From: an uncultured Sphingomonadaceae bacterium
Lineage (GTDB): Bacteria; Pseudomonadota; Alphaproteobacteria; Sphingomonadales; Sphingomonadaceae
Length of the DNA: 50,234 nucleotides
NCBI GenBank assembly: GCA_903871605.1
Contig: CAIQHF010000027.1
Span: 1 to 50,234 of the forward strand
Reading direction: 5' to 3'
This document shows, piece by piece, positions 1 through 50,234 of this stretch. The position numbers and the translations under genes were made by a program. The notes below the pieces were generated by a model that saw nothing but the letters and a program-made list of their open reading frames with translations, made no database searches and was not told where the DNA came from. Position 1 is the first letter of the stretch, and each line of letters begins with the position of its first letter.

Positions 1-399
1 ATCGATGCGATCGCCGCCGCGTCGTTCTCGACCAGTTGGCGGAGCGCACGCCGGTCGAGCAGCAGTGCCTTCACCCGCAGGACGACCGCCGCCTCGAGGT
101 CGTGCGCGGGCATCCGCCATGCAGCCGGTGCCCCATCGCGAAGCTCGGACGCGTGATGTAGCAGCGATACCGCTTGGCTCGCGCAGATTGACCCCGGTCT
201 TCCGCTCGACCTTGTTCGCCGCGATCGTGCGCTGGACGGCCTCCCAGAGTTCAGGCTTGATGATCGCCTCATGCTCGCCCGGCTTTGCATCACCTTAGTG
301 GACGATCTCACCCCGATAGATGCGGTTGGACAGCATCGCGAACGACATCCCGCGTTCGAAGGGAACGCCGCCGATCGGTGGGCTGCCATCGAACGTCAT
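1..399 (-). pseudogene. Large serine recombinase relic (Recombinase-domain portion)
   Basis: Read on the minus strand from 399, the sequence encodes GGVPFERGMSFAMLSNRIYR, GEIVH, a TAA stop (297-295), then GDAKPGEHEAII and LWEAVQ. This is the familiar core of the Recombinase domain of large serine recombinases, whose usual form resembles LLRNRIYRGEIxHKGxxYPGEHEAII, with the stop replacing a conserved residue. Further on, AKRYRCYI and then RMPAHDLEAAVVLRVKALLL appear in different reading frames, matching the zinc-region and C-terminal pieces of the same family. At least two frame changes plus the stop make this a decayed gene. The N-terminal catalytic resolvase domain with its Ser is not present here, and the 3' part runs off the window edge. 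Family assignment is from motif memory, not a search. Confidence 0.72.
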
Positions 400-831
400 G
401 CTACGTCGGATTGCGCAGCTGTCAGAGGATGCGGCATTTCAGCGCCCGCAATTTCCGCTCGATCAGAATCCGGGATGTCACGCCCGTTTGACGCCGGAAT
501 TGCGCTTCGGTGGGTTGTCGGGGCGCTCCGAGGGAGGCGGGTCAGAGCGCCCCGGTTAGGTTCTTGGCCGATCTGAGGGGGCGAGGTCGGCCTGCCGGTG
601 TCGAGGATGACCGGCCCGGTGAATGTGTCGCGATGCGCTTCGCGGTTCCCTGACTTATGTTGGACGTGCCGGAAGGCACCAGCCCCGTTCGGTCTCCGTT
701 ATGCCCTTGCGGACTGGCCGCCTCCGATCTGCGGAGCCGGTCTCGGCAGGCGCTCGCCATCGGCATTTGTCACGACATCGCTCCCGGCGCATCTTCGTTA
801 AGCTGAAGGAGAGTGCGCGGGGCGACGCACC
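400..831. other. Non-coding or degraded stretch, nothing recognised
   Basis: No reading frame here has a convincing start, RBS and family signature. The minus strand beyond the recombinase relic carries short open segments, including a helix-turn-helix-like run around 490-430, that I cannot assign. It is best read as decayed sequence between the recombinase relic and the truncated acyltransferase. An AAGGAGAG Shine-Dalgarno-like run lies about 25 bases before the acyltransferase start. Confidence 0.4.
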
Positions 832-1065
832 ATGCGGGGCATGCCGGTGCGTAATCCTTTTGGGGGTGACCTGAAGAGCTATCCCGCGCAGATCCCCGGC
901 CTGACATCGTTGCGGTTCTTCGCGGCCCTCTGGGTCGTTCTATACCATTATACATGGTGGCTGACCCCGGCCAGCGTTCCGGCGCTCGAGCTCCCGATCG
1001 TGGCGCAGGGGTATCTGGCGGCAGAGGTCGTCGCCTTTCGCCAAAGGCTGCTGCGCGCTCGGTGA
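832..1065 (+). pseudogene. Truncated acyltransferase 3 family protein
   Basis: The frame encodes an N-terminus with IPGLTSLRFFAALWVVLYHY followed by GYLAAEVV, typical of the first transmembrane helix of acyltransferase 3 (OatA/NodX/ExoZ-like) membrane proteins. These normally span about 350-400 residues with ten or so helices. Here the similarity stops where the family would continue with a phenylalanine-rich second helix, and the frame ends after 77 residues. The following 200 bases up to the P450 do not continue the family in any frame I could read. I infer a deletion-derived remnant, fitting the neighbouring recombinase relic. The start could instead be the ATG at 841. Confidence 0.6.
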
Positions 1066-1268
1066 TGTACGCGCCGACAGTCCCCATCATCGGCTCCGCG
1101 CCCGTCCTGCCGATCGCGTATCGGCACGAAGGGATCGTTTGGGCGATGAACATGGCCGCGCGGTGCCCGCGCATAGCCGGCGCAAAACGACATTGGTATA
1201 GCCGGCGCTCGCATCATGCCGATCGCACGCTGGCACTCGACCGGCGTGCGCGCTTTGGGGAGGGAGCC

Positions 1269-2585
1269 GTGAACGATATGCCCAATGATTTCGAGGCGCA
1301 TGATTTCTTTCGCGGCGACCGGTTCGTCAGCGACCCCTATCCCTATTTCGATTATCTGCGGGAGCAGTCCCCCGTCGTGCGCGAGCCGCACCAGGGCATC
1401 TTCATGGTGACGGGGTATGACGAAGCGCTCGCGGTCTATAACGATCCCGCGAATTTCTCGTCGTGCATGTCGACCACCGGGCCGTTCGCCGGCTGCCCGA
1501 TCCCGCTGGCGGGGCACGAACAGGACGACATTTCCGAGCTGATCGAATCGTATCGCGACCAGACGCCGTTCAGCGACCAGCTGCCGACAATGGATCCGCC
1601 GGTGCACACCGCCCACCGGGCGTTGCTGATGTCGCTGATCACGCCGAAGCGCCTCAAGGAGAATGAGGACTTCATGTGGAAGCTGGCCGACGAGCAGATC
1701 GACACGTTCATCGCCCGTGGCCGATGCGAGTTCATGGACGCCTATGCGCAGCCCTTTGCGGTGCTTGTCGTATCCGACCTGCTGGGCGTGCCCGCCGAGG
1801 ACCGGATCGAGTTTCGCAAGCATCTGATCCGCGTCGAGCAGGAGAGCGGCGGCGCGGTCGTGGGCGGCACCGACGGCGAGGTCACGCACGGGCCGCTGGT
1901 CTTCCTCTACGATCGCTTCTCGGCCTATATCGAGGACCGCAGGCGCAATCCCGGCGACGACATCCTCACCGGGCTCGCCAAAGCCACCTTCCCCGGCGGC
2001 GCGGTGCCCGAGCCGATCGACGTCGCGCGGATCGCCGCCAACCTGTTCTCCGCGGGCCAGGAAACCACGGTGCGCCTGCTCAGCTATGCCTTCAAGGTGA
2101 TCGGCGAACGACCCGATATCCAGAAGCGCCTGCGCGAGGATCGCGGCCTCATCCCCAATTTCGTCGAGGAATGCCTGCGCGTCGAGGGGCCTGTGAAGGG
2201 CGACTTCCGGCTGGCGAAAAAGCCGACCAGCGTGGGCGGCGTCGATGTCCCGGCCGGCGCCTTCCTTTATATCTCCAACAGCGCCGCGAACCGCGATTCG
2301 CGCAAGTTCGACAATCCCGGAGCATTCGAGCTCGACCGCAAGAATGCGCGCCTGCACGTCGCCTTCGGTGCCGGGCGTCATGCCTGTCCCGGAGCGCCGC
2401 TGGCGCGGGCCGAGGCGGTCGTCAGCCTCAACCGCATGTTCGACCGGACCAGCGACATTCGCATCGACGAGACGGTCCATGGGCCGGCAGGCGCGAGACG
2501 CTACAGCTATCTGCCGACCTTCATCCTGCGCGGCCTTACGCATATCGCGCTCGAGTTCGATGCGGTGGAGGCCGGTCCGCGATGA
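1269..2585 (+). CDS. Cytochrome P450
   Basis: A 438-residue soluble bacterial P450 monooxygenase. The heme-binding loop FGAGRHACPG places the thiolate Cys at about residue 373. The I-helix oxygen-activation motif AGQETT is at 262-267 and the K-helix ExxR pair is E301/R304. Length is normal for class I bacterial P450s. I chose GTG at 1269 because GGGGAGGGAG (1257-1266) sits just ahead of it; ATG at 1278 is the alternative, three codons later. The stop overlaps the start of a ferredoxin gene (ATGA), so the electron donor is co-translated. A ferredoxin reductase is not in the window and must come from elsewhere. The substrate is unknown; surrounding genes suggest a catabolic hydroxylation or dealkylation. 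Confidence 0.93.
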   Translation: MNDMPNDFEAHDFFRGDRFVSDPYPYFDYLREQSPVVREPHQGIFMVTGYDEALAVYNDPANFSSCMSTTGPFAGCPIPLAGHEQDDISELIESYRDQTPFSDQLPTMDPPVHTAHRALLMSLITPKRLKENEDFMWKLADEQIDTFIARGRCEFMDAYAQPFAVLVVSDLLGVPAEDRIEFRKHLIRVEQESGGAVVGGTDGEVTHGPLVFLYDRFSAYIEDRRRNPGDDILTGLAKATFPGGAVPEPIDVARIAANLFSAGQETTVRLLSYAFKVIGERPDIQKRLREDRGLIPNFVEECLRVEGPVKGDFRLAKKPTSVGGVDVPAGAFLYISNSAANRDSRKFDNPGAFELDRKNARLHVAFGAGRHACPGAPLARAEAVVSLNRMFDRTSDIRIDETVHGPAGARRYSYLPTFILRGLTHIALEFDAVEAGPR

Positions 2586-2785
2586 AGGTGCGGATCGACA
2601 CGGAGCTGTGCGCCGGCTTCGGGATCTGCGTGGGGATATGCCCCGAGATGTTCGAGCTGCATGACGACGGCTATGCGACCGTGTTGCTGGACGAGGTGCC
2701 GCCCGAGCTCGCCGATCTGGTCCGCCGGGCGGCCAGCCAATGCCCGGCGCAGGCGATCTTGCTCAGCGACGACACCGCCGCCTGA
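2582..2785 (+). CDS. Single-cluster ferredoxin, probably [3Fe-4S], P450 partner
   Basis: A 67-residue ferredoxin. The N-terminal cluster region reads CAGFGICVGICPEMF and a distal CPAQAI follows near residue 57. Compared with the C-x2-C-x2-C-x3-CP pattern of [4Fe-4S] ferredoxins, the second ligand position is Phe, which in this family generally goes with a [3Fe-4S] cluster bound by three Cys. An extra Cys in VGICP resembles the non-ligand Cys of Desulfovibrio-type ferredoxins. Its start overlaps the P450 stop by four bases, so it most likely delivers electrons to that P450. No reductase gene is adjacent. Confidence 0.92.
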   Translation: MKVRIDTELCAGFGICVGICPEMFELHDDGYATVLLDEVPPELADLVRRAASQCPAQAILLSDDTAA

Positions 2786-2926
2786 CCGGATCGGCGACGG
2801 CCGCGCGCAACCCGAGGCGCCCCGGCGCGCGCGCCGACAACCGCCCCATTCTGCCGGATGGCCGAACGGCGGATGGCGGGTTAGGATGTCGCTCTCGGGA
2901 TGCGCAGGTCGGGGGCGGAGCGTCGA

Positions 2927-4078
2927 ATGACACGGCATGGGAGCGGCGTCCGTAGAAGACGGGCGAGGATGGCCGTGCTGCTCGCGCTGCCGTGCCTCGC
3001 CATCGGTGGTGTCACCGCAGCACGCCCGGCGGATGCCGCCGACGAAGCGCCGCTGCCGATCCCGCACGTCTCCATCATGTCGCCCTGGCGGCCTCCACCC
3101 CCCCGCCACTTCACGTTGCCCGATGGTCGGGTCGTCGAAGTGATCGAGCGGCAGCCTGTGGCGACGATCGGCGGACAGGCGGTGTCGCGCGGCTTCGCCC
3201 CGTATCAGGCCGAAATCTATTCGCCGTTCACGGGCTATTCCGCCGAGGAGCGCAAGGGCCGCCAGCAATGGGAGCTGGCGCATCGCTGCGGCGGATCGCT
3301 GATCGCGCCGGGGTGGGTGCTGACCGCCGCGCACTGCATCAACGACGAGCGCATCGCCAACCATTATCGCGTGCGGCTCGGGGCCAACGACCTGTCGACC
3401 GGCGAGGGCGTCACCTATCTGATCGACCGATATGTCCGTCACGCCGATTATGACGAGGATCGCCATCTCAACGACATCGCGCTGGTGCATCTGAGCGCCG
3501 ATTCCGCGACCAGGCCAGACCCCAAGGCCCAGATCGAGCCGGTGCGGTTGTTCGGCGCACAGCGCGACGACCCGATCCTGCTCGACAATGCGCGCTTCCA
3601 GCCCAAGCTGGAAAACCCGTTCCTCGGTTTCATCCGGACGCGGACGCTGATGATCGCCGGCCGGCCCGTCGCCGAGGAGCAGACCTATCAGGCCCTGGGC
3701 TGGGGCAACACGATCCCGCGCAGCGACGAAAGCTATTCGACCGTCCTCACCGAGGTGAATCTCGACCTCGTCGATAACCGGCAATGCGGCCGCGCACCCG
3801 GTTATGCGGGCTCGATCACCCGCCGCGCGCTGTGTGCGGCCCGCCCGGGCGCGGACACGTGCACGGGGGACAGTGGCGGACCGCTGGTCGTGCGCTACGT
3901 GCGCAGCACAGCCGACGGGAGCTGGGACGATCGCCAGATCGAGCAGATCGGTATCGTCAGCTGGGGAAAGGGCTGCGCGGAGGCGAAGTCGCCCGGTGTC
4001 TATATGCGCGTCTCCGCCTATCTCGACTGGATCAGACGAGCGATGGCGGCGCCGCCGACGGTGACGGCGCTGCGCTGA
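2927..4078 (+). CDS. Secreted trypsin-like serine protease (S1 family)
   Basis: A 383-residue exported protease. An Arg-rich n-region followed by the hydrophobic stretch AVLLALPCLAIGGV and an ADA-A-type cleavage site near residue 38 indicate a signal peptide. The chymotrypsin-fold triad is clear: TAAHC (His136), DIAL (Asp183) and GDSGGP (Ser316), with paired Cys around the His loop and the C-terminal domain (SWGKGC). A proline-rich linker precedes the catalytic domain. The start at 2927 is preferred over an in-frame ATG at 2900 because GGGGCGGAG lies just upstream. It is separated by 141 bases from the ferredoxin and converges with the next minus-strand gene with no gap, so it is probably its own transcription unit. 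Natural substrate is unknown. Confidence 0.92.
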   Translation: MTRHGSGVRRRRARMAVLLALPCLAIGGVTAARPADAADEAPLPIPHVSIMSPWRPPPPRHFTLPDGRVVEVIERQPVATIGGQAVSRGFAPYQAEIYSPFTGYSAEERKGRQQWELAHRCGGSLIAPGWVLTAAHCINDERIANHYRVRLGANDLSTGEGVTYLIDRYVRHADYDEDRHLNDIALVHLSADSATRPDPKAQIEPVRLFGAQRDDPILLDNARFQPKLENPFLGFIRTRTLMIAGRPVAEEQTYQALGWGNTIPRSDESYSTVLTEVNLDLVDNRQCGRAPGYAGSITRRALCAARPGADTCTGDSGGPLVVRYVRSTADGSWDDRQIEQIGIVSWGKGCAEAKSPGVYMRVSAYLDWIRRAMAAPPTVTALR

Positions 4079-4261
4079 TCATTTGTTGTTCGGATTGCCG
4101 CGGTCGTCCTTCTTGCCGCGATTGTCCGGGTTGCCGCGATTGTCAGGATTGCCCTTCACGGAGCCGTTGCCGCCGGGTGGCGGGCTTTGATGACATTGGA
4201 ACGCGGTCAGTGTGACGGCCATGACGATCCCGCCCACCAGCGCGAATAGCTTCCGCATCAT
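4079..4261 (-). CDS. Small exported hydrophilic repeat protein
   Basis: A 60-residue protein with an N-terminal hydrophobic segment (KLFALVGGIVMAVTLTAFQC) and a very polar tail made of imperfect NPDNRG-type hexapeptide repeats ending in GNPNNK. A Cys follows the hydrophobic segment, but AFQC is a poor lipobox, so lipoprotein status is uncertain. The strong Shine-Dalgarno GAGGA just before ATG 4261 supports a real gene; ATG 4258 is an alternative. It starts only 25 bases after the cyclase/TPR gene, so the two are probably co-transcribed. I do not recognise a family. Confidence 0.6.
   Translation of the reverse strand: MMRKLFALVGGIVMAVTLTAFQCHQSPPPGGNGSVKGNPDNRGNPDNRGKKDDRGNPNNK
4113..4154. 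repeat. 18-bp direct repeat inside small exported protein gene
   Basis: Two adjacent 18-base units (4113-4130 and 4131-4148), each starting TTGCCGCGATTGTC, are followed by a partial third unit. A more diverged related copy lies nearer 4095. On the coding (minus) strand each unit encodes a hexapeptide of the NPDNRG type, so copy-number change would keep the frame. Confidence 0.7.
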
Positions 4262-4286
4262 CTGTCCTCCCCAAGTCAGCAATAAT

Positions 4287-6305
4287 CTAGGCCATGTATA
4301 GGCCGCCGAGCAATTTCGACAATCTTGAATCGTTACGGATCGGATCCAATAGCGGATCGGTCGGCGCGATGAGCAGACCGGTGTCGCCCACGCGCTTGGC
4401 TTTCTCGAGCAATGTAAAGGCGGCGTCGCGCTCGCCCCATTGCGCCAGCACCTGGGCCTGCTGGTAGAGCGCGCTGTCGCCCAGATCGTGGACGAGTTGT
4501 GCCATCGCCGCCTGGGCGGCCGCCGCGTCGCCCAGCTTGCGCGCGACGATCGCGAGACCGGGCAGGCGTGAAAGATCGAGCGGCTCGGCGAGATACGCGG
4601 CCCTCGCTTCGGCCGGCCTGCCAAGCATCAGCAACGCGTTGCCGATGTTGGCATGCGCGACGCGCAGCGTCGGATTGAGCGCGAGCGCCTGTTTCGCAAG
4701 CGGGATCGATCCCGCATAGTCTCGCGCGGTATAGCGGACCAGGCCTGCGGCACGGAACACGCGCGGATTGAGCGAATCGAGGTCGGTGGCGCGCTGGATT
4801 GCGGTGATCGCGTCGGCAGGGCGTCCCGATCGCGAGCAATAGACCGCATAGAGCATCTGGATGTCGGCGTCGCCGACGCCAAGCGCGGCGGCGCGATCAT
4901 AGGCCGGGCGCGCCGCCGCCACGTCGAGCCGGCCGGTATAGAGGGCGAGGCCGAGCGCCATCTGGGCATCGGCGAGATCGGGTGCGAGCGCGACGGCGCG
5001 CCGCGCCGCGGCGATCGCGTCGGCATATAGTTTCGCGGTGCCGTCGGGCGCGGCATATTCGCTGGCGATCGCCGAAAGGACGCGCGAGCGGGCGGCGAAG
5101 GCACCGGCGTAATTCGGGTCCTGCCTGGTCGCCAGATCGAATTGATCGAGCGCGGATCGGTCGGAGGCTTCGTCGATGTCGGCGTCGAACAGCGCCTTGC
5201 CGCGCAGATAGGCATCGTAGGCGGCGACGTTCTGCGTGCCACCCGGGCGCGCGGTGTGCGTGACATGGACCGCGAGCGCTTCGGCCACCGTCTCGGCGAT
5301 GCTGGCCTGCACGGCGAAGACGTCCTCGATCGTGCGATCGAAGGTCTGCGACCAGCTGGTGAAGCCCGACGCGGCGTCCACCAGCTCGGCGACGATGCGC
5401 ATCGCCTGGCTGTCCTTGCGCACGCTGCCTTCGAGGAGATACGCGACGCCGAGCTTTCTCGCGATCGTACGCGCGTCGCCCTCGTCGCTCTTGAACATGT
5501 TGGACGAGGTGGGGGCGGCGACCTTGAGGCCGGTGTTGCGCGCGAGCGCGGCGCGCAATTCCTCGGACAACCCGTCGGAAAAATAGGTCTGCGCCGTGTC
5601 GCCGCTGAGATTGGCGAACGGCAGCACCGCGATGCTGCCCCGGGTTGCGCCCGCGCGCCATGGCTGCCACGCGGCCAGCCCGCCCGCCGCCGCCAGGGCC
5701 AGCCCGCCCGCGCCCGCCAGAAGCGCCCGTCGGCCGACCGGCTGAGCGGTGCCGCGCGGCCGTCGACCCCTGATCGCGGCATCGGGATGGATGCAATAGA
5801 CGCGGACCGGCGCGGCGATGTTCTTGAGCGCGATCTCGCCGAAATCGCCGAACGCTATGTCGAGCTGGCGCAGATCGTCGAGCGCGCGCGCCGATACGCA
5901 GATGCCGCCCGCCGGCGCCTTGCCCTCGAGCCGGGCGGCGATGTTGACGCCGTCGCCGAAGATGTCGCCGTCCTCGGCGATGATGATGTCGCCGATCGTG
6001 ATGCCGATCCGCGCGACGATCGGCGCGAGGTCCGGCTCTTCCGCATTGGCGGCGGCCAGCGCGGCCTGGATCTCGATCGCGGCTTCGATGGCATCGCGCG
6101 CGCTGGCGAACTCGGCGAGCACACCGTCGCCCGTGCCCTTCACGACGCGGCCGCGATGAGCGACGACCTGGACGTCGAGGATCGTCCGGCGGCGCGCGAG
6201 CAGACGCTGCAGCGTGCGCTGCTCGTCGGCATTCATGAGCCGGCTATAGCCGACGACATCGAGCGCGAGGATCGCGGCGAGATGACGGTCTAGCTTCTGC
6301 TCCAT
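4287..6305 (-). CDS. Class III adenylate/guanylate cyclase with TolB-like and TPR domains
   Basis: A 672-residue signalling protein. Residues about 5-170 form a class III nucleotide cyclase domain: LDVVGYSRL supplies the first metal Asp, GTGDGVLAEF the second, and GDGVNIAARLE the Asn and Arg that stabilise the transition state, so it looks catalytically complete. An Ala/Gly-rich hydrophobic segment near residues 195-215 could be a membrane anchor. Then comes a TolB/FlgO-like region (SIAVLPFANLSGD and FSDGLSEEL), followed by TPR-type helical repeats to the end. This architecture is common in rhizobia and other alphaproteobacteria. The start at 6305 begins at MEQKLDRHLAAILALD, the usual N-terminus; an upstream in-frame ATG at 6395 adds an unconserved leader. 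The input signal is unknown. Confidence 0.88.
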   Translation of the reverse strand: MEQKLDRHLAAILALDVVGYSRLMNADEQRTLQRLLARRRTILDVQVVAHRGRVVKGTGDGVLAEFASARDAIEAAIEIQAALAAANAEEPDLAPIVARIGITIGDIIIAEDGDIFGDGVNIAARLEGKAPAGGICVSARALDDLRQLDIAFGDFGEIALKNIAAPVRVYCIHPDAAIRGRRPRGTAQPVGRRALLAGAGGLALAAAGGLAAWQPWRAGATRGSIAVLPFANLSGDTAQTYFSDGLSEELRAALARNTGLKVAAPTSSNMFKSDEGDARTIARKLGVAYLLEGSVRKDSQAMRIVAELVDAASGFTSWSQTFDRTIEDVFAVQASIAETVAEALAVHVTHTARPGGTQNVAAYDAYLRGKALFDADIDEASDRSALDQFDLATRQDPNYAGAFAARSRVLSAIASEYAAPDGTAKLYADAIAAARRAVALAPDLADAQMALGLALYTGRLDVAAARPAYDRAAALGVGDADIQMLYAVYCSRSGRPADAITAIQRATDLDSLNPRVFRAAGLVRYTARDYAGSIPLAKQALALNPTLRVAHANIGNALLMLGRPAEARAAYLAEPLDLSRLPGLAIVARKLGDAAAAQAAMAQLVHDLGDSALYQQAQVLAQWGERDAAFTLLEKAKRVGDTGLLIAPTDPLLDPIRNDSRLSKLLGGLYMA

Positions 6306-6532
6306 CCCGAGACGCGCCCCCTTGCCCGTCCCGAGCATAGCGGACGGCCGCGACGCGTTGCCAGGAGATTCGCCGATGCGGACGGCGATCGTCAAGCGGC
6401 GCTAGCCCATCGTCGCGACCGCGTCCGCGTGCAGCCACCGCATCGCGCGCCACGCCAAAGGCGCGGTGTGGCGGCGGATCGAATCGAGCGGGCCGACGTT
6501 GGCAGCGCGACGGTTGACGAAGGGATTCGCAG

Positions 6533-6844
6533 ATGTTGAAGAAAGCGCTGATGTCGGTGACGCTTGCCGCGATGGTGGTTCCGGTCGCAGTGCCGGCTCC
6601 GGTCTCGGCCGCCGAGCGTTATCATCACAGCTATCGCGGCGCGGGTGGCCACTATCGGTATCGCTGCAGGCGCAGCAACGGCGTGACGGGGGCGCTGATC
6701 GGCGCGGGTGGCGGCGGGCTGGGCGCGGCAGCGCTCGGTGCCGGCCCGGTCGGTCTTGCCGCCGGAGTGATCGGCGGTGGGCTTCTCGGGCGTCACATCG
6801 ACAAGCGCTCGCGCGCGGCGCAGAACCGCCGCCACGGCTGCTAG
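6533..6844 (+). CDS. Exported glycine-zipper protein
   Basis: A 103-residue protein with a signal peptide (MLKKALMSVTLAAM..., cleavage after VSA near residue 26), a short basic His/Tyr/Arg-rich segment, then a Gly/Ala-rich hydrophobic stretch (GALIGAGGGGLGAAALGAGP and GVIGGGLLGRHID) with regular Gly spacing. This is the glycine-zipper pattern of 17-kDa surface-antigen-like and YmgG-like proteins, thought to insert into or associate with the outer membrane. A lone gene between the divergent cyclase and the MDR reductase. No specific role can be assigned. Confidence 0.75.
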   Translation: MLKKALMSVTLAAMVVPVAVPAPVSAAERYHHSYRGAGGHYRYRCRRSNGVTGALIGAGGGGLGAAALGAGPVGLAAGVIGGGLLGRHIDKRSRAAQNRRHGC

Positions 6845-6898
6845 AGACGGCCGCCGCGCGACCGCATCCCCGTCGCGCGAACCGCGATGGAGGCAAGG

Positions 6899-8026
6899 AT
6901 GGCGATAGGCGGACGCGAACTGAGATCGACCGCGCGCAGCGACGGGACGCTCGAGCTGACGATCGAGGATGTCGTCCTCGACGCGCCTGCGTCCGGCGAG
7001 GTGATCGTCCGGGTCGAGGCAGCCCCGATCAATCCCAGCGATCTCGGCCTTCTGCTCGGCCCGGCGGAGATCGCGTCGATGAGCGCGCGCGGAACGACCG
7101 ATCGCCCGACGCTGGCCTTCGACATTCCCGAGGCGCGCAGGGGCGCGGTCAGGGCGCGGCTCGACCAGTCGCTGGCGGTCGGGAACGAAGCCGCGGGCAC
7201 CGTCGTCGAGGCAGGTGCGGGCGCCGAGGCGCTGCTCGGGCACCGTGTCGCCATGCTCGGCGGCGCGATGTATGCCGATTACCGCAAGCTGCGCGAGCGC
7301 GACGTCGTGATGCTGCCCGATGGCGTGAGCGCGGCCGACGGCGCCTCGATGTTCGTCAATCCGCTGACCGCGCTGGGCTTCATCGAGACGATGCGCCGCG
7401 AGGGACACACCGCGATCGTCCACACCGCGGCTGCGTCGAATCTGGGGCAGATGCTGCAGAAGCTCTGTCTCAAGGACGGCGTGCCGCTGGTCAACATCGT
7501 CCGCTCGCCCGAGCAGGCGGCGATCCTGCGCGAGATCGGCGCGACGCATGTGCTCGACAGTCGCGACGCCGACTTCCGAGCGAAGCTGGTGGATGCGATC
7601 GCGGAGACGGGCGCGACGATCGCGTTCGACGCGATCGGCGGCGGATCGCTCGATAGCGACATCATGCAGGCGATGGAGCAGGCGGCGGGTCGGACGATGA
7701 CCGAATTCAGCCGCTATGGCTCGAGCGTCTTCAAGCAGCTCTATATCTATGGGGCGCTCGACCCGGCGCCGACGATCCTCAACCGTCTCGCCTTCGGCTT
7801 TCAGTGGAGCGTCTCGGGCTGGCTGGTGACGCCGTTCCTGCAGAGGGCGGGGCCGGAGGTCGGTGCGCGTCTGCGAAAGCGTGTCGTCGACGAACTGACG
7901 ACGACCTTCGCGAGCCGCTATACGCGCACCATCGGGCTCGCGGAGGCGCTCGATCCCGCCATTCTGCGCGACTATGAGCGCAAGGCGACGGGCGAGAAGT
8001 TCCTGATCGATCCGACGCGCGGATGA
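6899..8026 (+). CDS. MDR-family zinc-type alcohol dehydrogenase-like / quinone reductase-like protein
   Basis: A 375-residue medium-chain reductase. The N-terminal GroES-like domain contains the family sequence VEAAPINPSDLGLLLG and GNEAAGTVVEAGAG. The Rossmann half includes HTAAASNLGQMLQKL and AFDAIGGG. The Cys/His ligands of the structural and catalytic zinc sites are absent, so it belongs with the zinc-independent quinone oxidoreductase / enoyl-reductase branch, using NADPH to reduce a conjugated carbonyl. I take ATG 6899, preceded by GGAGGCAAGG, over ATG 6887, which would itself overlap the Shine-Dalgarno. It converges with the MFS gene across a hairpin. Its substrate is not evident. Confidence 0.85.
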   Translation: MAIGGRELRSTARSDGTLELTIEDVVLDAPASGEVIVRVEAAPINPSDLGLLLGPAEIASMSARGTTDRPTLAFDIPEARRGAVRARLDQSLAVGNEAAGTVVEAGAGAEALLGHRVAMLGGAMYADYRKLRERDVVMLPDGVSAADGASMFVNPLTALGFIETMRREGHTAIVHTAAASNLGQMLQKLCLKDGVPLVNIVRSPEQAAILREIGATHVLDSRDADFRAKLVDAIAETGATIAFDAIGGGSLDSDIMQAMEQAAGRTMTEFSRYGSSVFKQLYIYGALDPAPTILNRLAFGFQWSVSGWLVTPFLQRAGPEVGARLRKRVVDELTTTFASRYTRTIGLAEALDPAILRDYERKATGEKFLIDPTRG

Positions 8027-8058
8027 CCGGCCCGCTGCTCGCACGCGACGATGCGCTG

Positions 8059-8078
8059 CGATCGGGCCGCCCCGATCG
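8059..8078. terminator. Hairpin between convergent genes
   Basis: CGATCGGG and CCCGATCG form an 8-bp perfect stem around a 4-base loop (CCGC) in the 55-base gap between the convergent MDR reductase (ends 8026) and the MFS transporter (ends 8082). There is no T tract on either side, so it could be an intrinsic-like bidirectional terminator or simply a chance GC-rich palindrome. Confidence 0.5.
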
Positions 8079-8081
8079 TGG

Positions 8082-9386
8082 CTAGCCCGGGCGGGCGATG
8101 CTGGCCTCCGGCTCGAACGGGCGGTCGGGCCGCATGAGGAACGACAGCGCCGATCCCACCAGCAGCAGCGCAATCGAGCCGCAGAACGGCGCCGACCAAT
8201 CCCCGGTGAGATCGAGCAGCCCGCCGAAGACGAGCGGCGACAGGATGCCCGCGAGGCCGAAACCGAAGTTCATCATCCCGCTTGCCGTTCCGGCGTAGCG
8301 CGGCGCGATATCCATCGGCACCGCCCAGATCGGCGCCACCACCAGCTCGGAGAAGAAGCAGGCGAGCGACAGGCACACCGCCACCGTCTTGAGGTCGTGG
8401 GTGAGGACGACGGGCAGCAGGAAGACGAACGCGCCGAGCATCCCGACGATGATCAGGTTGCGCCGCGCCGCCTGCAGGCTTCCCGTCGCCTTGAGGATCC
8501 GATCGCTGAGCATGCCGCCGGCCGCATCGCCGGCGACGCCGCCCAGCAGCACGCCGCTCGAGAAAAATGCCGAATGCGCAAGATCGAGATGAAAGCTCTT
8601 CAGGAAGAAGGAGGGAAGCCAGGTGAGAAACACCCACAGCGTCCAGCCGTAACAGAAATCGACCGCGGTGACCGGCGCGATCCGTTTGGCCAGACGCCAC
8701 CACGCTAGCGGTGATTGATCGGAGCCCGCGACCGGCAGCGCGGCGAGATCCGCCGATGTCATGCCCGGATGCTGCCTGGGATCGTCACGCGCGACCCATA
8801 GCCACAGCAGCACCCAGACGAGGCTGAACAGACCGAGCACCACGAACGTGCCCCGCCAGCTCGAATAGGCCAGAATGGCAACGATAAGCGGCGGCGTGAT
8901 CGCATTGGCGATCCGCGACGCGGCATGCGTCACGCCCTGCGCGTAGCCCCAGCGCGACTGCGCCATCCACGTCGCCATCGCGCGCGTGGCGGTCGGGAAG
9001 GCGAAGCCCTCGCCGACACCGAGCGCGACGCGTACGGCGACCAACGAGGCGAGGCCGCCGACCAGCCCGGTCAGAACCGTGGCGATCACGACGATCGCGC
9101 CCGAGATCAGCAGCATGCGCCGCGCGCCGAGGCGGTCGCTGATCCAGCCGCCGAAGAGCTGGATCAGCGCATAGGGATAGGCGAAGGCGGACACGGCGAG
9201 CCCGAACTGCGTGTTCGAGAGGTGAAGGTCGGCCGAAATCTTGGGCGCCAGCGTCGCGATGTTCACGCGATCGACGTAGAGCGCGAGATACATCAGGCAG
9301 AGCACGCCGAGCACCTGATTGGGGACGCTGGGCCACAGTCTCCGGGCCGTCCGTGCGGTCGCGAGACCGTGGCGGGCTGCCGTCAT
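8082..9386 (-). CDS. MFS transporter, anion:cation symporter (phthalate permease-like) family
   Basis: A 434-residue, roughly 12-helix inner-membrane transporter. The N-terminus has the ACS-family pattern LYVDRVNIATLAPKI in the first helix, and the loop 2-3 signature GWISDRLGARRML is present. This family imports organic acids such as phthalate, glucarate or hydroxyaromatic acids with protons. Its start overlaps the stop of the TauD/TfdA-type dioxygenase gene by four bases (9383-9386), so importer and oxygenase are translated from one mRNA, and the transporter probably brings in the dioxygenase substrate. The exact ligand cannot be told from sequence. Confidence 0.9.
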   Translation of the reverse strand: MTAARHGLATARTARRLWPSVPNQVLGVLCLMYLALYVDRVNIATLAPKISADLHLSNTQFGLAVSAFAYPYALIQLFGGWISDRLGARRMLLISGAIVVIATVLTGLVGGLASLVAVRVALGVGEGFAFPTATRAMATWMAQSRWGYAQGVTHAASRIANAITPPLIVAILAYSSWRGTFVVLGLFSLVWVLLWLWVARDDPRQHPGMTSADLAALPVAGSDQSPLAWWRLAKRIAPVTAVDFCYGWTLWVFLTWLPSFFLKSFHLDLAHSAFFSSGVLLGGVAGDAAGGMLSDRILKATGSLQAARRNLIIVGMLGAFVFLLPVVLTHDLKTVAVCLSLACFFSELVVAPIWAVPMDIAPRYAGTASGMMNFGFGLAGILSPLVFGGLLDLTGDWSAPFCGSIALLLVGSALSFLMRPDRPFEPEASIARPG

Positions 9387-10267
9387 GCCGGGCGGCTTTC
9401 ACCCTTGATCTGCGTCCTGTGCAGGATCCGCCTCGCGCCCGGATCGAACGCGTCGCGCCGGTGCATGGTGCAGCGATTGTCCCACAGCACGACGTCGCCG
9501 CGCCGCCAGGCGTGCGTCCAGCCGAACCGGTCGCCGTCGACATAGGACCAGAGCTCGTCGAGCAGCGCTTCGGATTCGTCGAGCGGCAGCCCGTCGATAT
9601 AGGCGTTGCGCCGCCGGCCGAGATACAGCGCGATCCGGCCGGTCTCGGGGTGCGTATAGGCCAGCGGATGGAGCGTGCCCGGCGACGTCCGCGGATCGTC
9701 GGTCGGGCGGACCCCCTGGCGCAGGAACCCGCCGCTATTATAGGTGCCGTCATGCTTGACGCGCAGCTGTGCGATGCGTTGCTTCAGCGGATCGGGCAAC
9801 GCGGCATAGACCGCGTACATGTTGATGAAGCTCGTGTCCCCGCCGGTTTCGGGAACCTCGAGCGCGGAGAGGATGCTCGCCTTCGGCGGCTCCGCGACAT
9901 AGGACATGTCGGTATGCCAGACCGCCTCGCCATTGCCGAGGCTGCCGATGGGTTCGCCATTCTCGACGACGTTGGAGACGATATAGAGTTCGGGCATTCC
10001 GTCGACGAACCGCTGCCCGGATTCCTGGATCGGCGCTTCGTCCAAGTCGCCGAAGCGGCGGCTGAAGGCGATCAGATCGGTGTCGGACAGGGCCTGCCCA
10101 CGGACGAGCAGCACGAGATGCTCGAGCCAGGCGGCGTGAAGATCGCGGAACCGGGCATCGTCGACATCGCGCAGGTCGACCTGCTCGATCTCCGCGGCGA
10201 GCGCGCGGCCCGTCGGCGTCGCGCGTAGCCGGTCGCCGGTCGCGACGTTCGTGGTGGCAACGGTCAT
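9383..10267 (-). CDS. TauD/TfdA-family Fe(II)/2-oxoglutarate dioxygenase
   Basis: A 294-residue non-heme iron dioxygenase. The facial triad is visible as WHTD (His118, Asp120) and CTMHRRDAFDP (His269), with Arg residues at about 280-284 (ARRILHRTQIKG) placed to bind the 2-oxoglutarate carboxylate. Family members hydroxylate taurine, 2,4-D, phenoxy acids and related carboxylated or sulfonated compounds, releasing succinate and CO2. The strong ribosome site GGAGGTGAAGCAGG precedes ATG 10267. It is first in a two-gene unit with the MFS importer. The window offers no sign of sulfur metabolism, so a carboxylic-acid or ether substrate is a more natural guess than taurine. Confidence 0.92.
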   Translation of the reverse strand: MTVATTNVATGDRLRATPTGRALAAEIEQVDLRDVDDARFRDLHAAWLEHLVLLVRGQALSDTDLIAFSRRFGDLDEAPIQESGQRFVDGMPELYIVSNVVENGEPIGSLGNGEAVWHTDMSYVAEPPKASILSALEVPETGGDTSFINMYAVYAALPDPLKQRIAQLRVKHDGTYNSGGFLRQGVRPTDDPRTSPGTLHPLAYTHPETGRIALYLGRRRNAYIDGLPLDESEALLDELWSYVDGDRFGWTHAWRRGDVVLWDNRCTMHRRDAFDPGARRILHRTQIKGESRPA

Positions 10268-10470
10268 CCTGCTTCACCTCCGTCTGCCGGTGGCGCCCGA
10301 AGGCGCGGCCGCTGTGGAAGCGATGAGATAGGGATTTGGCTCCGCCTGTGGACCGCAGCAAATATGTGGCGCGCTCAACATTGCGTTTGTCGCGGCGCCG
10401 CGCTTCTCGCCTGTCGATCAACGATCGATCATTCGCTGATGCCCCGGCTTCGGCAGGCTAGAGACAGGCG

Positions 10471-11361
10471 ATGGTGGCAGATCTCTCGCGTCGCGCCTTC
10501 GTGGCGATGGCAATGGCCGGCGGCATGTTGGCGCCCGGCGCGGGTGTTGCCGGGCCGCCTTCGCGGTTTCGCCTGCCGGCGGGCGAGGGCCGCGACACCG
10601 AGATCTGGCACTGGTCGACCCGTGGGAAACGCGTCGGCACGGTCGCCTTCTCGCACGGTGCGCTGTCCGCACCCTGGAAATATGATCGCGTCATCCTGCC
10701 CTGGGTCGCTGCAGGCTACGACGTGCTCGCGCCGTGGCATGTCGATTCGCGCGATCACCCGTTGACGCGCGACTATCCCGGCCTTGCCACATGGAAGGCG
10801 CGGATCGAGGACATGCATGCGCTGGCCCGGCATATCGGCATACCCCATGTGACCTGCGGGCACAGCTACGGCGCGCTGACGGCGCTGGTGATGGGCGGCG
10901 CACAGGGCGAGGTGCCGGATGGCTTTGCCGGGCCGCTGCGCGATCCGCTGACGCGCTGCGTCGTCGCGCTCTCGCCGCCGCCCCCCATACCCGGCCTGAT
11001 CACCGAAGCGGGCTATGCGAGTCTTGCCGTTCCGGCGCTGATCCAGACGGGCGACCATGACGTGATGCCGGGAGCTGCGGACACGCCCGATGCGTGGCAT
11101 GCGCATCGCATCGCCTATGATGCCGCGGCGCCGGGCGGCAGCCGCTATCTGCTCGTGCTCGCGGGCGTCGATCATTATTTCGGAAGCGCGATCTGCGAGC
11201 CGACGCGCCCTGCGCCGCCGCAACTGGCGCAGCTCGGACAAGCGGTGGCGATCTCGCGACTGTTCCTGCAGGCATATTGGCAGCCGGCGGATGCCTCGGC
11301 GCGGCGTGCGCTCGACGCGCGACGTGCCGATGCCGGCCCCGTCATCCTTGAGCGAAAGTAG
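10471..11361 (+). CDS. Exported alpha/beta hydrolase
   Basis: A 296-residue hydrolase with a Tat-like leader: SRRAFVAMAMAGGML in the first 20 residues and an Ala-rich cleavage region ending near residue 27. The nucleophile elbow GHSYG puts Ser at residue 132; TGDHD and GVDHYF supply candidate acid and base, so this enzyme keeps the normal triad, unlike the two hydrolases at 14625 and 24301. The fold resembles dienelactone hydrolase or lipase-like exported enzymes. The next gene starts 7 bases after the stop, so it is co-transcribed with the SDR. Role: probably cleaves an ester or similar bond of an incoming compound in the periplasm (inference). Confidence 0.8.
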   Translation: MVADLSRRAFVAMAMAGGMLAPGAGVAGPPSRFRLPAGEGRDTEIWHWSTRGKRVGTVAFSHGALSAPWKYDRVILPWVAAGYDVLAPWHVDSRDHPLTRDYPGLATWKARIEDMHALARHIGIPHVTCGHSYGALTALVMGGAQGEVPDGFAGPLRDPLTRCVVALSPPPPIPGLITEAGYASLAVPALIQTGDHDVMPGAADTPDAWHAHRIAYDAAAPGGSRYLLVLAGVDHYFGSAICEPTRPAPPQLAQLGQAVAISRLFLQAYWQPADASARRALDARRADAGPVILERK

Positions 11362-11367
11362 CGGAGA

Positions 11368-12135
11368 ATGAAGCGGCTGCACGCGCGTGTCGCGCTGATT
11401 ACCGGCGCGGGGATGGGGATCGGCCGCGCCGTCGCGCTGCGCTTCGCCGAAGAGGGCGCCTTGCTGGCGCTGATCGACCGCGACGCCGAGGCGCTGCACG
11501 CGACCGCGGAGGCGGCCCGGGGCCTGGGCGCGCGCGTTATCGCGGTCGTCGCCGACGCGACCGAGGCGGCGGCGGCGGACGGCTTGGCCAGTTCGGCGCT
11601 CGATGCATTCGGTCGGATCGATCTGCTGGTCAACAATGTCGGCGGCGGCAAGCCGGGCCGCATCTGGGAATTGTCGGTCGACGATTGGGACGAGGTGATG
11701 CGCCTCAATTTGCGATCGACCTTCCTGTTCACCCGCGCCGTCGTGCCACACATGATCGAGCGCAGGTCCGGGCGGATCGTCTGCTTGTCTTCCGGCGCGC
11801 GCAACGGGACGATCTGGAACAGCTATTACGCCGGCGCGAGCGCCTACTCGACCGCCAAGGCCGGCATCCACGGCTTCGTTCGCGACATGGCGATAGAGCT
11901 CGCTGAGCATCAGGTCACGATCAACGCCGTCGCGCCGGGGCCGATCGATACCGAGCTCGCCGGCCCCTATCTGCGCCGGATGGACGAAGCGGGGCTGCCC
12001 TATGCGCCGAGTCTGATGACGCCGTTGGGGCGACTCGGCACGCCGCGCGAGGTGGCCGACGCGGTCCTGTTCCTGGCCTCCGACGAGTCCAGCTACATCA
12101 CGGGGATCACGCTCGATGTGCTCGGCGGACGCTGA
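11368..12135 (+). CDS. Short-chain dehydrogenase/reductase
   Basis: A 255-residue classical SDR. The nucleotide-binding motif TGAGMGIG is at residues 10-17, NNVGG corresponds to NNAG, and the catalytic YSTAK supplies Tyr and Lys with an upstream Ser in CLSSGAR. The C-terminal DVLGGR is close to the usual DGG ending. Typical for NAD(P)-linked oxidation of a secondary alcohol. It follows the exported hydrolase by 6 bases and precedes the GPH transporter by 105 bases. The substrate is unknown; context suggests oxidation of a sugar-like or alicyclic alcohol, since a Gfo/Idh dehydrogenase and GPH transporter follow. Confidence 0.9.
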   Translation: MKRLHARVALITGAGMGIGRAVALRFAEEGALLALIDRDAEALHATAEAARGLGARVIAVVADATEAAAADGLASSALDAFGRIDLLVNNVGGGKPGRIWELSVDDWDEVMRLNLRSTFLFTRAVVPHMIERRSGRIVCLSSGARNGTIWNSYYAGASAYSTAKAGIHGFVRDMAIELAEHQVTINAVAPGPIDTELAGPYLRRMDEAGLPYAPSLMTPLGRLGTPREVADAVLFLASDESSYITGITLDVLGGR

Positions 12136-12240
12136 CGTGCGCGATCGCCGACAGACGGTCGGAACGCGGGCAGGGGGTTATCCCCGCGTCGGGCGACGGC
12201 GGCAGCCGGTGACCAGGACGGTGTCCGGAGGGAAGCGCAT

Positions 12241-13611
12241 ATGAGCATGGGCGCCAGGCTCTCCTTCGGGATCAAGGCGGGCTTTACCGGCGGGCAGGTC
12301 GCCGGACAGGTACTGCGCGACATTCCGTCGCTGCTGCTGCTCTTCTACCTGACCAGCGTGGTCGGCATGGAGCCGGCGATCGCGGGAACGACGATCTTCG
12401 TGCCCAAGCTGATCTTCGGCATATTGTCGGATATCGGGATCGGCATCGCGTCGGACCGACTGATCGATCGCTTCCCCCGTCGCCGATGGCTGCTGCTCGC
12501 CGCGGTGCTCGCGCCGATCGCGATGATCCTGCTGTTCCAGGTGCCGGCCGCGTCGACGGGTCTGCAGGCGGCCTATGTCTTCGTCGTCATGAGCCTCTAC
12601 ATGCTCGGCTTCTCCGCCGCATCGGTGCCCTATCTGGCGCAATATTCGGAGATCACCGAGAGCCCGCGCGAGCGCACCGTGCTGATGGCGTGGCGGCATG
12701 GCTTCACGGGGGCGGGGATCGTGGTCGGGTCCGCCATGGCGCCCGCGCTGATCCATCATGTCGGCGGCGGACGCTGGGGATATGGCATCACCTCGTGCGT
12801 GCTCGCGGCGATCTGTACGCTGAGCCTGCTGATCGCATATGGCGCGGCGTCGCGCATACCGGTCCGCGCGGTGCGCAACACCCCGCGCGTCGATCTGCGT
12901 GCGTTGGCCGGGGTGTTCGCCTATCGGCCGTTCCGGATCCTGGTCGCGCTGTTCTTCATGCAGGAGGTCGGGGCGGGCATGACGGGCGCATCGATCGCCT
13001 TTTTCCTCACCTATTGCCTCAAGATGCCGAACGCGCTGGGCAATCTCGGGATCATCGCCTTGCTCGCGGGGTTCGTCGTGATGCTCGCCTCGCCGGTCTG
13101 GATCGCGGTCTCGCGCCGCATCGGCAAGATGCGATCCTATCTGGTCGGTGCGGTGGCGCACGGCCTGCTGCTGCTGGCATGGGCGCTGTCGAGCGAGCAC
13201 ACGCCGGTCTCGGTCATCTTCGCGATCTCCGCTGCCATCGGCCTGGCCAATTCGGGCTGGGGCATCATGGTGCTGGCGCTGCTCGGCGACATGATCGCGG
13301 ATTCGACCGCGGCGACCGGCGAGGATCATGGCGGCGCCTTCTCGGCGGTCTGGACGCTTGCCGAGAAGATCGGGCTTGCGCTCGGTGCGACGCTGATCGC
13401 CGGCAACATGCTGTCGGCGTTCGGTTTCTCGGCGGCGAAAGCGTTGCACGGCGAGGCGCAGCAGGCCAGCGCATTGCTCGGCATCGCGATCACCTTCGGT
13501 TTCGTTCCGGCCGCGATCAACGTCGCGGCTGCCCTTCTCTACTGGCGCAGCGGGCGGCCCGCCGGGTCGCAGGCGTCACTGCTGGAAAGCGTAGCTCATG
13601 AGCCAAGTTGA
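12241..13611 (+). CDS. GPH-family (MelB-like) MFS transporter
   Basis: A 456-residue polytopic protein with roughly 12 hydrophobic segments. Features of the glycoside-pentoside-hexuronide symporter family are the early segment KLIFGILSDIGIGIASDRLIDRF (metal-binding Asp region after helix 2) and YLAQYSEITESPRERT. These symporters import glycosides or sugar acids with Na+ or H+, and sphingomonads often have several. AGGGAAG precedes ATG 12241. The following Gfo/Idh gene begins 14 bases before its stop, so transport and dehydrogenation are translationally linked. Confidence 0.87.
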   Translation: MSMGARLSFGIKAGFTGGQVAGQVLRDIPSLLLLFYLTSVVGMEPAIAGTTIFVPKLIFGILSDIGIGIASDRLIDRFPRRRWLLLAAVLAPIAMILLFQVPAASTGLQAAYVFVVMSLYMLGFSAASVPYLAQYSEITESPRERTVLMAWRHGFTGAGIVVGSAMAPALIHHVGGGRWGYGITSCVLAAICTLSLLIAYGAASRIPVRAVRNTPRVDLRALAGVFAYRPFRILVALFFMQEVGAGMTGASIAFFLTYCLKMPNALGNLGIIALLAGFVVMLASPVWIAVSRRIGKMRSYLVGAVAHGLLLLAWALSSEHTPVSVIFAISAAIGLANSGWGIMVLALLGDMIADSTAATGEDHGGAFSAVWTLAEKIGLALGATLIAGNMLSAFGFSAAKALHGEAQQASALLGIAITFGFVPAAINVAAALLYWRSGRPAGSQASLLESVAHEPS

Positions 13612-14614
13612 CACCGCCGACGCGATCAAGCCGGTCGGCATCGCGCTGGTCGGTTGTGGCCGCATCTCGGTGCCGCACCTCGAGGCGATCGTCGGCCAGC
13701 CCGGCTTCGGCACGCTCGTCGCGGTCGTCGATCCCGATCTCGACCGGGCACGAGAGGTCGCCCGTCACTATCGGGCGCCGCATGCCTTCGCGCGGCTCGA
13801 GGACGTGTTCGGTGTCGACGGGGGCGAGGCGGTCGTGCTGTGCACCCCCAATGCGATCCACGCGTCGCAGACCGCGGCCGCGCTGCGAGCGGGGTTGCAC
13901 GTGCTGGTCGAAAAGCCGTTCAGCGAGACATTGGCGGATGCCGAGCACATAGCGGGAATCGCCGATCGCACCGGGCTGACGCTGGTTGCGGGCCACACCT
14001 TCCGCCACGTCGAGGCGGTGCGCACGCTACAGGATCGGCGGCACGAGTTTGGCCGGCTGCGCGCGGTCGACATCGCGATGTGCGTCTTCTGGGACGGTCC
14101 GCAGGCGCCGTGGTGGGCCGAGCGGACCGCCGAGCAGGGGCTGATCCTTTCGTTGTTCGCGCCGCACGCGATCGACTTCCTGCAATTGGCGGTGGGCGAG
14201 GTCGATCCGGTGCGCGTCCATGCCGAGAAGGCGCGGCATCAGTCTGGCTGGCTGGGGGAGGACGAGGCGATGATCCTGCTGCGCTATCCGGACGACGTGA
14301 TCGCGTCGATCCACCTGTCCTACAATCAGCGCTTCGCGATGAACCGCAAGACGCTGCACTTCGAGAAGGCGGTGCTGACGATCGAGAATGGCGACGAACT
14401 CTGGATCGACGGGACGCAGGTCGTGGCGCCGCCTGCGCCCGAGCGCGTCGAGGGCAAGCTGCTGGGCGCGCAGATCCATCATTATTTCGCGACCCAGTTC
14501 AGGGAATTCGCGCTGGCCGTGCGCGGTCGCCCCAGCCGGGCCGTCACCCATCCGATGGCGGTCCGCCAGCTGCGGCTCAACCGGCGGATCATCGAGATCG
14601 CCCAAGGCGACTGA
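13598..14614 (+). CDS. Gfo/Idh/MocA-family oxidoreductase
   Basis: A 338-residue NAD(P)-dependent dehydrogenase. The N-terminal Rossmann motif is GCGRIS; the conserved EKPFSETLADAE near residue 107 carries the family EKP triplet, whose Lys takes part in catalysis, and GHTFRHVEAV follows. The C-terminal alpha/beta domain ends near ATQFREFALAVRGR, the usual family terminus. Members oxidise or reduce sugars, inositols and related cyclic polyols. Its overlap with the GPH transporter makes a carbohydrate or glycoside substrate plausible. It converges with the 14625 hydrolase with only 10 bases between the stops. Confidence 0.92.
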   Translation: MSQVDTADAIKPVGIALVGCGRISVPHLEAIVGQPGFGTLVAVVDPDLDRAREVARHYRAPHAFARLEDVFGVDGGEAVVLCTPNAIHASQTAAALRAGLHVLVEKPFSETLADAEHIAGIADRTGLTLVAGHTFRHVEAVRTLQDRRHEFGRLRAVDIAMCVFWDGPQAPWWAERTAEQGLILSLFAPHAIDFLQLAVGEVDPVRVHAEKARHQSGWLGEDEAMILLRYPDDVIASIHLSYNQRFAMNRKTLHFEKAVLTIENGDELWIDGTQVVAPPAPERVEGKLLGAQIHHYFATQFREFALAVRGRPSRAVTHPMAVRQLRLNRRIIEIAQGD

Positions 14615-14624
14615 TCCGGTCGGT

Positions 14625-15446
14625 TCAGCCGTCCAGGAAGGCGGTCACCAGCGTCGCCACCGCGGCAGTGTCGAGGTCGAGAAACCCGTTGCCTGCCCGG
14701 TCGAACGCGACCAGCCGCGCGCGGGGCAGCAATGCGGCATTGGCGCGGGTGACCTCCCACAGATCGTCCCTCGGGCAGAGGATCAACGCCGGCTGCGACA
14801 GCGCTTCGAGATCGCTTATGCCGTCATGCTCATAGACGGCGCGGAAGCCCCACGGCATGCGGCTTCCGCTGCGCAGGCATTCCGCCAGTGCGGTGTGTCG
14901 CCATTCGACCGGCAGCCTGGGATCGTTGAGCGTCTCGGTGAGCCGCCAGAGCTCGGCGATGTTGGAGGAATCCTCGCGCGGGACCGGGAAGCGATGCATG
15001 TGCGCGAGCCGGCTTTCGCGCGCCTTCGCATCGAGTGCGGCCAGGCTGACAAAGACGATGCGGCGAACGCGATCGGGATGGCGATGCGCCAGCCGCGCCG
15101 CGATGACGCCGCCGGTATGATAGCCCATCAGGTCGATCGCGCCCGGCATGACGTCGCCGCCGTCCTGCAACGCCGCAATCAACGCCAGCATCGCGTCGGC
15201 ATATTCCTCGATCGAGGGTGGCGACGGCGGCGGATCGCTGTCGCCATAGCCCGGTGTGTCGGGCGCGACGACGACGCGGTCTCTGCCGAGATGCGTCATC
15301 AGCGCCGCATAGTCGCGCCCGCTCTTCGGCGTCTGGTGGAGGCAGAACAGCGCCGGCCGCGCGCTGGGCTTTTCGGGTCGTGCAATCCGATAGTGGATCT
15401 GCCCGAAGGGGCCATCGGCGTAGGCACGGCGCACGCTAGCGGTCAT
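14625..15446 (-). CDS. Alpha/beta-fold hydrolase homologue with His at the nucleophile position
   Basis: A 273-residue alpha/beta hydrolase-fold protein. The N-terminus RRAYADGPFGQIHYR and the oxyanion strand CLHQTP, then GYGDSD, are typical of the MhpC/haloalkane dehalogenase-like branch. The elbow reads MGYHTGG, so in GxSxG the Ser is replaced by His110. Where the catalytic His normally stands (GGHF-like) the sequence reads AGNGFLD. An Asp-rich LCPRDDLWEV remains at the acid position. A classical Ser-His-Asp triad is therefore absent, yet the fold is intact. It is the second gene after the SDR at 15476, 29 bases downstream. The same substitution occurs in the hydrolase at 24301. Confidence 0.82.
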   Translation of the reverse strand: MTASVRRAYADGPFGQIHYRIARPEKPSARPALFCLHQTPKSGRDYAALMTHLGRDRVVVAPDTPGYGDSDPPPSPPSIEEYADAMLALIAALQDGGDVMPGAIDLMGYHTGGVIAARLAHRHPDRVRRIVFVSLAALDAKARESRLAHMHRFPVPREDSSNIAELWRLTETLNDPRLPVEWRHTALAECLRSGSRMPWGFRAVYEHDGISDLEALSQPALILCPRDDLWEVTRANAALLPRARLVAFDRAGNGFLDLDTAAVATLVTAFLDG

Positions 15447-15475
15447 CGGGCACTCCGTCGTCGCTCGGCATGCGA

Positions 15476-16240
15476 TCAGCAGCCGGGCATCGCCCCGCCG
15501 TCGACGGGCAGGTGGACGCCCGAAATGGTCCGGTTGACCGGATCGGCAAGGAACAGCACCGCCCGTGCAATATCCTCGGGCGTGGCGAGGCGACCCAGCG
15601 GACTGTAGCTCTTCATCGTGTCGAGGAAGTCCGCCTCGGTTTCACCCGCCACCATATTGCCCATCAGCATCGTCGTGGGCACCGCGCCCGGCAGCACCGC
15701 GTTGACGCGAATGCCGTAGCGGCCCGCGGCGGCGGCGGCGGTGTGCGTCGTCATCAGCACCGCCGCCTTTGAGCCGCAATAGGCGGCGCCGGTCGGGCTT
15801 GCGGTGATCGACAGGCCCGATCCGATATTGATGATGGCGCCTTTGCCGCGCGTCTTCATGCGCTGGATGGCATGTTTGCAGCCGAGGAATACGCCATCGG
15901 CATTGATCGCGAAATGCTTGCGCCAGAGCTCGATCGGCATCTCCTCGAACGCGACGTTGGGCCGATAGAAGCCAGCATTGTTGACGAGCACGTCCAGCCC
16001 CCGGCCGTCGGCCTCGACCGCATCGAGCAGCGCCACCCATGCGGTCTCGTCGGTGACGTCGAGCGGCAGGTGGCTGATTCGACCGCCTGCGGCTCCGAGC
16101 GCCTCGTCCGAAGGCGCGACGAGATCCGCCGCGATCACGCGGGCGCCGGCGTCGGCAAAGGCCAGGCAGATCGCCCATCCGAGACCGCCACTCCCGCCGG
16201 TCACGACCACCGTCTGATTCTCGAAGCGATCCCCGGTCAT
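15476..16240 (-). CDS. Short-chain dehydrogenase/reductase
   Basis: A 254-residue classical SDR: TGGSGGLG cofactor loop, NNAG, a Ser in NIGSGLS, the catalytic YCGSK and the C-terminal PVDGG. The Asp in AADLV at the end of the second strand suggests NAD(H) preference. Resembles the cyclopentanol/hydroxysteroid dehydrogenase branch. ATG 16240 is preferred, with AGGGAG 8 bases upstream; a GTG at 16246 is in frame. It leads a two-gene minus unit with the atypical hydrolase, so the pair may oxidise an alcohol and then act on the ketone product (inference). Confidence 0.9.
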   Translation of the reverse strand: MTGDRFENQTVVVTGGSGGLGWAICLAFADAGARVIAADLVAPSDEALGAAGGRISHLPLDVTDETAWVALLDAVEADGRGLDVLVNNAGFYRPNVAFEEMPIELWRKHFAINADGVFLGCKHAIQRMKTRGKGAIINIGSGLSITASPTGAAYCGSKAAVLMTTHTAAAAAGRYGIRVNAVLPGAVPTTMLMGNMVAGETEADFLDTMKSYSPLGRLATPEDIARAVLFLADPVNRTISGVHLPVDGGAMPGC

Positions 16241-16522
16241 GCGCACATCTCCCTGACTTCGACCGCGTTATCACCGTGCCGGCCGCGCCGCAGCGATGCC
16301 GTCGGCTCTGTCCGCTGGACGGCGATACCACTGCGCTCTACCGCCACGCGGCGCCCGACGACGGTCCGGCGGATGGCGGAACGGCGATGCCGGACGGCCC
16401 CGCGCGCGCCGTCGCCGCCGCTGGATTTTATCGCACTGCGAATAATGGGGACAACGACGTTGCTCGATCGGCCCGTGCGCCGTCATCTCACGCTCAATTC
16501 CATATAAGTGGGGGACGTCAAG
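16241..16522. promoter_or_regulatory. Divergent intergenic region between SDR and TonB receptor
   Basis: About 280 bases separate the divergently transcribed SDR-hydrolase unit and the TonB receptor, so both promoters must lie here. The last 80 bases are relatively AT-rich (AATTCCATATAAG just before the receptor Shine-Dalgarno GGGGGA). I could not identify a convincing -35/-10 pair or operator. Confidence 0.4.
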
Positions 16523-18694
16523 ATGACTTATCGGTATCTGCTTCTTACTTCGGCTGTGTTGAGCACGCTCTGCGCCGCGCCGGTTGTCGCTCAGGATGCT
16601 CCCCCGGCGACGGGTGCGGCCGCCGAGACGCAGGCGGCGGCCCCCAATGGCGATATCGTCGTCACCGCGCAGCGCCGCTCGCAGAACCTTCAGAACACGC
16701 CGATCGCGGTCAGCGCCTTCTCCGCCGAGATGCTGCAGGCGCGCGGCGTGACCCAGATCGCCGACGTCGCAGCCAGCACGCCGGGCCTCTACATCACCCA
16801 GGGAACCGCCTCGCCGAGCACCTTGCAGGTCGAGATGCGTGGCGCGCAGGAGCAGAATGGCGGCTCGATCACGTCGGAATCGCCGGTCGCGATCTACGTC
16901 GACGACGTCTATCAGTCGCGGCTCAGCACCGCCAATTATGATCTTGCCGACATCACCCGCGTCGAGGTGCTGCGCGGACCGCAGGGCACACTCTACGGCC
17001 GCAACTCGATGACCGGCGCGATCAAGCTGATCACGCGCCAGCCCGATGGCTCGAGCTGGCTCAACACCGACATCAGCCTCGCGCGGTTCGAAGAGGTGCG
17101 CGCCAAGGTCAGTGCCGGCGCGCCGATCGGCTCGAATCTCGCCTTCGCGGCCTCCGGCTTCTACGACGACCGTAATCAGGGCTGGCAGTATAATGTGACG
17201 ACCGACCAACGGGTGGGCACGTTCCGCCGTTACGGCGGCCAGCTCCAGCTCGGGATCACCAATGTCGAGCATCTCGAAGCGGTCGCCAAGGTCAGCTACG
17301 TCAACGACGTGAGCGACGGGCAGCACTTCCTCCCGCTCAACGAGGCGACGCTCAAGCCGGCTCTCCCCTTCTACGACACGGCCACCCCGGAAGAGTCATA
17401 CGGCAATAATCACCAGGTCGCCGCCTCGTTGCACCTCGGCTATGATTTCGGCGGCGTGAAGCTCCGTTCGATCACCGCCTATCAGAAGATGCACGACGCG
17501 TGGGCGCTCGATTTCTCGGGCGGCTACATCCAGCCCGCAACGGGCGCGATCGACTCGGGCTTCTATCGCAGGTCCGATGGCGGCCAGCATCAGTTCACGC
17601 AGGAAGTCCAGCTGCTCGGCAAGGCGTTCAACGACAAGTTGAACTATATCTTCGGCGCCTATTATTTCAACGAGCATGCGCACCAGGCGACGCTCGATAC
17701 GCTCGATGCGTTCTTCCTGACCTACCTTCCGCAGAATTTCCAGGTCCAGTCGAAGAGCGTCGCGTTCTACGGGCAGGCCGATTACGAGATCATCCCAAAT
17801 CTGACCGCGTCGGTCGGCATCCGCTATACCGACGACAAGAAGCATTTCGAGGGCGAGACGCAGAACGGCGCGCTTCCCGAGCTCGCCTCGGTCGCCAGTG
17901 CGATCAACGCGAAGGTTTGGACGCCGCGCTTCAATCTCGAATATAAGCTGTCGCCGCACGCCATGGTGTACGGCACGGTCTCGAAGGGCTATCGCGCCGC
18001 CGGCTTCAATTCGCTGGTCATCGCCGATCCCAAGGATTTCGGCGCCGCCTACAAGCCCGAGACGGCATGGTCCTACGAAGTCGGCGCGAAGTTCGATGCG
18101 TTCAACCGGATGTTGCGGCTCAATCTCGCTGCCTATTATGAGCAGCTGAGCAACCTGCAGACGCTGGCGGATGCCGGCGGCGGCTCGTTCATCATCCAGA
18201 ACGCGGCCAAGGCCAAGGTCGAGGGCATCGAGTCCGAGCTGACGCTCAATCCGATGAAGGGCCTCAGCCTGTTCGGCAACCTCACCTATACCTACGACAA
18301 ATATGGCACGCTCAACCCGGCCTCGGAAGCGGCGGTATATGGTGCCGAGCGTCTTCCGCTGGTCTCGCGCTGGCAGTATCAGGTCGGTGGCAGCTACGAA
18401 GTGTCGCTGCCCGATACCTCGGCGATCAACCTGTCGGCGGACTATAATTATCGCTCGCACTATTTCTCGCTGGTCAGCCTGGCCGAGACATCGAACAACC
18501 CGTCGATCGGCCGCGCCAATGCGACGCTGACCTACAAGGCGCCCGCCGATCGGTTCGAGATCTATGCCCAGGCGACCAACATCCTGAACAGCAAGGACTA
18601 TTTCGCGTCGGCGGAATTCATTCCTGGCGTCTTCGGCTATCGGATCGCGCTCGAGCCGCGCGTGTGGCGGGTCGGCTTCCGCTTCAAGATGTAA
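16523..18694 (+). CDS. TonB-dependent outer-membrane receptor
   Basis: A 723-residue receptor. The signal peptide ends around VVAQDAPP (residues 22-29), followed by an Ala/Pro/Thr-rich linker and the TonB-box-like segment GDIVVTAQRR. The plug domain contains NTPIAVSAFSAEML and RVEVLRGPQGTLYGRNSMTG, the hallmark of the plug's end. The remaining ~550 residues are beta-barrel, with YGTVSKGYRAAGFN typical of sphingomonad receptors, ending GFRFKM. ATG 16523 with GGGGGA upstream is chosen over GTG 16508. The next gene is a P450 about 110 bases on, suggesting that the imported molecule is oxidised by it. Ligand: probably a hydrophobic or bulky organic compound (inference). Confidence 0.95.
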   Translation: MTYRYLLLTSAVLSTLCAAPVVAQDAPPATGAAAETQAAAPNGDIVVTAQRRSQNLQNTPIAVSAFSAEMLQARGVTQIADVAASTPGLYITQGTASPSTLQVEMRGAQEQNGGSITSESPVAIYVDDVYQSRLSTANYDLADITRVEVLRGPQGTLYGRNSMTGAIKLITRQPDGSSWLNTDISLARFEEVRAKVSAGAPIGSNLAFAASGFYDDRNQGWQYNVTTDQRVGTFRRYGGQLQLGITNVEHLEAVAKVSYVNDVSDGQHFLPLNEATLKPALPFYDTATPEESYGNNHQVAASLHLGYDFGGVKLRSITAYQKMHDAWALDFSGGYIQPATGAIDSGFYRRSDGGQHQFTQEVQLLGKAFNDKLNYIFGAYYFNEHAHQATLDTLDAFFLTYLPQNFQVQSKSVAFYGQADYEIIPNLTASVGIRYTDDKKHFEGETQNGALPELASVASAINAKVWTPRFNLEYKLSPHAMVYGTVSKGYRAAGFNSLVIADPKDFGAAYKPETAWSYEVGAKFDAFNRMLRLNLAAYYEQLSNLQTLADAGGGSFIIQNAAKAKVEGIESELTLNPMKGLSLFGNLTYTYDKYGTLNPASEAAVYGAERLPLVSRWQYQVGGSYEVSLPDTSAINLSADYNYRSHYFSLVSLAETSNNPSIGRANATLTYKAPADRFEIYAQATNILNSKDYFASAEFIPGVFGYRIALEPRVWRVGFRFKM

Positions 18695-18807
18695 TCGACG
18701 ACATCCGTCGCTCTTCCTTCGATATATCGGCTCGGCGCTCGCAGGCTATGCCGATGCCGAAGGGAAGGAAGGGCGACGGCCACGGGGCCGGTGAGGGTAG
18801 TGGAGTG

Positions 18808-20046
18808 ATGACGGTGCCGAGTGCGACCCAGCCGATCGACGACATCGATTTCGGCTCTCCCGATTTCCTTCGCGACCCGTGGACCCCACTGCGCGCGCTG
18901 CAGCGCGACCAGCCGGTCTTCTGGAGTCGGTCGCAAAACGCCTGGATCGTCACCCGGCACGAGGACGTGCTGGCCACATTCCGCGACCAGCGGCTTTCGG
19001 CCAGCCGGATCGTGCCGTTTCTCGAGACCGTGCCGGGCGGTCTCGGCGACGATTTTCCGCTGATCCGCCACTTCGAGGACAAATGGATCTCGAACGTGGA
19101 CCTCCCGATCCACGCCAGGCTCCGCCGGTTGATGGCGAATGCGTTTTCGAAGGGCGTGGTCGAGGCGCTTCGTCCGACGAGCCGCCAGATCTGCCGCGAC
19201 ATCCTCGATGGCGTCGAGGGACGAGACGTCGATTTCGTGGTCGACGTCGCGCGTGAATTGCCCGCGCGCGTGGTGACCGCAATGTTCGGCATTCCCGCCG
19301 AGCTGCGCGACCAATTCGCGACCTGGGCGGGGCACATCCAGCAGGCCACCGGCGCCGCCGTGCTCGATCGCGCGATGATCGAATTATATCATGGCACGCT
19401 GGTCGACATGAACGTCGAGCTGCTCAAGCTCATCGAGCAACGCCGCGCGGCGCCGCGCGACGACCTGCTCAGCCAGTTCGTCCAGGCGCGCGACGAAAGC
19501 GACAAGCTTTCTGACGACGAGCTGCTGGGCGCCTGCCATGCGACGATCATCGCCGGCTTCGAGACGACGATGCACATGCTGACGCTCGGAATGATCGAAC
19601 TGGCCGAACGGCCCGCGCTGCAGGCCCATTTGCTGTCCGGACCGATCGCGTGCGGCAAGACGATCGACGAGCTGCTGCGCTACATCGGCATGGCCAAGGG
19701 CATGCTGCGCGTTGCGCGCAGCGACTTCGACTGGCACGGGCAGACGATCCGCAAGGGCGACTTCGTCTTCGGGATGAACATATCGGCCAATCGCGACGAG
19801 CGCGTCTGGGCCGATCCCGATCGGATCGATCCCGACCGCAACAATGCCAGGTCGGCGGCCTTCGGGCCCGGCATGCATTTCTGCCTGGGGCATTTGCTCG
19901 CCAAGATGGAGCTGGGTGAATTCTTCACCGAATTGTTCGGCGGTTTCGAGATCGAGATCCTTTCGGCGGACCGCCCGTGGATCAACAGCTTCACCTTCCG
20001 CGGGCTTGAGCATCTGCCGGTGCGGATCACCCGCAAGGCGGGCTGA
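18808..20046 (+). CDS. Cytochrome P450
   Basis: A 412-residue soluble P450. The heme loop FGPGMHFCLGH places Cys at 359, the I-helix motif is AGFETT (249-254), and ExxR is in DELLRYIGM. Start at 18808 fits the typical N-terminus (short Asp/Pro-rich leader, then DPWTPLRALQRDQPVFW) with GAGGG upstream; in-frame ATGs at 18748 and 18754 would add a basic leader. No ferredoxin is adjacent, unlike the first P450, so it probably uses the ferredoxin at 2582 or one encoded elsewhere. Its position behind the TonB receptor suggests it acts early on the imported substrate. The two P450s differ clearly from each other. Confidence 0.93.
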   Translation: MTVPSATQPIDDIDFGSPDFLRDPWTPLRALQRDQPVFWSRSQNAWIVTRHEDVLATFRDQRLSASRIVPFLETVPGGLGDDFPLIRHFEDKWISNVDLPIHARLRRLMANAFSKGVVEALRPTSRQICRDILDGVEGRDVDFVVDVARELPARVVTAMFGIPAELRDQFATWAGHIQQATGAAVLDRAMIELYHGTLVDMNVELLKLIEQRRAAPRDDLLSQFVQARDESDKLSDDELLGACHATIIAGFETTMHMLTLGMIELAERPALQAHLLSGPIACGKTIDELLRYIGMAKGMLRVARSDFDWHGQTIRKGDFVFGMNISANRDERVWADPDRIDPDRNNARSAAFGPGMHFCLGHLLAKMELGEFFTELFGGFEIEILSADRPWINSFTFRGLEHLPVRITRKAG

Positions 20047-20053
20047 GCGACCC

Positions 20054-20088
20054 GGCGTGGCGGTCGCCGTCGGAGGCGACGCCGCGCC
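20054..20088. terminator. Imperfect GC-rich hairpin between convergent genes
   Basis: GGCGTGGCGGTCGCC and GGCGACGCCGCGCC pair with small interruptions around a 6-base loop (20069-20074) in the 51-base gap between the convergent P450 and FAD oxidase. No T tract follows. A bidirectional terminator role is plausible from position. Confidence 0.4.
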
Positions 20089-20097
20089 GTCCTGGCG

Positions 20098-21672
20098 TCA
20101 GAGCCCCAGGGCTGTCGGGTTGAGCAGATTTTCAGGGTCGAGCTCGGCCTTGATCGCGCGCAGCAGCCGCATCGCGCCGGGATCGCGGTCGAGCGCATAG
20201 GGATAGAGCTTGCCGATCTGGAAATGCCCCGCCCCGTGGGCGTGCATCAGCGTGATGATGTGGTTTCGCATCGTCTCGACGAGCGCTGCGCCCTGGGGAT
20301 TTGCGGCGTAGCGCGGCAGCTTGGCGAGATAGGCCGGTTCCATCATCCGGTGATGGAATTCGGCGAGCTCGTCCTTCCAGTAGAGCGCGGGCTCGTAGAG
20401 GAAGGTCGACGCGCCGATACACGAGAACATCGCGCCGATATGGACGCCGTGCGTCTCCATCGCGTCCCTGCACGCGGTGACGTAGGACGTGAAGGCGGCG
20501 TGGAACGCCAGCACCTGCGAGTGCGGCAGCAGACCGTGCAACGGCACCCAGCGCTCGCCGTCGGGCCCGAGCATGTTGTGCAGCGGCTGGAACGGCATCG
20601 CCCGTACGACCGTCGGCACCGAGGCGGCGATCTCGCGGCCGAAGCCGTGCGCGATCCGCCGCAGCGACCCGAGCTTGGCGCGCGCCTCGACCGGATCATG
20701 GCCGTCGACGATATAATGGGCGGCATAGGGCGCGGCGGCGAGCACGCGTCTTCCTGCCGCTGCCATGCCGACGAGGCTCCGCACGCCCGTCGCCGCGTTG
20801 GGCGAGGACCGCCAGACGCTGCGCGCGACGGTCAGCATCGAGCCGGCGTCCTGCTTGGCGATCTGGCCTTTCGACAGCGCGAGATCGAGCCCGAAGCTCT
20901 TGTCCTCGATCTTCTCCGAGGCGAGCCGCGCCATGCAGGCGTGCAGCGTGGCGAAATCGGGGAAGGCGAATGAGGCGGCCTCGAACGCAGGCTTGCGCCG
21001 TAGCAGCTTGAGCGTGATCGCGGTCTTGATGCCGAGCGTGCCGGCGTCGCCGGTGAACAGGCCGGCGAGATCGGGGCCGTAGTTGCGATAGAATGCGCCA
21101 CCTGCGGCGCTGCCGGCGGTGCTGGTCCGGATGAACTCGCCCGACGGGAGCAGCGCCTCGATCGCGACGACGCTGTCGGCCGAGATGCCGGCGGCGTTGC
21201 TGCCATGGCCGTTCGCGTTCTGGCTGACGGTGCCGCCGACGCTCGCGGCAAGCCCGCTGAAGGTCCCGACGAAAGGGACCTTGAGCTGCCGCGGCGCCAA
21301 CGCGGCATCGAGCGCATGCCAGCTGATCCCCGGTTCGACGGTGACGAGCATGTCCTGCTCGTTGATCGCGACGATGCGGTTCAGCGCGCTCGAATCGATG
21401 ACGATGCTGTCGCTGCTCCGCGGCAGATAGCTGTCGGTGTAGGAGACCCCGCCGCCGCGGACGTGGATGGCGAGCCCCGCACCCGCGGCTGAGATCACGA
21501 TCGCGCGCAGCTCGTCGATCGTCTCCGGCCGTACCACGCCGCGCGGCAGCGCCCCCGCGCGGTAAACGTCCATCGCGAAGAAGGCGCGGTCGCTTTCGGG
21601 CAGCATGCGGCCCGATGCGCGGATCGATTCCGGCAATTCCATCTCGTCTGTCGTCCCCGTCTGCAGAGCCAT
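20098..21672 (-). CDS. FAD-dependent oxidase, PCMH/VAO superfamily (copy A)
   Basis: A 524-residue flavoprotein. The FAD-binding PCMH domain covers about residues 45-225 (VRGGGVSYTDSYLP at 71-84; TFSGLAASVGGTVSQN; GDAGTLGIKTAITLKLL). The C-terminal FAD-oxidase domain ends LDPENLLNPTALGL. In covalent family members a His follows the GGG; here it is Val76, so flavin attachment at that site is not expected. Members oxidise alcohols, phenols or hydroxy acids. The gene is last in an eight-gene operon, and its ATG overlaps the methyltransferase stop by one base (TGATG). Copy B at 41806 has exactly the same length and the same RGGGxSYTD pattern, but they are diverged (about half identical by eye in the FAD domain). 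Confidence 0.9.
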   Translation of the reverse strand: MALQTGTTDEMELPESIRASGRMLPESDRAFFAMDVYRAGALPRGVVRPETIDELRAIVISAAGAGLAIHVRGGGVSYTDSYLPRSSDSIVIDSSALNRIVAINEQDMLVTVEPGISWHALDAALAPRQLKVPFVGTFSGLAASVGGTVSQNANGHGSNAAGISADSVVAIEALLPSGEFIRTSTAGSAAGGAFYRNYGPDLAGLFTGDAGTLGIKTAITLKLLRRKPAFEAASFAFPDFATLHACMARLASEKIEDKSFGLDLALSKGQIAKQDAGSMLTVARSVWRSSPNAATGVRSLVGMAAAGRRVLAAAPYAAHYIVDGHDPVEARAKLGSLRRIAHGFGREIAASVPTVVRAMPFQPLHNMLGPDGERWVPLHGLLPHSQVLAFHAAFTSYVTACRDAMETHGVHIGAMFSCIGASTFLYEPALYWKDELAEFHHRMMEPAYLAKLPRYAANPQGAALVETMRNHIITLMHAHGAGHFQIGKLYPYALDRDPGAMRLLRAIKAELDPENLLNPTALGL

Positions 21673-22865
21673 CAGCGCTTCTGCGCGATCAGCACTTCCC
21701 AGCCCCCGCCGGGGGCGTATTCGCCTGCCTTGAACTTGCGGTTGGCGACCGCCTCGGCGGCCTTGGCGTCGTAGCCCGCCGCGCTGTTCGCGGCCGCCTC
21801 CCTGATCGCCATCGGGGCTGTATCGAAGCGGATCGTATCGGTGGGGAAGCCCGCACGCTCGGCGAGCGCGACCTGATCGATCTCGCGCATCGCGCCCCAG
21901 AAGGGCTCGTTGTTATAGTAGGTCTCATTGTCCAGGACGAACTGCGTGAACGGGTCCATCAGGTCGAACGGCGGCAGATCCGCGTGGATCATGTAGCCGC
22001 CGGGCGCGAGCAGCCGGTAGCACTCGTCGAATATGCGCGGCATCGCCTTGCCCGAGGTTTCGTGCAGCAGGACGTGGCTGACGACGAGATCGAAATAGCC
22101 ATCCTCGAAATCGGTCTTCTCCGCGTTCATCTGCGCGAAGTTGACGACGGTGCCGAGCCCGGCCGAGCGGGCATGCGCATATTTCACCTGCGGCGCCGCG
22201 ACATCGATGCCCCAGACTTCGGCGTCCGGGAAAAATTCCTTGTAGGGCAGCGTCGAATGGCCCGCCGAGCAGCCCATGTCGAGGATGCGCCTGGGCGCGA
22301 ACCCCGCGATCCGGCGCCGGATATAGTTGCAGACCGAGCGGCCCTTGTCGTCGCTGAACGGCCCCGTATAGCCCATCGAATAGAGATAGACGCCGCGGTC
22401 GTAGAGCGCGCCTGCGGCGAGCTGCTCGGTGTCGGTGTCGGAGGCGTAGCCGCCCGGCATGCAATGGATGTCGAGCGCGGTGACGTAGCGTGGCACGGCG
22501 AGGTCGGGGTCGAGGCGCAGCTCGCCGCCCTTGTCGGCCAGTGCGTCCGCGGCCGCGGTCAGGCGCGGCCAGTCATGCTCGAGGCTGTCGATGATCGCGT
22601 TCCACACCATCTCCTGCGCGGTGCGGTTGAGCGCGGCATAGGCCTGGAAGAAGGGCTCCCTGGTCATCGCCTTGCGGATCTGATGCCGGTCGGTCAGCGT
22701 GCCGCCGGCGGTCGCGGCCAGCTTGCGATAGAGCGGCGTCAGGCCCGGCAGGATCTCGCGCTGAAGATAGCCCCGCATGCTCTTGGCGAATTCCTGCCGG
22801 CTGCGCTCTTCGTGGCTCGCCTTGGGAAGCGTGGGGTGGTCGGCTTGCTGGAAGGTGTTGAGCAT
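21672..22865 (-). CDS. SAM-dependent methyltransferase with long N-terminal domain (copy A)
   Basis: A 397-residue protein. The class I methyltransferase core starts near residue 190: RRILDMGCSAGHST is motif I, EVWGIDVAAPQ ends in the ribose-binding acidic strand, and FDLVVSHVLLHE and LLAPGGYMIHADLPP follow. About 190 residues of mostly helical sequence precede it, which is much longer than a minimal methyltransferase and probably confers substrate binding. ATG 22865 starts MLNTFQQA, identical to the start of the paralogue at 40242. It is followed without gap by the FAD oxidase and preceded by the unknown protein gene with a 14-base gap. The methyl acceptor is unknown; O-, N- or C-methylation are all possible. 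Confidence 0.9.
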   Translation of the reverse strand: MLNTFQQADHPTLPKASHEERSRQEFAKSMRGYLQREILPGLTPLYRKLAATAGGTLTDRHQIRKAMTREPFFQAYAALNRTAQEMVWNAIIDSLEHDWPRLTAAADALADKGGELRLDPDLAVPRYVTALDIHCMPGGYASDTDTEQLAAGALYDRGVYLYSMGYTGPFSDDKGRSVCNYIRRRIAGFAPRRILDMGCSAGHSTLPYKEFFPDAEVWGIDVAAPQVKYAHARSAGLGTVVNFAQMNAEKTDFEDGYFDLVVSHVLLHETSGKAMPRIFDECYRLLAPGGYMIHADLPPFDLMDPFTQFVLDNETYYNNEPFWGAMREIDQVALAERAGFPTDTIRFDTAPMAIREAAANSAAGYDAKAAEAVANRKFKAGEYAPGGGWEVLIAQKR

Positions 22866-22879
22866 CGCTATGTCCTTCG

Positions 22880-23563
22880 TCAGCCGAGGTCGAGTTCGGC
22901 AAGTTCGTAGCTGACGGGTCCGAACGCGCCGAGCAGGCGCAGCGGCAGGAAATCGCCCTGCGTCACCCAGAAGTCCGAATAATGCGGGGTGATGTCGCTC
23001 CAGCGCACGCGGAAATGCTCGCCGGTGAACTGTCCGGCCGGAACCTCGACCGCGTCCGGGCCGATATAGGTGACCAACGGCGATACCGCCTGCGCATAAT
23101 AGCCGCCGACGCCATAGTCGCCAACCGAATTGGTCACGCAGGTCACCGGCTTCTCGACGCCGGGCTCGGTGCAGCCGCGCGCCGCGGCGACGAGCACGTC
23201 GGCGAGGATCGTGTGGAGCCCGAGATAGTCGACCGGGCGGCCCACCGCGAGCCGCTGCGAGACGCGGCCCATCGCCTTGCTGAAGGCTTCGCATTCCACC
23301 GCTTCGCCATCGACGCGAAACCAGCAATGCGACACGAACTCGCCGTCGATCACCTCGCGCGTGAACGCCTCGCGCGCGCTCCAGTCCGCGCCGACAGACC
23401 AGCTCGCCTCGCGCATCACCTTGCGATCGTCGAACTCGGTGACGGCCCGCATCACGCGGCCGCCGTCCCATGTCGACATCGAGAATCGCTCGCGCCCCCA
23501 TTGTTCGCCGCCATCCTTGAGGTGGACGATCCGGCCGGAAAGCGTCTTGGGAGAGAATGTCAT
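22880..23563 (-). CDS. Protein of unknown function (copy A of a duplicated family)
   Basis: A 227-residue protein without signal peptide or membrane helix. I do not recognise a characterised family. It is rich in Trp, Val and acidic residues, suggesting a beta-rich fold. Its paralogue at 34360 has nearly the same length and shares an N-terminal GRxxxLxxxGxxWGxER pattern, a central Trp-Tyr/Phe-Arg-(I/V)DGEA segment, a middle region with GxEKPVxCxxNS, GEHFxVRWSD, and the terminal V(S/T)YELAELDL. The strict conservation of the last ten residues in both copies points to a functional C-terminus. It sits between the SDR and the methyltransferase in the operon, so it is likely part of the same pathway, perhaps a binding or lyase-like protein. 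Confidence 0.75.
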   Translation of the reverse strand: MTFSPKTLSGRIVHLKDGGEQWGRERFSMSTWDGGRVMRAVTEFDDRKVMREASWSVGADWSAREAFTREVIDGEFVSHCWFRVDGEAVECEAFSKAMGRVSQRLAVGRPVDYLGLHTILADVLVAAARGCTEPGVEKPVTCVTNSVGDYGVGGYYAQAVSPLVTYIGPDAVEVPAGQFTGEHFRVRWSDITPHYSDFWVTQGDFLPLRLLGAFGPVSYELAELDLG

Positions 23564-23611
23564 GATCGCCTCAACCTATCCGTAATGGCAACACCGCGCC
23601 GATCGGGCGCG

Positions 23612-24304
23612 TCACCACGGGACGACATCGCCCGAATATTCGTAGAAACGCGCCTCGTCCGCATCGACATCGGCCTGTGCGACGAGCGCATACATACCCT
23701 CGACGCTGGTCGAGACCTCGACGGTCGCGTCGGGGCCCCCCATGTCGGTCCTGGCCCAGCCGGGGCAGAGCAGCAGCACGGCACGGCCGCTGCCCGCATG
23801 GCGCGCGCCGAAGCTGCGGACGAGCATGTTGAGCGAGGCCTTGCTGATCCGATAGAGATCGACGTCGCCCTTGTTGTTGCGTGCCATGCTGCCCATCCCC
23901 GAAGAAGTGAAGGCGAACACGCCACCCGGCGGTACCAGGTCGCCGAGCAGTTCGGCGATGCGAATGCCGGCGATCGCGTTGGTTCCCAGCACGCGCAGGA
24001 TCTCGTTGTCGGATTGCTCCCAGATCGGCGCGAAGCTCGCCTGGAAAATCCCGGCGACGATGTGCAGCGCGTCGATACGGCGGTTCGCCAGGTCGTCGCG
24101 CAGCGCGGTCACCGCAGCGACGTCGGTGACGTCGAGCATGCGGATGTCGAGGCAGTCCGGATGGCGGACACCGAGCGCATCGAGCTCAACGGACGGCGTG
24201 ATCGTCGTCGCGATCACCGCCCAGCCATTGGCGAGATAGGTCTGCGCGAGCGCCAGGCCGAGGCCCTTCGTGGCGCCGACGACGAGGGCCGTTCGGCGCG
24301 TCAC
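23612..24304 (-). CDS. Short-chain dehydrogenase/reductase
   Basis: A 230-residue SDR of the compact type resembling C-factor/YciK-like proteins. The cofactor motif is GATKGLG; the catalytic pair is in YRISK with an upstream Ser run TSSGMG; the usual NNAG is reduced to IVAGIF. GTG 24304 is the start because it overlaps the hydrolase stop (GTGA), the coupling style seen throughout this operon. Probable NAD(P)-dependent alcohol or ketone conversion; the altered NNAG and C-terminal segment mean the substrate cannot be guessed. The gap to the following unknown gene is 48 bases, the widest in this operon. Confidence 0.85.
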   Translation of the reverse strand: MTRRTALVVGATKGLGLALAQTYLANGWAVIATTITPSVELDALGVRHPDCLDIRMLDVTDVAAVTALRDDLANRRIDALHIVAGIFQASFAPIWEQSDNEILRVLGTNAIAGIRIAELLGDLVPPGGVFAFTSSGMGSMARNNKGDVDLYRISKASLNMLVRSFGARHAGSGRAVLLLCPGWARTDMGGPDATVEVSTSVEGMYALVAQADVDADEARFYEYSGDVVPW

Positions 24305-25137
24305 TGCCGGGCTCCGTCGAGACCATGGAGGAAATGCGTGACGGCCTCCGCCCAGGCCTCGGGCTGCTCGTCGACGATATCGATGCCACTTCCCTCCAGC
24401 GCGACCAGCGGGAAGTCGGGTCGCAGCGCATGCGCGCGTTCGGCATGTGCGTAGATCGAGTCGCCGGTGTTGGTGAGGATCATCCCGGGCTGGCGCACCT
24501 GGGGGAGAGTCTCCGCCTGCCGGTAGGTGTAGGCGGCATGGTGGCCGTGCCAAAAGGCGCCGCGCCCGACGAGCGACTGGACGACGTAATCGCTCAGACG
24601 CGACGGCGGGGCGGCGCCATGGGCGAGCCGGTTCCGGATCGCGAACAGCTCGACCATATGCGCCGCCTCGGGGCGCGGGGCATAGCTCAGCTCCCATAGA
24701 TGCAGGCCGGACATGAAGCTGTCATACTCGGCATCGCTGACGAGCAGCGGGCCGTTGACGATCAATGCCGAGATGCGCTCGGGGAAGCGGAGCGCCGCCT
24801 CGGTCGCGACGAGCGCGCCGGTATGGTGGCCGAGGATCGCGGTCTCGGCGATGCCGAGCGTATCGAGCACCGCTGGCACCACTTGCGCATAGTCGCCGAC
24901 CGTCGGGACGAAACGTGTCGGATCGGACTGGCCGAAACCCGGCATGTCGATGCCGATCGGCCGGAAGCCGCGGCGTGCGAGCGGTTCATAGACGAGATCG
25001 AACTGGCTCGACGTCACCGGCGCCTGATGCAGCAGCACCAGCGGCTTGCCGTCGCCCAGCGTCTGATAATGGATCTGCCCGAACGGGCCATCCGCATAGC
25101 CGCGCCGCGGCCAGGCGTGAATCGTCTCAGATGTCAC
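24301..25137 (-). CDS. Alpha/beta-fold hydrolase homologue with His at the nucleophile position
   Basis: A 278-residue alpha/beta hydrolase-fold protein. It shares RRGYADGPFGQIHY at its N-terminus with the 14625 protein, then LVLLHQAPVTSSQF (oxyanion region) and DMPGFGQSD. The elbow is LGHHTGA, so His105 replaces the nucleophilic Ser. The C-terminal region where the catalytic His would be reads GSGIDIVDEQPEAW, with no His. TNTGDSI keeps an Asp. The triad is thus missing in the same way as its relative. GTG 25137 is the start, with AAGGTGG upstream; it overlaps the small-protein gene by 11 bases. It may use different chemistry such as C-C cleavage, lyase or isomerase action (inference). Confidence 0.83.
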   Translation of the reverse strand: MTSETIHAWPRRGYADGPFGQIHYQTLGDGKPLVLLHQAPVTSSQFDLVYEPLARRGFRPIGIDMPGFGQSDPTRFVPTVGDYAQVVPAVLDTLGIAETAILGHHTGALVATEAALRFPERISALIVNGPLLVSDAEYDSFMSGLHLWELSYAPRPEAAHMVELFAIRNRLAHGAAPPSRLSDYVVQSLVGRGAFWHGHHAAYTYRQAETLPQVRQPGMILTNTGDSIYAHAERAHALRPDFPLVALEGSGIDIVDEQPEAWAEAVTHFLHGLDGARQ

Positions 25138-25486
25138 CGCGCGCCACCTTGTCCAGCACGTCGCGATAACTGTCTTCGCTGTGCTTCTGCTCGAGTTCGG
25201 CCCGCCGCTGCTTGGCCAGATAGAAGAGCCGCTCGTAATAATCCTGTCGCCATTGTTCGCGGCTCTCGAGCAGATCCGTGTCGAGCGGCAGCGCCTCGAT
25301 CTCTTCGGCGAGCGGGATGCCATGCTTGGCGATGACGCGCTCGGCGGAGTCGAGCCGCTCGCGCAGCACCGCGATCTCCTGCGCGAGGATCAGCACCATC
25401 GACAGGGCGTCGTCCACGCCGGGGGTCTCGAAGAAGCCGGGGCGTTTGCCACGAACGGTGCGGGGGAGGGAGATGCGCTTGGTCAT
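25127..25486 (-). CDS. Small helical protein, possible enzyme subunit (copy A)
   Basis: A 119-residue, charged, mostly helical protein of no family I recognise. The conserved head RGKRPGFFETPGVDDALSM is shared almost word for word with the 116-residue protein at 41459 (GKRPGFYETPALDQMMSM). An amphipathic helix, AQEIAVLRERLDSAERVIAKHG, looks suited to coiled-coil pairing. A second shared block is the ESREQWRQDYYERLFYLAK segment near residues 73-92. In both places it is encoded next to partners of the methyltransferase/FAD oxidase set with overlapping reading frames, as expected for a stoichiometric subunit. Function unknown. Confidence 0.75.
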   Translation of the reverse strand: MTKRISLPRTVRGKRPGFFETPGVDDALSMVLILAQEIAVLRERLDSAERVIAKHGIPLAEEIEALPLDTDLLESREQWRQDYYERLFYLAKQRRAELEQKHSEDSYRDVLDKVARGDI

Positions 25487-25499
25487 CGGTTACCCAGGC

Positions 25500-26180
25500 T
25501 CAGCTTAGCGCGTCGATGTCGGCGAGGACGTCGGCGAGCGGACGGACATCGGCATATTTATACGCCATGTCGAAAAGATTGACCGCGTGCGCGACGGGGC
25601 TGCGATCATAGACGCATTCCTCGGGCACGGTGACCTTGAAGTTGTAGGCGAAGCCGTCGACCACGCTGCCGCGCACGCAGCCGCTGGTCGTGCAGCCGGT
25701 GACGACCAGGCTGTCCGCGCCGGCATCGATCAGATAGCTGGCCAGTGGCGTGCCGAAGAAGGCGCTAGGGTGCTTCTTGGGAAGCAGCACGTCGCCGGGC
25801 GAGGGCGACAGCGCCTCGACGAAACGATAGCCTTCGGCCGCGATCGTCATCAACTCGGGCACCTTCTCGGCGAGCCGTCCGCGATCGAACGCCTCCTTGG
25901 GCGCGACATGGGGGTAGAAGACGGGCAATCCCTTCTCGCGGAACTTGGCGAGCAGCGGCCGGATGTGGCGCACGGCGTCCCAGCCGGTGTCGCCGCAGCT
26001 CGTCTTATATTCCTTGATCGACTCCCAGAACGGCGCCTCGCGCGTGCCGATGGTGCGATACTGGACGTCGATGATCAGCAGCGCCGGGCGCTTGCCCATC
26101 CCGCTCGGCCGGCCGAAGCCGGCGGCGCGGTAGCGTCGCTCCTCTTCCTCGCTGACGATGCCGGTCCACGGGCGGTTCAT
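25500..26180 (-). CDS. Isochorismatase-family cysteine hydrolase (N-carbamoylsarcosine amidase-like)
   Basis: A 226-residue hydrolase. The catalytic triad of the family is present: Asp38 in LLIIDVQ, Lys135/136 in LLPKKHPSAFFGT, and the nucleophile Cys168 in TTSGCVR. The SAFFGTPL and GCTTSGCVR forms match the N-carbamoylsarcosine amidohydrolase / maleamate amidase / ureidoacrylate branch rather than true isochorismatases; these release ammonia (and CO2) from amide or carbamoyl groups. It overlaps the upstream lyase gene by four bases (26177-26180) and precedes the small protein by 13 bases. It could act after ring opening by the amidohydrolase and HyuAB encoded divergently. A diverged second enzyme is at 33676. 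Confidence 0.9.
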   Translation of the reverse strand: MNRPWTGIVSEEEERRYRAAGFGRPSGMGKRPALLIIDVQYRTIGTREAPFWESIKEYKTSCGDTGWDAVRHIRPLLAKFREKGLPVFYPHVAPKEAFDRGRLAEKVPELMTIAAEGYRFVEALSPSPGDVLLPKKHPSAFFGTPLASYLIDAGADSLVVTGCTTSGCVRGSVVDGFAYNFKVTVPEECVYDRSPVAHAVNLFDMAYKYADVRPLADVLADIDALS

Positions 26181-27049
26181 CGCGCGGGCCCGCCCTCATA
26201 TTTCAGACGCAGCGCATCATATTCCGGTGTGCGGACCATCCGCTGGCGCTCGACGAATCCGGCAAGGCGATCGTGCACCGCGGCCAGCGAACCGGTCGCG
26301 TGGAGGCTGCCCAGCACGTCCTGCATCCCGGCAACCGCGGCCTGCAGCGCGGCGTTGGCGTAGAGGATGAGCTTGTAGCCCATCGCATCGAATTCCGCTG
26401 CCGAGAAGGCGGGGGTCTTTCCGCCGAACACGATGTTGATGAGATGCGGCAGCGCGTTCCGTGCCGGTGCGTCGCGCATCTGCGCCTCGGTGGTGAGTGC
26501 TTCGACGAACAGGATGTCGGCGCCCGCCTCGGCATAGGCGGCCGCACGGTCGATCGCGGCGTCATAGCCTTCGATCGCACAGGCGTCGGTACGCGCGATG
26601 ATCAGCGTGGCCTCGTTGCGCCGTGCGTCGCAGGCGGCACGGATCTTGCCGATCATCTCGGCCGCCGGCACGACCTCCTTGCCCTCGAAATGCCCGCAAC
26701 GCTTGGGGAAGACCTGGTCCTCGAGCTGGATCGCCGCCGCGCCGGCGGCCTCGAGCCGCTTGACGGCGTGGTAGCAGCTGACGGAATTGCCGTAGCCCGT
26801 GTCGGCGTCGACGACCAGCGGGAGGTCCACCACGGCCGCGATGCGTTCGACCGCGCCGGCCATGTCGGTGAGGTTGAGGATGCCGATGTCGGGGAGCCCC
26901 AATTCGGTATTCGCGACACCCGCGCCGGTGACGTAGAGCGCTTCGTAGCCGATATCCTCGGCGACACGCGCGGCCAGCGGGTTGGCGACGCCGGGCAGCA
27001 ACAGGGCCCGGCCCTGGGTGATACGGTCCCTGAATCGAAGCCTGTCCAT
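26177..27049 (-). CDS. Isocitrate lyase/PEP mutase-family carbon-carbon lyase
   Basis: A 290-residue TIM-barrel enzyme. DADTGYG (81-87) holds metal-binding Asp residues, and QVFPKRCGHFEGK (K116-H120) contains the KRCGH catalytic Cys loop that marks lyases such as 2-methylisocitrate lyase and 2,3-dimethylmalate lyase, as opposed to PEP mutases. ARTDA and VEALT are also in place. The expected reaction is Mg-dependent aldol-type cleavage of a 2-hydroxy-dicarboxylate or tricarboxylate to pyruvate or glyoxylate plus a dicarboxylate. AGGAG lies just upstream of ATG 27049. It is the first gene of the minus operon, so the final cleavage into central metabolites may be made here. Confidence 0.9.
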   Translation of the reverse strand: MDRLRFRDRITQGRALLLPGVANPLAARVAEDIGYEALYVTGAGVANTELGLPDIGILNLTDMAGAVERIAAVVDLPLVVDADTGYGNSVSCYHAVKRLEAAGAAAIQLEDQVFPKRCGHFEGKEVVPAAEMIGKIRAACDARRNEATLIIARTDACAIEGYDAAIDRAAAYAEAGADILFVEALTTEAQMRDAPARNALPHLINIVFGGKTPAFSAAEFDAMGYKLILYANAALQAAVAGMQDVLGSLHATGSLAAVHDRLAGFVERQRMVRTPEYDALRLKYEGGPAR

Positions 27050-27173
27050 AACGCTCCTGCCGTTTTTTTCCGGTTTAGCCGCCGCACCGTCGTCCGCCAG
27101 CGGAAGGCGACGCCTAGCCGCCAGGCGAACAGCGCGGCGAAACGTCCGGCGATATCGGTGCGGCGACGGCAAT
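27050..27173. promoter_or_regulatory. Divergent promoter region between two catabolic units
   Basis: This 124-base gap separates the start of the eight-gene minus operon from the plus-strand GTPase-amidohydrolase unit and must hold both promoters. It contains a T7 run (27063-27069) and the short palindrome TCCGCCAGCGGA near 27101-27112, a candidate regulator site. No clear -35/-10 boxes were found. Confidence 0.45.
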
Positions 27174-28154
27174 ATGCCGCGCATGGCGCGTCGTATCACC
27201 GTCGACATTCTCACCGGCTTTCTCGGCAGCGGGAAGACGACCTTGCTCAACCGGCTGTTGGTGACGCCGGGCTTCGGCAATGTGGCCGTGGTCGTCAACG
27301 AACTCGGCGAGATCGGGCTCGATCATCTGCTCGTCGAGCAGCGGAGCGACCAGATCGCGCTGCTCGAAGGCGGCTGCCTGTGCTGCGCGGTCGTCGATTC
27401 GCTGCCCGAAACGCTGCTCGAGCTGTGCCGCAAGCGCGCCGGTGGCGAACTGCCCGCGTTCGATCGCATCGTGATCGAGACTACGGGTCTCGCCGATCCC
27501 GGTCCGATCGCGGAGGTCATCCGCCGAAGCCCGCTGCTCGCCCATTTTCTGGTGCCGGGCATCGTCGTGACCGCGCTCGATGCCTCGGGTCGCTGGGATG
27601 CGGTCGAGCGCCATCCCGAGGCGACGGCACAGCTGGTGCTGGCGGATCGCATCATCCTCACCAAGCTCGATCTGCGCGATGCGTGGGACGAGACGGACGA
27701 GCAGCGCCTGCGCGCGCTCAACCCGTTCGCGGAGATCGTGGACGCCTTCGCGATCGTCGCGGATTCGGGGCGGCTCGTCGCCCCCGTCCCGGCGCTCGCG
27801 CCACGCCCGCCGGCAGCGCCCGCGCGGCACAGCCACGGCGTCGAAGCGCAATATTTCGCGGTCGCGGGCGAGGTGACCCGCGCCGGGCTCGCCGCATTGG
27901 CCGGCGCCCTGGCACACCGCCTCGGCGTCCGCCTGCTGCGCTGCAAGGGCGTCCTCCGCGTCGCCGGGCGCGCGATTCTGGTGCAGGGCGTCGGCGCCCG
28001 CTTCCACTTCGCGGATGCGCCGGCGTCGGCCGTGTCGGCGCCAAGCGGGCTCACCTGCATCGTGCAGCACGTCCAGCCGGAAGAGATCGAGACACTGCTT
28101 CGCTGGCTGTTCGTACCAGAAGGCACGCAACCACCGGCCCCGGAGGATCTATGA
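27174..28154 (+). CDS. G3E-family P-loop GTPase (CobW/YjiA-like)
   Basis: A 326-residue GTPase. The P-loop GFLGSGKTT is at 15-23, the metal-binding CxCC motif is GGCLCC (Cys68, 70, 71), ETTGLADP is the switch II equivalent, and TKLD is the base-recognition motif; the C-terminal CobW_C domain follows, including RLLRCKGVLRV. G3E GTPases move or insert metal ions (Zn, Co, Ni). Its stop overlaps the start of the metallo-amidohydrolase gene (ATGA), so a role as the dedicated metallochaperone for that enzyme is a natural inference. ATG 27183 is an alternative start; neither has a strong Shine-Dalgarno. Confidence 0.9.
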   Translation: MPRMARRITVDILTGFLGSGKTTLLNRLLVTPGFGNVAVVVNELGEIGLDHLLVEQRSDQIALLEGGCLCCAVVDSLPETLLELCRKRAGGELPAFDRIVIETTGLADPGPIAEVIRRSPLLAHFLVPGIVVTALDASGRWDAVERHPEATAQLVLADRIILTKLDLRDAWDETDEQRLRALNPFAEIVDAFAIVADSGRLVAPVPALAPRPPAAPARHSHGVEAQYFAVAGEVTRAGLAALAGALAHRLGVRLLRCKGVLRVAGRAILVQGVGARFHFADAPASAVSAPSGLTCIVQHVQPEEIETLLRWLFVPEGTQPPAPEDL

Positions 28155-29536
28155 GCTTCGACCTGATCATCGCGAACGGCACGATCGTCGATCCCGTGAA
28201 CGGCGTCGCGCCCGGCGACATCGCGATCCGCGACGGCCGGATCGCGGCCCGGCTCGCGCCCGATAGCGGCGTCGGCGCACGCGAGACGATCGACGCTACC
28301 GGGCTGCATGTCTTCCCGGGGCTGATCGACACGCACGTCCATTTCGGCTTCGGCGAGCCGATCACCGAATATACGACCGAGACCATCTATGCCGCGCAAG
28401 GCGGCTTCACCTCGATCCTCGCCTATTTCCTGTCGAGCGAGTCGTATGACGACATCTTCGATACCGAATATGCCCACGCCGCGGCGCGCTCTCATGTCGA
28501 CTTCGGATTCCATTTCAGCGTCGCGAGCGAGCGCCATCTCGACGAACTGGGCGGCTACGCCGCCCGGTTCGGGGTGAATTCGTTCAAATATTTCATGAAC
28601 TTCAAGGGCGAGGAGGGGCGCTATCTCGGGCTCGACGGCACCGATGACGGTTATCTCTACGCCTTGCTCGAACGCGCCGCCGCGCTGGGCGACATCACGA
28701 TCGTCATCCACACCGAGAATATCGAACTGGTCAACCGCTTCCGCCGCGCGAGCATCGCCGGCGGCGGCTCGACGCTGCGCGACTGGAACCTGTCCAAGCC
28801 CGCCTTCACCGAGGCTGAGAGCACGGTGCGTGCGCTCGCCTTCGCCGAGCATCTCGGCGCGCGCATCTATATCCCGCATATCAGCACGCGGCTTGCGCTG
28901 GACGAGGTGCGGCGCTGGCGGGATCGGTACGACCGCGTCGTCGTCGAGACCTGCCCGCATTATCTGACCCACGATCTCGATGCCGACATCGGCAGCATCG
29001 GCAAGGCCAACCCGCCCTTTCGCAGCGCGGACGACGTCGCCGCGATGTGGGAAGGACTGGCCGACGGTGCGATCGACCTGGTCGCCTCGGACCATGTGCC
29101 GCGCAAGCGCGCGACGAAGGAGAAGCCGATCTGGTCCGCCTCGCAGGGCTTCCCGGGGACGGCGACGATCCTGCCGGTGTTGCTCGACACGGGCTATCAT
29201 CGCGGGCGTCTGTCGCTGCAGCGCATCGCGCAACTGCTCACCAGCAAACCTGCCGAAACGTTCGGGCTGCGCGGCAAGGGCAGTCTGTCGATCGGTTCGG
29301 ACGGGGATCTGACGTTGGTCGATCTCAATCGCGTGCGCGAGGTGAAGCCGGACGAGCTCGGCTCCTTCTCCGATTACAGCCTCTACGAGGGCTGGACGTT
29401 CAAAGGCTGGCCGGTGCGGACCATCCTGCGCGGCGAGACGATCATGGCGGACGGCGTCGTGACGGGCAGGGGAGGCTATGGCCGATATCTTGCGCGCGGC
29501 GCGGCCGCGCCGACCGCGCCGGTGCTGCAGCGATGA
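28151..29536 (+). CDS. Dihydropyrimidinase/hydantoinase-like metallo-amidohydrolase
   Basis: A 461-residue amidohydrolase-superfamily enzyme. The binuclear metal site is complete: H62 and H64 in DTHVHFG, Lys146 in NSFKYFMNF (the carboxylated bridging Lys), H187 in VIHTEN, H243 in PHIST and D314 in ASDHVP. Length and pattern match dihydropyrimidinase, D-hydantoinase and allantoinase, which open cyclic amides such as dihydrouracil, hydantoin or allantoin. It is translationally coupled to a G3E GTPase. HyuA and HyuB homologues, which also act on hydantoin-like rings but use ATP, begin 199 bases downstream, so two kinds of ring-opening enzyme sit side by side. Confidence 0.92.
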   Translation: MSFDLIIANGTIVDPVNGVAPGDIAIRDGRIAARLAPDSGVGARETIDATGLHVFPGLIDTHVHFGFGEPITEYTTETIYAAQGGFTSILAYFLSSESYDDIFDTEYAHAAARSHVDFGFHFSVASERHLDELGGYAARFGVNSFKYFMNFKGEEGRYLGLDGTDDGYLYALLERAAALGDITIVIHTENIELVNRFRRASIAGGGSTLRDWNLSKPAFTEAESTVRALAFAEHLGARIYIPHISTRLALDEVRRWRDRYDRVVVETCPHYLTHDLDADIGSIGKANPPFRSADDVAAMWEGLADGAIDLVASDHVPRKRATKEKPIWSASQGFPGTATILPVLLDTGYHRGRLSLQRIAQLLTSKPAETFGLRGKGSLSIGSDGDLTLVDLNRVREVKPDELGSFSDYSLYEGWTFKGWPVRTILRGETIMADGVVTGRGGYGRYLARGAAAPTAPVLQR

Positions 29537-29735
29537 GCGACGAGGCGGGCCGGGAAGGGGCGGCGGGCGAGATGCCGCGCCTCGCAGTCCGCTTCAGCGC
29601 CGCCTTTATCGCCTGCCGGACAGACGAATGTTCGCGTGACGGTCATCATCTCGCCGTGCGCTTGTTCCAAGAGGGCAGGCCGTCAAATTTCCGACCAAGC
29701 GGCCACTGATCGGCCAGACCCGAGGGCGAACACGA

Positions 29736-31784
29736 ATGGCATATCGTTTGGGCGTGGATGTGGGCGGGACCTTCACCGACCTGCTTCTGTTTGAGGCGAC
29801 ATCGGGCGATTTCTGGCGTCACAAGACCCCCTCGACGCCGCACGACAGCTCGGAAGGGATTTTGAACGGTGTCGAGGCGGTATGCGCAAAGGCCGGCATC
29901 GCCGCCTCCGAGATCGACTATTTCCTCCACGGCACCACGGTCGCCACCAATGCGGTGCTCGAGGGAAAGGGCGCGCGTGTCGGCCTCGTCACGACCCAGG
30001 GCTATCGCCAGGTGATGCAGATCGCGCGCAGCTTCGTGCCCGGCGGGCTGGCCGGCTGGATCGTCTGGCCGAAGCCCGAGCCGCTGGCGAGGCTCGAGGA
30101 CACGGTCGAGATCAAGGGCCGCATCGACGCGCGCGGGCGGGAGCTTCATCCGATCGACGAGGCGGACATCCGCGCGCAGCTCGCGCATCTCAAGACGCGC
30201 GGCATCGAGGCGCTGACCGTCAGCCTGATGAACGCCTATCTCAACGGCGCGCACGAGCAGCGCGTCGCCGAACTCGCCGCCGAGATCCTGCCGGACATCC
30301 CGATTTCGCTCAGCCACGTCGTGCTCCCCGAGATGCAGGAATATGAGCGTACGCTGACCACCGTCGCCAATGCCGCGGTGCGGCCCGTCGTCGGCCGCTA
30401 TGTCCGTAATTTGCGCGGCAAGCTCGAGCAGATCGAGATGCAGGGGCGGCTGTCGCTGCTGCGTTCGGACGGCGGGCTGATGTCGTCGCAGAAGGCCGAG
30501 GAGCAGCCGGTCTCCTTGCTGATGTCCGGCCCGGCAGGCGGCGTCACCGGCGCGCTGTGGGTGGCCAAGAACGCCGGGCTCAAGAACATATTGACGCTCG
30601 ACGTCGGGGGAACGTCGACCGACGTCGCGCTGATCGAGAATGGCGAGGCGCGCCGCGTCCGCACCACCGAGGTCGGTCACCTCTCGGTGCGCGCCTCCGC
30701 GCTCGACGTGAAGACGGTGGGCGCGGGCGGCGGATCGATCGCCTATGTGCCCGAGCTCACCAAAGCGCTGCGCGTGGGCCCGCAATCGGCCGGCGCGGTG
30801 CCGGGGCCGGTCGCCTACGGCAAGGGCGGCACGCTGCCGACCGTCACCGACGCCAATGTCGTGCTCGGCTATCTCCCCGAAAACCTGCTCGGCGGCACCT
30901 TCAAGCTCGATCGCGAGGGTGCCAAGCGCGCGGTGCAGACGATCGCGGATGCGCTGGGCATCGAGCTGATGACGGCGGCGCGCGGCATCATCGACATCGT
31001 CAACGAGAATATGTTCGGTGCGCTGCGGATGATCTCGGTGCAGCAGGGCTATGATCCGCGCGACTTCGCGCTGATGGGGTTCGGGGGCGCGGGGCCGCTC
31101 CACGTCAACGCGGTCGCCCGGCTGATGGGCAGCTATCCGGCGGTGTCGCCGGTTTCGCCCGGCGTGCTGTGCGCGCTGGGCGATGCGACGACGCGGATGC
31201 GCACCGAGACCGCGCGCTCGCTTTCGCGGCTGCGCTCGCAGACCACGCTCGAGGAGCTGACGACGTTGCTGGGCGAAATGGAGGCGCAGGTCCGCGCGAC
31301 GCTCGCCGCCGACGGCATCGCGCCCGAGCAGACCGTCACGACCTTCGAGATCGACATCCGCTATGCCGGCCAGGCGTTCGAGGTGCCGATGACGGTAACG
31401 CTCGCCGACCTCGCCGCCGGCGGGATCGACGGTCTCACCCGGCGCTTCGACGACGAACATCGCCGCCTGTTCACCTTCAACATGGATAGCGAGCACGAGC
31501 TGGTGAACCTGCGCGCGGTCGCGATGGGGGCGGCGCTCGAACTGCCCTCGCCCGAGCTGCCACGCGGCGACGGCGATCCGATCGCCGCCAAGGTCCGAGA
31601 CCACGAGCTGTGGATGGATGGCGCGTCGCAGGCCGGCGCGATCTACGACCGCGCATTGCTCAAGGCGGGCGACGTCATCCGCGGCCCCGCCATCGTCACC
31701 GAGATGGATTCGACGACGCTGATCGAGACGCGCCACATCGGCACGGTCGACAGCTTCGGCAACATCCTGATCACCCCCGCCTGA
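29736..31784 (+). CDS. hyuA: Hydantoinase/oxoprolinase-family subunit A (HyuA-like)
   Basis: A 682-residue ATP-dependent subunit. The N-terminus YRLGVDVGGTFTDLLLFE carries the phosphate-binding loop of the hydantoinase A/oxoprolinase N-terminal and ASKHA-like fold; FLHGTTVATNAVLEGKG, LSHVVLPEMQEYERT, LSGPAGGV-like LLMSGPAGGVTGA and TLDVGGTSTDVALIE follow in the usual order. Together with HyuB these enzymes use ATP to activate and open 5-oxoproline, N-methylhydantoin or hydantoins, or carboxylate acetone-like compounds. The HyuB gene starts 20 bases after its stop. The first 200 bases upstream are non-coding and may hold its own promoter. The symbol denotes family, not proven substrate. Confidence 0.93.
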   Translation: MAYRLGVDVGGTFTDLLLFEATSGDFWRHKTPSTPHDSSEGILNGVEAVCAKAGIAASEIDYFLHGTTVATNAVLEGKGARVGLVTTQGYRQVMQIARSFVPGGLAGWIVWPKPEPLARLEDTVEIKGRIDARGRELHPIDEADIRAQLAHLKTRGIEALTVSLMNAYLNGAHEQRVAELAAEILPDIPISLSHVVLPEMQEYERTLTTVANAAVRPVVGRYVRNLRGKLEQIEMQGRLSLLRSDGGLMSSQKAEEQPVSLLMSGPAGGVTGALWVAKNAGLKNILTLDVGGTSTDVALIENGEARRVRTTEVGHLSVRASALDVKTVGAGGGSIAYVPELTKALRVGPQSAGAVPGPVAYGKGGTLPTVTDANVVLGYLPENLLGGTFKLDREGAKRAVQTIADALGIELMTAARGIIDIVNENMFGALRMISVQQGYDPRDFALMGFGGAGPLHVNAVARLMGSYPAVSPVSPGVLCALGDATTRMRTETARSLSRLRSQTTLEELTTLLGEMEAQVRATLAADGIAPEQTVTTFEIDIRYAGQAFEVPMTVTLADLAAGGIDGLTRRFDDEHRRLFTFNMDSEHELVNLRAVAMGAALELPSPELPRGDGDPIAAKVRDHELWMDGASQAGAIYDRALLKAGDVIRGPAIVTEMDSTTLIETRHIGTVDSFGNILITPA

Positions 31785-31804
31785 TTCGCGAGAGAGAGAC
31801 CGCC

Positions 31805-33679
31805 ATGAGCGCCCGCATCCTCCAATCGAACGAGACGCCCTTTGCGGCGGTGGATCTCGATCCGATCACGCTCGACATCATCGAGAATGCACTGCGCAAC
31901 GCGCGCAACGAGATGGACGCGACGCTGGTCCGCACAGCGATGTCGCCGGGCATCCGCGAGCAGGGCGACGCCTTTCCGCTGATCGCCGACCACAAGGGCC
32001 GCATGATCGTCGGCCAGTTCGGCTCGTACATCGGCCCGTTCCTCGAGGGCTATGACGGCACCGTCGAGGAGGGCGACATGATCATGCTGTCCGATCCCTA
32101 TTCGGTCGGCGGCGCGGTCAGCCATTGCAACGACTGGCTGGTGCTGCTGCCGGTGTTCAAGGACGGCCGGCTGATCGCCTACACCTCGATGTTCGGGCAC
32201 CAGTCGGACATCGGCGGCAAGGTCGCGGGGTCGATGCCGATCGACGCGACCACGATCTTCCAGGAGGGCGTGCGCATCCCGCCGATCAAGATCTGGAAGG
32301 CGGGCCAGTATAATGAGGATGTCGTCCGCCTGATCATGCACCAGGTCCGCACCCCCGAATGGTGCAAGGCCGATCTCAACGCGCTGATCGCCTCGTGCCG
32401 GGTCGCGGCGCGCCGCGTCGTCGAGATGGCCGAGCGGTTCGGCGACGACGTGTTCGTCTCGGCCTGCGAGAATCTCCTCGCGCGCAACCACCGCGCGATG
32501 GCGAGCCTGATCGACACCGCGATCGGCGAGGAGAAAGTCAGCTTCGAGGATTATATCTGCGACGACGGCATGGGCTACGGCCCCTACAAGATCAAATGCA
32601 CGATGTGGCGCGAGAATGGCCGCGTCGTGCTCGATTTCGCCGGCACCGATCCGCAGAGCAAGGCGTCGATCAACTTCTTCCTCAACGAGAACATGATGCG
32701 GATGTTCTTCGGCATCTACATGATCATGGTCTTCGACCCGCAGATCCTGTTCAATGACGGCTATTACGACCTGATTGACGTGCGCATCCCCGAGGGCTCG
32801 CTGCTCAAGCCCCGCTTCCCGGCGGCGCTGTCGGGGCGCACCCACGCGCTCGGCCGGATGTTCGACATCCTGGGCGGTCTGCTCGGCCAGAAGACGCCCG
32901 AATTCCTGACAGCGGCGGGCTTCTCGTCGTCGCCGCACCTCTTCTATTCGGGCACCGACAGCAAGGGCGAGTATTTCCAGCTCTTCCAGATCGGCTTCGG
33001 CGGCATTCCCGGCCGTCCGCTCGGCGACGGCCCCGACGGCCATTCGCTCTTCCCCAACTTCACCAACGTTCCCAACGAGTTCCTCGAGCGCTATTTCCCC
33101 CTGATCGTCGAGCGCTACGAGACGGTGGCGGATTCGGGCGGAGCGGGCCTGCACCGTGGCGGCAACGGCATCGAAATGGTCTATCGCTTCCTCGAGCCCG
33201 GACTGATCGCGATCCACGACGATCGCTGGTTCACCTACCCCTGGGGTGTCAACGGCGGCGCGCCGGGTGCCCGCGCGCGCAAGATCCTCGTCAAGGCGGA
33301 CGGCACCGAGACGATCGTCGGCAACAAGGTCGAGGACATAGCGGTCGAGGCCGGCGACGTGCTGCACTTCGTCACCTGGGGCGGCGGCGGCTGGGGCGAT
33401 CCGCTGGAGCGCGACCCGGCGCTCGTCGCGCACGAGATCGTCCAGGGCCTCGTCACCGTGAAAGGCGCGCGGGCCTATGGCGTCGTGATCGTCGACGGAG
33501 AGGTCGATTCCGCGGCGACCGAGGCGTTGCGTGCGGCGATCCGGGCGGAGCGGGGCCCGGTGCAGACTTTCGATTTCGGTCCCGACATCGAGACGCTGCG
33601 CGCCAATTGCGAGCGGGAGACGGGGCGCCCTGCGCCGGTCCAGCCGGTATGGGCCCATTATGCGGCGGCTGCGGAATGA
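31805..33679 (+). CDS. hyuB: Hydantoinase/oxoprolinase-family subunit B (HyuB-like)
   Basis: A 624-residue partner of HyuA. Family features visible are LDIIENALRNARNEMDATLVRTAMSP near the start, GDMIMLSDPYSVGGAVSHCND, and the Gly-rich DSGGAGLHRGGNGIEMVYRF and GGGGWGDP near the end. ATG 31805 is chosen because GAGAGAGA lies before it and the family begins close to ILQSNETP; earlier in-frame codons overlap HyuA. The last four bases overlap the isochorismatase-type hydrolase start. Known relatives form A2B2-type or larger complexes that hydrolyse N-methylhydantoin to N-carbamoylsarcosine, exactly the product type that the next gene's family would use. Confidence 0.93.
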   Translation: MSARILQSNETPFAAVDLDPITLDIIENALRNARNEMDATLVRTAMSPGIREQGDAFPLIADHKGRMIVGQFGSYIGPFLEGYDGTVEEGDMIMLSDPYSVGGAVSHCNDWLVLLPVFKDGRLIAYTSMFGHQSDIGGKVAGSMPIDATTIFQEGVRIPPIKIWKAGQYNEDVVRLIMHQVRTPEWCKADLNALIASCRVAARRVVEMAERFGDDVFVSACENLLARNHRAMASLIDTAIGEEKVSFEDYICDDGMGYGPYKIKCTMWRENGRVVLDFAGTDPQSKASINFFLNENMMRMFFGIYMIMVFDPQILFNDGYYDLIDVRIPEGSLLKPRFPAALSGRTHALGRMFDILGGLLGQKTPEFLTAAGFSSSPHLFYSGTDSKGEYFQLFQIGFGGIPGRPLGDGPDGHSLFPNFTNVPNEFLERYFPLIVERYETVADSGGAGLHRGGNGIEMVYRFLEPGLIAIHDDRWFTYPWGVNGGAPGARARKILVKADGTETIVGNKVEDIAVEAGDVLHFVTWGGGGWGDPLERDPALVAHEIVQGLVTVKGARAYGVVIVDGEVDSAATEALRAAIRAERGPVQTFDFGPDIETLRANCERETGRPAPVQPVWAHYAAAAE

Positions 33680-34302
33680 GCGATCTCGACCGCGATTACG
33701 CCGCGGCCTTCGGCGGCTCGTTGCCCTTCGGCGAGCGCCCGGCGCTGCTTCTGGTCGACGTCGTGACGGCCTATCTGACGCCGGGCTCGTCGCTGTACGA
33801 CCCGCGCTTCGAGATCGCGCTCGCCGCGTGTGAACGGTTGACCGCCGCTTGCCGGGCATCGGGGGTTCCGGTGATCTTCACCAACGTCTCCTACCGCGCT
33901 GGCGGCATCGACGGTGGCCTCTTCTACCGTAAGGTACCCGCGCTCTCGGCTTTCCTCGAGGGCAGCGCCGGCGGCGCCTTCCCGTCGAGCCTGCAGCCCG
34001 CGCTGGGCGAGGTCGTGGTGACGAAGCAATATGCCTCGGCCTTCTTCGGCACTTCGCTCGCCGCAACGCTCACCGCGATGCGGATCGACACGCTGTTGGT
34101 CACGGGCTTCTCGACGTCCGGCTGTGTACGCGCCAGCGCGGTCGACGCGCTGCAAAGCGGTTTCGCACCGTTCGTGGTCGCCGACGCGTGCGGCGATCGC
34201 CACGCCGCGCCGCACGACGCCAATCTGTTCGATCTCTCGAAGAAATATGCCGAGGTGGTGAGCGAGGCGGAGGCACTCGTGCTGTTGGCGCGCCGGCGCT
34301 GA
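33676..34302 (+). CDS. Isochorismatase-family cysteine hydrolase (N-carbamoylsarcosine amidase-like)
   Basis: A 208-residue hydrolase with Asp28 (LLLVDVV), Lys117 (VTKQYASAFFGTSL) and Cys150 (FSTSGCVR). It is overlapped by HyuB (ATGA at 33676-33679). In the creatinine/N-methylhydantoin pathway, HyuAB forms N-carbamoylsarcosine and an isochorismatase-fold amidase splits it to sarcosine, ammonia and CO2; this gene order reproduces that pair. It is clearly related to, but diverged from, the enzyme at 25500, which is longer at the N-terminus, so the two probably act on different intermediates. Confidence 0.92.
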   Translation: MSDLDRDYAAAFGGSLPFGERPALLLVDVVTAYLTPGSSLYDPRFEIALAACERLTAACRASGVPVIFTNVSYRAGGIDGGLFYRKVPALSAFLEGSAGGAFPSSLQPALGEVVVTKQYASAFFGTSLAATLTAMRIDTLLVTGFSTSGCVRASAVDALQSGFAPFVVADACGDRHAAPHDANLFDLSKKYAEVVSEAEALVLLARRR

Positions 34303-34359
34303 TCCTATCGTGGCACGCCAGTACGGCCGATGCGCAGCAGGCGCGCGGGCGCGCGATCG

Positions 34360-35040
34360 CTAGGCGAGATCCAGTTCGGCGAGCTCGTAGGTGACCGGAT
34401 CGGACGCACCCTCAAGCCGCAGCGGGATGAACCAGTCCTTCAATACCCAGAAATGCGATGTCTTCGGTACCGCGTCGCTCCACCGCACGGCGAAATGCTC
34501 CCCGTCGAAAATGCCGGCCCTGACCTCGATGCGCTCTGTCCCGTGATAGGTGACCAGCGGCTCGACGAAAAACGCCTCGGTCGCGCCTCGGCCATATCCG
34601 TCGAGCGAATTGGCGAGGCAGATGACCGGCTTCTCGATGCCGACGTCGCTCAAGCCCCGCCCCGCGGAGACCATGCAGTCGCTGAGGATCACGTGCAGCC
34701 CTAGATGACCGATCGGCAGCCGTGCCGAGATCCGCGAGGATCGGCGGCCCTTTTCGACGGAGAAGCTTTCGAATTCCGCCGCTTCGCCATCGATGCGATA
34801 CCAATTATGGGCCACGGTCACGCCGTGCTCGGTCTCGCGCGAAAAGCCCTCGAGCGGCTTGCCGTCCAGCGTCATCGACCAGTTCGCCTCGCGGTGGATG
34901 TCGTAGCCGTCCATCTCCATGCAGGACCGATAGGTCCGGCCATGGGCGTGCTGCGTGACCGAGAGACGTTCCTGGCCCCATTCGGGGCCGTCGGGCCTCA
35001 GATAGGCGAGGCGGCCGGTGATCGTCTTCGCGTGGCTCAA
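34360..35040 (-). CDS. Protein of unknown function (copy B of a duplicated family)
   Basis: A 226-residue paralogue of the 22880 protein. Shared blocks include WGQERLS, FDGEHFAVRWSD (near residue 185), and PVTYELAELDL at the end. I place the start at a TTG (35040), with AGGAG 7 bases upstream; it aligns with the N-terminus of the paralogue, whereas the next upstream ATG would add an unrelated basic leader. It is a single minus-strand gene between the isochorismatase-type hydrolase and the IclR regulator, and reads divergently from the regulator. No family known to me; cytoplasmic by appearance. Confidence 0.75.
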   Translation of the reverse strand: MSHAKTITGRLAYLRPDGPEWGQERLSVTQHAHGRTYRSCMEMDGYDIHREANWSMTLDGKPLEGFSRETEHGVTVAHNWYRIDGEAAEFESFSVEKGRRSSRISARLPIGHLGLHVILSDCMVSAGRGLSDVGIEKPVICLANSLDGYGRGATEAFFVEPLVTYHGTERIEVRAGIFDGEHFAVRWSDAVPKTSHFWVLKDWFIPLRLEGASDPVTYELAELDLA

Positions 35041-35328
35041 GCACCGTCTCCTCTGCTTCTCGCTCGAGCGTCGGATCAAAAGCCGCCAGAGGTAAGCGGA
35101 GCCGTCAACCTGCTCGCCCTCCGGATAATGCGCGGTGCGGACGGCGCGACCCGTCTGCCGTCGCCTTGATGCGAACCCTCTGGGCACTGATGGCGGCCGC
35201 GGCGTCGCGCTTGGTTTCGCCGAGCTTCGCGGACTCTCCGACAGGCGGATAGAAAACTATCGCCAAGTGGATATTCGCACGTGCAACATAAGCTTCACAA
35301 ACTCACAGGCGATTCGGAGTCCGCGACG
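35041..35328. promoter_or_regulatory. Divergent regulatory region upstream of the IclR gene
   Basis: The 288 bases between the divergent unknown-protein gene and the IclR gene include TCTCC-N5-GCGGA at 35235-35249. The same half sites at the same spacing occur at 37723 in front of the ALDH gene. An 8-bp palindrome GCACGTGC lies at 35277-35284, about 45 bases before the regulator start. These are candidate IclR-type operators; autoregulation is common in the family. No promoter boxes were confidently assigned. Confidence 0.5.
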
Positions 35329-36096
35329 ATGGAAAAGGGTGTCCCAATCCGCTCAATCAGCCGCTCGATTGCGGTGCTTCAGGCGATCAACAAGCATGGT
35401 TCGCTCTCGATGATGGCGATCGCCCGGCAGGGCAGCGTGCCGTATCCGACCGCATGCCGCATCGTGCAGACGCTGATCCTCGAGGGCTTGATCGAGCAGG
35501 AGCCGGCGCGCAAGCGCTACCGGGCGACCGCGCTCGTCCAGTCGCTGGCGCACGGCTATCAGTCCGAGAATGAGCTGGTCGGGATAAGCCGGCCGCATAT
35601 CCGCGAGATCACCCGCCAGATCGGCTGGCCGGTATCGATCACCACCAAGGTCGGCTCACGCATGGTCGTGCTCGACTCGACGCATGCCGAGACCTCGCTG
35701 ACGTTCGAGCGCTATTATCCCGGCTTCACGCTGCCGCTGCTGGGCTGCGCGTCGGGGCGGCTCTGCCTAGCGCATATGGAGCCCGAGGAGCGCGAGAACG
35801 TGCTGCGCTGGCGCGCGGTCGGCGACGACGGCAATGGCGAGGCGTTGCTCGAAACGACCGAGAGCCTCAATGCGATCTGCGAGCAGGGCTATGCGACGCT
35901 GGGCTGGAACCGGCACAATCTGACGCCGGGAAAGACCTCGTCGATCGCGGTACCGATCTTCCAGAACGGCCGCTTCGTGTCGGCGCTGACGCTGATCTAT
36001 TTCGCCGCGGCGATGCGGCAGGATCACGCGATCGAGCGCTACCTGTCGCTGATGGTCATGAAGGCCGAGGCGATCACCGCCGAACTGTCCAAGTAA
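35329..36096 (+). CDS. IclR-family transcriptional regulator
   Basis: A 255-residue regulator. The N-terminal winged helix-turn-helix (about residues 8-70: SISRSIAVLQAINKHGSLSM ... PTACRIVQTLILEGLIEQ) is followed by the IclR effector domain with LPLLGCASGRLCLAHM and SSIAVPIFQNGRFVSALTL. IclR proteins sense small organic acids or aromatic intermediates and switch catabolic operons. Start at 35329 with CGGAG upstream; a GTG at 35281 is open but unconserved. It lies between the duplicated units and is the only transcription factor gene in the 35-kb metabolic region, making it the prime candidate for control of the neighbouring ALDH, monooxygenase and perhaps other operons. Confidence 0.93.
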   Translation: MEKGVPIRSISRSIAVLQAINKHGSLSMMAIARQGSVPYPTACRIVQTLILEGLIEQEPARKRYRATALVQSLAHGYQSENELVGISRPHIREITRQIGWPVSITTKVGSRMVVLDSTHAETSLTFERYYPGFTLPLLGCASGRLCLAHMEPEERENVLRWRAVGDDGNGEALLETTESLNAICEQGYATLGWNRHNLTPGKTSSIAVPIFQNGRFVSALTLIYFAAAMRQDHAIERYLSLMVMKAEAITAELSK

Positions 36097-36103
36097 ATGG
36101 CTG

Positions 36104-36128
36104 GGGAGGCGCCGTCACGGCGCCTCCC
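36104..36128. terminator. Perfect hairpin between convergent genes
   Basis: GGGAGGCGCCG and CGGCGCCTCCC form a perfect 11-bp stem with a 3-base loop (TCA) in the 39-base gap between the convergent IclR gene (ends 36096) and flavin monooxygenase gene (ends 36136). No long T tract follows on either strand, but the stem strength and position argue for a bidirectional terminator. Confidence 0.7.
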
Positions 36129-36135
36129 GTCATGG

Positions 36136-37365
36136 TCAGGCGATTTCCAGCTCGTCCGCGAGCGACGTGATCATCGACTGGCTCAGCAAATAGCTGCGCC
36201 GTGCGTCGCGGTCGTTGACCAGATGCTCAAGCTGCTGCTCGCGGACCGCCGTCCCGTCGATCGTCTCGAGCGCGGTCTTGTTGGCGATCGTCTGGGTCTG
36301 GACGAAGCGATTGGTGATCGTGCGTCGCTGCCGGTCGAAGCGATCGAGCAGCGGATCGGCGTCGGCACCCTCCTTCAGGATCGCGATCAGTTTCTCGGAG
36401 AGATTCCACGCGTCGTGAATGCCCGAATTCATCCCGAATCCGCCGAGCGGATTGTTGAGATGCGCCGCATCGCCGATCAGCAACGCGCGCCCCGAGCGGA
36501 ATGACTTGGCGACCCGCTGATGGACCCGATAGACGGTGCGATGGTGCGTCTCGATGCTCGGCGCGTCCGCCCCCAGCAGCTGGCGGAACACCGCGTCCTT
36601 GCTCTCGTCGCTCAGCAGTTCGCGTTCGGAGATGGTCTCCGGCTGCGGCACCAGGATCCGCCACAACCCGGGCACGCGCAGCAGCACGCACCAGGCGGGG
36701 GGATCGGCGACATAATTGACCCCCGCGACCCACGGCAGGTGCCGTTCGATCGGATAGGCGGTCGACAGCGTGAGAAAGCTCTCCGGATAGGTGAAGCCGT
36801 CGAACCCGACGCCCAGCCATTTGCGCGCGATCGAATTGGCGCCGTCCGCCGCGATCAGATAGTCGGCGCGATATTCCTTCAGGTCGACGAGGCCCTCGGC
36901 ATGCGCGACCACGCCCGCCGAATCCTGCTCGAAGTGGATCATGCGACGGCGGAATTCGACCGTCGCACACGGGATCTTGTCGAGCTTCGCGGCGATCAGC
37001 CGGACCAGCTTATATTGCTCGCACTGCAGGCGGTACGGATAGGCCGTCTTGTCGGCGATATCGCTCATATCGAGCGCATAATGCTTGCCCGATGCGCGGT
37101 TGGCATATTGATAGACCGGCGCGCGCAGGCCTTGCGCCTCCAGCTCCGGAAGCAGGCCCAGCGCCGCCATCATCTCCAACGTCGGCGGATGGAAGGTGGA
37201 GGCACGCATGTCCTGCTGGATCTCGGCTGCCGCCTCGATCACGTGGACCGCGATGCCCTGTTTGGCCAGCGCATAGGCGGCGACCATTCCCGTCGGGCCA
37301 CCGCCGGCGATCAGGACCTGCGTGCGCACCGATGAACGGTCCGCCTCGCCCAGCATCGCGGTCAT
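36136..37365 (-). CDS. FAD-dependent monooxygenase (group A aromatic hydroxylase-like)
   Basis: A 409-residue flavoprotein. The dinucleotide-binding GGGPTG (21-26) near the N-terminus, the DG motif YLIAADGANS and the GD motif ALLIGDAAHLNNPLGGFGMN are the three signatures of PobA/MhpA/PHBH-type hydroxylases, which use NAD(P)H and O2 to hydroxylate aromatic or heteroaromatic rings. ATG 37365 overlaps the stop of the DUF1330 gene (ATGA), so the two are co-translated. It converges on IclR across a strong hairpin. Substrate unknown; a ring-hydroxylating role is expected. Confidence 0.92.
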   Translation of the reverse strand: MTAMLGEADRSSVRTQVLIAGGGPTGMVAAYALAKQGIAVHVIEAAAEIQQDMRASTFHPPTLEMMAALGLLPELEAQGLRAPVYQYANRASGKHYALDMSDIADKTAYPYRLQCEQYKLVRLIAAKLDKIPCATVEFRRRMIHFEQDSAGVVAHAEGLVDLKEYRADYLIAADGANSIARKWLGVGFDGFTYPESFLTLSTAYPIERHLPWVAGVNYVADPPAWCVLLRVPGLWRILVPQPETISERELLSDESKDAVFRQLLGADAPSIETHHRTVYRVHQRVAKSFRSGRALLIGDAAHLNNPLGGFGMNSGIHDAWNLSEKLIAILKEGADADPLLDRFDRQRRTITNRFVQTQTIANKTALETIDGTAVREQQLEHLVNDRDARRSYLLSQSMITSLADELEIA

Positions 37366-37649
37366 GCCTCGATAAGCCGCATGGTGACATCCGCGGCGCC
37401 TTCGCGCGCGGCGCGCGCCGTCTGGTAGGTCGACGATTCGATATAGGCGCGCGCCGATGCGGCATCGGGGAAACGCGAGACGACGATACGCTCGCCGTCG
37501 GGGCCGCTGCCCTCGAGGAAGGCGCTGACCGGCCCTCGCACGATATATTCGCCGCCGTGCGCCTCGCTCAAGCCGGCGATCGCCTTGCCATAGGCTGCGA
37601 AGCGTTCGGCGTCGCGTACATGAACGGTCGCGACAATATAGACAGGCAT
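37362..37649 (-). CDS. DUF1330-family small protein (dimeric alpha/beta barrel fold)
   Basis: A 95-residue protein. YIVATVHVRDAERFAAYGKA at the start and GERIVVSRFPDAASARAYIES in the second half are characteristic of DUF1330 proteins, which adopt a ferredoxin-like dimeric alpha/beta-barrel fold. Such proteins are often found with catabolic oxygenases, and some relatives act as monooxygenases or isomerases, but this family has no general function. GGAGGGGG precedes ATG 37649. It is the first gene of a two-gene minus unit with the flavin monooxygenase and starts beside the ALDH promoter region. Confidence 0.87.
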   Translation of the reverse strand: MPVYIVATVHVRDAERFAAYGKAIAGLSEAHGGEYIVRGPVSAFLEGSGPDGERIVVSRFPDAASARAYIESSTYQTARAAREGAADVTMRLIEA

Positions 37650-37849
37650 CCTGCAACCCCCTCCAAACTCTCGCAATGACCTTACGGGGGCGGTCGAGGC
37701 TGGGTACCTCCAGCGATCGAATTCTCCACTGAGCGGAGAGTGACGGCGCGCAGCCGCGCAACATCGCGGTTTCGGTTGCATTCCATTGTCGATATCCGGT
37801 TCCGTCCTCGGCGGGGCTGCCCCGGGGCAAGAGACAAAAGGTGTCGATC
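37650..37849. promoter_or_regulatory. Divergent promoter region with near-palindromic operator
   Basis: This 200-base gap separates the DUF1330-monooxygenase unit (minus) from ALDH-SDR (plus). At 37723-37739 lies TCTCCACTGAGCGGAGA, a 17-bp near-palindrome with one mismatched pair. Its TCTCC-N5-GCGGA core recurs at 35235 in front of the IclR gene. IclR-family operators are commonly 13-20 bp palindromes of this kind, so this is a good candidate site through which the regulator could control both directions. Confidence 0.6.
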
Positions 37850-39358
37850 ATGGAACTGCTCGGTTTCGTTCCCCCCAAGAGTGCGCGCGTCGCAGCGACG
37901 CTCGACGCGCCGGCGGACGCCAGCATGCTGATCGGCGGCGCGTGGGTCGGTGCCGAGGGCGATGCGCGGATCGCATCGATCGACCCGGGCACGGGGCGCG
38001 TCATCGCGAACGTGCCGGAGGCATCGGCCGGAGACGTCGATCGGGCGGTCAGCGCCGCGCGGGCGGCATTCGCCGGCTGGGCCGCGACGCCGCCCGCTGC
38101 GCGCGCCACGATACTGTGGCGGATCGCCGATCTGATCGACCAGCATATCGACGAACTCGCGGAGCTCGAAACGCTCGATCAAGGCAAGCCGCTATATGTC
38201 GCGCGCTGGGCGGAAATCCCGGGCGCTGCGATGCAGTTCCGCTTTTTCGCCGGACAGGCGACCGCGATCGAAGGGCGCACGATCACCCCGTCGATCACCT
38301 ACCAGCCGGCCGGCAAGGAGGTGCACGCCTGGACGTTGCGCGAGCCGGTCGGGGTGGTCGCGGCGATCGTGCCGTGGAACTCGCCGCTGGTCTTGACTGC
38401 GATGAAGCTTGCCCCCGCGCTCGCGGCGGGGTGCACCGTGGTGCTCAAGCCGGCCGAAGATACCTCGCTCACCGCGCTGCGGCTCGGCGAGTTGATGATG
38501 GAGGCGGGGCTGCCGGCGGGCGTGCTCAACATCGTCACCGGCCGCGGCGCGACGTGCGGCGCGGCGCTCGCCGCGCATCACGGCGTCGACAAGGTGGCGT
38601 TCACCGGCTCGACCGCGACGGGCCGGGCGATCCTCGATGCGTCGAAGGGCAATATCAAACGCGTCACGCTCGAGCTGGGCGGCAAGTCCCCGGTCGTGAT
38701 CCTCCCCGATGCGGCGCTCGATCTCGCCATCGCGGGCGCCGCCAACGCGATCTTCTTCAATGGCGGCCAGGTCTGCGTCGCGGGATCGCGCGCCTATGTC
38801 CATGCCGACATCTACGATCGCGTGGTCGATGGGATTGCGGGTTATGCCGCGGGGATGAAGCTCGGCCACGGGCTCAATCCCGATACGCAGATGGGGCCGC
38901 TGGTCTCGGCGCGGCAGGCCGAACGCGTCGAGGGGTTGATCGGCGGTGCGCGCGCGGCGGGCGCCTCGATCGTCACCGGCGGGGATCGCCATGGCGCGGC
39001 GGGCACCTTCATCGCCCCGACCGTCATCGCCGATGTCTCGCAGGAGATGGAGATCGTGCGCGAAGAGGTGTTCGGCCCGGTGCTGGTCGTCCAGCGCTTC
39101 ACCGATCTCGACGACGTCGTCGAGGCCGCCAATGACAGCGTCTATGGGCTCGCGGCGAGCATCTGGACGGAGTCGCTGTCGAGCGCCCACCGCCTGTCGC
39201 GCCGGATCCAGGCGGGCACCGTGTGGATCAACTGCCACTCCATGTACGACGCCAGCCTGCCGATCGGCGGTGTCAAGCAGTCGGGCTACGGCCGCGACAG
39301 CGGCGTCGCCGCGCTCGACAACTATCTCGAATGGAAGACGGTCTGCGCCGTCCTGTGA
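37850..39358 (+). CDS. NAD(P)-dependent aldehyde dehydrogenase
   Basis: A 502-residue enzyme of the ALDH superfamily. PWNSPLV (cofactor/substrate tunnel), FTGSTATG (Rossmann loop), LELGGKSP (catalytic Glu) and GGQVCVAGSR (nucleophile Cys) are all intact, as is the C-terminal GGVKQSGYGRDSG. It resembles the aromatic/betaine aldehyde dehydrogenase group used to oxidise aldehydes from side chains. ATG 37850 with AAAGGTG upstream is preferred over the GTG at 37841. It is followed 28 bases later by an SDR gene, so the pair would oxidise an alcohol and an aldehyde in a common route. Confidence 0.94.
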   Translation: MELLGFVPPKSARVAATLDAPADASMLIGGAWVGAEGDARIASIDPGTGRVIANVPEASAGDVDRAVSAARAAFAGWAATPPAARATILWRIADLIDQHIDELAELETLDQGKPLYVARWAEIPGAAMQFRFFAGQATAIEGRTITPSITYQPAGKEVHAWTLREPVGVVAAIVPWNSPLVLTAMKLAPALAAGCTVVLKPAEDTSLTALRLGELMMEAGLPAGVLNIVTGRGATCGAALAAHHGVDKVAFTGSTATGRAILDASKGNIKRVTLELGGKSPVVILPDAALDLAIAGAANAIFFNGGQVCVAGSRAYVHADIYDRVVDGIAGYAAGMKLGHGLNPDTQMGPLVSARQAERVEGLIGGARAAGASIVTGGDRHGAAGTFIAPTVIADVSQEMEIVREEVFGPVLVVQRFTDLDDVVEAANDSVYGLAASIWTESLSSAHRLSRRIQAGTVWINCHSMYDASLPIGGVKQSGYGRDSGVAALDNYLEWKTVCAVL

Positions 39359-39386
39359 CGCGCAGTCGATCCCGCAAGGAAGCGAC

Positions 39387-40133
39387 ATGCAAGACATGAA
39401 GGGCCGAACCGCCGTCGTCACCGGCGCGGCATCGGGAATCGGGCGTGCGGCGGCGCGCGCGTTGCACACCCGTGGCGCGACGGTGATCGGCTGGGATCGC
39501 GCGGGCGACGGGTCCGGCGACGGCTTTGGCATCCGCGGGATCGACATCACCGACGACGCCGCCGTGGCGGCGGCCGGTCGGGCGGCGCTGGCGCTGGGGC
39601 CGGTCGACATGCTGGTCAACGCCGCGGGCGGTGGCGGCATCGGCTCGGCGACGGACATCGCCGTCGACGAGTGGGACAAGGCGATGGCGCTCAACCTGCG
39701 CGGCACGCTGATGGTCAGCCGCGCGTTCCTGCCCGCGATGATCGCGCGCAAGTCGGGCGCGATCGTTCATGTCGGCTCGACCTTCGGCCTTGTCGCGCGC
39801 GAGGGGTGTGTCGGCTATTCGGTGAGCAAGGCGGCCGTGATCCACCTCACCAAATGCATGGCGGTCGATCTCGCCGACACGGGGGTCCGCGTGAACTGCG
39901 TGTGCCCCGGCATCATCGTTACCGGGATGACGGCCCCGGTCTTTGCCGAAGGTGCCGAGGCGACCGCGCGGCAGAATGTCGCGCTCCACGCCATGCGCCG
40001 CGCCGGACAGCCCGACGAGGTCGCCCGGACGATTGCCTTTCTCCTATCGGAGGATGCCAGCTATGTCACCGGCGCGGTGGTGCCCGTCGATGGTGGATAT
40101 ACGGCCGGCAAATGGATAGCCGAGCCCGCATGA
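39387..40133 (+). CDS. Short-chain dehydrogenase/reductase
   Basis: A 248-residue classical SDR: TGAASGIG, NAAGGGG in place of NNAG, Ser in HVGSTFG, YSVSK and the terminal PVDGGYTAG. The acidic residue in GWDRAG after the second strand suggests NAD. AAGGA lies about 6 bases before ATG 39387. It follows ALDH in the same unit, and the second methyltransferase begins 108 bases after its stop. Likely oxidises a hydroxyl group of the pathway intermediate. Confidence 0.92.
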   Translation: MQDMKGRTAVVTGAASGIGRAAARALHTRGATVIGWDRAGDGSGDGFGIRGIDITDDAAVAAAGRAALALGPVDMLVNAAGGGGIGSATDIAVDEWDKAMALNLRGTLMVSRAFLPAMIARKSGAIVHVGSTFGLVAREGCVGYSVSKAAVIHLTKCMAVDLADTGVRVNCVCPGIIVTGMTAPVFAEGAEATARQNVALHAMRRAGQPDEVARTIAFLLSEDASYVTGAVVPVDGGYTAGKWIAEPA

Positions 40134-40241
40134 CCGCGTGGCGGATAGCTGCGTTCGCGCGGGTCTCCGACTTGATGTGGTGCGATAGGCTGCCAACCTA
40201 ATAGCGCTCGTGCCGACATCCGGGCGACCAGGAGTTTGACG
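40134..40241 (+). promoter_or_regulatory. Intergenic gap before second methyltransferase unit
   Basis: This 108-base gap contains TTGATG (40172-40177) and, 17 bases later, AACCTA, a weak promoter-like pair. TCTCCGAC at 40165-40172 matches the first eight bases of the candidate operator at 35235, but without the second half site. AGGAG (40230-40234) is the methyltransferase ribosome site. It could carry an internal promoter separating the methyltransferase unit from ALDH-SDR. Confidence 0.35.
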
Positions 40242-41462
40242 ATGCTCAACACGTTCCAGCAGGCGCCGCATGACGCTCTCCCGATCACGACTGCCGACGA
40301 GGCCGCACGGCAGGAGTTCGTGAAGAGCCTCAAGGGTTTCATCCAGCGCGGCATCCTGCCGGGGCTCGGCCCGATCTACCGGACCCGCGCCTCCGCGCGG
40401 TTTGAAGCAGCAGCGGGCCGCCCGCCCGCGGACCGTCACGACATTCGCAAGGCGATGGTGCCGGACAGCTATTTCCAGTCCTATGCGTCGGTCAACCGGA
40501 TCAGCCAGGAACTGATGTGGGACAGCGTGATCGACAGCATCGATCGCGGCCGCGACGATCTCGAGGCGCGGATCACGGCCGCCTCGGCGAAGAATGCCGG
40601 CGAACTGCGCATCCCGAAGGATTTCGCGGTGCCGCGCTATGTTTCGGCTCTGGATATCCACTGCATGCCCGGCGGCTATGCCGGCCACGACCCTGCCACG
40701 TCGCCGGCGCTGGGGGCGCTCTACGATCGCGGCGTCTATCTCTATTCGATGGGCTATACCGGCCCCAATAACGACGATCTCGGCCGATCGGTCTGCAATT
40801 ACATCAAGCGCAATCTTGCCGGGTTCAGCCCGCGGCGCATCCTCGACATGGGTTGCACGGTCGGGCACTCGACGCTGCCCTACAAGGAGCTGTTTCCCGA
40901 CGCCGAGGTGTGGGGCATCGACGTCGCTGCGCCGCAGATCCGCTATGCCCACGCCCGCGCCGGGGCAATCGGGCTCGACGTCAACTTCGCGCAGATGAAC
41001 GCAGAGAAGACCGACTTCGAGGACGGCTATTTCGATCTCGTCGTCAGCCACATCCTGCTCCACGAAACCTCGGGCAAAGCGATGCCGCGGGTGGTGGAGG
41101 AGTGCTTCCGCCTGCTCGCGCCCGGCGGATACATGATCCATGCGGATCTGCCGCCGTTCGACCTGATGGATCCGTTCACCCAGTTCATCCTCGACAATGA
41201 GACCTATTATAACAACGAGCCCTTCTGGGGCGCGATGCGCGAGCTCGACCAGGTCGCGATCGCCAAGAAGGCGGGCTTTCCGGCCGATCGGATACGCTTC
41301 GACACCGCGCCGATGGCGGTGATGGAATTCGCCGCGCAGGAAGCCTCCGGCTATAGTGAGGATGCCGCATCCGGCGTCGCCGAGCGCGACTTCACCGCCG
41401 GCGAATTCGCGCCGGGCGGCGGCTGGGAAGTGCTCGTCGCGCGCAAGGGAGAGACAGCGTGA
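40242..41462 (+). CDS. SAM-dependent methyltransferase with long N-terminal domain (copy B)
   Basis: A 406-residue paralogue of the 21672 protein. Both begin MLNTFQQA and share the whole core: RRILDMGC(T/S)xGHSTLPYKE, EVWGIDVAAPQ, FAQMNAEKTDFEDGYFDLVV, and a very conserved late stretch DPFTQFxLDNETYYNNEPFW. By eye the catalytic half is much more alike (mostly identical) than the first 100 residues, so substrate specificity may differ. ATG 40242 with AGGAG 7 bases ahead. It overlaps the small-protein gene by GTGA (41459-41462). Confidence 0.91.
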   Translation: MLNTFQQAPHDALPITTADEAARQEFVKSLKGFIQRGILPGLGPIYRTRASARFEAAAGRPPADRHDIRKAMVPDSYFQSYASVNRISQELMWDSVIDSIDRGRDDLEARITAASAKNAGELRIPKDFAVPRYVSALDIHCMPGGYAGHDPATSPALGALYDRGVYLYSMGYTGPNNDDLGRSVCNYIKRNLAGFSPRRILDMGCTVGHSTLPYKELFPDAEVWGIDVAAPQIRYAHARAGAIGLDVNFAQMNAEKTDFEDGYFDLVVSHILLHETSGKAMPRVVEECFRLLAPGGYMIHADLPPFDLMDPFTQFILDNETYYNNEPFWGAMRELDQVAIAKKAGFPADRIRFDTAPMAVMEFAAQEASGYSEDAASGVAERDFTAGEFAPGGGWEVLVARKGETA

Positions 41463-41809
41463 GCGATGCGGCGATGGTGCGCGACGCCAAGGGCAAGCGC
41501 CCCGGCTTCTACGAGACTCCGGCGCTCGATCAGATGATGTCGATGATCATGGTGCTGGCCGGCGAGGTTTCGGTGCTGGCCGACCATGTCGACTCGATCG
41601 AACGCGTGGCCGCCGCCAACGGCCTCGATCTGGCGGGCGGGATCGCCCGGCTCGCGCTCGATCAGGACGCGCTCGAGGCGCGCGAGGCGCGGCGTCAGGC
41701 GATGCTCGACCGGCTCTTCTACCTGATGCGCAAGGAGGCGGCCGAGGCCGCCAACCAGGAATCGTCAGCCGGCTATATCGCCGTCATCGACGAGATCGCC
41801 GTCGGATGA
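41459..41809 (+). CDS. Small helical protein, possible enzyme subunit (copy B)
   Basis: A 116-residue paralogue of the 25127 protein: GKRPGFYETPALDQMMSM, then an EVSVLADHVDSIERVAA helix and the LEAREARRQAMLDRLFYL block. It starts at GTG 41459, overlapping the methyltransferase stop, and its own stop overlaps the FAD oxidase ATG (41806-41809). Being sandwiched with overlaps on both sides strongly suggests that the three products are made in fixed ratio, as in a complex. No known family; no signal peptide. Confidence 0.77.
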   Translation: MSDAAMVRDAKGKRPGFYETPALDQMMSMIMVLAGEVSVLADHVDSIERVAAANGLDLAGGIARLALDQDALEAREARRQAMLDRLFYLMRKEAAEAANQESSAGYIAVIDEIAVG

Positions 41810-43380
41810 ACGATGCCGTTGCCACGCGCGGCGCGGCGGAAGCGCTGATCGCCATCGTGGGCGCCGAGCATTGCCTGACGGGCGACGCGATGCTGCCCTT
41901 CGCGACCGACGTCTATCGCCAGCTGCACCGGCCGGTCGCGGTCGTGCGGCCGGGCAGTGTCGAAGCGGTCCAGCAGATCGCGCGCCATGCGAGCGAGACC
42001 GGGACCGGCCTGTCGGTGCGCGGCGGCGGTGCCTCCTACACCGACGCCTATCTGCCGCGCGAGGAGGGGCAGATCCTCATCGACATGACGCGGCTCGACC
42101 GCATCGTCGTGATCGACGAGGAGAATGGCTATGTCACCGTCGAGGCCGGCGTAACCTGGGCGGCGCTCAAGCAGGCGCTCGACGCCCGCGGCTTGCGCAC
42201 GCCCTTCTGGGGGCCGTTTTCGGGAGTCGCGGCGACGGTCGGGGGTTCGCTGTCGCAGAACACGATCAGCCATGGTTCGGCGGCGTACGGCATCTCGGCG
42301 CAGTCGGTGCAGGCGCTCGATGTCGTGCTGGCGGATGGGCGACTGCTGCGCACCGGCTCTTCGGCGGCGGGGCTCGCACCCTTCGCGCGCTTCTTCGGGC
42401 CGGACCTGACGGGGTTGTTCACCGGCGATGCGGGCGCGTTCGGCATCAAGGTGCGCGCCACGCTTCCGCTGATCAAGGCACGCGCCGCGCATCGCCCGAT
42501 CTCCTTCGCCTTCCCCGATTTCGACTCGATCCACGAGGCGATGCGGAGATCGGCGCAGGATCGGCTCGAGGATACGCATTTCGCGATCGACGCCGCGCTC
42601 TCGCAGGGACAGATCGCGCGCCAGGACCGCGCCGGCGCAACCTTCGGCATGGCAATCTCGATCGTGCGCAGCGCGCCATCGCTTGTCGCCGGTCTGCGCC
42701 AGCTGGTGCAGGCCGGGCTCTCGGCGCGGCGGGTGCTCAACCGGTCGGCCTATATGCTTCACTATATCGTCGAAGGTGTCGACGATGCCGAGGTGCGGTC
42801 GAGGCTCGCCCGGATTCGCGCGATATTGCGGGATATCGGCCGCGAGATCCTGGCGACGGTGCCGGCCGTCGTGCGCGGTATGCCGTTTGCGCCGCTCTAC
42901 AACACACTTGGCCCGAACGGCGAGCGCTGGGTGCCGCTGCACGGCATTCTGCCGCATTCGGCGGTACCGCGCTTCCACCGCGCGCTCGACGATTTCTATG
43001 CCGAGCGGGCGGGGGAGATGAAGCGTCTGGGCGTGTGGACGGGCGGCATGTTCGGTACGGTCGGATCGAGCGGCTTCCTCTATGAGATCGCCATTTACTG
43101 GCCTGACGAGATCACGCCCTATCACCGGGCGATGGTACCTGCGGATTATCTCGACAAGCTGCCGAAATTCCCCGCAAACCTGGCCGCGCGCAGCTATGTC
43201 GATCGGCTCAAGTCGGATCTGATCGCGCTCTATGTCGCGCATGGTGCGATCAACTTCCAGCTCGGTAAGGCCTATCCCTATGCGGCGCGGCTCGAGCAGG
43301 CGCCGCTCGATCTGGTCCGCGCCATCAAGACGTGTCTCGATCCCGACGGACGGGTGTCGCCCGGCAATCTGGGCTTGTAG
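41806..43380 (+). CDS. FAD-dependent oxidase, PCMH/VAO superfamily (copy B)
   Basis: A 524-residue flavoprotein, exactly the length of copy A at 20098. The FAD loop VRGGGASYTDAYLP is at 71-84, FSGVAATVGGSLSQN and GDAGAFGIKVRATLPLI follow, and the C-terminus is LDPDGRVSPGNLGL, as in FAD-linked oxidase C-terminal domains. The covalent-flavin His position is Ala76. Middle blocks such as PFAPLYNTLGPNGERWVPLH and HGAINFQLGKAYPYA align with copy A. It is the last gene of the second methyltransferase-small protein-oxidase unit. Substrate unknown. Confidence 0.91.
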   Translation: MNDAVATRGAAEALIAIVGAEHCLTGDAMLPFATDVYRQLHRPVAVVRPGSVEAVQQIARHASETGTGLSVRGGGASYTDAYLPREEGQILIDMTRLDRIVVIDEENGYVTVEAGVTWAALKQALDARGLRTPFWGPFSGVAATVGGSLSQNTISHGSAAYGISAQSVQALDVVLADGRLLRTGSSAAGLAPFARFFGPDLTGLFTGDAGAFGIKVRATLPLIKARAAHRPISFAFPDFDSIHEAMRRSAQDRLEDTHFAIDAALSQGQIARQDRAGATFGMAISIVRSAPSLVAGLRQLVQAGLSARRVLNRSAYMLHYIVEGVDDAEVRSRLARIRAILRDIGREILATVPAVVRGMPFAPLYNTLGPNGERWVPLHGILPHSAVPRFHRALDDFYAERAGEMKRLGVWTGGMFGTVGSSGFLYEIAIYWPDEITPYHRAMVPADYLDKLPKFPANLAARSYVDRLKSDLIALYVAHGAINFQLGKAYPYAARLEQAPLDLVRAIKTCLDPDGRVSPGNLGL

Positions 43381-43505
43381 CTCGCGGTCCGAGGGGCGGC
43401 TGGACGCCGCTCGCCTCCTGTTCATCGCGGTCATCGTCGTCCTGGAACGGCATGTCCGGACGATCGCCGCTCGCATGCGGGCTCGCTGAGCGCTACGGGG
43501 ACGGC

Positions 43506-44195
43506 ATGAAACGGTGGCTGTTCCTCGCTTTCTGTCTGGTTGCGACGCTGTCCTTCTGCGCGCTGGGCGTATGGCAGATCGAACGCCGTGCCTGGAAGCT
43601 CGCGCTGATCGCGGCGGTCGACGCGCGGGTCCATGCGGCGCCCGTCGCCCCCCCCGGCCCGCGTGACTGGGGGCGGGTCAGCGCCGCCGGCGATGCCTAT
43701 CGCCACGTCGTTGTGCATGGGCGCTATCTTCCCGACCGCGATACGTTGGTCCAGGCGCTTACCGAGCAGGGGCCGGGTTTCTGGCTGATCAGCCCGCTGC
43801 AGACCGACCGGGGGCCCATTGTCCTGATCAACCGCGGCTTCGTGCCGACCGGTTGGCGCGGTCCGCCGGGGCGAGCGCCCGAGGAGCACACGGTGATCGG
43901 TCTGCTGCGCATGAGCGAGCCCGGTGGAAGCCTGCTCCAGGCCAACCAGCCACTCGCCGGGCGCTGGCACTCACGCGACGTCGCGGCGATCGCGCAGGCG
44001 CGGGGGCTGTCGCACGTCGCGCCCTATTTCATCGATGCCGATGCGACGCCGAACCCCGGCGGATGGCCGGAAGGCGGGCTCACCGTGATCCGCTTTCCCA
44101 ACAACCATCTCGTCTATGCGCTGACCTGGTTCGGGCTGGCTGCGCTCTCGCTGTTCGGACTGGCAACCCTGCTCCGGACCAAGCCTGTCCGCTGA
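43506..44195 (+). CDS. SURF1-family protein
   Basis: A 229-residue membrane protein with one N-terminal helix (WLFLAFCLVATLSFCALGVW) and one near the C-terminus (HLVYALTWFGLAALSLFGLA). GVWQIERRAWK, the periplasmic ILINRGFVP-like IVLINRGFVPTGW and YFIDAD are SURF1 family features. SURF1 assists heme a insertion into cytochrome c oxidase. It normally lies among cox genes; here no cox subunit gene is next to it, so it may be an isolated or additional copy. GGGGACGGC precedes ATG 43506. The 125-base gap after the FAD oxidase marks the end of the catabolic units. Confidence 0.9.
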   Translation: MKRWLFLAFCLVATLSFCALGVWQIERRAWKLALIAAVDARVHAAPVAPPGPRDWGRVSAAGDAYRHVVVHGRYLPDRDTLVQALTEQGPGFWLISPLQTDRGPIVLINRGFVPTGWRGPPGRAPEEHTVIGLLRMSEPGGSLLQANQPLAGRWHSRDVAAIAQARGLSHVAPYFIDADATPNPGGWPEGGLTVIRFPNNHLVYALTWFGLAALSLFGLATLLRTKPVR

Positions 44196-44226
44196 CGCGC
44201 AGCGCGCGCCGTTCACCCGTCGCCTC

Positions 44227-44242
44227 GCCGACCGCCGTCGGC
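44227..44242. terminator. Short hairpin between convergent SURF1 and TadG genes
   Basis: GCCGAC and GTCGGC form a 6-bp perfect stem around CGCC in the 58-base gap between convergent genes. There is no T run. Position suggests termination, but the stem is short for a GC-rich genome. Confidence 0.35.
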
Positions 44243-44253
44243 TCCCGTCGCGG

Positions 44254-45876
44254 CTATTTCGTGAGCCGTGCGGTGGCGACGGCCCGGGTGAACAGACCCT
44301 GCAACGCGGCGCTGATGTCCTGATCGGTCGACACCGTGTACATCAGATCGGGAGAGGTTGCGCAGGAGGTCAGGCGGCTGGCTATCGTCGGCGCGTTGGT
44401 GATCGCCTTGGTGGCGATCGCGCGCTGGCCCGGTTCGTCGTCTTGGATCGAGGCGACGGTATATTCGGTGTAGAGAATGGCGATCTTGATCCCGCGCGCC
44501 TTGAGCGCGGTGCATTGATCCAGCTGCGCCTGCTGCATCGGCGCGCGCGTCCGGCCCGCGCCGATATCCTCGTCGCTCATCCCGTCGGTCACGAGGAACA
44601 GGAATGCCTGCGGCGTGTCGCCCGCGACATTGGTGCCCTTGCCGGAGGTTGCCGGCATGTCGGCCGCCATCTTGTTCATCGCGCTCTCGAAGCTCGTGAA
44701 CAGATACTGGTTCGAATTGCAGCTGGTCGGCCCGGGTGGGCAGCCATTGCCCGCCTTGTCGTTGACGGTGACGACGTCGATGCTGCTCGACGCCGTCGTG
44801 ATGCTGTCGAGATTGCTGGTCAGCGACGCGATCGTCTTGACATCGTTGTACGGGCTCTCGCCGTAATCGAACGTGTAGAGCGCGGCGCGGTAGGTGCGCT
44901 GGTTCTGCGACGCATAGGATTTCGCGAGCGCCATCAAATCGCCGACTGCGCCCCGCTCCGCCGTCACGCGCAGGCTGATGCCCTGATTGAGGGCGTACCA
45001 ATAGCTGTCGACGAACGTACCGTCGGCATTATACACGCACGTGTCATAGCCGCTCGCATCGGCGCACATCTTACGGATGGTGGTGTTCGAGATCGTCGTG
45101 GTGGCGGGCACCTGATAATAGACATAAGTGCCCTTGGCGTCGATCTTGTATTCGGTCTGGCCGTTGCTTGCGTTGACTGCCGTGCCATAGTTGAGACTAT
45201 ATTTTATGCCATAGGGATTGTTCGTGAGGCTGCCGATGATCAGCCCCTTTGGCATCGACTGACCGCCCGCATAGCTCTCGATCTTGTTCGAATGGCAGGC
45301 GAAGGTGCAGGTGAACTTGCTGTCCATCTGGGCAAGCCCCGCCGATGTCGTCGGCAAGGCCATCGACGGCGAGGTGTCGAGCGCGAGATAGAAGTCGATA
45401 TTGGGCGCGGATGTCGCGGTCGCGGTGGAACTGCCGTGGATGCTGAGCGTCGCCATGTGGAGTATGGTGGCGAACGCGTTGGCGGAGGCGGCGGTGTAGG
45501 TCACGATAGCGGTACGCGTCGTCGTCACCTGATCGTTGCCGGTCACCGTGATCGTCGGCACGACGTTGAGCAGGCCCGGCAATCCCGCGGTCTGCGCCGT
45601 CCACAGGTTGGTGGCGGCGGTCTTGGCGGTGGTGTTGTCCTTGAGCATCATCGGCTGCGTCACTGCGGCAAGCGCGGCCGCGTCGGCGGCGGCATTGAGC
45701 TTGGTCTGCAGCCGCATCGCGCGGCTATAGTCGACGCCCGCGCCGGTGGCGAAGGTCAGCATCATGATCGCCAGGCCCGTCATCATCAGGATGTTGCCGC
45801 GCTGGTCGTGTTTCAGGCGCGCGGCGAGGCGACCCGCCGTGACGGCGAAGAGAAGGAAGGGGCGCTTGATCATCAC
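44254..45876 (-). CDS. TadG-like pilus protein with von Willebrand factor A domain
   Basis: A 540-residue protein. The N-terminal region has a short cytoplasmic part, QRGNILMMTGLAIMMLTFATGAGVDYSRAM (one helix, Flp/Tad TadG-like), then an Ala-rich helix region as in pseudopilin stems. A VWA domain begins near residue 160, with the metal-ion site DTSPS (D167, S169, S171) and later FLVTDGMSD. Several Cys pairs lie in the domain. TadG-type proteins are minor pilins or tight-adherence factors that assemble on Flp pili. It overlaps the upstream TadE-type gene by four bases (45873-45876). Only the three pseudopilin-type genes occur here; no TadA ATPase or prepilin is in the window. Confidence 0.88.
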   Translation of the reverse strand: MMIKRPFLLFAVTAGRLAARLKHDQRGNILMMTGLAIMMLTFATGAGVDYSRAMRLQTKLNAAADAAALAAVTQPMMLKDNTTAKTAATNLWTAQTAGLPGLLNVVPTITVTGNDQVTTTRTAIVTYTAASANAFATILHMATLSIHGSSTATATSAPNIDFYLALDTSPSMALPTTSAGLAQMDSKFTCTFACHSNKIESYAGGQSMPKGLIIGSLTNNPYGIKYSLNYGTAVNASNGQTEYKIDAKGTYVYYQVPATTTISNTTIRKMCADASGYDTCVYNADGTFVDSYWYALNQGISLRVTAERGAVGDLMALAKSYASQNQRTYRAALYTFDYGESPYNDVKTIASLTSNLDSITTASSSIDVVTVNDKAGNGCPPGPTSCNSNQYLFTSFESAMNKMAADMPATSGKGTNVAGDTPQAFLFLVTDGMSDEDIGAGRTRAPMQQAQLDQCTALKARGIKIAILYTEYTVASIQDDEPGQRAIATKAITNAPTIASRLTSCATSPDLMYTVSTDQDISAALQGLFTRAVATARLTK

Positions 45877-46406
45877 TGCATGTCCACGGAGTTCGAGACG
45901 CGCGGGTTCATGAACACCGTATCGGACAGCGTGAGCGGCTTGACGATGCTGAAGGTGACCGCGGGCCTATAGTTGTAAATGACTTCGCTGAATATGATGC
46001 TCGAGCCGTTGACCTTGATATTCGCGGGGAGCGTATAGGTGTCGCCCTTGGTGCGCCCGCCACCCTTATTATCCATGCTCCAGGTGACCTTGGTGGTGCC
46101 GCCTGCGTCCGTCGTGAACTCGGTGACGCGCACGAGCGCGTTGGCGACGCTGTACGGCGCCAATATCTTGCTCGACGCGTTGAGGATCGTATTGACCTGG
46201 TCCGTCGTCACGGTCGCATTCTGCGTGGTGAGATCGGCGACGGCGCGCGCGGTGATCGTCACCTTGCGGTTGCACGAGAGCGCATCGGTCAGTTGATAGC
46301 CGCCGAGATACATCAACAGCAGAACGGGCAGGACGCAGGCGAACTCGACGAGCGCCACGCCGCGCTCGTCGCCGCCGAGCCTCCTCCGAAACGCTCGGCG
46401 TTTCAT
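45873..46406 (-). CDS. TadE-like pseudopilin protein
   Basis: A 177-residue protein. After a basic leader comes ERGVALVEFACVLPVLLLMYLGGYQL, the TadE-type cleavage/membrane helix with the conserved Glu-Phe (VEF) and following hydrophobic segment; the rest is a polar extracellular domain of beta-strand character. TadE and TadF are minor pseudopilins needed for Flp pilus assembly. It overlaps both neighbours by four bases. A second TadE-like gene lies upstream. Confidence 0.85.
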   Translation of the reverse strand: MKRRAFRRRLGGDERGVALVEFACVLPVLLLMYLGGYQLTDALSCNRKVTITARAVADLTTQNATVTTDQVNTILNASSKILAPYSVANALVRVTEFTTDAGGTTKVTWSMDNKGGGRTKGDTYTLPANIKVNGSSIIFSEVIYNYRPAVTFSIVKPLTLSDTVFMNPRVSNSVDMQ

Positions 46407-46975
46407 GACGTATAGGGCTCGGTCTGCGCCACCGACGTCGCGATCAGCAGGCGATTGTTGGTGCCGGCCTGGTTGCCGAGATTGAATCCCATCGGACCGG
46501 TCGCGACCGGCCAGAGATACATCAGCCTGACGATCACGATATTGCCCGCGCCGCCCGCTTGATAGGGCATGATCGGATTGCCGCTGGCGTCGTAGGTGAT
46601 CGTCGGCGCCGCGGTGCTCGCCGCGCTGAACGACGCGACCGTCTCGACGTCGACCATCAGCTTGCTGCAGCTCAATATGGGCGGGAGATGCGTGCAGACC
46701 TGCGTCTTGTATTGCGAAGCCGACCAGCCGTTCTGCTGCGCCTGTCCGGTGAAGACGAGACGCGCCGCGGCCTCTCCCGCGGTCTCCAATGCCTGCTGCG
46801 CGAAGAACACCAGCATCGTGACGAGGATGGCGAGGATCAGCGCGATGAATGGCGCCACCACGAAGGCGAACTCGACGATCGTCGCGCCGGACTCGTCGGC
46901 GATCGCGTCGCGAAGCCGACGCTTACGGCGTTGATGATCTTTGCGCACACGTGTCACGCCGATGGTCCCCCCCAT
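46403..46975 (-). CDS. TadE-like pseudopilin protein
   Basis: A 190-residue protein with ESGATIVEFAFVVAPFIALILAILVTML, the TadE-type helix with the VEF motif, followed by an extracellular domain with one Cys pair (VCTHLPPILSCSK). First gene of the three-gene unit. The ATG at 46975 has no clear Shine-Dalgarno; a GTG at 46957 is preceded by GGGGGGACC and is a good alternative, starting VTRVRKDHQRR. Confidence 0.85.
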   Translation of the reverse strand: MGGTIGVTRVRKDHQRRKRRLRDAIADESGATIVEFAFVVAPFIALILAILVTMLVFFAQQALETAGEAAARLVFTGQAQQNGWSASQYKTQVCTHLPPILSCSKLMVDVETVASFSAASTAAPTITYDASGNPIMPYQAGGAGNIVIVRLMYLWPVATGPMGFNLGNQAGTNNRLLIATSVAQTEPYTS

Positions 46976-47237
46976 CCGATCGGTTTGATCGAAGGACCTT
47001 AATTACGCGTAAACGCGTAATATTTGTCCGATCGGGGCGGGCGTTGGACGGCGCGATGACAGCATTCGACAATAGTGGTCGTCGGGCGGACTTCGTCTAT
47101 TGTCGCGAGACGAGAGCGACGAGACGGCGGCGCGGTGTGCGCTACGCTGCATTCGACCGATATCGGTGGCGTCGCTACAGCCTGCCGGCGCTTCAATAGG
47201 CAGAATGCTGCTCGCCGAGGCCGATACGTCGCTGCAG
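46976..47237. promoter_or_regulatory. Upstream region of Tad unit with a perfect inverted repeat
   Basis: This gap holds no supported gene. At 47002-47021 the AT-rich perfect palindrome ATTACGCGTAAACGCGTAAT (9-bp arms, AA centre) lies about 27 bases upstream of the first Tad start. Its composition stands out from the GC-rich surroundings, as expected for a promoter and operator. The remainder (47040-47237) is unremarkable and includes the terminator-side region of the secreted protein gene. Confidence 0.5.
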
Positions 47238-48491
47238 CTAGCAGCCGCCAAAGCCGGTCATAACCCCGAGCAGGCTCGGCTTGCAGCGCTTTTTCGGGCG
47301 GTCGCCTCGCGACGTGTCGGCCCTGTTGTCAGAATCCATGTCGGGCATGCCGGGAAAGAAGGTGGCCAATGTCCGGAAGCGCACGCGCGCGGTCCACTCC
47401 TGATTCCACGGGCCCGTCGGCGGGCGCTCGGGAAAGACGAAGGTCGCCTCCGGCCCATAACCGATCAGCGTGCCGAACATCGTCTCGCCCGCGGCCTGCT
47501 TCACTTCGGCCGGGACCGTGCACTGCGTCTGGGGCGGCGCCATCACGGTGCCGTCCGCCACCAGCCTTTGCGCGGTGCCCGGGCTGATCCAGTCCCACAG
47601 CGCGCCGCCGAACTCGCGGCTGTTCGAGGACGACCACCAGACCATGTCGCCGGCGTCGTTGCGGCCGCGCCGTCCGGCATCCTTCGATCCCATCATCCAG
47701 GCGTAGTAGCCGGTCGCCATCGGCACGCTGTTCCAGGATAGGTGGATTGCCCCGTCGGAACCGGCCTCGGTCCGGACATGCAGGCCCGGCATGTAATCCT
47801 GTTGCAGCGAGAAGCTGATCGCCGGCGCGAAATTCGATTCGACACGGTGTTCGCCGAGTAGCGAACCGCCCTGTGGCTGACGCCCGGACCGTGGATTGGG
47901 CCAGTCGGCATAGCTGCGGCTGTTGGCGGCAGTCGGCCCGCGGTCGACCGGCGCGCGCGCGCTGAACAGGCCGGGCGGCATCTGCCCGGCTGCCAGATTC
48001 GCGAAATCGATCACGACGGGTTGGCCGGCGGGCGCGTGCGCGCCGCAGCCCCAGAAGATCAGCAGTCGCCCGCTCGGTCTCTGGAAATTGTCGGGCGTAT
48101 CGGGGCGTGCGTCCACGCGCTGCGGCGCGACCAGGGGGACCGAGGCTCCCATCGCCGCCTGCGGCAGGAAATAATGGTCTGCGGAGGGTGCCCCCGTGGC
48201 GCCGAGCGTCGAACCGAGGCGCAGATGGAGCTCGTGCGCATCGCCGCCTCGGCCTCCGCCCGCTGCGGCACCCATCATGTCGCCCAGGCTCGGTCTGCCG
48301 CCGCCGCCCATCATCGCCGCCATGCCGCCCATCCCGGTGGATGTCCCGACGTCCATGGCGTAGCGGGCCTTCGGTCCGGTGACGGCCTGGACGGGGGCGC
48401 CACGGCTGGCCCGCGGCGGCGCCTTGCGTTGCGCAGCGACGCCACTCGCAACGAGTGCCGCAAGCAGGGCGACTACGGCGGGTCCGCGCAT
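47238..48491 (-). CDS. Secreted protein of unknown function
   Basis: A 417-residue protein with a signal peptide (MRGPAVVALLAALVASGVAA, cleaved near residue 20). A Met/Gly-rich stretch (MGGMAAMMGGGG, near residues 54-65) and LGDMMGAAAGGGRGG are followed by a region with LLIFWGCGAHAPAGQPVVID, a WNSVPMATGYYAWMMG strand resembling a fibronectin-like repeat, and a C-terminus KKRCKPSLLGVMTGFGGC with closely spaced Cys. I recognise no characterised family. The likely location is periplasm or cell surface; it may be processed. It is read divergently from the threonine synthase-type gene. Confidence 0.7.
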   Translation of the reverse strand: MRGPAVVALLAALVASGVAAQRKAPPRASRGAPVQAVTGPKARYAMDVGTSTGMGGMAAMMGGGGRPSLGDMMGAAAGGGRGGDAHELHLRLGSTLGATGAPSADHYFLPQAAMGASVPLVAPQRVDARPDTPDNFQRPSGRLLIFWGCGAHAPAGQPVVIDFANLAAGQMPPGLFSARAPVDRGPTAANSRSYADWPNPRSGRQPQGGSLLGEHRVESNFAPAISFSLQQDYMPGLHVRTEAGSDGAIHLSWNSVPMATGYYAWMMGSKDAGRRGRNDAGDMVWWSSSNSREFGGALWDWISPGTAQRLVADGTVMAPPQTQCTVPAEVKQAAGETMFGTLIGYGPEATFVFPERPPTGPWNQEWTARVRFRTLATFFPGMPDMDSDNRADTSRGDRPKKRCKPSLLGVMTGFGGC

Positions 48492-48844
48492 CGACTATCT
48501 CCTCTGTAACCGACACCTATTTGGCACCTGTCGCGAGCCCTTTGTCGATTGGGTGATCTACGGATTGCCCTAAGCCGGTGTAACGATCGCGGTACGCGAC
48601 GATATGATCCTGGGTCCGTCTCCGCAGAATATTGGGTCGCGGGATATCGCTCTCAAAAACACTCCGATGAAGACGTGCCGATTCATGTCGCGTCCGAAGA
48701 TATTCGCGGCTTGTCGTGTGGCGGCGGCTGCGCGCGCAGTCGGTGTCGCGGTCGATGCTGCCCGTGATCGTGCCCGTGGGAGGCGCCGCCGCCGATGCAG
48801 CGGTGCCGCTTTCCTTCGCGATGGGAGCGCATTACCGCCTCTGC
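48492..48844. other. Intergenic region between divergent genes, no gene recognised
   Basis: About 350 bases between the secreted protein gene (minus) and the PLP enzyme (plus). Somewhat AT-richer segments (CGCTCTCAAAAACACTCCG near 48650) may belong to promoters. Short open frames exist on the plus strand but none has a ribosome site plus a plausible composition, so none is annotated. Confidence 0.5.
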
Positions 48845-50068
48845 ATGACCGAAAATCTCTCAGCCGACCGCCCGTCGTTCGTCACCCATCTCGAATGCTC
48901 GCTCACCGGAGAGCGTTACCGGGCGGACCGGTTGCACGGCCTGTCGAAGGCCGGGCGCCCGCTGCTCGTGCGTTACGATCTCGATGCGGTGCGCGGCGCG
49001 GTCACGCGGGATGCGCTGTCGGCCCGACCAACGGATCTATGGCGCTGGCGCGAGCTGCTGCCCGTGCGCCGCACCGACAGCATCGTGTCGCTGGGCGAGA
49101 TCGAGACGCCGCTCGTGCCGATCCCGGCCTCCGCCGGCCGGCGCGTGCTGGTCAAGGATGAGGGAAGGTTGCCGACGGGGTCGTTCAAGGCGCGCGGGCT
49201 GGTCATGGCGGTCACGATGGCGCGCGAGCTGGGCATCACCCGCATCGCGATGCCCACCAACGGCAATGCCGGCGCGGCACTCGCCGCCTACGCGTCCCGG
49301 TGCGGGATCGAGACGATCATCTTCGCACCGGCGGAAACCCCCGAGGTAAATGTGCGTGAGATCGCCGCGCAGGGCGCTCGCGTCTATCGCGTCAACGGGC
49401 AGATCGATGAATGCGGTGCGCTGGTCGCCAAGGGTGCGGCCGAGGGTCTCTGGTTCGATTTCTCGACGTTGAAGGAGCCGTATCGGATCGAAGGCAAGAA
49501 GACGATGGGGCTCGAACTCGCCGCGCAATCGGGTTGGCGGCTGCCCGCTGCGATCTTCTATCCGACGGGCGGCGGCACCGGGCTGATCGGCATGTGGAAG
49601 GCGTTCGACGAACTGGAGGCGCTTGGCTGGATCGGGCCCGAACGCCCGCGCATGTATGCCGTGCAGGCATCGGGATGCGCGCCGATCGTCCGGGCGTTCG
49701 AGGCCAATGTCGAACATGCCGAACGCTGGGAGAATGCGGCGACGGTCGCTGCCGGCATCCGCGTGCCGAGGGCGGTGGGCGACTTCCTCATCCTGCGCGC
49801 GGTGCGGGCGTCCGGCGGGCGGGCGATCGCGGTCGATGACGACGCGATCCTCCAGGCGGTCGACGACGCCGCGCGCCGTGACGGGTTGCTGCTCTGTCCC
49901 GAAGGAGGCGCGACGCTCGCGGCCTATCGCGTGGCGGTGCGCGACGGCCTGGTCGGCGACGACGACGATGTTGTCCTCTTCAACTGCGCGACGGGCCTCA
50001 AATATCCGATGCCCGAAGCAGCAAACTGGCTCGACAAGAACGGCGCCATCGACCTTGCCTCGCTTTAG
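48845..50068 (+). CDS. Threonine synthase-type PLP-dependent enzyme
   Basis: A 407-residue PLP enzyme. FVTHLECSLTGERY at the N-terminus and GRPLLVRYDL are typical of the threonine synthase class with a short zinc-ribbon-like leader; the PLP Lys is K115 in TGSFKARG, NGNAGAALAAYA binds the cofactor and YPTGGGTGLIGMWKA holds the Gly-rich phosphate loop. Expected reaction: O-phosphohomoserine to threonine plus phosphate, though related threonine/serine dehydratase-type enzymes share the fold. ATG 48845 is chosen from the family start; the Shine-Dalgarno is weak. In related chromosomes this gene is often near SURF1, consistent with core rather than accessory sequence. Confidence 0.87.
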   Translation: MTENLSADRPSFVTHLECSLTGERYRADRLHGLSKAGRPLLVRYDLDAVRGAVTRDALSARPTDLWRWRELLPVRRTDSIVSLGEIETPLVPIPASAGRRVLVKDEGRLPTGSFKARGLVMAVTMARELGITRIAMPTNGNAGAALAAYASRCGIETIIFAPAETPEVNVREIAAQGARVYRVNGQIDECGALVAKGAAEGLWFDFSTLKEPYRIEGKKTMGLELAAQSGWRLPAAIFYPTGGGTGLIGMWKAFDELEALGWIGPERPRMYAVQASGCAPIVRAFEANVEHAERWENAATVAAGIRVPRAVGDFLILRAVRASGGRAIAVDDDAILQAVDDAARRDGLLLCPEGGATLAAYRVAVRDGLVGDDDDVVLFNCATGLKYPMPEAANWLDKNGAIDLASL

Positions 50069-50234
50069 CGCGGGCGAGCCCGTCGCCGCCGCTGCCCGCG
50101 ATCGACCGGGGCGGCGCAGCCTTGCGGAAGGCGGCGCTTCGCCCCGCCGCGCGAGCCGGCCGATTGGCGTGTAGGCGTGTGCCGGTCGCACGGGACATGA
50201 CACACAAACGCCCGCGACGGCCCATGGTCGGGCC

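What the first reader, a model, noticed from the sequence alone, without database searches (positions are those of the whole stretch)
20098..43380. Duplicated methyltransferase / small protein / FAD oxidase module in one locus
Three gene families occur twice within about 23 kb. The A set is methyltransferase 21672-22865, small protein 25127-25486 and FAD oxidase 20098-21672. The B set is 40242-41462, 41459-41809 and 41806-43380. In B the three genes overlap at both junctions (GTGA, ATGA); in A the methyltransferase and oxidase overlap by one base. The order differs, the strands are opposite, and both oxidases are 524 residues. The oxidases look old in divergence while the methyltransferase cores remain close. 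Such a retained pair suggests a three-component enzyme, possibly methylating then oxidising a substrate, specialised in parallel for two intermediates. I know of no described system with this composition, which makes it the best candidate for a new system here.
Basis: partly seen in the sequence, partly recalled or inferred. Interest (0 to 1): 0.85.

Follow-up and report, generated by a model that had tools for sequence, protein, structure and literature searches.

The report
Methyltransferase with dedicated small partner
Two old versions of a methyltransferase with its own small partner protein, together with a flavin oxidase, sit in a bacterial gene region that probably breaks down a nitrogen-containing compound by a route for which I found no description.

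Summary
In detail: methyltransferase (MT), small protein (SP) and FAD oxidase (OX) each occur twice (69%, 46%, 49% identity). The three-subunit-enzyme reading is only partly supported. MT and SP form a unit: in 80 public loci plus the window, 102 of 102 MT genes have an SP nearby, 99 within 160 bp, and the two diverge in step (r 0.95). In 385 sampled genomes, 23 hold both, 3 SP only, 2 MT only. Outside close kin, though, only 34 of 63 MT hits have SP beside them. OX is looser: adjacent in 36, distant in 30 of 66 pairs (r 0.62). Both sit among catabolic genes (TonB receptor, P450, hydantoinase A/B, amidases, a methylisocitrate-lyase-type enzyme); more such genes lie on contig 43 of the same genome. 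Best reading: SP is a dedicated helical subunit of a SAM methyltransferase which, with OX, serves an undescribed catabolic pathway for a nitrogen heterocycle, probably through a cyclic imide or lactam. The substrate is unknown; alkylmaleimides from pyrroles or tetrapyrroles are a speculative guess.

The parts
20098..21672 (-). OX-A, FAD_binding_4 oxidoreductase, 524 aa
   Evidence: A clade with L078/L081
21672..22865 (-). MT-A, class I SAM methyltransferase, 397 aa
22880..23563 (-). uncharacterised 227-aa protein, paralogue of 34360-35187
   Evidence: no Pfam match
23612..24697 (-). SDR (true start probably near 24300; domain from about residue 133)
24301..25323 (-). alpha/beta hydrolase (true start probably below 25323)
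   Evidence: orthologue in L078
25127..25486 (-). SP-A, small helical partner, 119 aa
25500..26180 (-). isochorismatase-like amidase A
26177..27298 (-). methylisocitrate lyase/PEP-mutase family lyase (domain from about residue 87; start uncertain)
16508..18694 (+). TonB-dependent receptor, conserved next to A-type sets
   Evidence: L078, L081
18664..20046 (+). cytochrome P450, conserved next to A-type sets
   Evidence: L078, L081
29736..31784 (+). hydantoinase/oxoprolinase A (closest named model: caprolactamase alpha, below its cutoff)
31610..33679 (+). hydantoinase/oxoprolinase B (start uncertain)
33607..34302 (+). isochorismatase-like amidase B
34360..35187 (-). paralogue of the 227-aa protein
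35281..36096 (+). IclR-type regulator
36136..38109 (-). FAD_binding_3 monooxygenase (domain from residue 262; start uncertain)
37841..39358 (+). aldehyde dehydrogenase
38946..40133 (+). SDR (start uncertain)
40242..41462 (+). MT-B, class I SAM methyltransferase, 406 aa, with ~115-aa N-terminal helical domain
41459..41809 (+). SP-B, small helical partner, 116 aa from GTG or 111 aa from ATG 41474
41806..43380 (+). OX-B, FAD_binding_4 oxidoreductase, 524 aa

Best explanation
MT and SP form a two-subunit SAM-dependent methyltransferase, SP being a dedicated all-helical accessory subunit (stabiliser or activator) that would dock on MT, perhaps on its N-terminal helical domain. OX is a separate flavin dehydrogenase or oxidase acting in the same pathway, not a subunit. 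The A and B sets are two old subfamilies, each embedded in its own catabolic operon of one island for a nitrogen heterocycle. After uptake (TonB receptor, MFS) and oxidative steps (P450, FAD monooxygenase, OX, with methylation by MT-SP), the ring would be hydrolysed as a cyclic imide or lactam by hydantoinase A/B or a PuuE-like enzyme. A maleamidase-like isochorismatase would then release ammonia, a LeuCD-type hydratase would act on the substituted maleate, and the methylisocitrate-lyase-type enzyme would split the product into pyruvate plus a small acid. Shown by sequence: the gene families, the pairing, the co-divergence, the two old lineages, the genomic context. Inferred: physical MT-SP contact, order of steps, direction (catabolic) and every substrate.
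For: MT-SP unit: 102 of 102 MTs in MT-selected loci have SP within 4 kb, 101 of 102 on the same strand, 99 within 160 bp, Mantel r 0.95; 55 of 70 SP hits in SP-selected genomes have MT within 3 kb; co-occurrence 23/3/2 of 385. Diverged MT paralogues keep their own diverged SP. SP: predicted helical, pLDDT 82, no Pfam, NCBIfam or PDB-sequence match and no PDB-fold match at E<=0.001. MT: SAM-fold core with invariant motif residues. OX in the same pathway: 17 of 21 OX genomes have MT. Pathway: recurrent neighbour clusters by locus, of 81, are PuuE-like 38, ALDH 32, FAD_binding_3 32 and 25, Amdase-like 28, IclR 22, PEPM 17, isochorismatase 17, LeuC-like 14, hydantoinase B 12 (each named from one representative or from the window's own member). 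The same genome's contig 43 carries a third MT with a weak SP (33 bits), ADH, a PEPM lyase, LeuC/LeuD-like, PuuE-like, Amdase-like and a third copy of the 227-aa family. Annotated plasmid pJE1 shows MT-SP-FAD oxidoreductase-OX-ADH-hydantoinase A/B-SSADH in one run.
Against: 29 of 63 MT hits in the class sample have no SP within 3 kb; only five of these lie within 350 bp of a contig end. So SP is not needed for every MT of the wider family, or acts in trans. Eight SP hits lie more than 3 kb from any MT without being weak or at a contig end (one, G258:C12, has an MT about 6 kb off), e.g. beside a GMC oxidoreductase/acyl-CoA dehydrogenase cluster (L115) or a TRAP transporter (L118). PuuE-like occurs without MT in 10 of 19 genomes, so the ring-opening part is not tied to MT. 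The window itself lacks LeuCD, PuuE-like and Amdase-like genes, and the genome has a second LeuC-like gene (C51), so one of the two may be ordinary leucine biosynthesis. The PuuE-like protein is far below its NCBIfam cutoff and has no Pfam match. No complex was modelled, no substrate is known, and methylation in a degradation pathway has no obvious rationale.
Confidence: 0.6

Rival explanations
1. One reading: MT, SP and OX form one three-subunit enzyme that methylates then oxidises its substrate, in two specialised copies.
For: Overlapping genes in B; contiguous MT-SP-OX in many B-type loci; near OX co-diverges well with MT (36 pairs, r 0.90).
Against: OX is more than 0.8 kb from MT in 30 of 66 pairs (r 0.58) and 16 of 82 full-length MTs have no full OX within 8 kb in the loci as cut; in L015 and L050 the OX near the MT is of another OX clade; OX is missing above threshold in 8 of 25 MT genomes; many other genes share the operons.
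Confidence: 0.1
2. MT is a SAM-fold protein that no longer methylates (for example a cyclase, decarboxylase or hydroxylase using SAM structurally), with SP completing its active site.
For: Methylation is unexpected in catabolism; structure matches include the SAM-fold cyclase SpnF among many true methyltransferases; invariant H140, H274-E275-T276-S277, N324 and E326 could be catalytic.
Against: SAM-binding motif residues (G204, C205, G208, D227) are invariant in the 34 rows aligned; most of the listed structure matches are true methyltransferases.
Confidence: 0.15
3. The island is biosynthetic (a natural product made by methylation and oxidation) rather than catabolic.
For: P450, MT and FAD oxidases are usual tailoring enzymes; a REDY-like HapK gene stands divergently beside MT in pJE1 and L123.
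Against: No PKS, NRPS, terpene or other scaffold gene among the 40 window ORF queries scanned or the 20 neighbour representatives scanned; hydrolases, ALDH, IclR, TonB and a lyase recur instead. Neighbour clusters 31 to 49 were mostly not scanned.
Confidence: 0.12

Closest known systems
Small-molecule class I SAM methyltransferases (RebM, AtmM, phosphoethanolamine methyltransferases, Rv2258c)
   Same: SAM-binding core aligns by sequence (profile positions about 193-312) and by fold.
   Different: Sequence matches cover mainly the core; the ~115-aa N-terminal helical domain, the conserved DIHCMPGGY, HETS and NNEPFW stretches and the genetically linked SP are this family's own as far as these hits show.
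Methyltransferase plus small activator subunit (Trm112 type; recalled, not searched)
   Same: A catalytic MT with a dedicated small non-catalytic protein.
   Different: SP is helical and shows no PDB sequence match or fold match at E<=0.001; one SP usually goes with one MT rather than with several targets; the context is catabolic, not translation.
GlcD / D-lactate dehydrogenase / p-cresol methylhydroxylase / alkylglycerone-phosphate synthase flavoproteins
   Same: N-terminal FAD_binding_4 half, profile E 1e-41 to 1e-25.
   Different: Below every NCBIfam cutoff listed; the match stops at about residue 260, so the substrate-binding half is its own.
Nicotinate nic pathway and the 2,3-dimethylmaleate route (recalled)
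   Same: FAD_binding_3 monooxygenase, alpha/beta hydrolase, isochorismatase-like amidase, maleate-isomerase-fold protein, LeuCD-type hydratase and a PEPM-family lyase recur around MT-SP; the window lyase matches 2,3-dimethylmalate lyase 3fa3 at 6e-47 but methylisocitrate lyases better.
   Different: No NicX-type ring dioxygenase among the 20 neighbour representatives scanned; adds hydantoinase A/B, PuuE-like, MT-SP and OX.

Membership tests
class I SAM methyltransferase | Methyltransferase domain above Pfam cutoff | tested here: met
   Methyltransf_25 75 bits versus cutoff 27 for both copies
class I SAM methyltransferase | glycine-rich SAM motif and acidic residue after beta 2 | tested here: met
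   G204, G208 and D227 invariant in the 34 rows aligned, of 102 MTs collected
class I SAM methyltransferase | methyl transfer to a substrate | not testable with these tools
   needs an enzyme assay
VAO/PCMH-type flavin oxidoreductase | FAD_binding_4 domain | tested here: met
   105 and 118 bits, cutoff 26.4
VAO/PCMH-type flavin oxidoreductase | C-terminal half and covalent-flavin residue of a named subfamily | tested here: inconclusive
   FAD-oxidase_C reached only by OX-A over 50 residues; no NCBIfam equivalog cutoff reached; flavin linkage not examined
Known small MT-activator families | recognisable sequence or fold match of SP | tested here: not met
   no Pfam or NCBIfam, no PDB sequence at E<=5, no PDB fold at E<=0.001
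Dimethylmaleate-type terminal route | LeuCD-type hydratase and PEPM-family lyase together | tested here: met
   both LeuC- and LeuD-like plus lyase in L066 and L068, one of the two plus lyase in L061 and L064; own genome C43:58513-61401
Dimethylmaleate-type terminal route | activity on alkylmaleate or alkylmalate | not testable with these tools
   the LeuC-like protein passes the LeuC model cutoff, and the lyase is nearer methylisocitrate lyase
nic (aerobic nicotinate) pathway | ring-cleaving NicX dioxygenase in the cluster | tested here: inconclusive
   none among the 20 neighbour representatives scanned; two of these had no Pfam match and clusters 31 to 49 were mostly not scanned

The most novel reading that the evidence does not exclude
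The island encodes an undescribed aerobic pathway that mineralises a pyrrole-type natural compound (possibly tetrapyrrole pigments such as chlorophyll or bilins) through alkylated maleimides, and it uses a previously unrecognised class of two-subunit methyltransferase (MT-SP), in several paralogous copies per genome, as a catabolic tool.
Probability: 0.12. Interest if true: 0.88.

Novelty: new variant of a known kind. Interest (0 to 1): 0.55.

Why it matters
A protein family with no Pfam model (SP) turns out to be a close companion of a methyltransferase family found in Alphaproteobacteria, Burkholderiales, Alteromonas and its kin, and Steroidobacteraceae, with four MT-SP pairs on 90 kb of one plasmid. 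That gives a function hypothesis (dedicated methyltransferase subunit) for a family that, where I saw an annotation, is called hypothetical protein, and it marks a widely shared catabolic island whose substrate is unknown. If the imide route is right, the substrate could be an abundant nitrogen heterocycle whose bacterial breakdown I did not find described in the papers I could search.

Tried and rejected
A. Recent local duplication of a module: rejected. In the MT and OX trees (quick trees of 40 MT and 32 OX rows from 32 chosen loci, of 102 and 67 collected) A groups with L078/L081, and B with L004, L005, L006, L009, L010 and L012 (L003 too in the MT tree; its OX was not in the OX tree). L071 joins A in the MT tree but not in the OX tree, where it is a long branch. 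N. guangzhouense and N. resinovorum hold both types.

B. SP as a widespread generic protein: rejected; SP in 26 of 385 genomes of the class, of which 23 have MT, and in 4 of 398 genomes of the phylum sample at E<=1e-5, the own genome included. Two of the 26 (G007, G136) are weak and probably false.

C. Naming the substrate from neighbours: not achieved. PuuE-like was tested as a pathway marker: 9 of 19 genomes with it also have MT, so the link is partial. A HapK/RedY-like neighbour was a lead to pyrrole chemistry but was found in only 2 of 106 sequences scanned.

No title or abstract start listed described a cluster of this composition. The library holds only open-licence PMC papers.

E. Limits: the genome search scored at most 4 (MT), 11 (SP) or 3 (OX) candidates per genome, so copy numbers are lower bounds. 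The cutoffs 1e-28 (MT) and 1e-70 (OX) were my choice, to leave out generic methyltransferases and FAD oxidases. Neighbour counts come from loci cut at up to 10 kb on either side, a simple ORF caller and clustering. The 80 loci are the best 80 of 304 MT relatives, so they favour close kin. The profiles were built from chosen rows: 43 of 102 SP, 34 of 102 MT, 23 of 67 OX. The 55 of 70 SP count includes one short SP hit (G029:C60:23265) whose nearest MT sits beside another SP. The MT-SP distance correlation has no background control other than MT-OX and SP-OX. One search failed (script error); its comparison was made.
Full report
What is there. Pfam gives methyltransferase domains for MT and FAD_binding_4 for OX, and nothing for SP; NCBIfam gives no model above its cutoff for MT or OX among those listed and nothing for SP. 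An all-against-all comparison of the window's gene models shows that more than three families are shared between the sets: a 227-aa family without any Pfam match (22880-23563 versus 34360-35187, 50%), isochorismatase-like amidases (35%), and more distant SDRs and alpha/beta hydrolases.

Set A is one run on the minus strand: lyase, amidase, SP, alpha/beta hydrolase, SDR, 227-aa protein, MT, OX (27298 down to 20098), with P450 and TonB receptor on the plus strand next to it. Nearly the same genes recur in L078 and L081 (Novosphingobium guangzhouense and N. resinovorum). Set B follows hydantoinase A/B, amidase, IclR, aldehyde dehydrogenase and SDR and ends at a SURF1 gene.

Beyond this genome. 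A scan of genome contigs with MT-B gave 304 relatives, the best 80 kept: many Sphingomonadales and Caulobacter, Azospirillum/Niveispirillum/Nitrospirillum, Burkholderiales, Alteromonas and Pseudocolwellia, a Cellvibrionaceae and a Steroidobacteraceae bacterium. In these plus the window, 102 MT genes (including diverged paralogues at about 29-42% identity to the window's MTs) all have an SP within 4 kb: 101 of 102 on the same strand, 99 within 160 bp; the three more distant ones are the A-type sets at about 2.2 kb. Pairwise distances of MT and SP correlate at r 0.95 over 102 pairs and 0.87 over the 66 full-length MTs that also have an OX within 8 kb, against 0.62 for MT-OX and 0.53 for SP-OX. 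OX within 0.8 kb of MT (36 pairs) follows it (0.90); more distant OX (30 pairs) less (0.58). Sixteen of 82 full-length MTs have no full OX within 8 kb in the loci as cut.

Those loci were chosen by MT, so I reversed the test. An SP profile (43 rows) against 385 genomes of the class found 26; an MT profile found 25 and an OX profile 21 in the same genomes. SP and MT together: 23; SP alone 3 (two weak); MT alone 2; Fisher p 1e-31. MT and OX together: 17. By place, 55 of 70 SP hits have an MT within 3 kb. Of the 15 that do not, five are within 300 bp of a contig end, two are weak hits, eight are genuine. In the other direction only 34 of 63 MT hits have an SP within 3 kb. In some genomes (G029, G160, G258, G336, G027) strong MT paralogues stand alone; in the first four of these, others sit in MT-SP or MT-SP-MT arrays. 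So SP is mostly beside MT, but the wider MT family does not always have SP. In a phylum sample of 398 genomes SP was found in 4.

Age. MT and OX trees (quick trees of chosen rows) place A with L078/L081 (and, for MT, L071) and B with another group, each with SH-aLRT support of 99 or 100. A and B are thus old lineages carried side by side, not a duplication made here. N. resinovorum plasmid pSA1 carries four MT-SP pairs within the 90 kb fetched, including A and B sets.

The proteins. MT models as a SAM-dependent methyltransferase core behind a ~115-aa helical N-terminal domain (pLDDT 86); PDB matches are many small-molecule methyltransferases, by sequence mainly over the core. SAM-motif residues are invariant in the 34 rows aligned. 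SP models as helices, the longest from residue 16 to 48 (pLDDT 82), with no match at E<=0.001 in the PDB or viral structure libraries. OX resembles D-lactate dehydrogenase, glycolate oxidase and p-cresol methylhydroxylase over its FAD half.

Pathway context. Around MT-SP in the 80 loci and window, the recurrent clusters are (loci of 81): PuuE-like cyclic amidohydrolase 38, aldehyde dehydrogenase 32, FAD_binding_3 monooxygenases 32 and 25, Amdase/maleate-isomerase-fold 28, DUF1838 27, IclR 22, methylisocitrate-lyase family 17, isochorismatase-like 17, LeuC-like 14, LeuD-like 11, hydantoinase B 12 and A 11. Each name rests on one representative or on the window's own member; the PuuE-like one is below its model's cutoff and has no Pfam match. 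The window lacks some of these, but contig 43 of the same genome carries a third MT with a weak SP (33 bits), then ADH, the lyase, LeuD/LeuC-like, PuuE-like (96% to Sphingomonas sp. Leaf20), Amdase-like and a third 227-aa protein. A second LeuC-like gene lies on contig 51. The window amidase B matches N-carbamoylsarcosine amidohydrolase and 3ot4/3uao (3uao is, from memory, the maleamate amidase NicF). The lyase matches methylisocitrate lyases best, with 2,3-dimethylmalate lyase lower in the list. Together this suggests hydrolysis of a cyclic imide or lactam, deamidation, hydration of a substituted maleate and cleavage to pyruvate. That order is inference from known families; the substrate is not identified. 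PuuE-like also occurs without MT in 10 of 19 genomes, so this part is not exclusive to MT carriers. On plasmid pJE1 the run MT, SP ('hypothetical protein'), FAD-dependent oxidoreductase, OX, zinc-binding dehydrogenase, hydantoinase A/B, succinate-semialdehyde dehydrogenase is annotated.

Verdict. The duplicated set is real and the MT-SP association is strong and, as far as my searches go (listings and abstract starts only), undescribed. A three-subunit enzyme is not the best reading: SP is most likely a subunit of MT, and OX another enzyme of the pathway. Confidence: MT-SP functional unit about 0.8; catabolic island about 0.75; imide/lactam route about 0.4; pyrrole or tetrapyrrole substrate about 0.12.

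Noticed in passing
22880-23563 (-) and 34360-35187 (-): A further duplicated family (50% identity) with no Pfam match, next to MT-A in set A; a third copy lies on contig 43 of the same genome (C43:63435-64280).
   Followed up: partly
L150/L151 (own genome, C43:36000-75000): A second catabolic island with a third MT and weak SP and with lyase, LeuC/D-like, PuuE-like and Amdase-like genes; the PuuE-like protein is 96% identical to one in Sphingomonas sp. Leaf20, suggesting recent transfer.
   Followed up: partly
L190, L191 (N. resinovorum pSA1 1066000-1156000): Four MT-SP pairs, including A- and B-type sets with OX, within 90 kb of one conjugative megaplasmid.
   Followed up: partly
L192 8383-10015; L123 7308-8950: A REDY-like HapK gene (a family known from prodigiosin clusters, recalled) stands divergently next to MT in two loci.
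   Followed up: partly
   Followed up: no
L113, L115: SP without MT in both; in L115 a GMC oxidoreductase gene stands beside it and cytochrome b561, acyl-CoA dehydrogenase and CoA-transferase genes follow.
   Followed up: partly
9383-10267 (-), 12241-13611 (+), 13598-14614 (+): TauD-type dioxygenase, GPH-family MFS transporter and Gfo/Idh/MocA oxidoreductase left of set A; the MFS family recurs near MT-SP in 35 of 81 loci.
   Followed up: no
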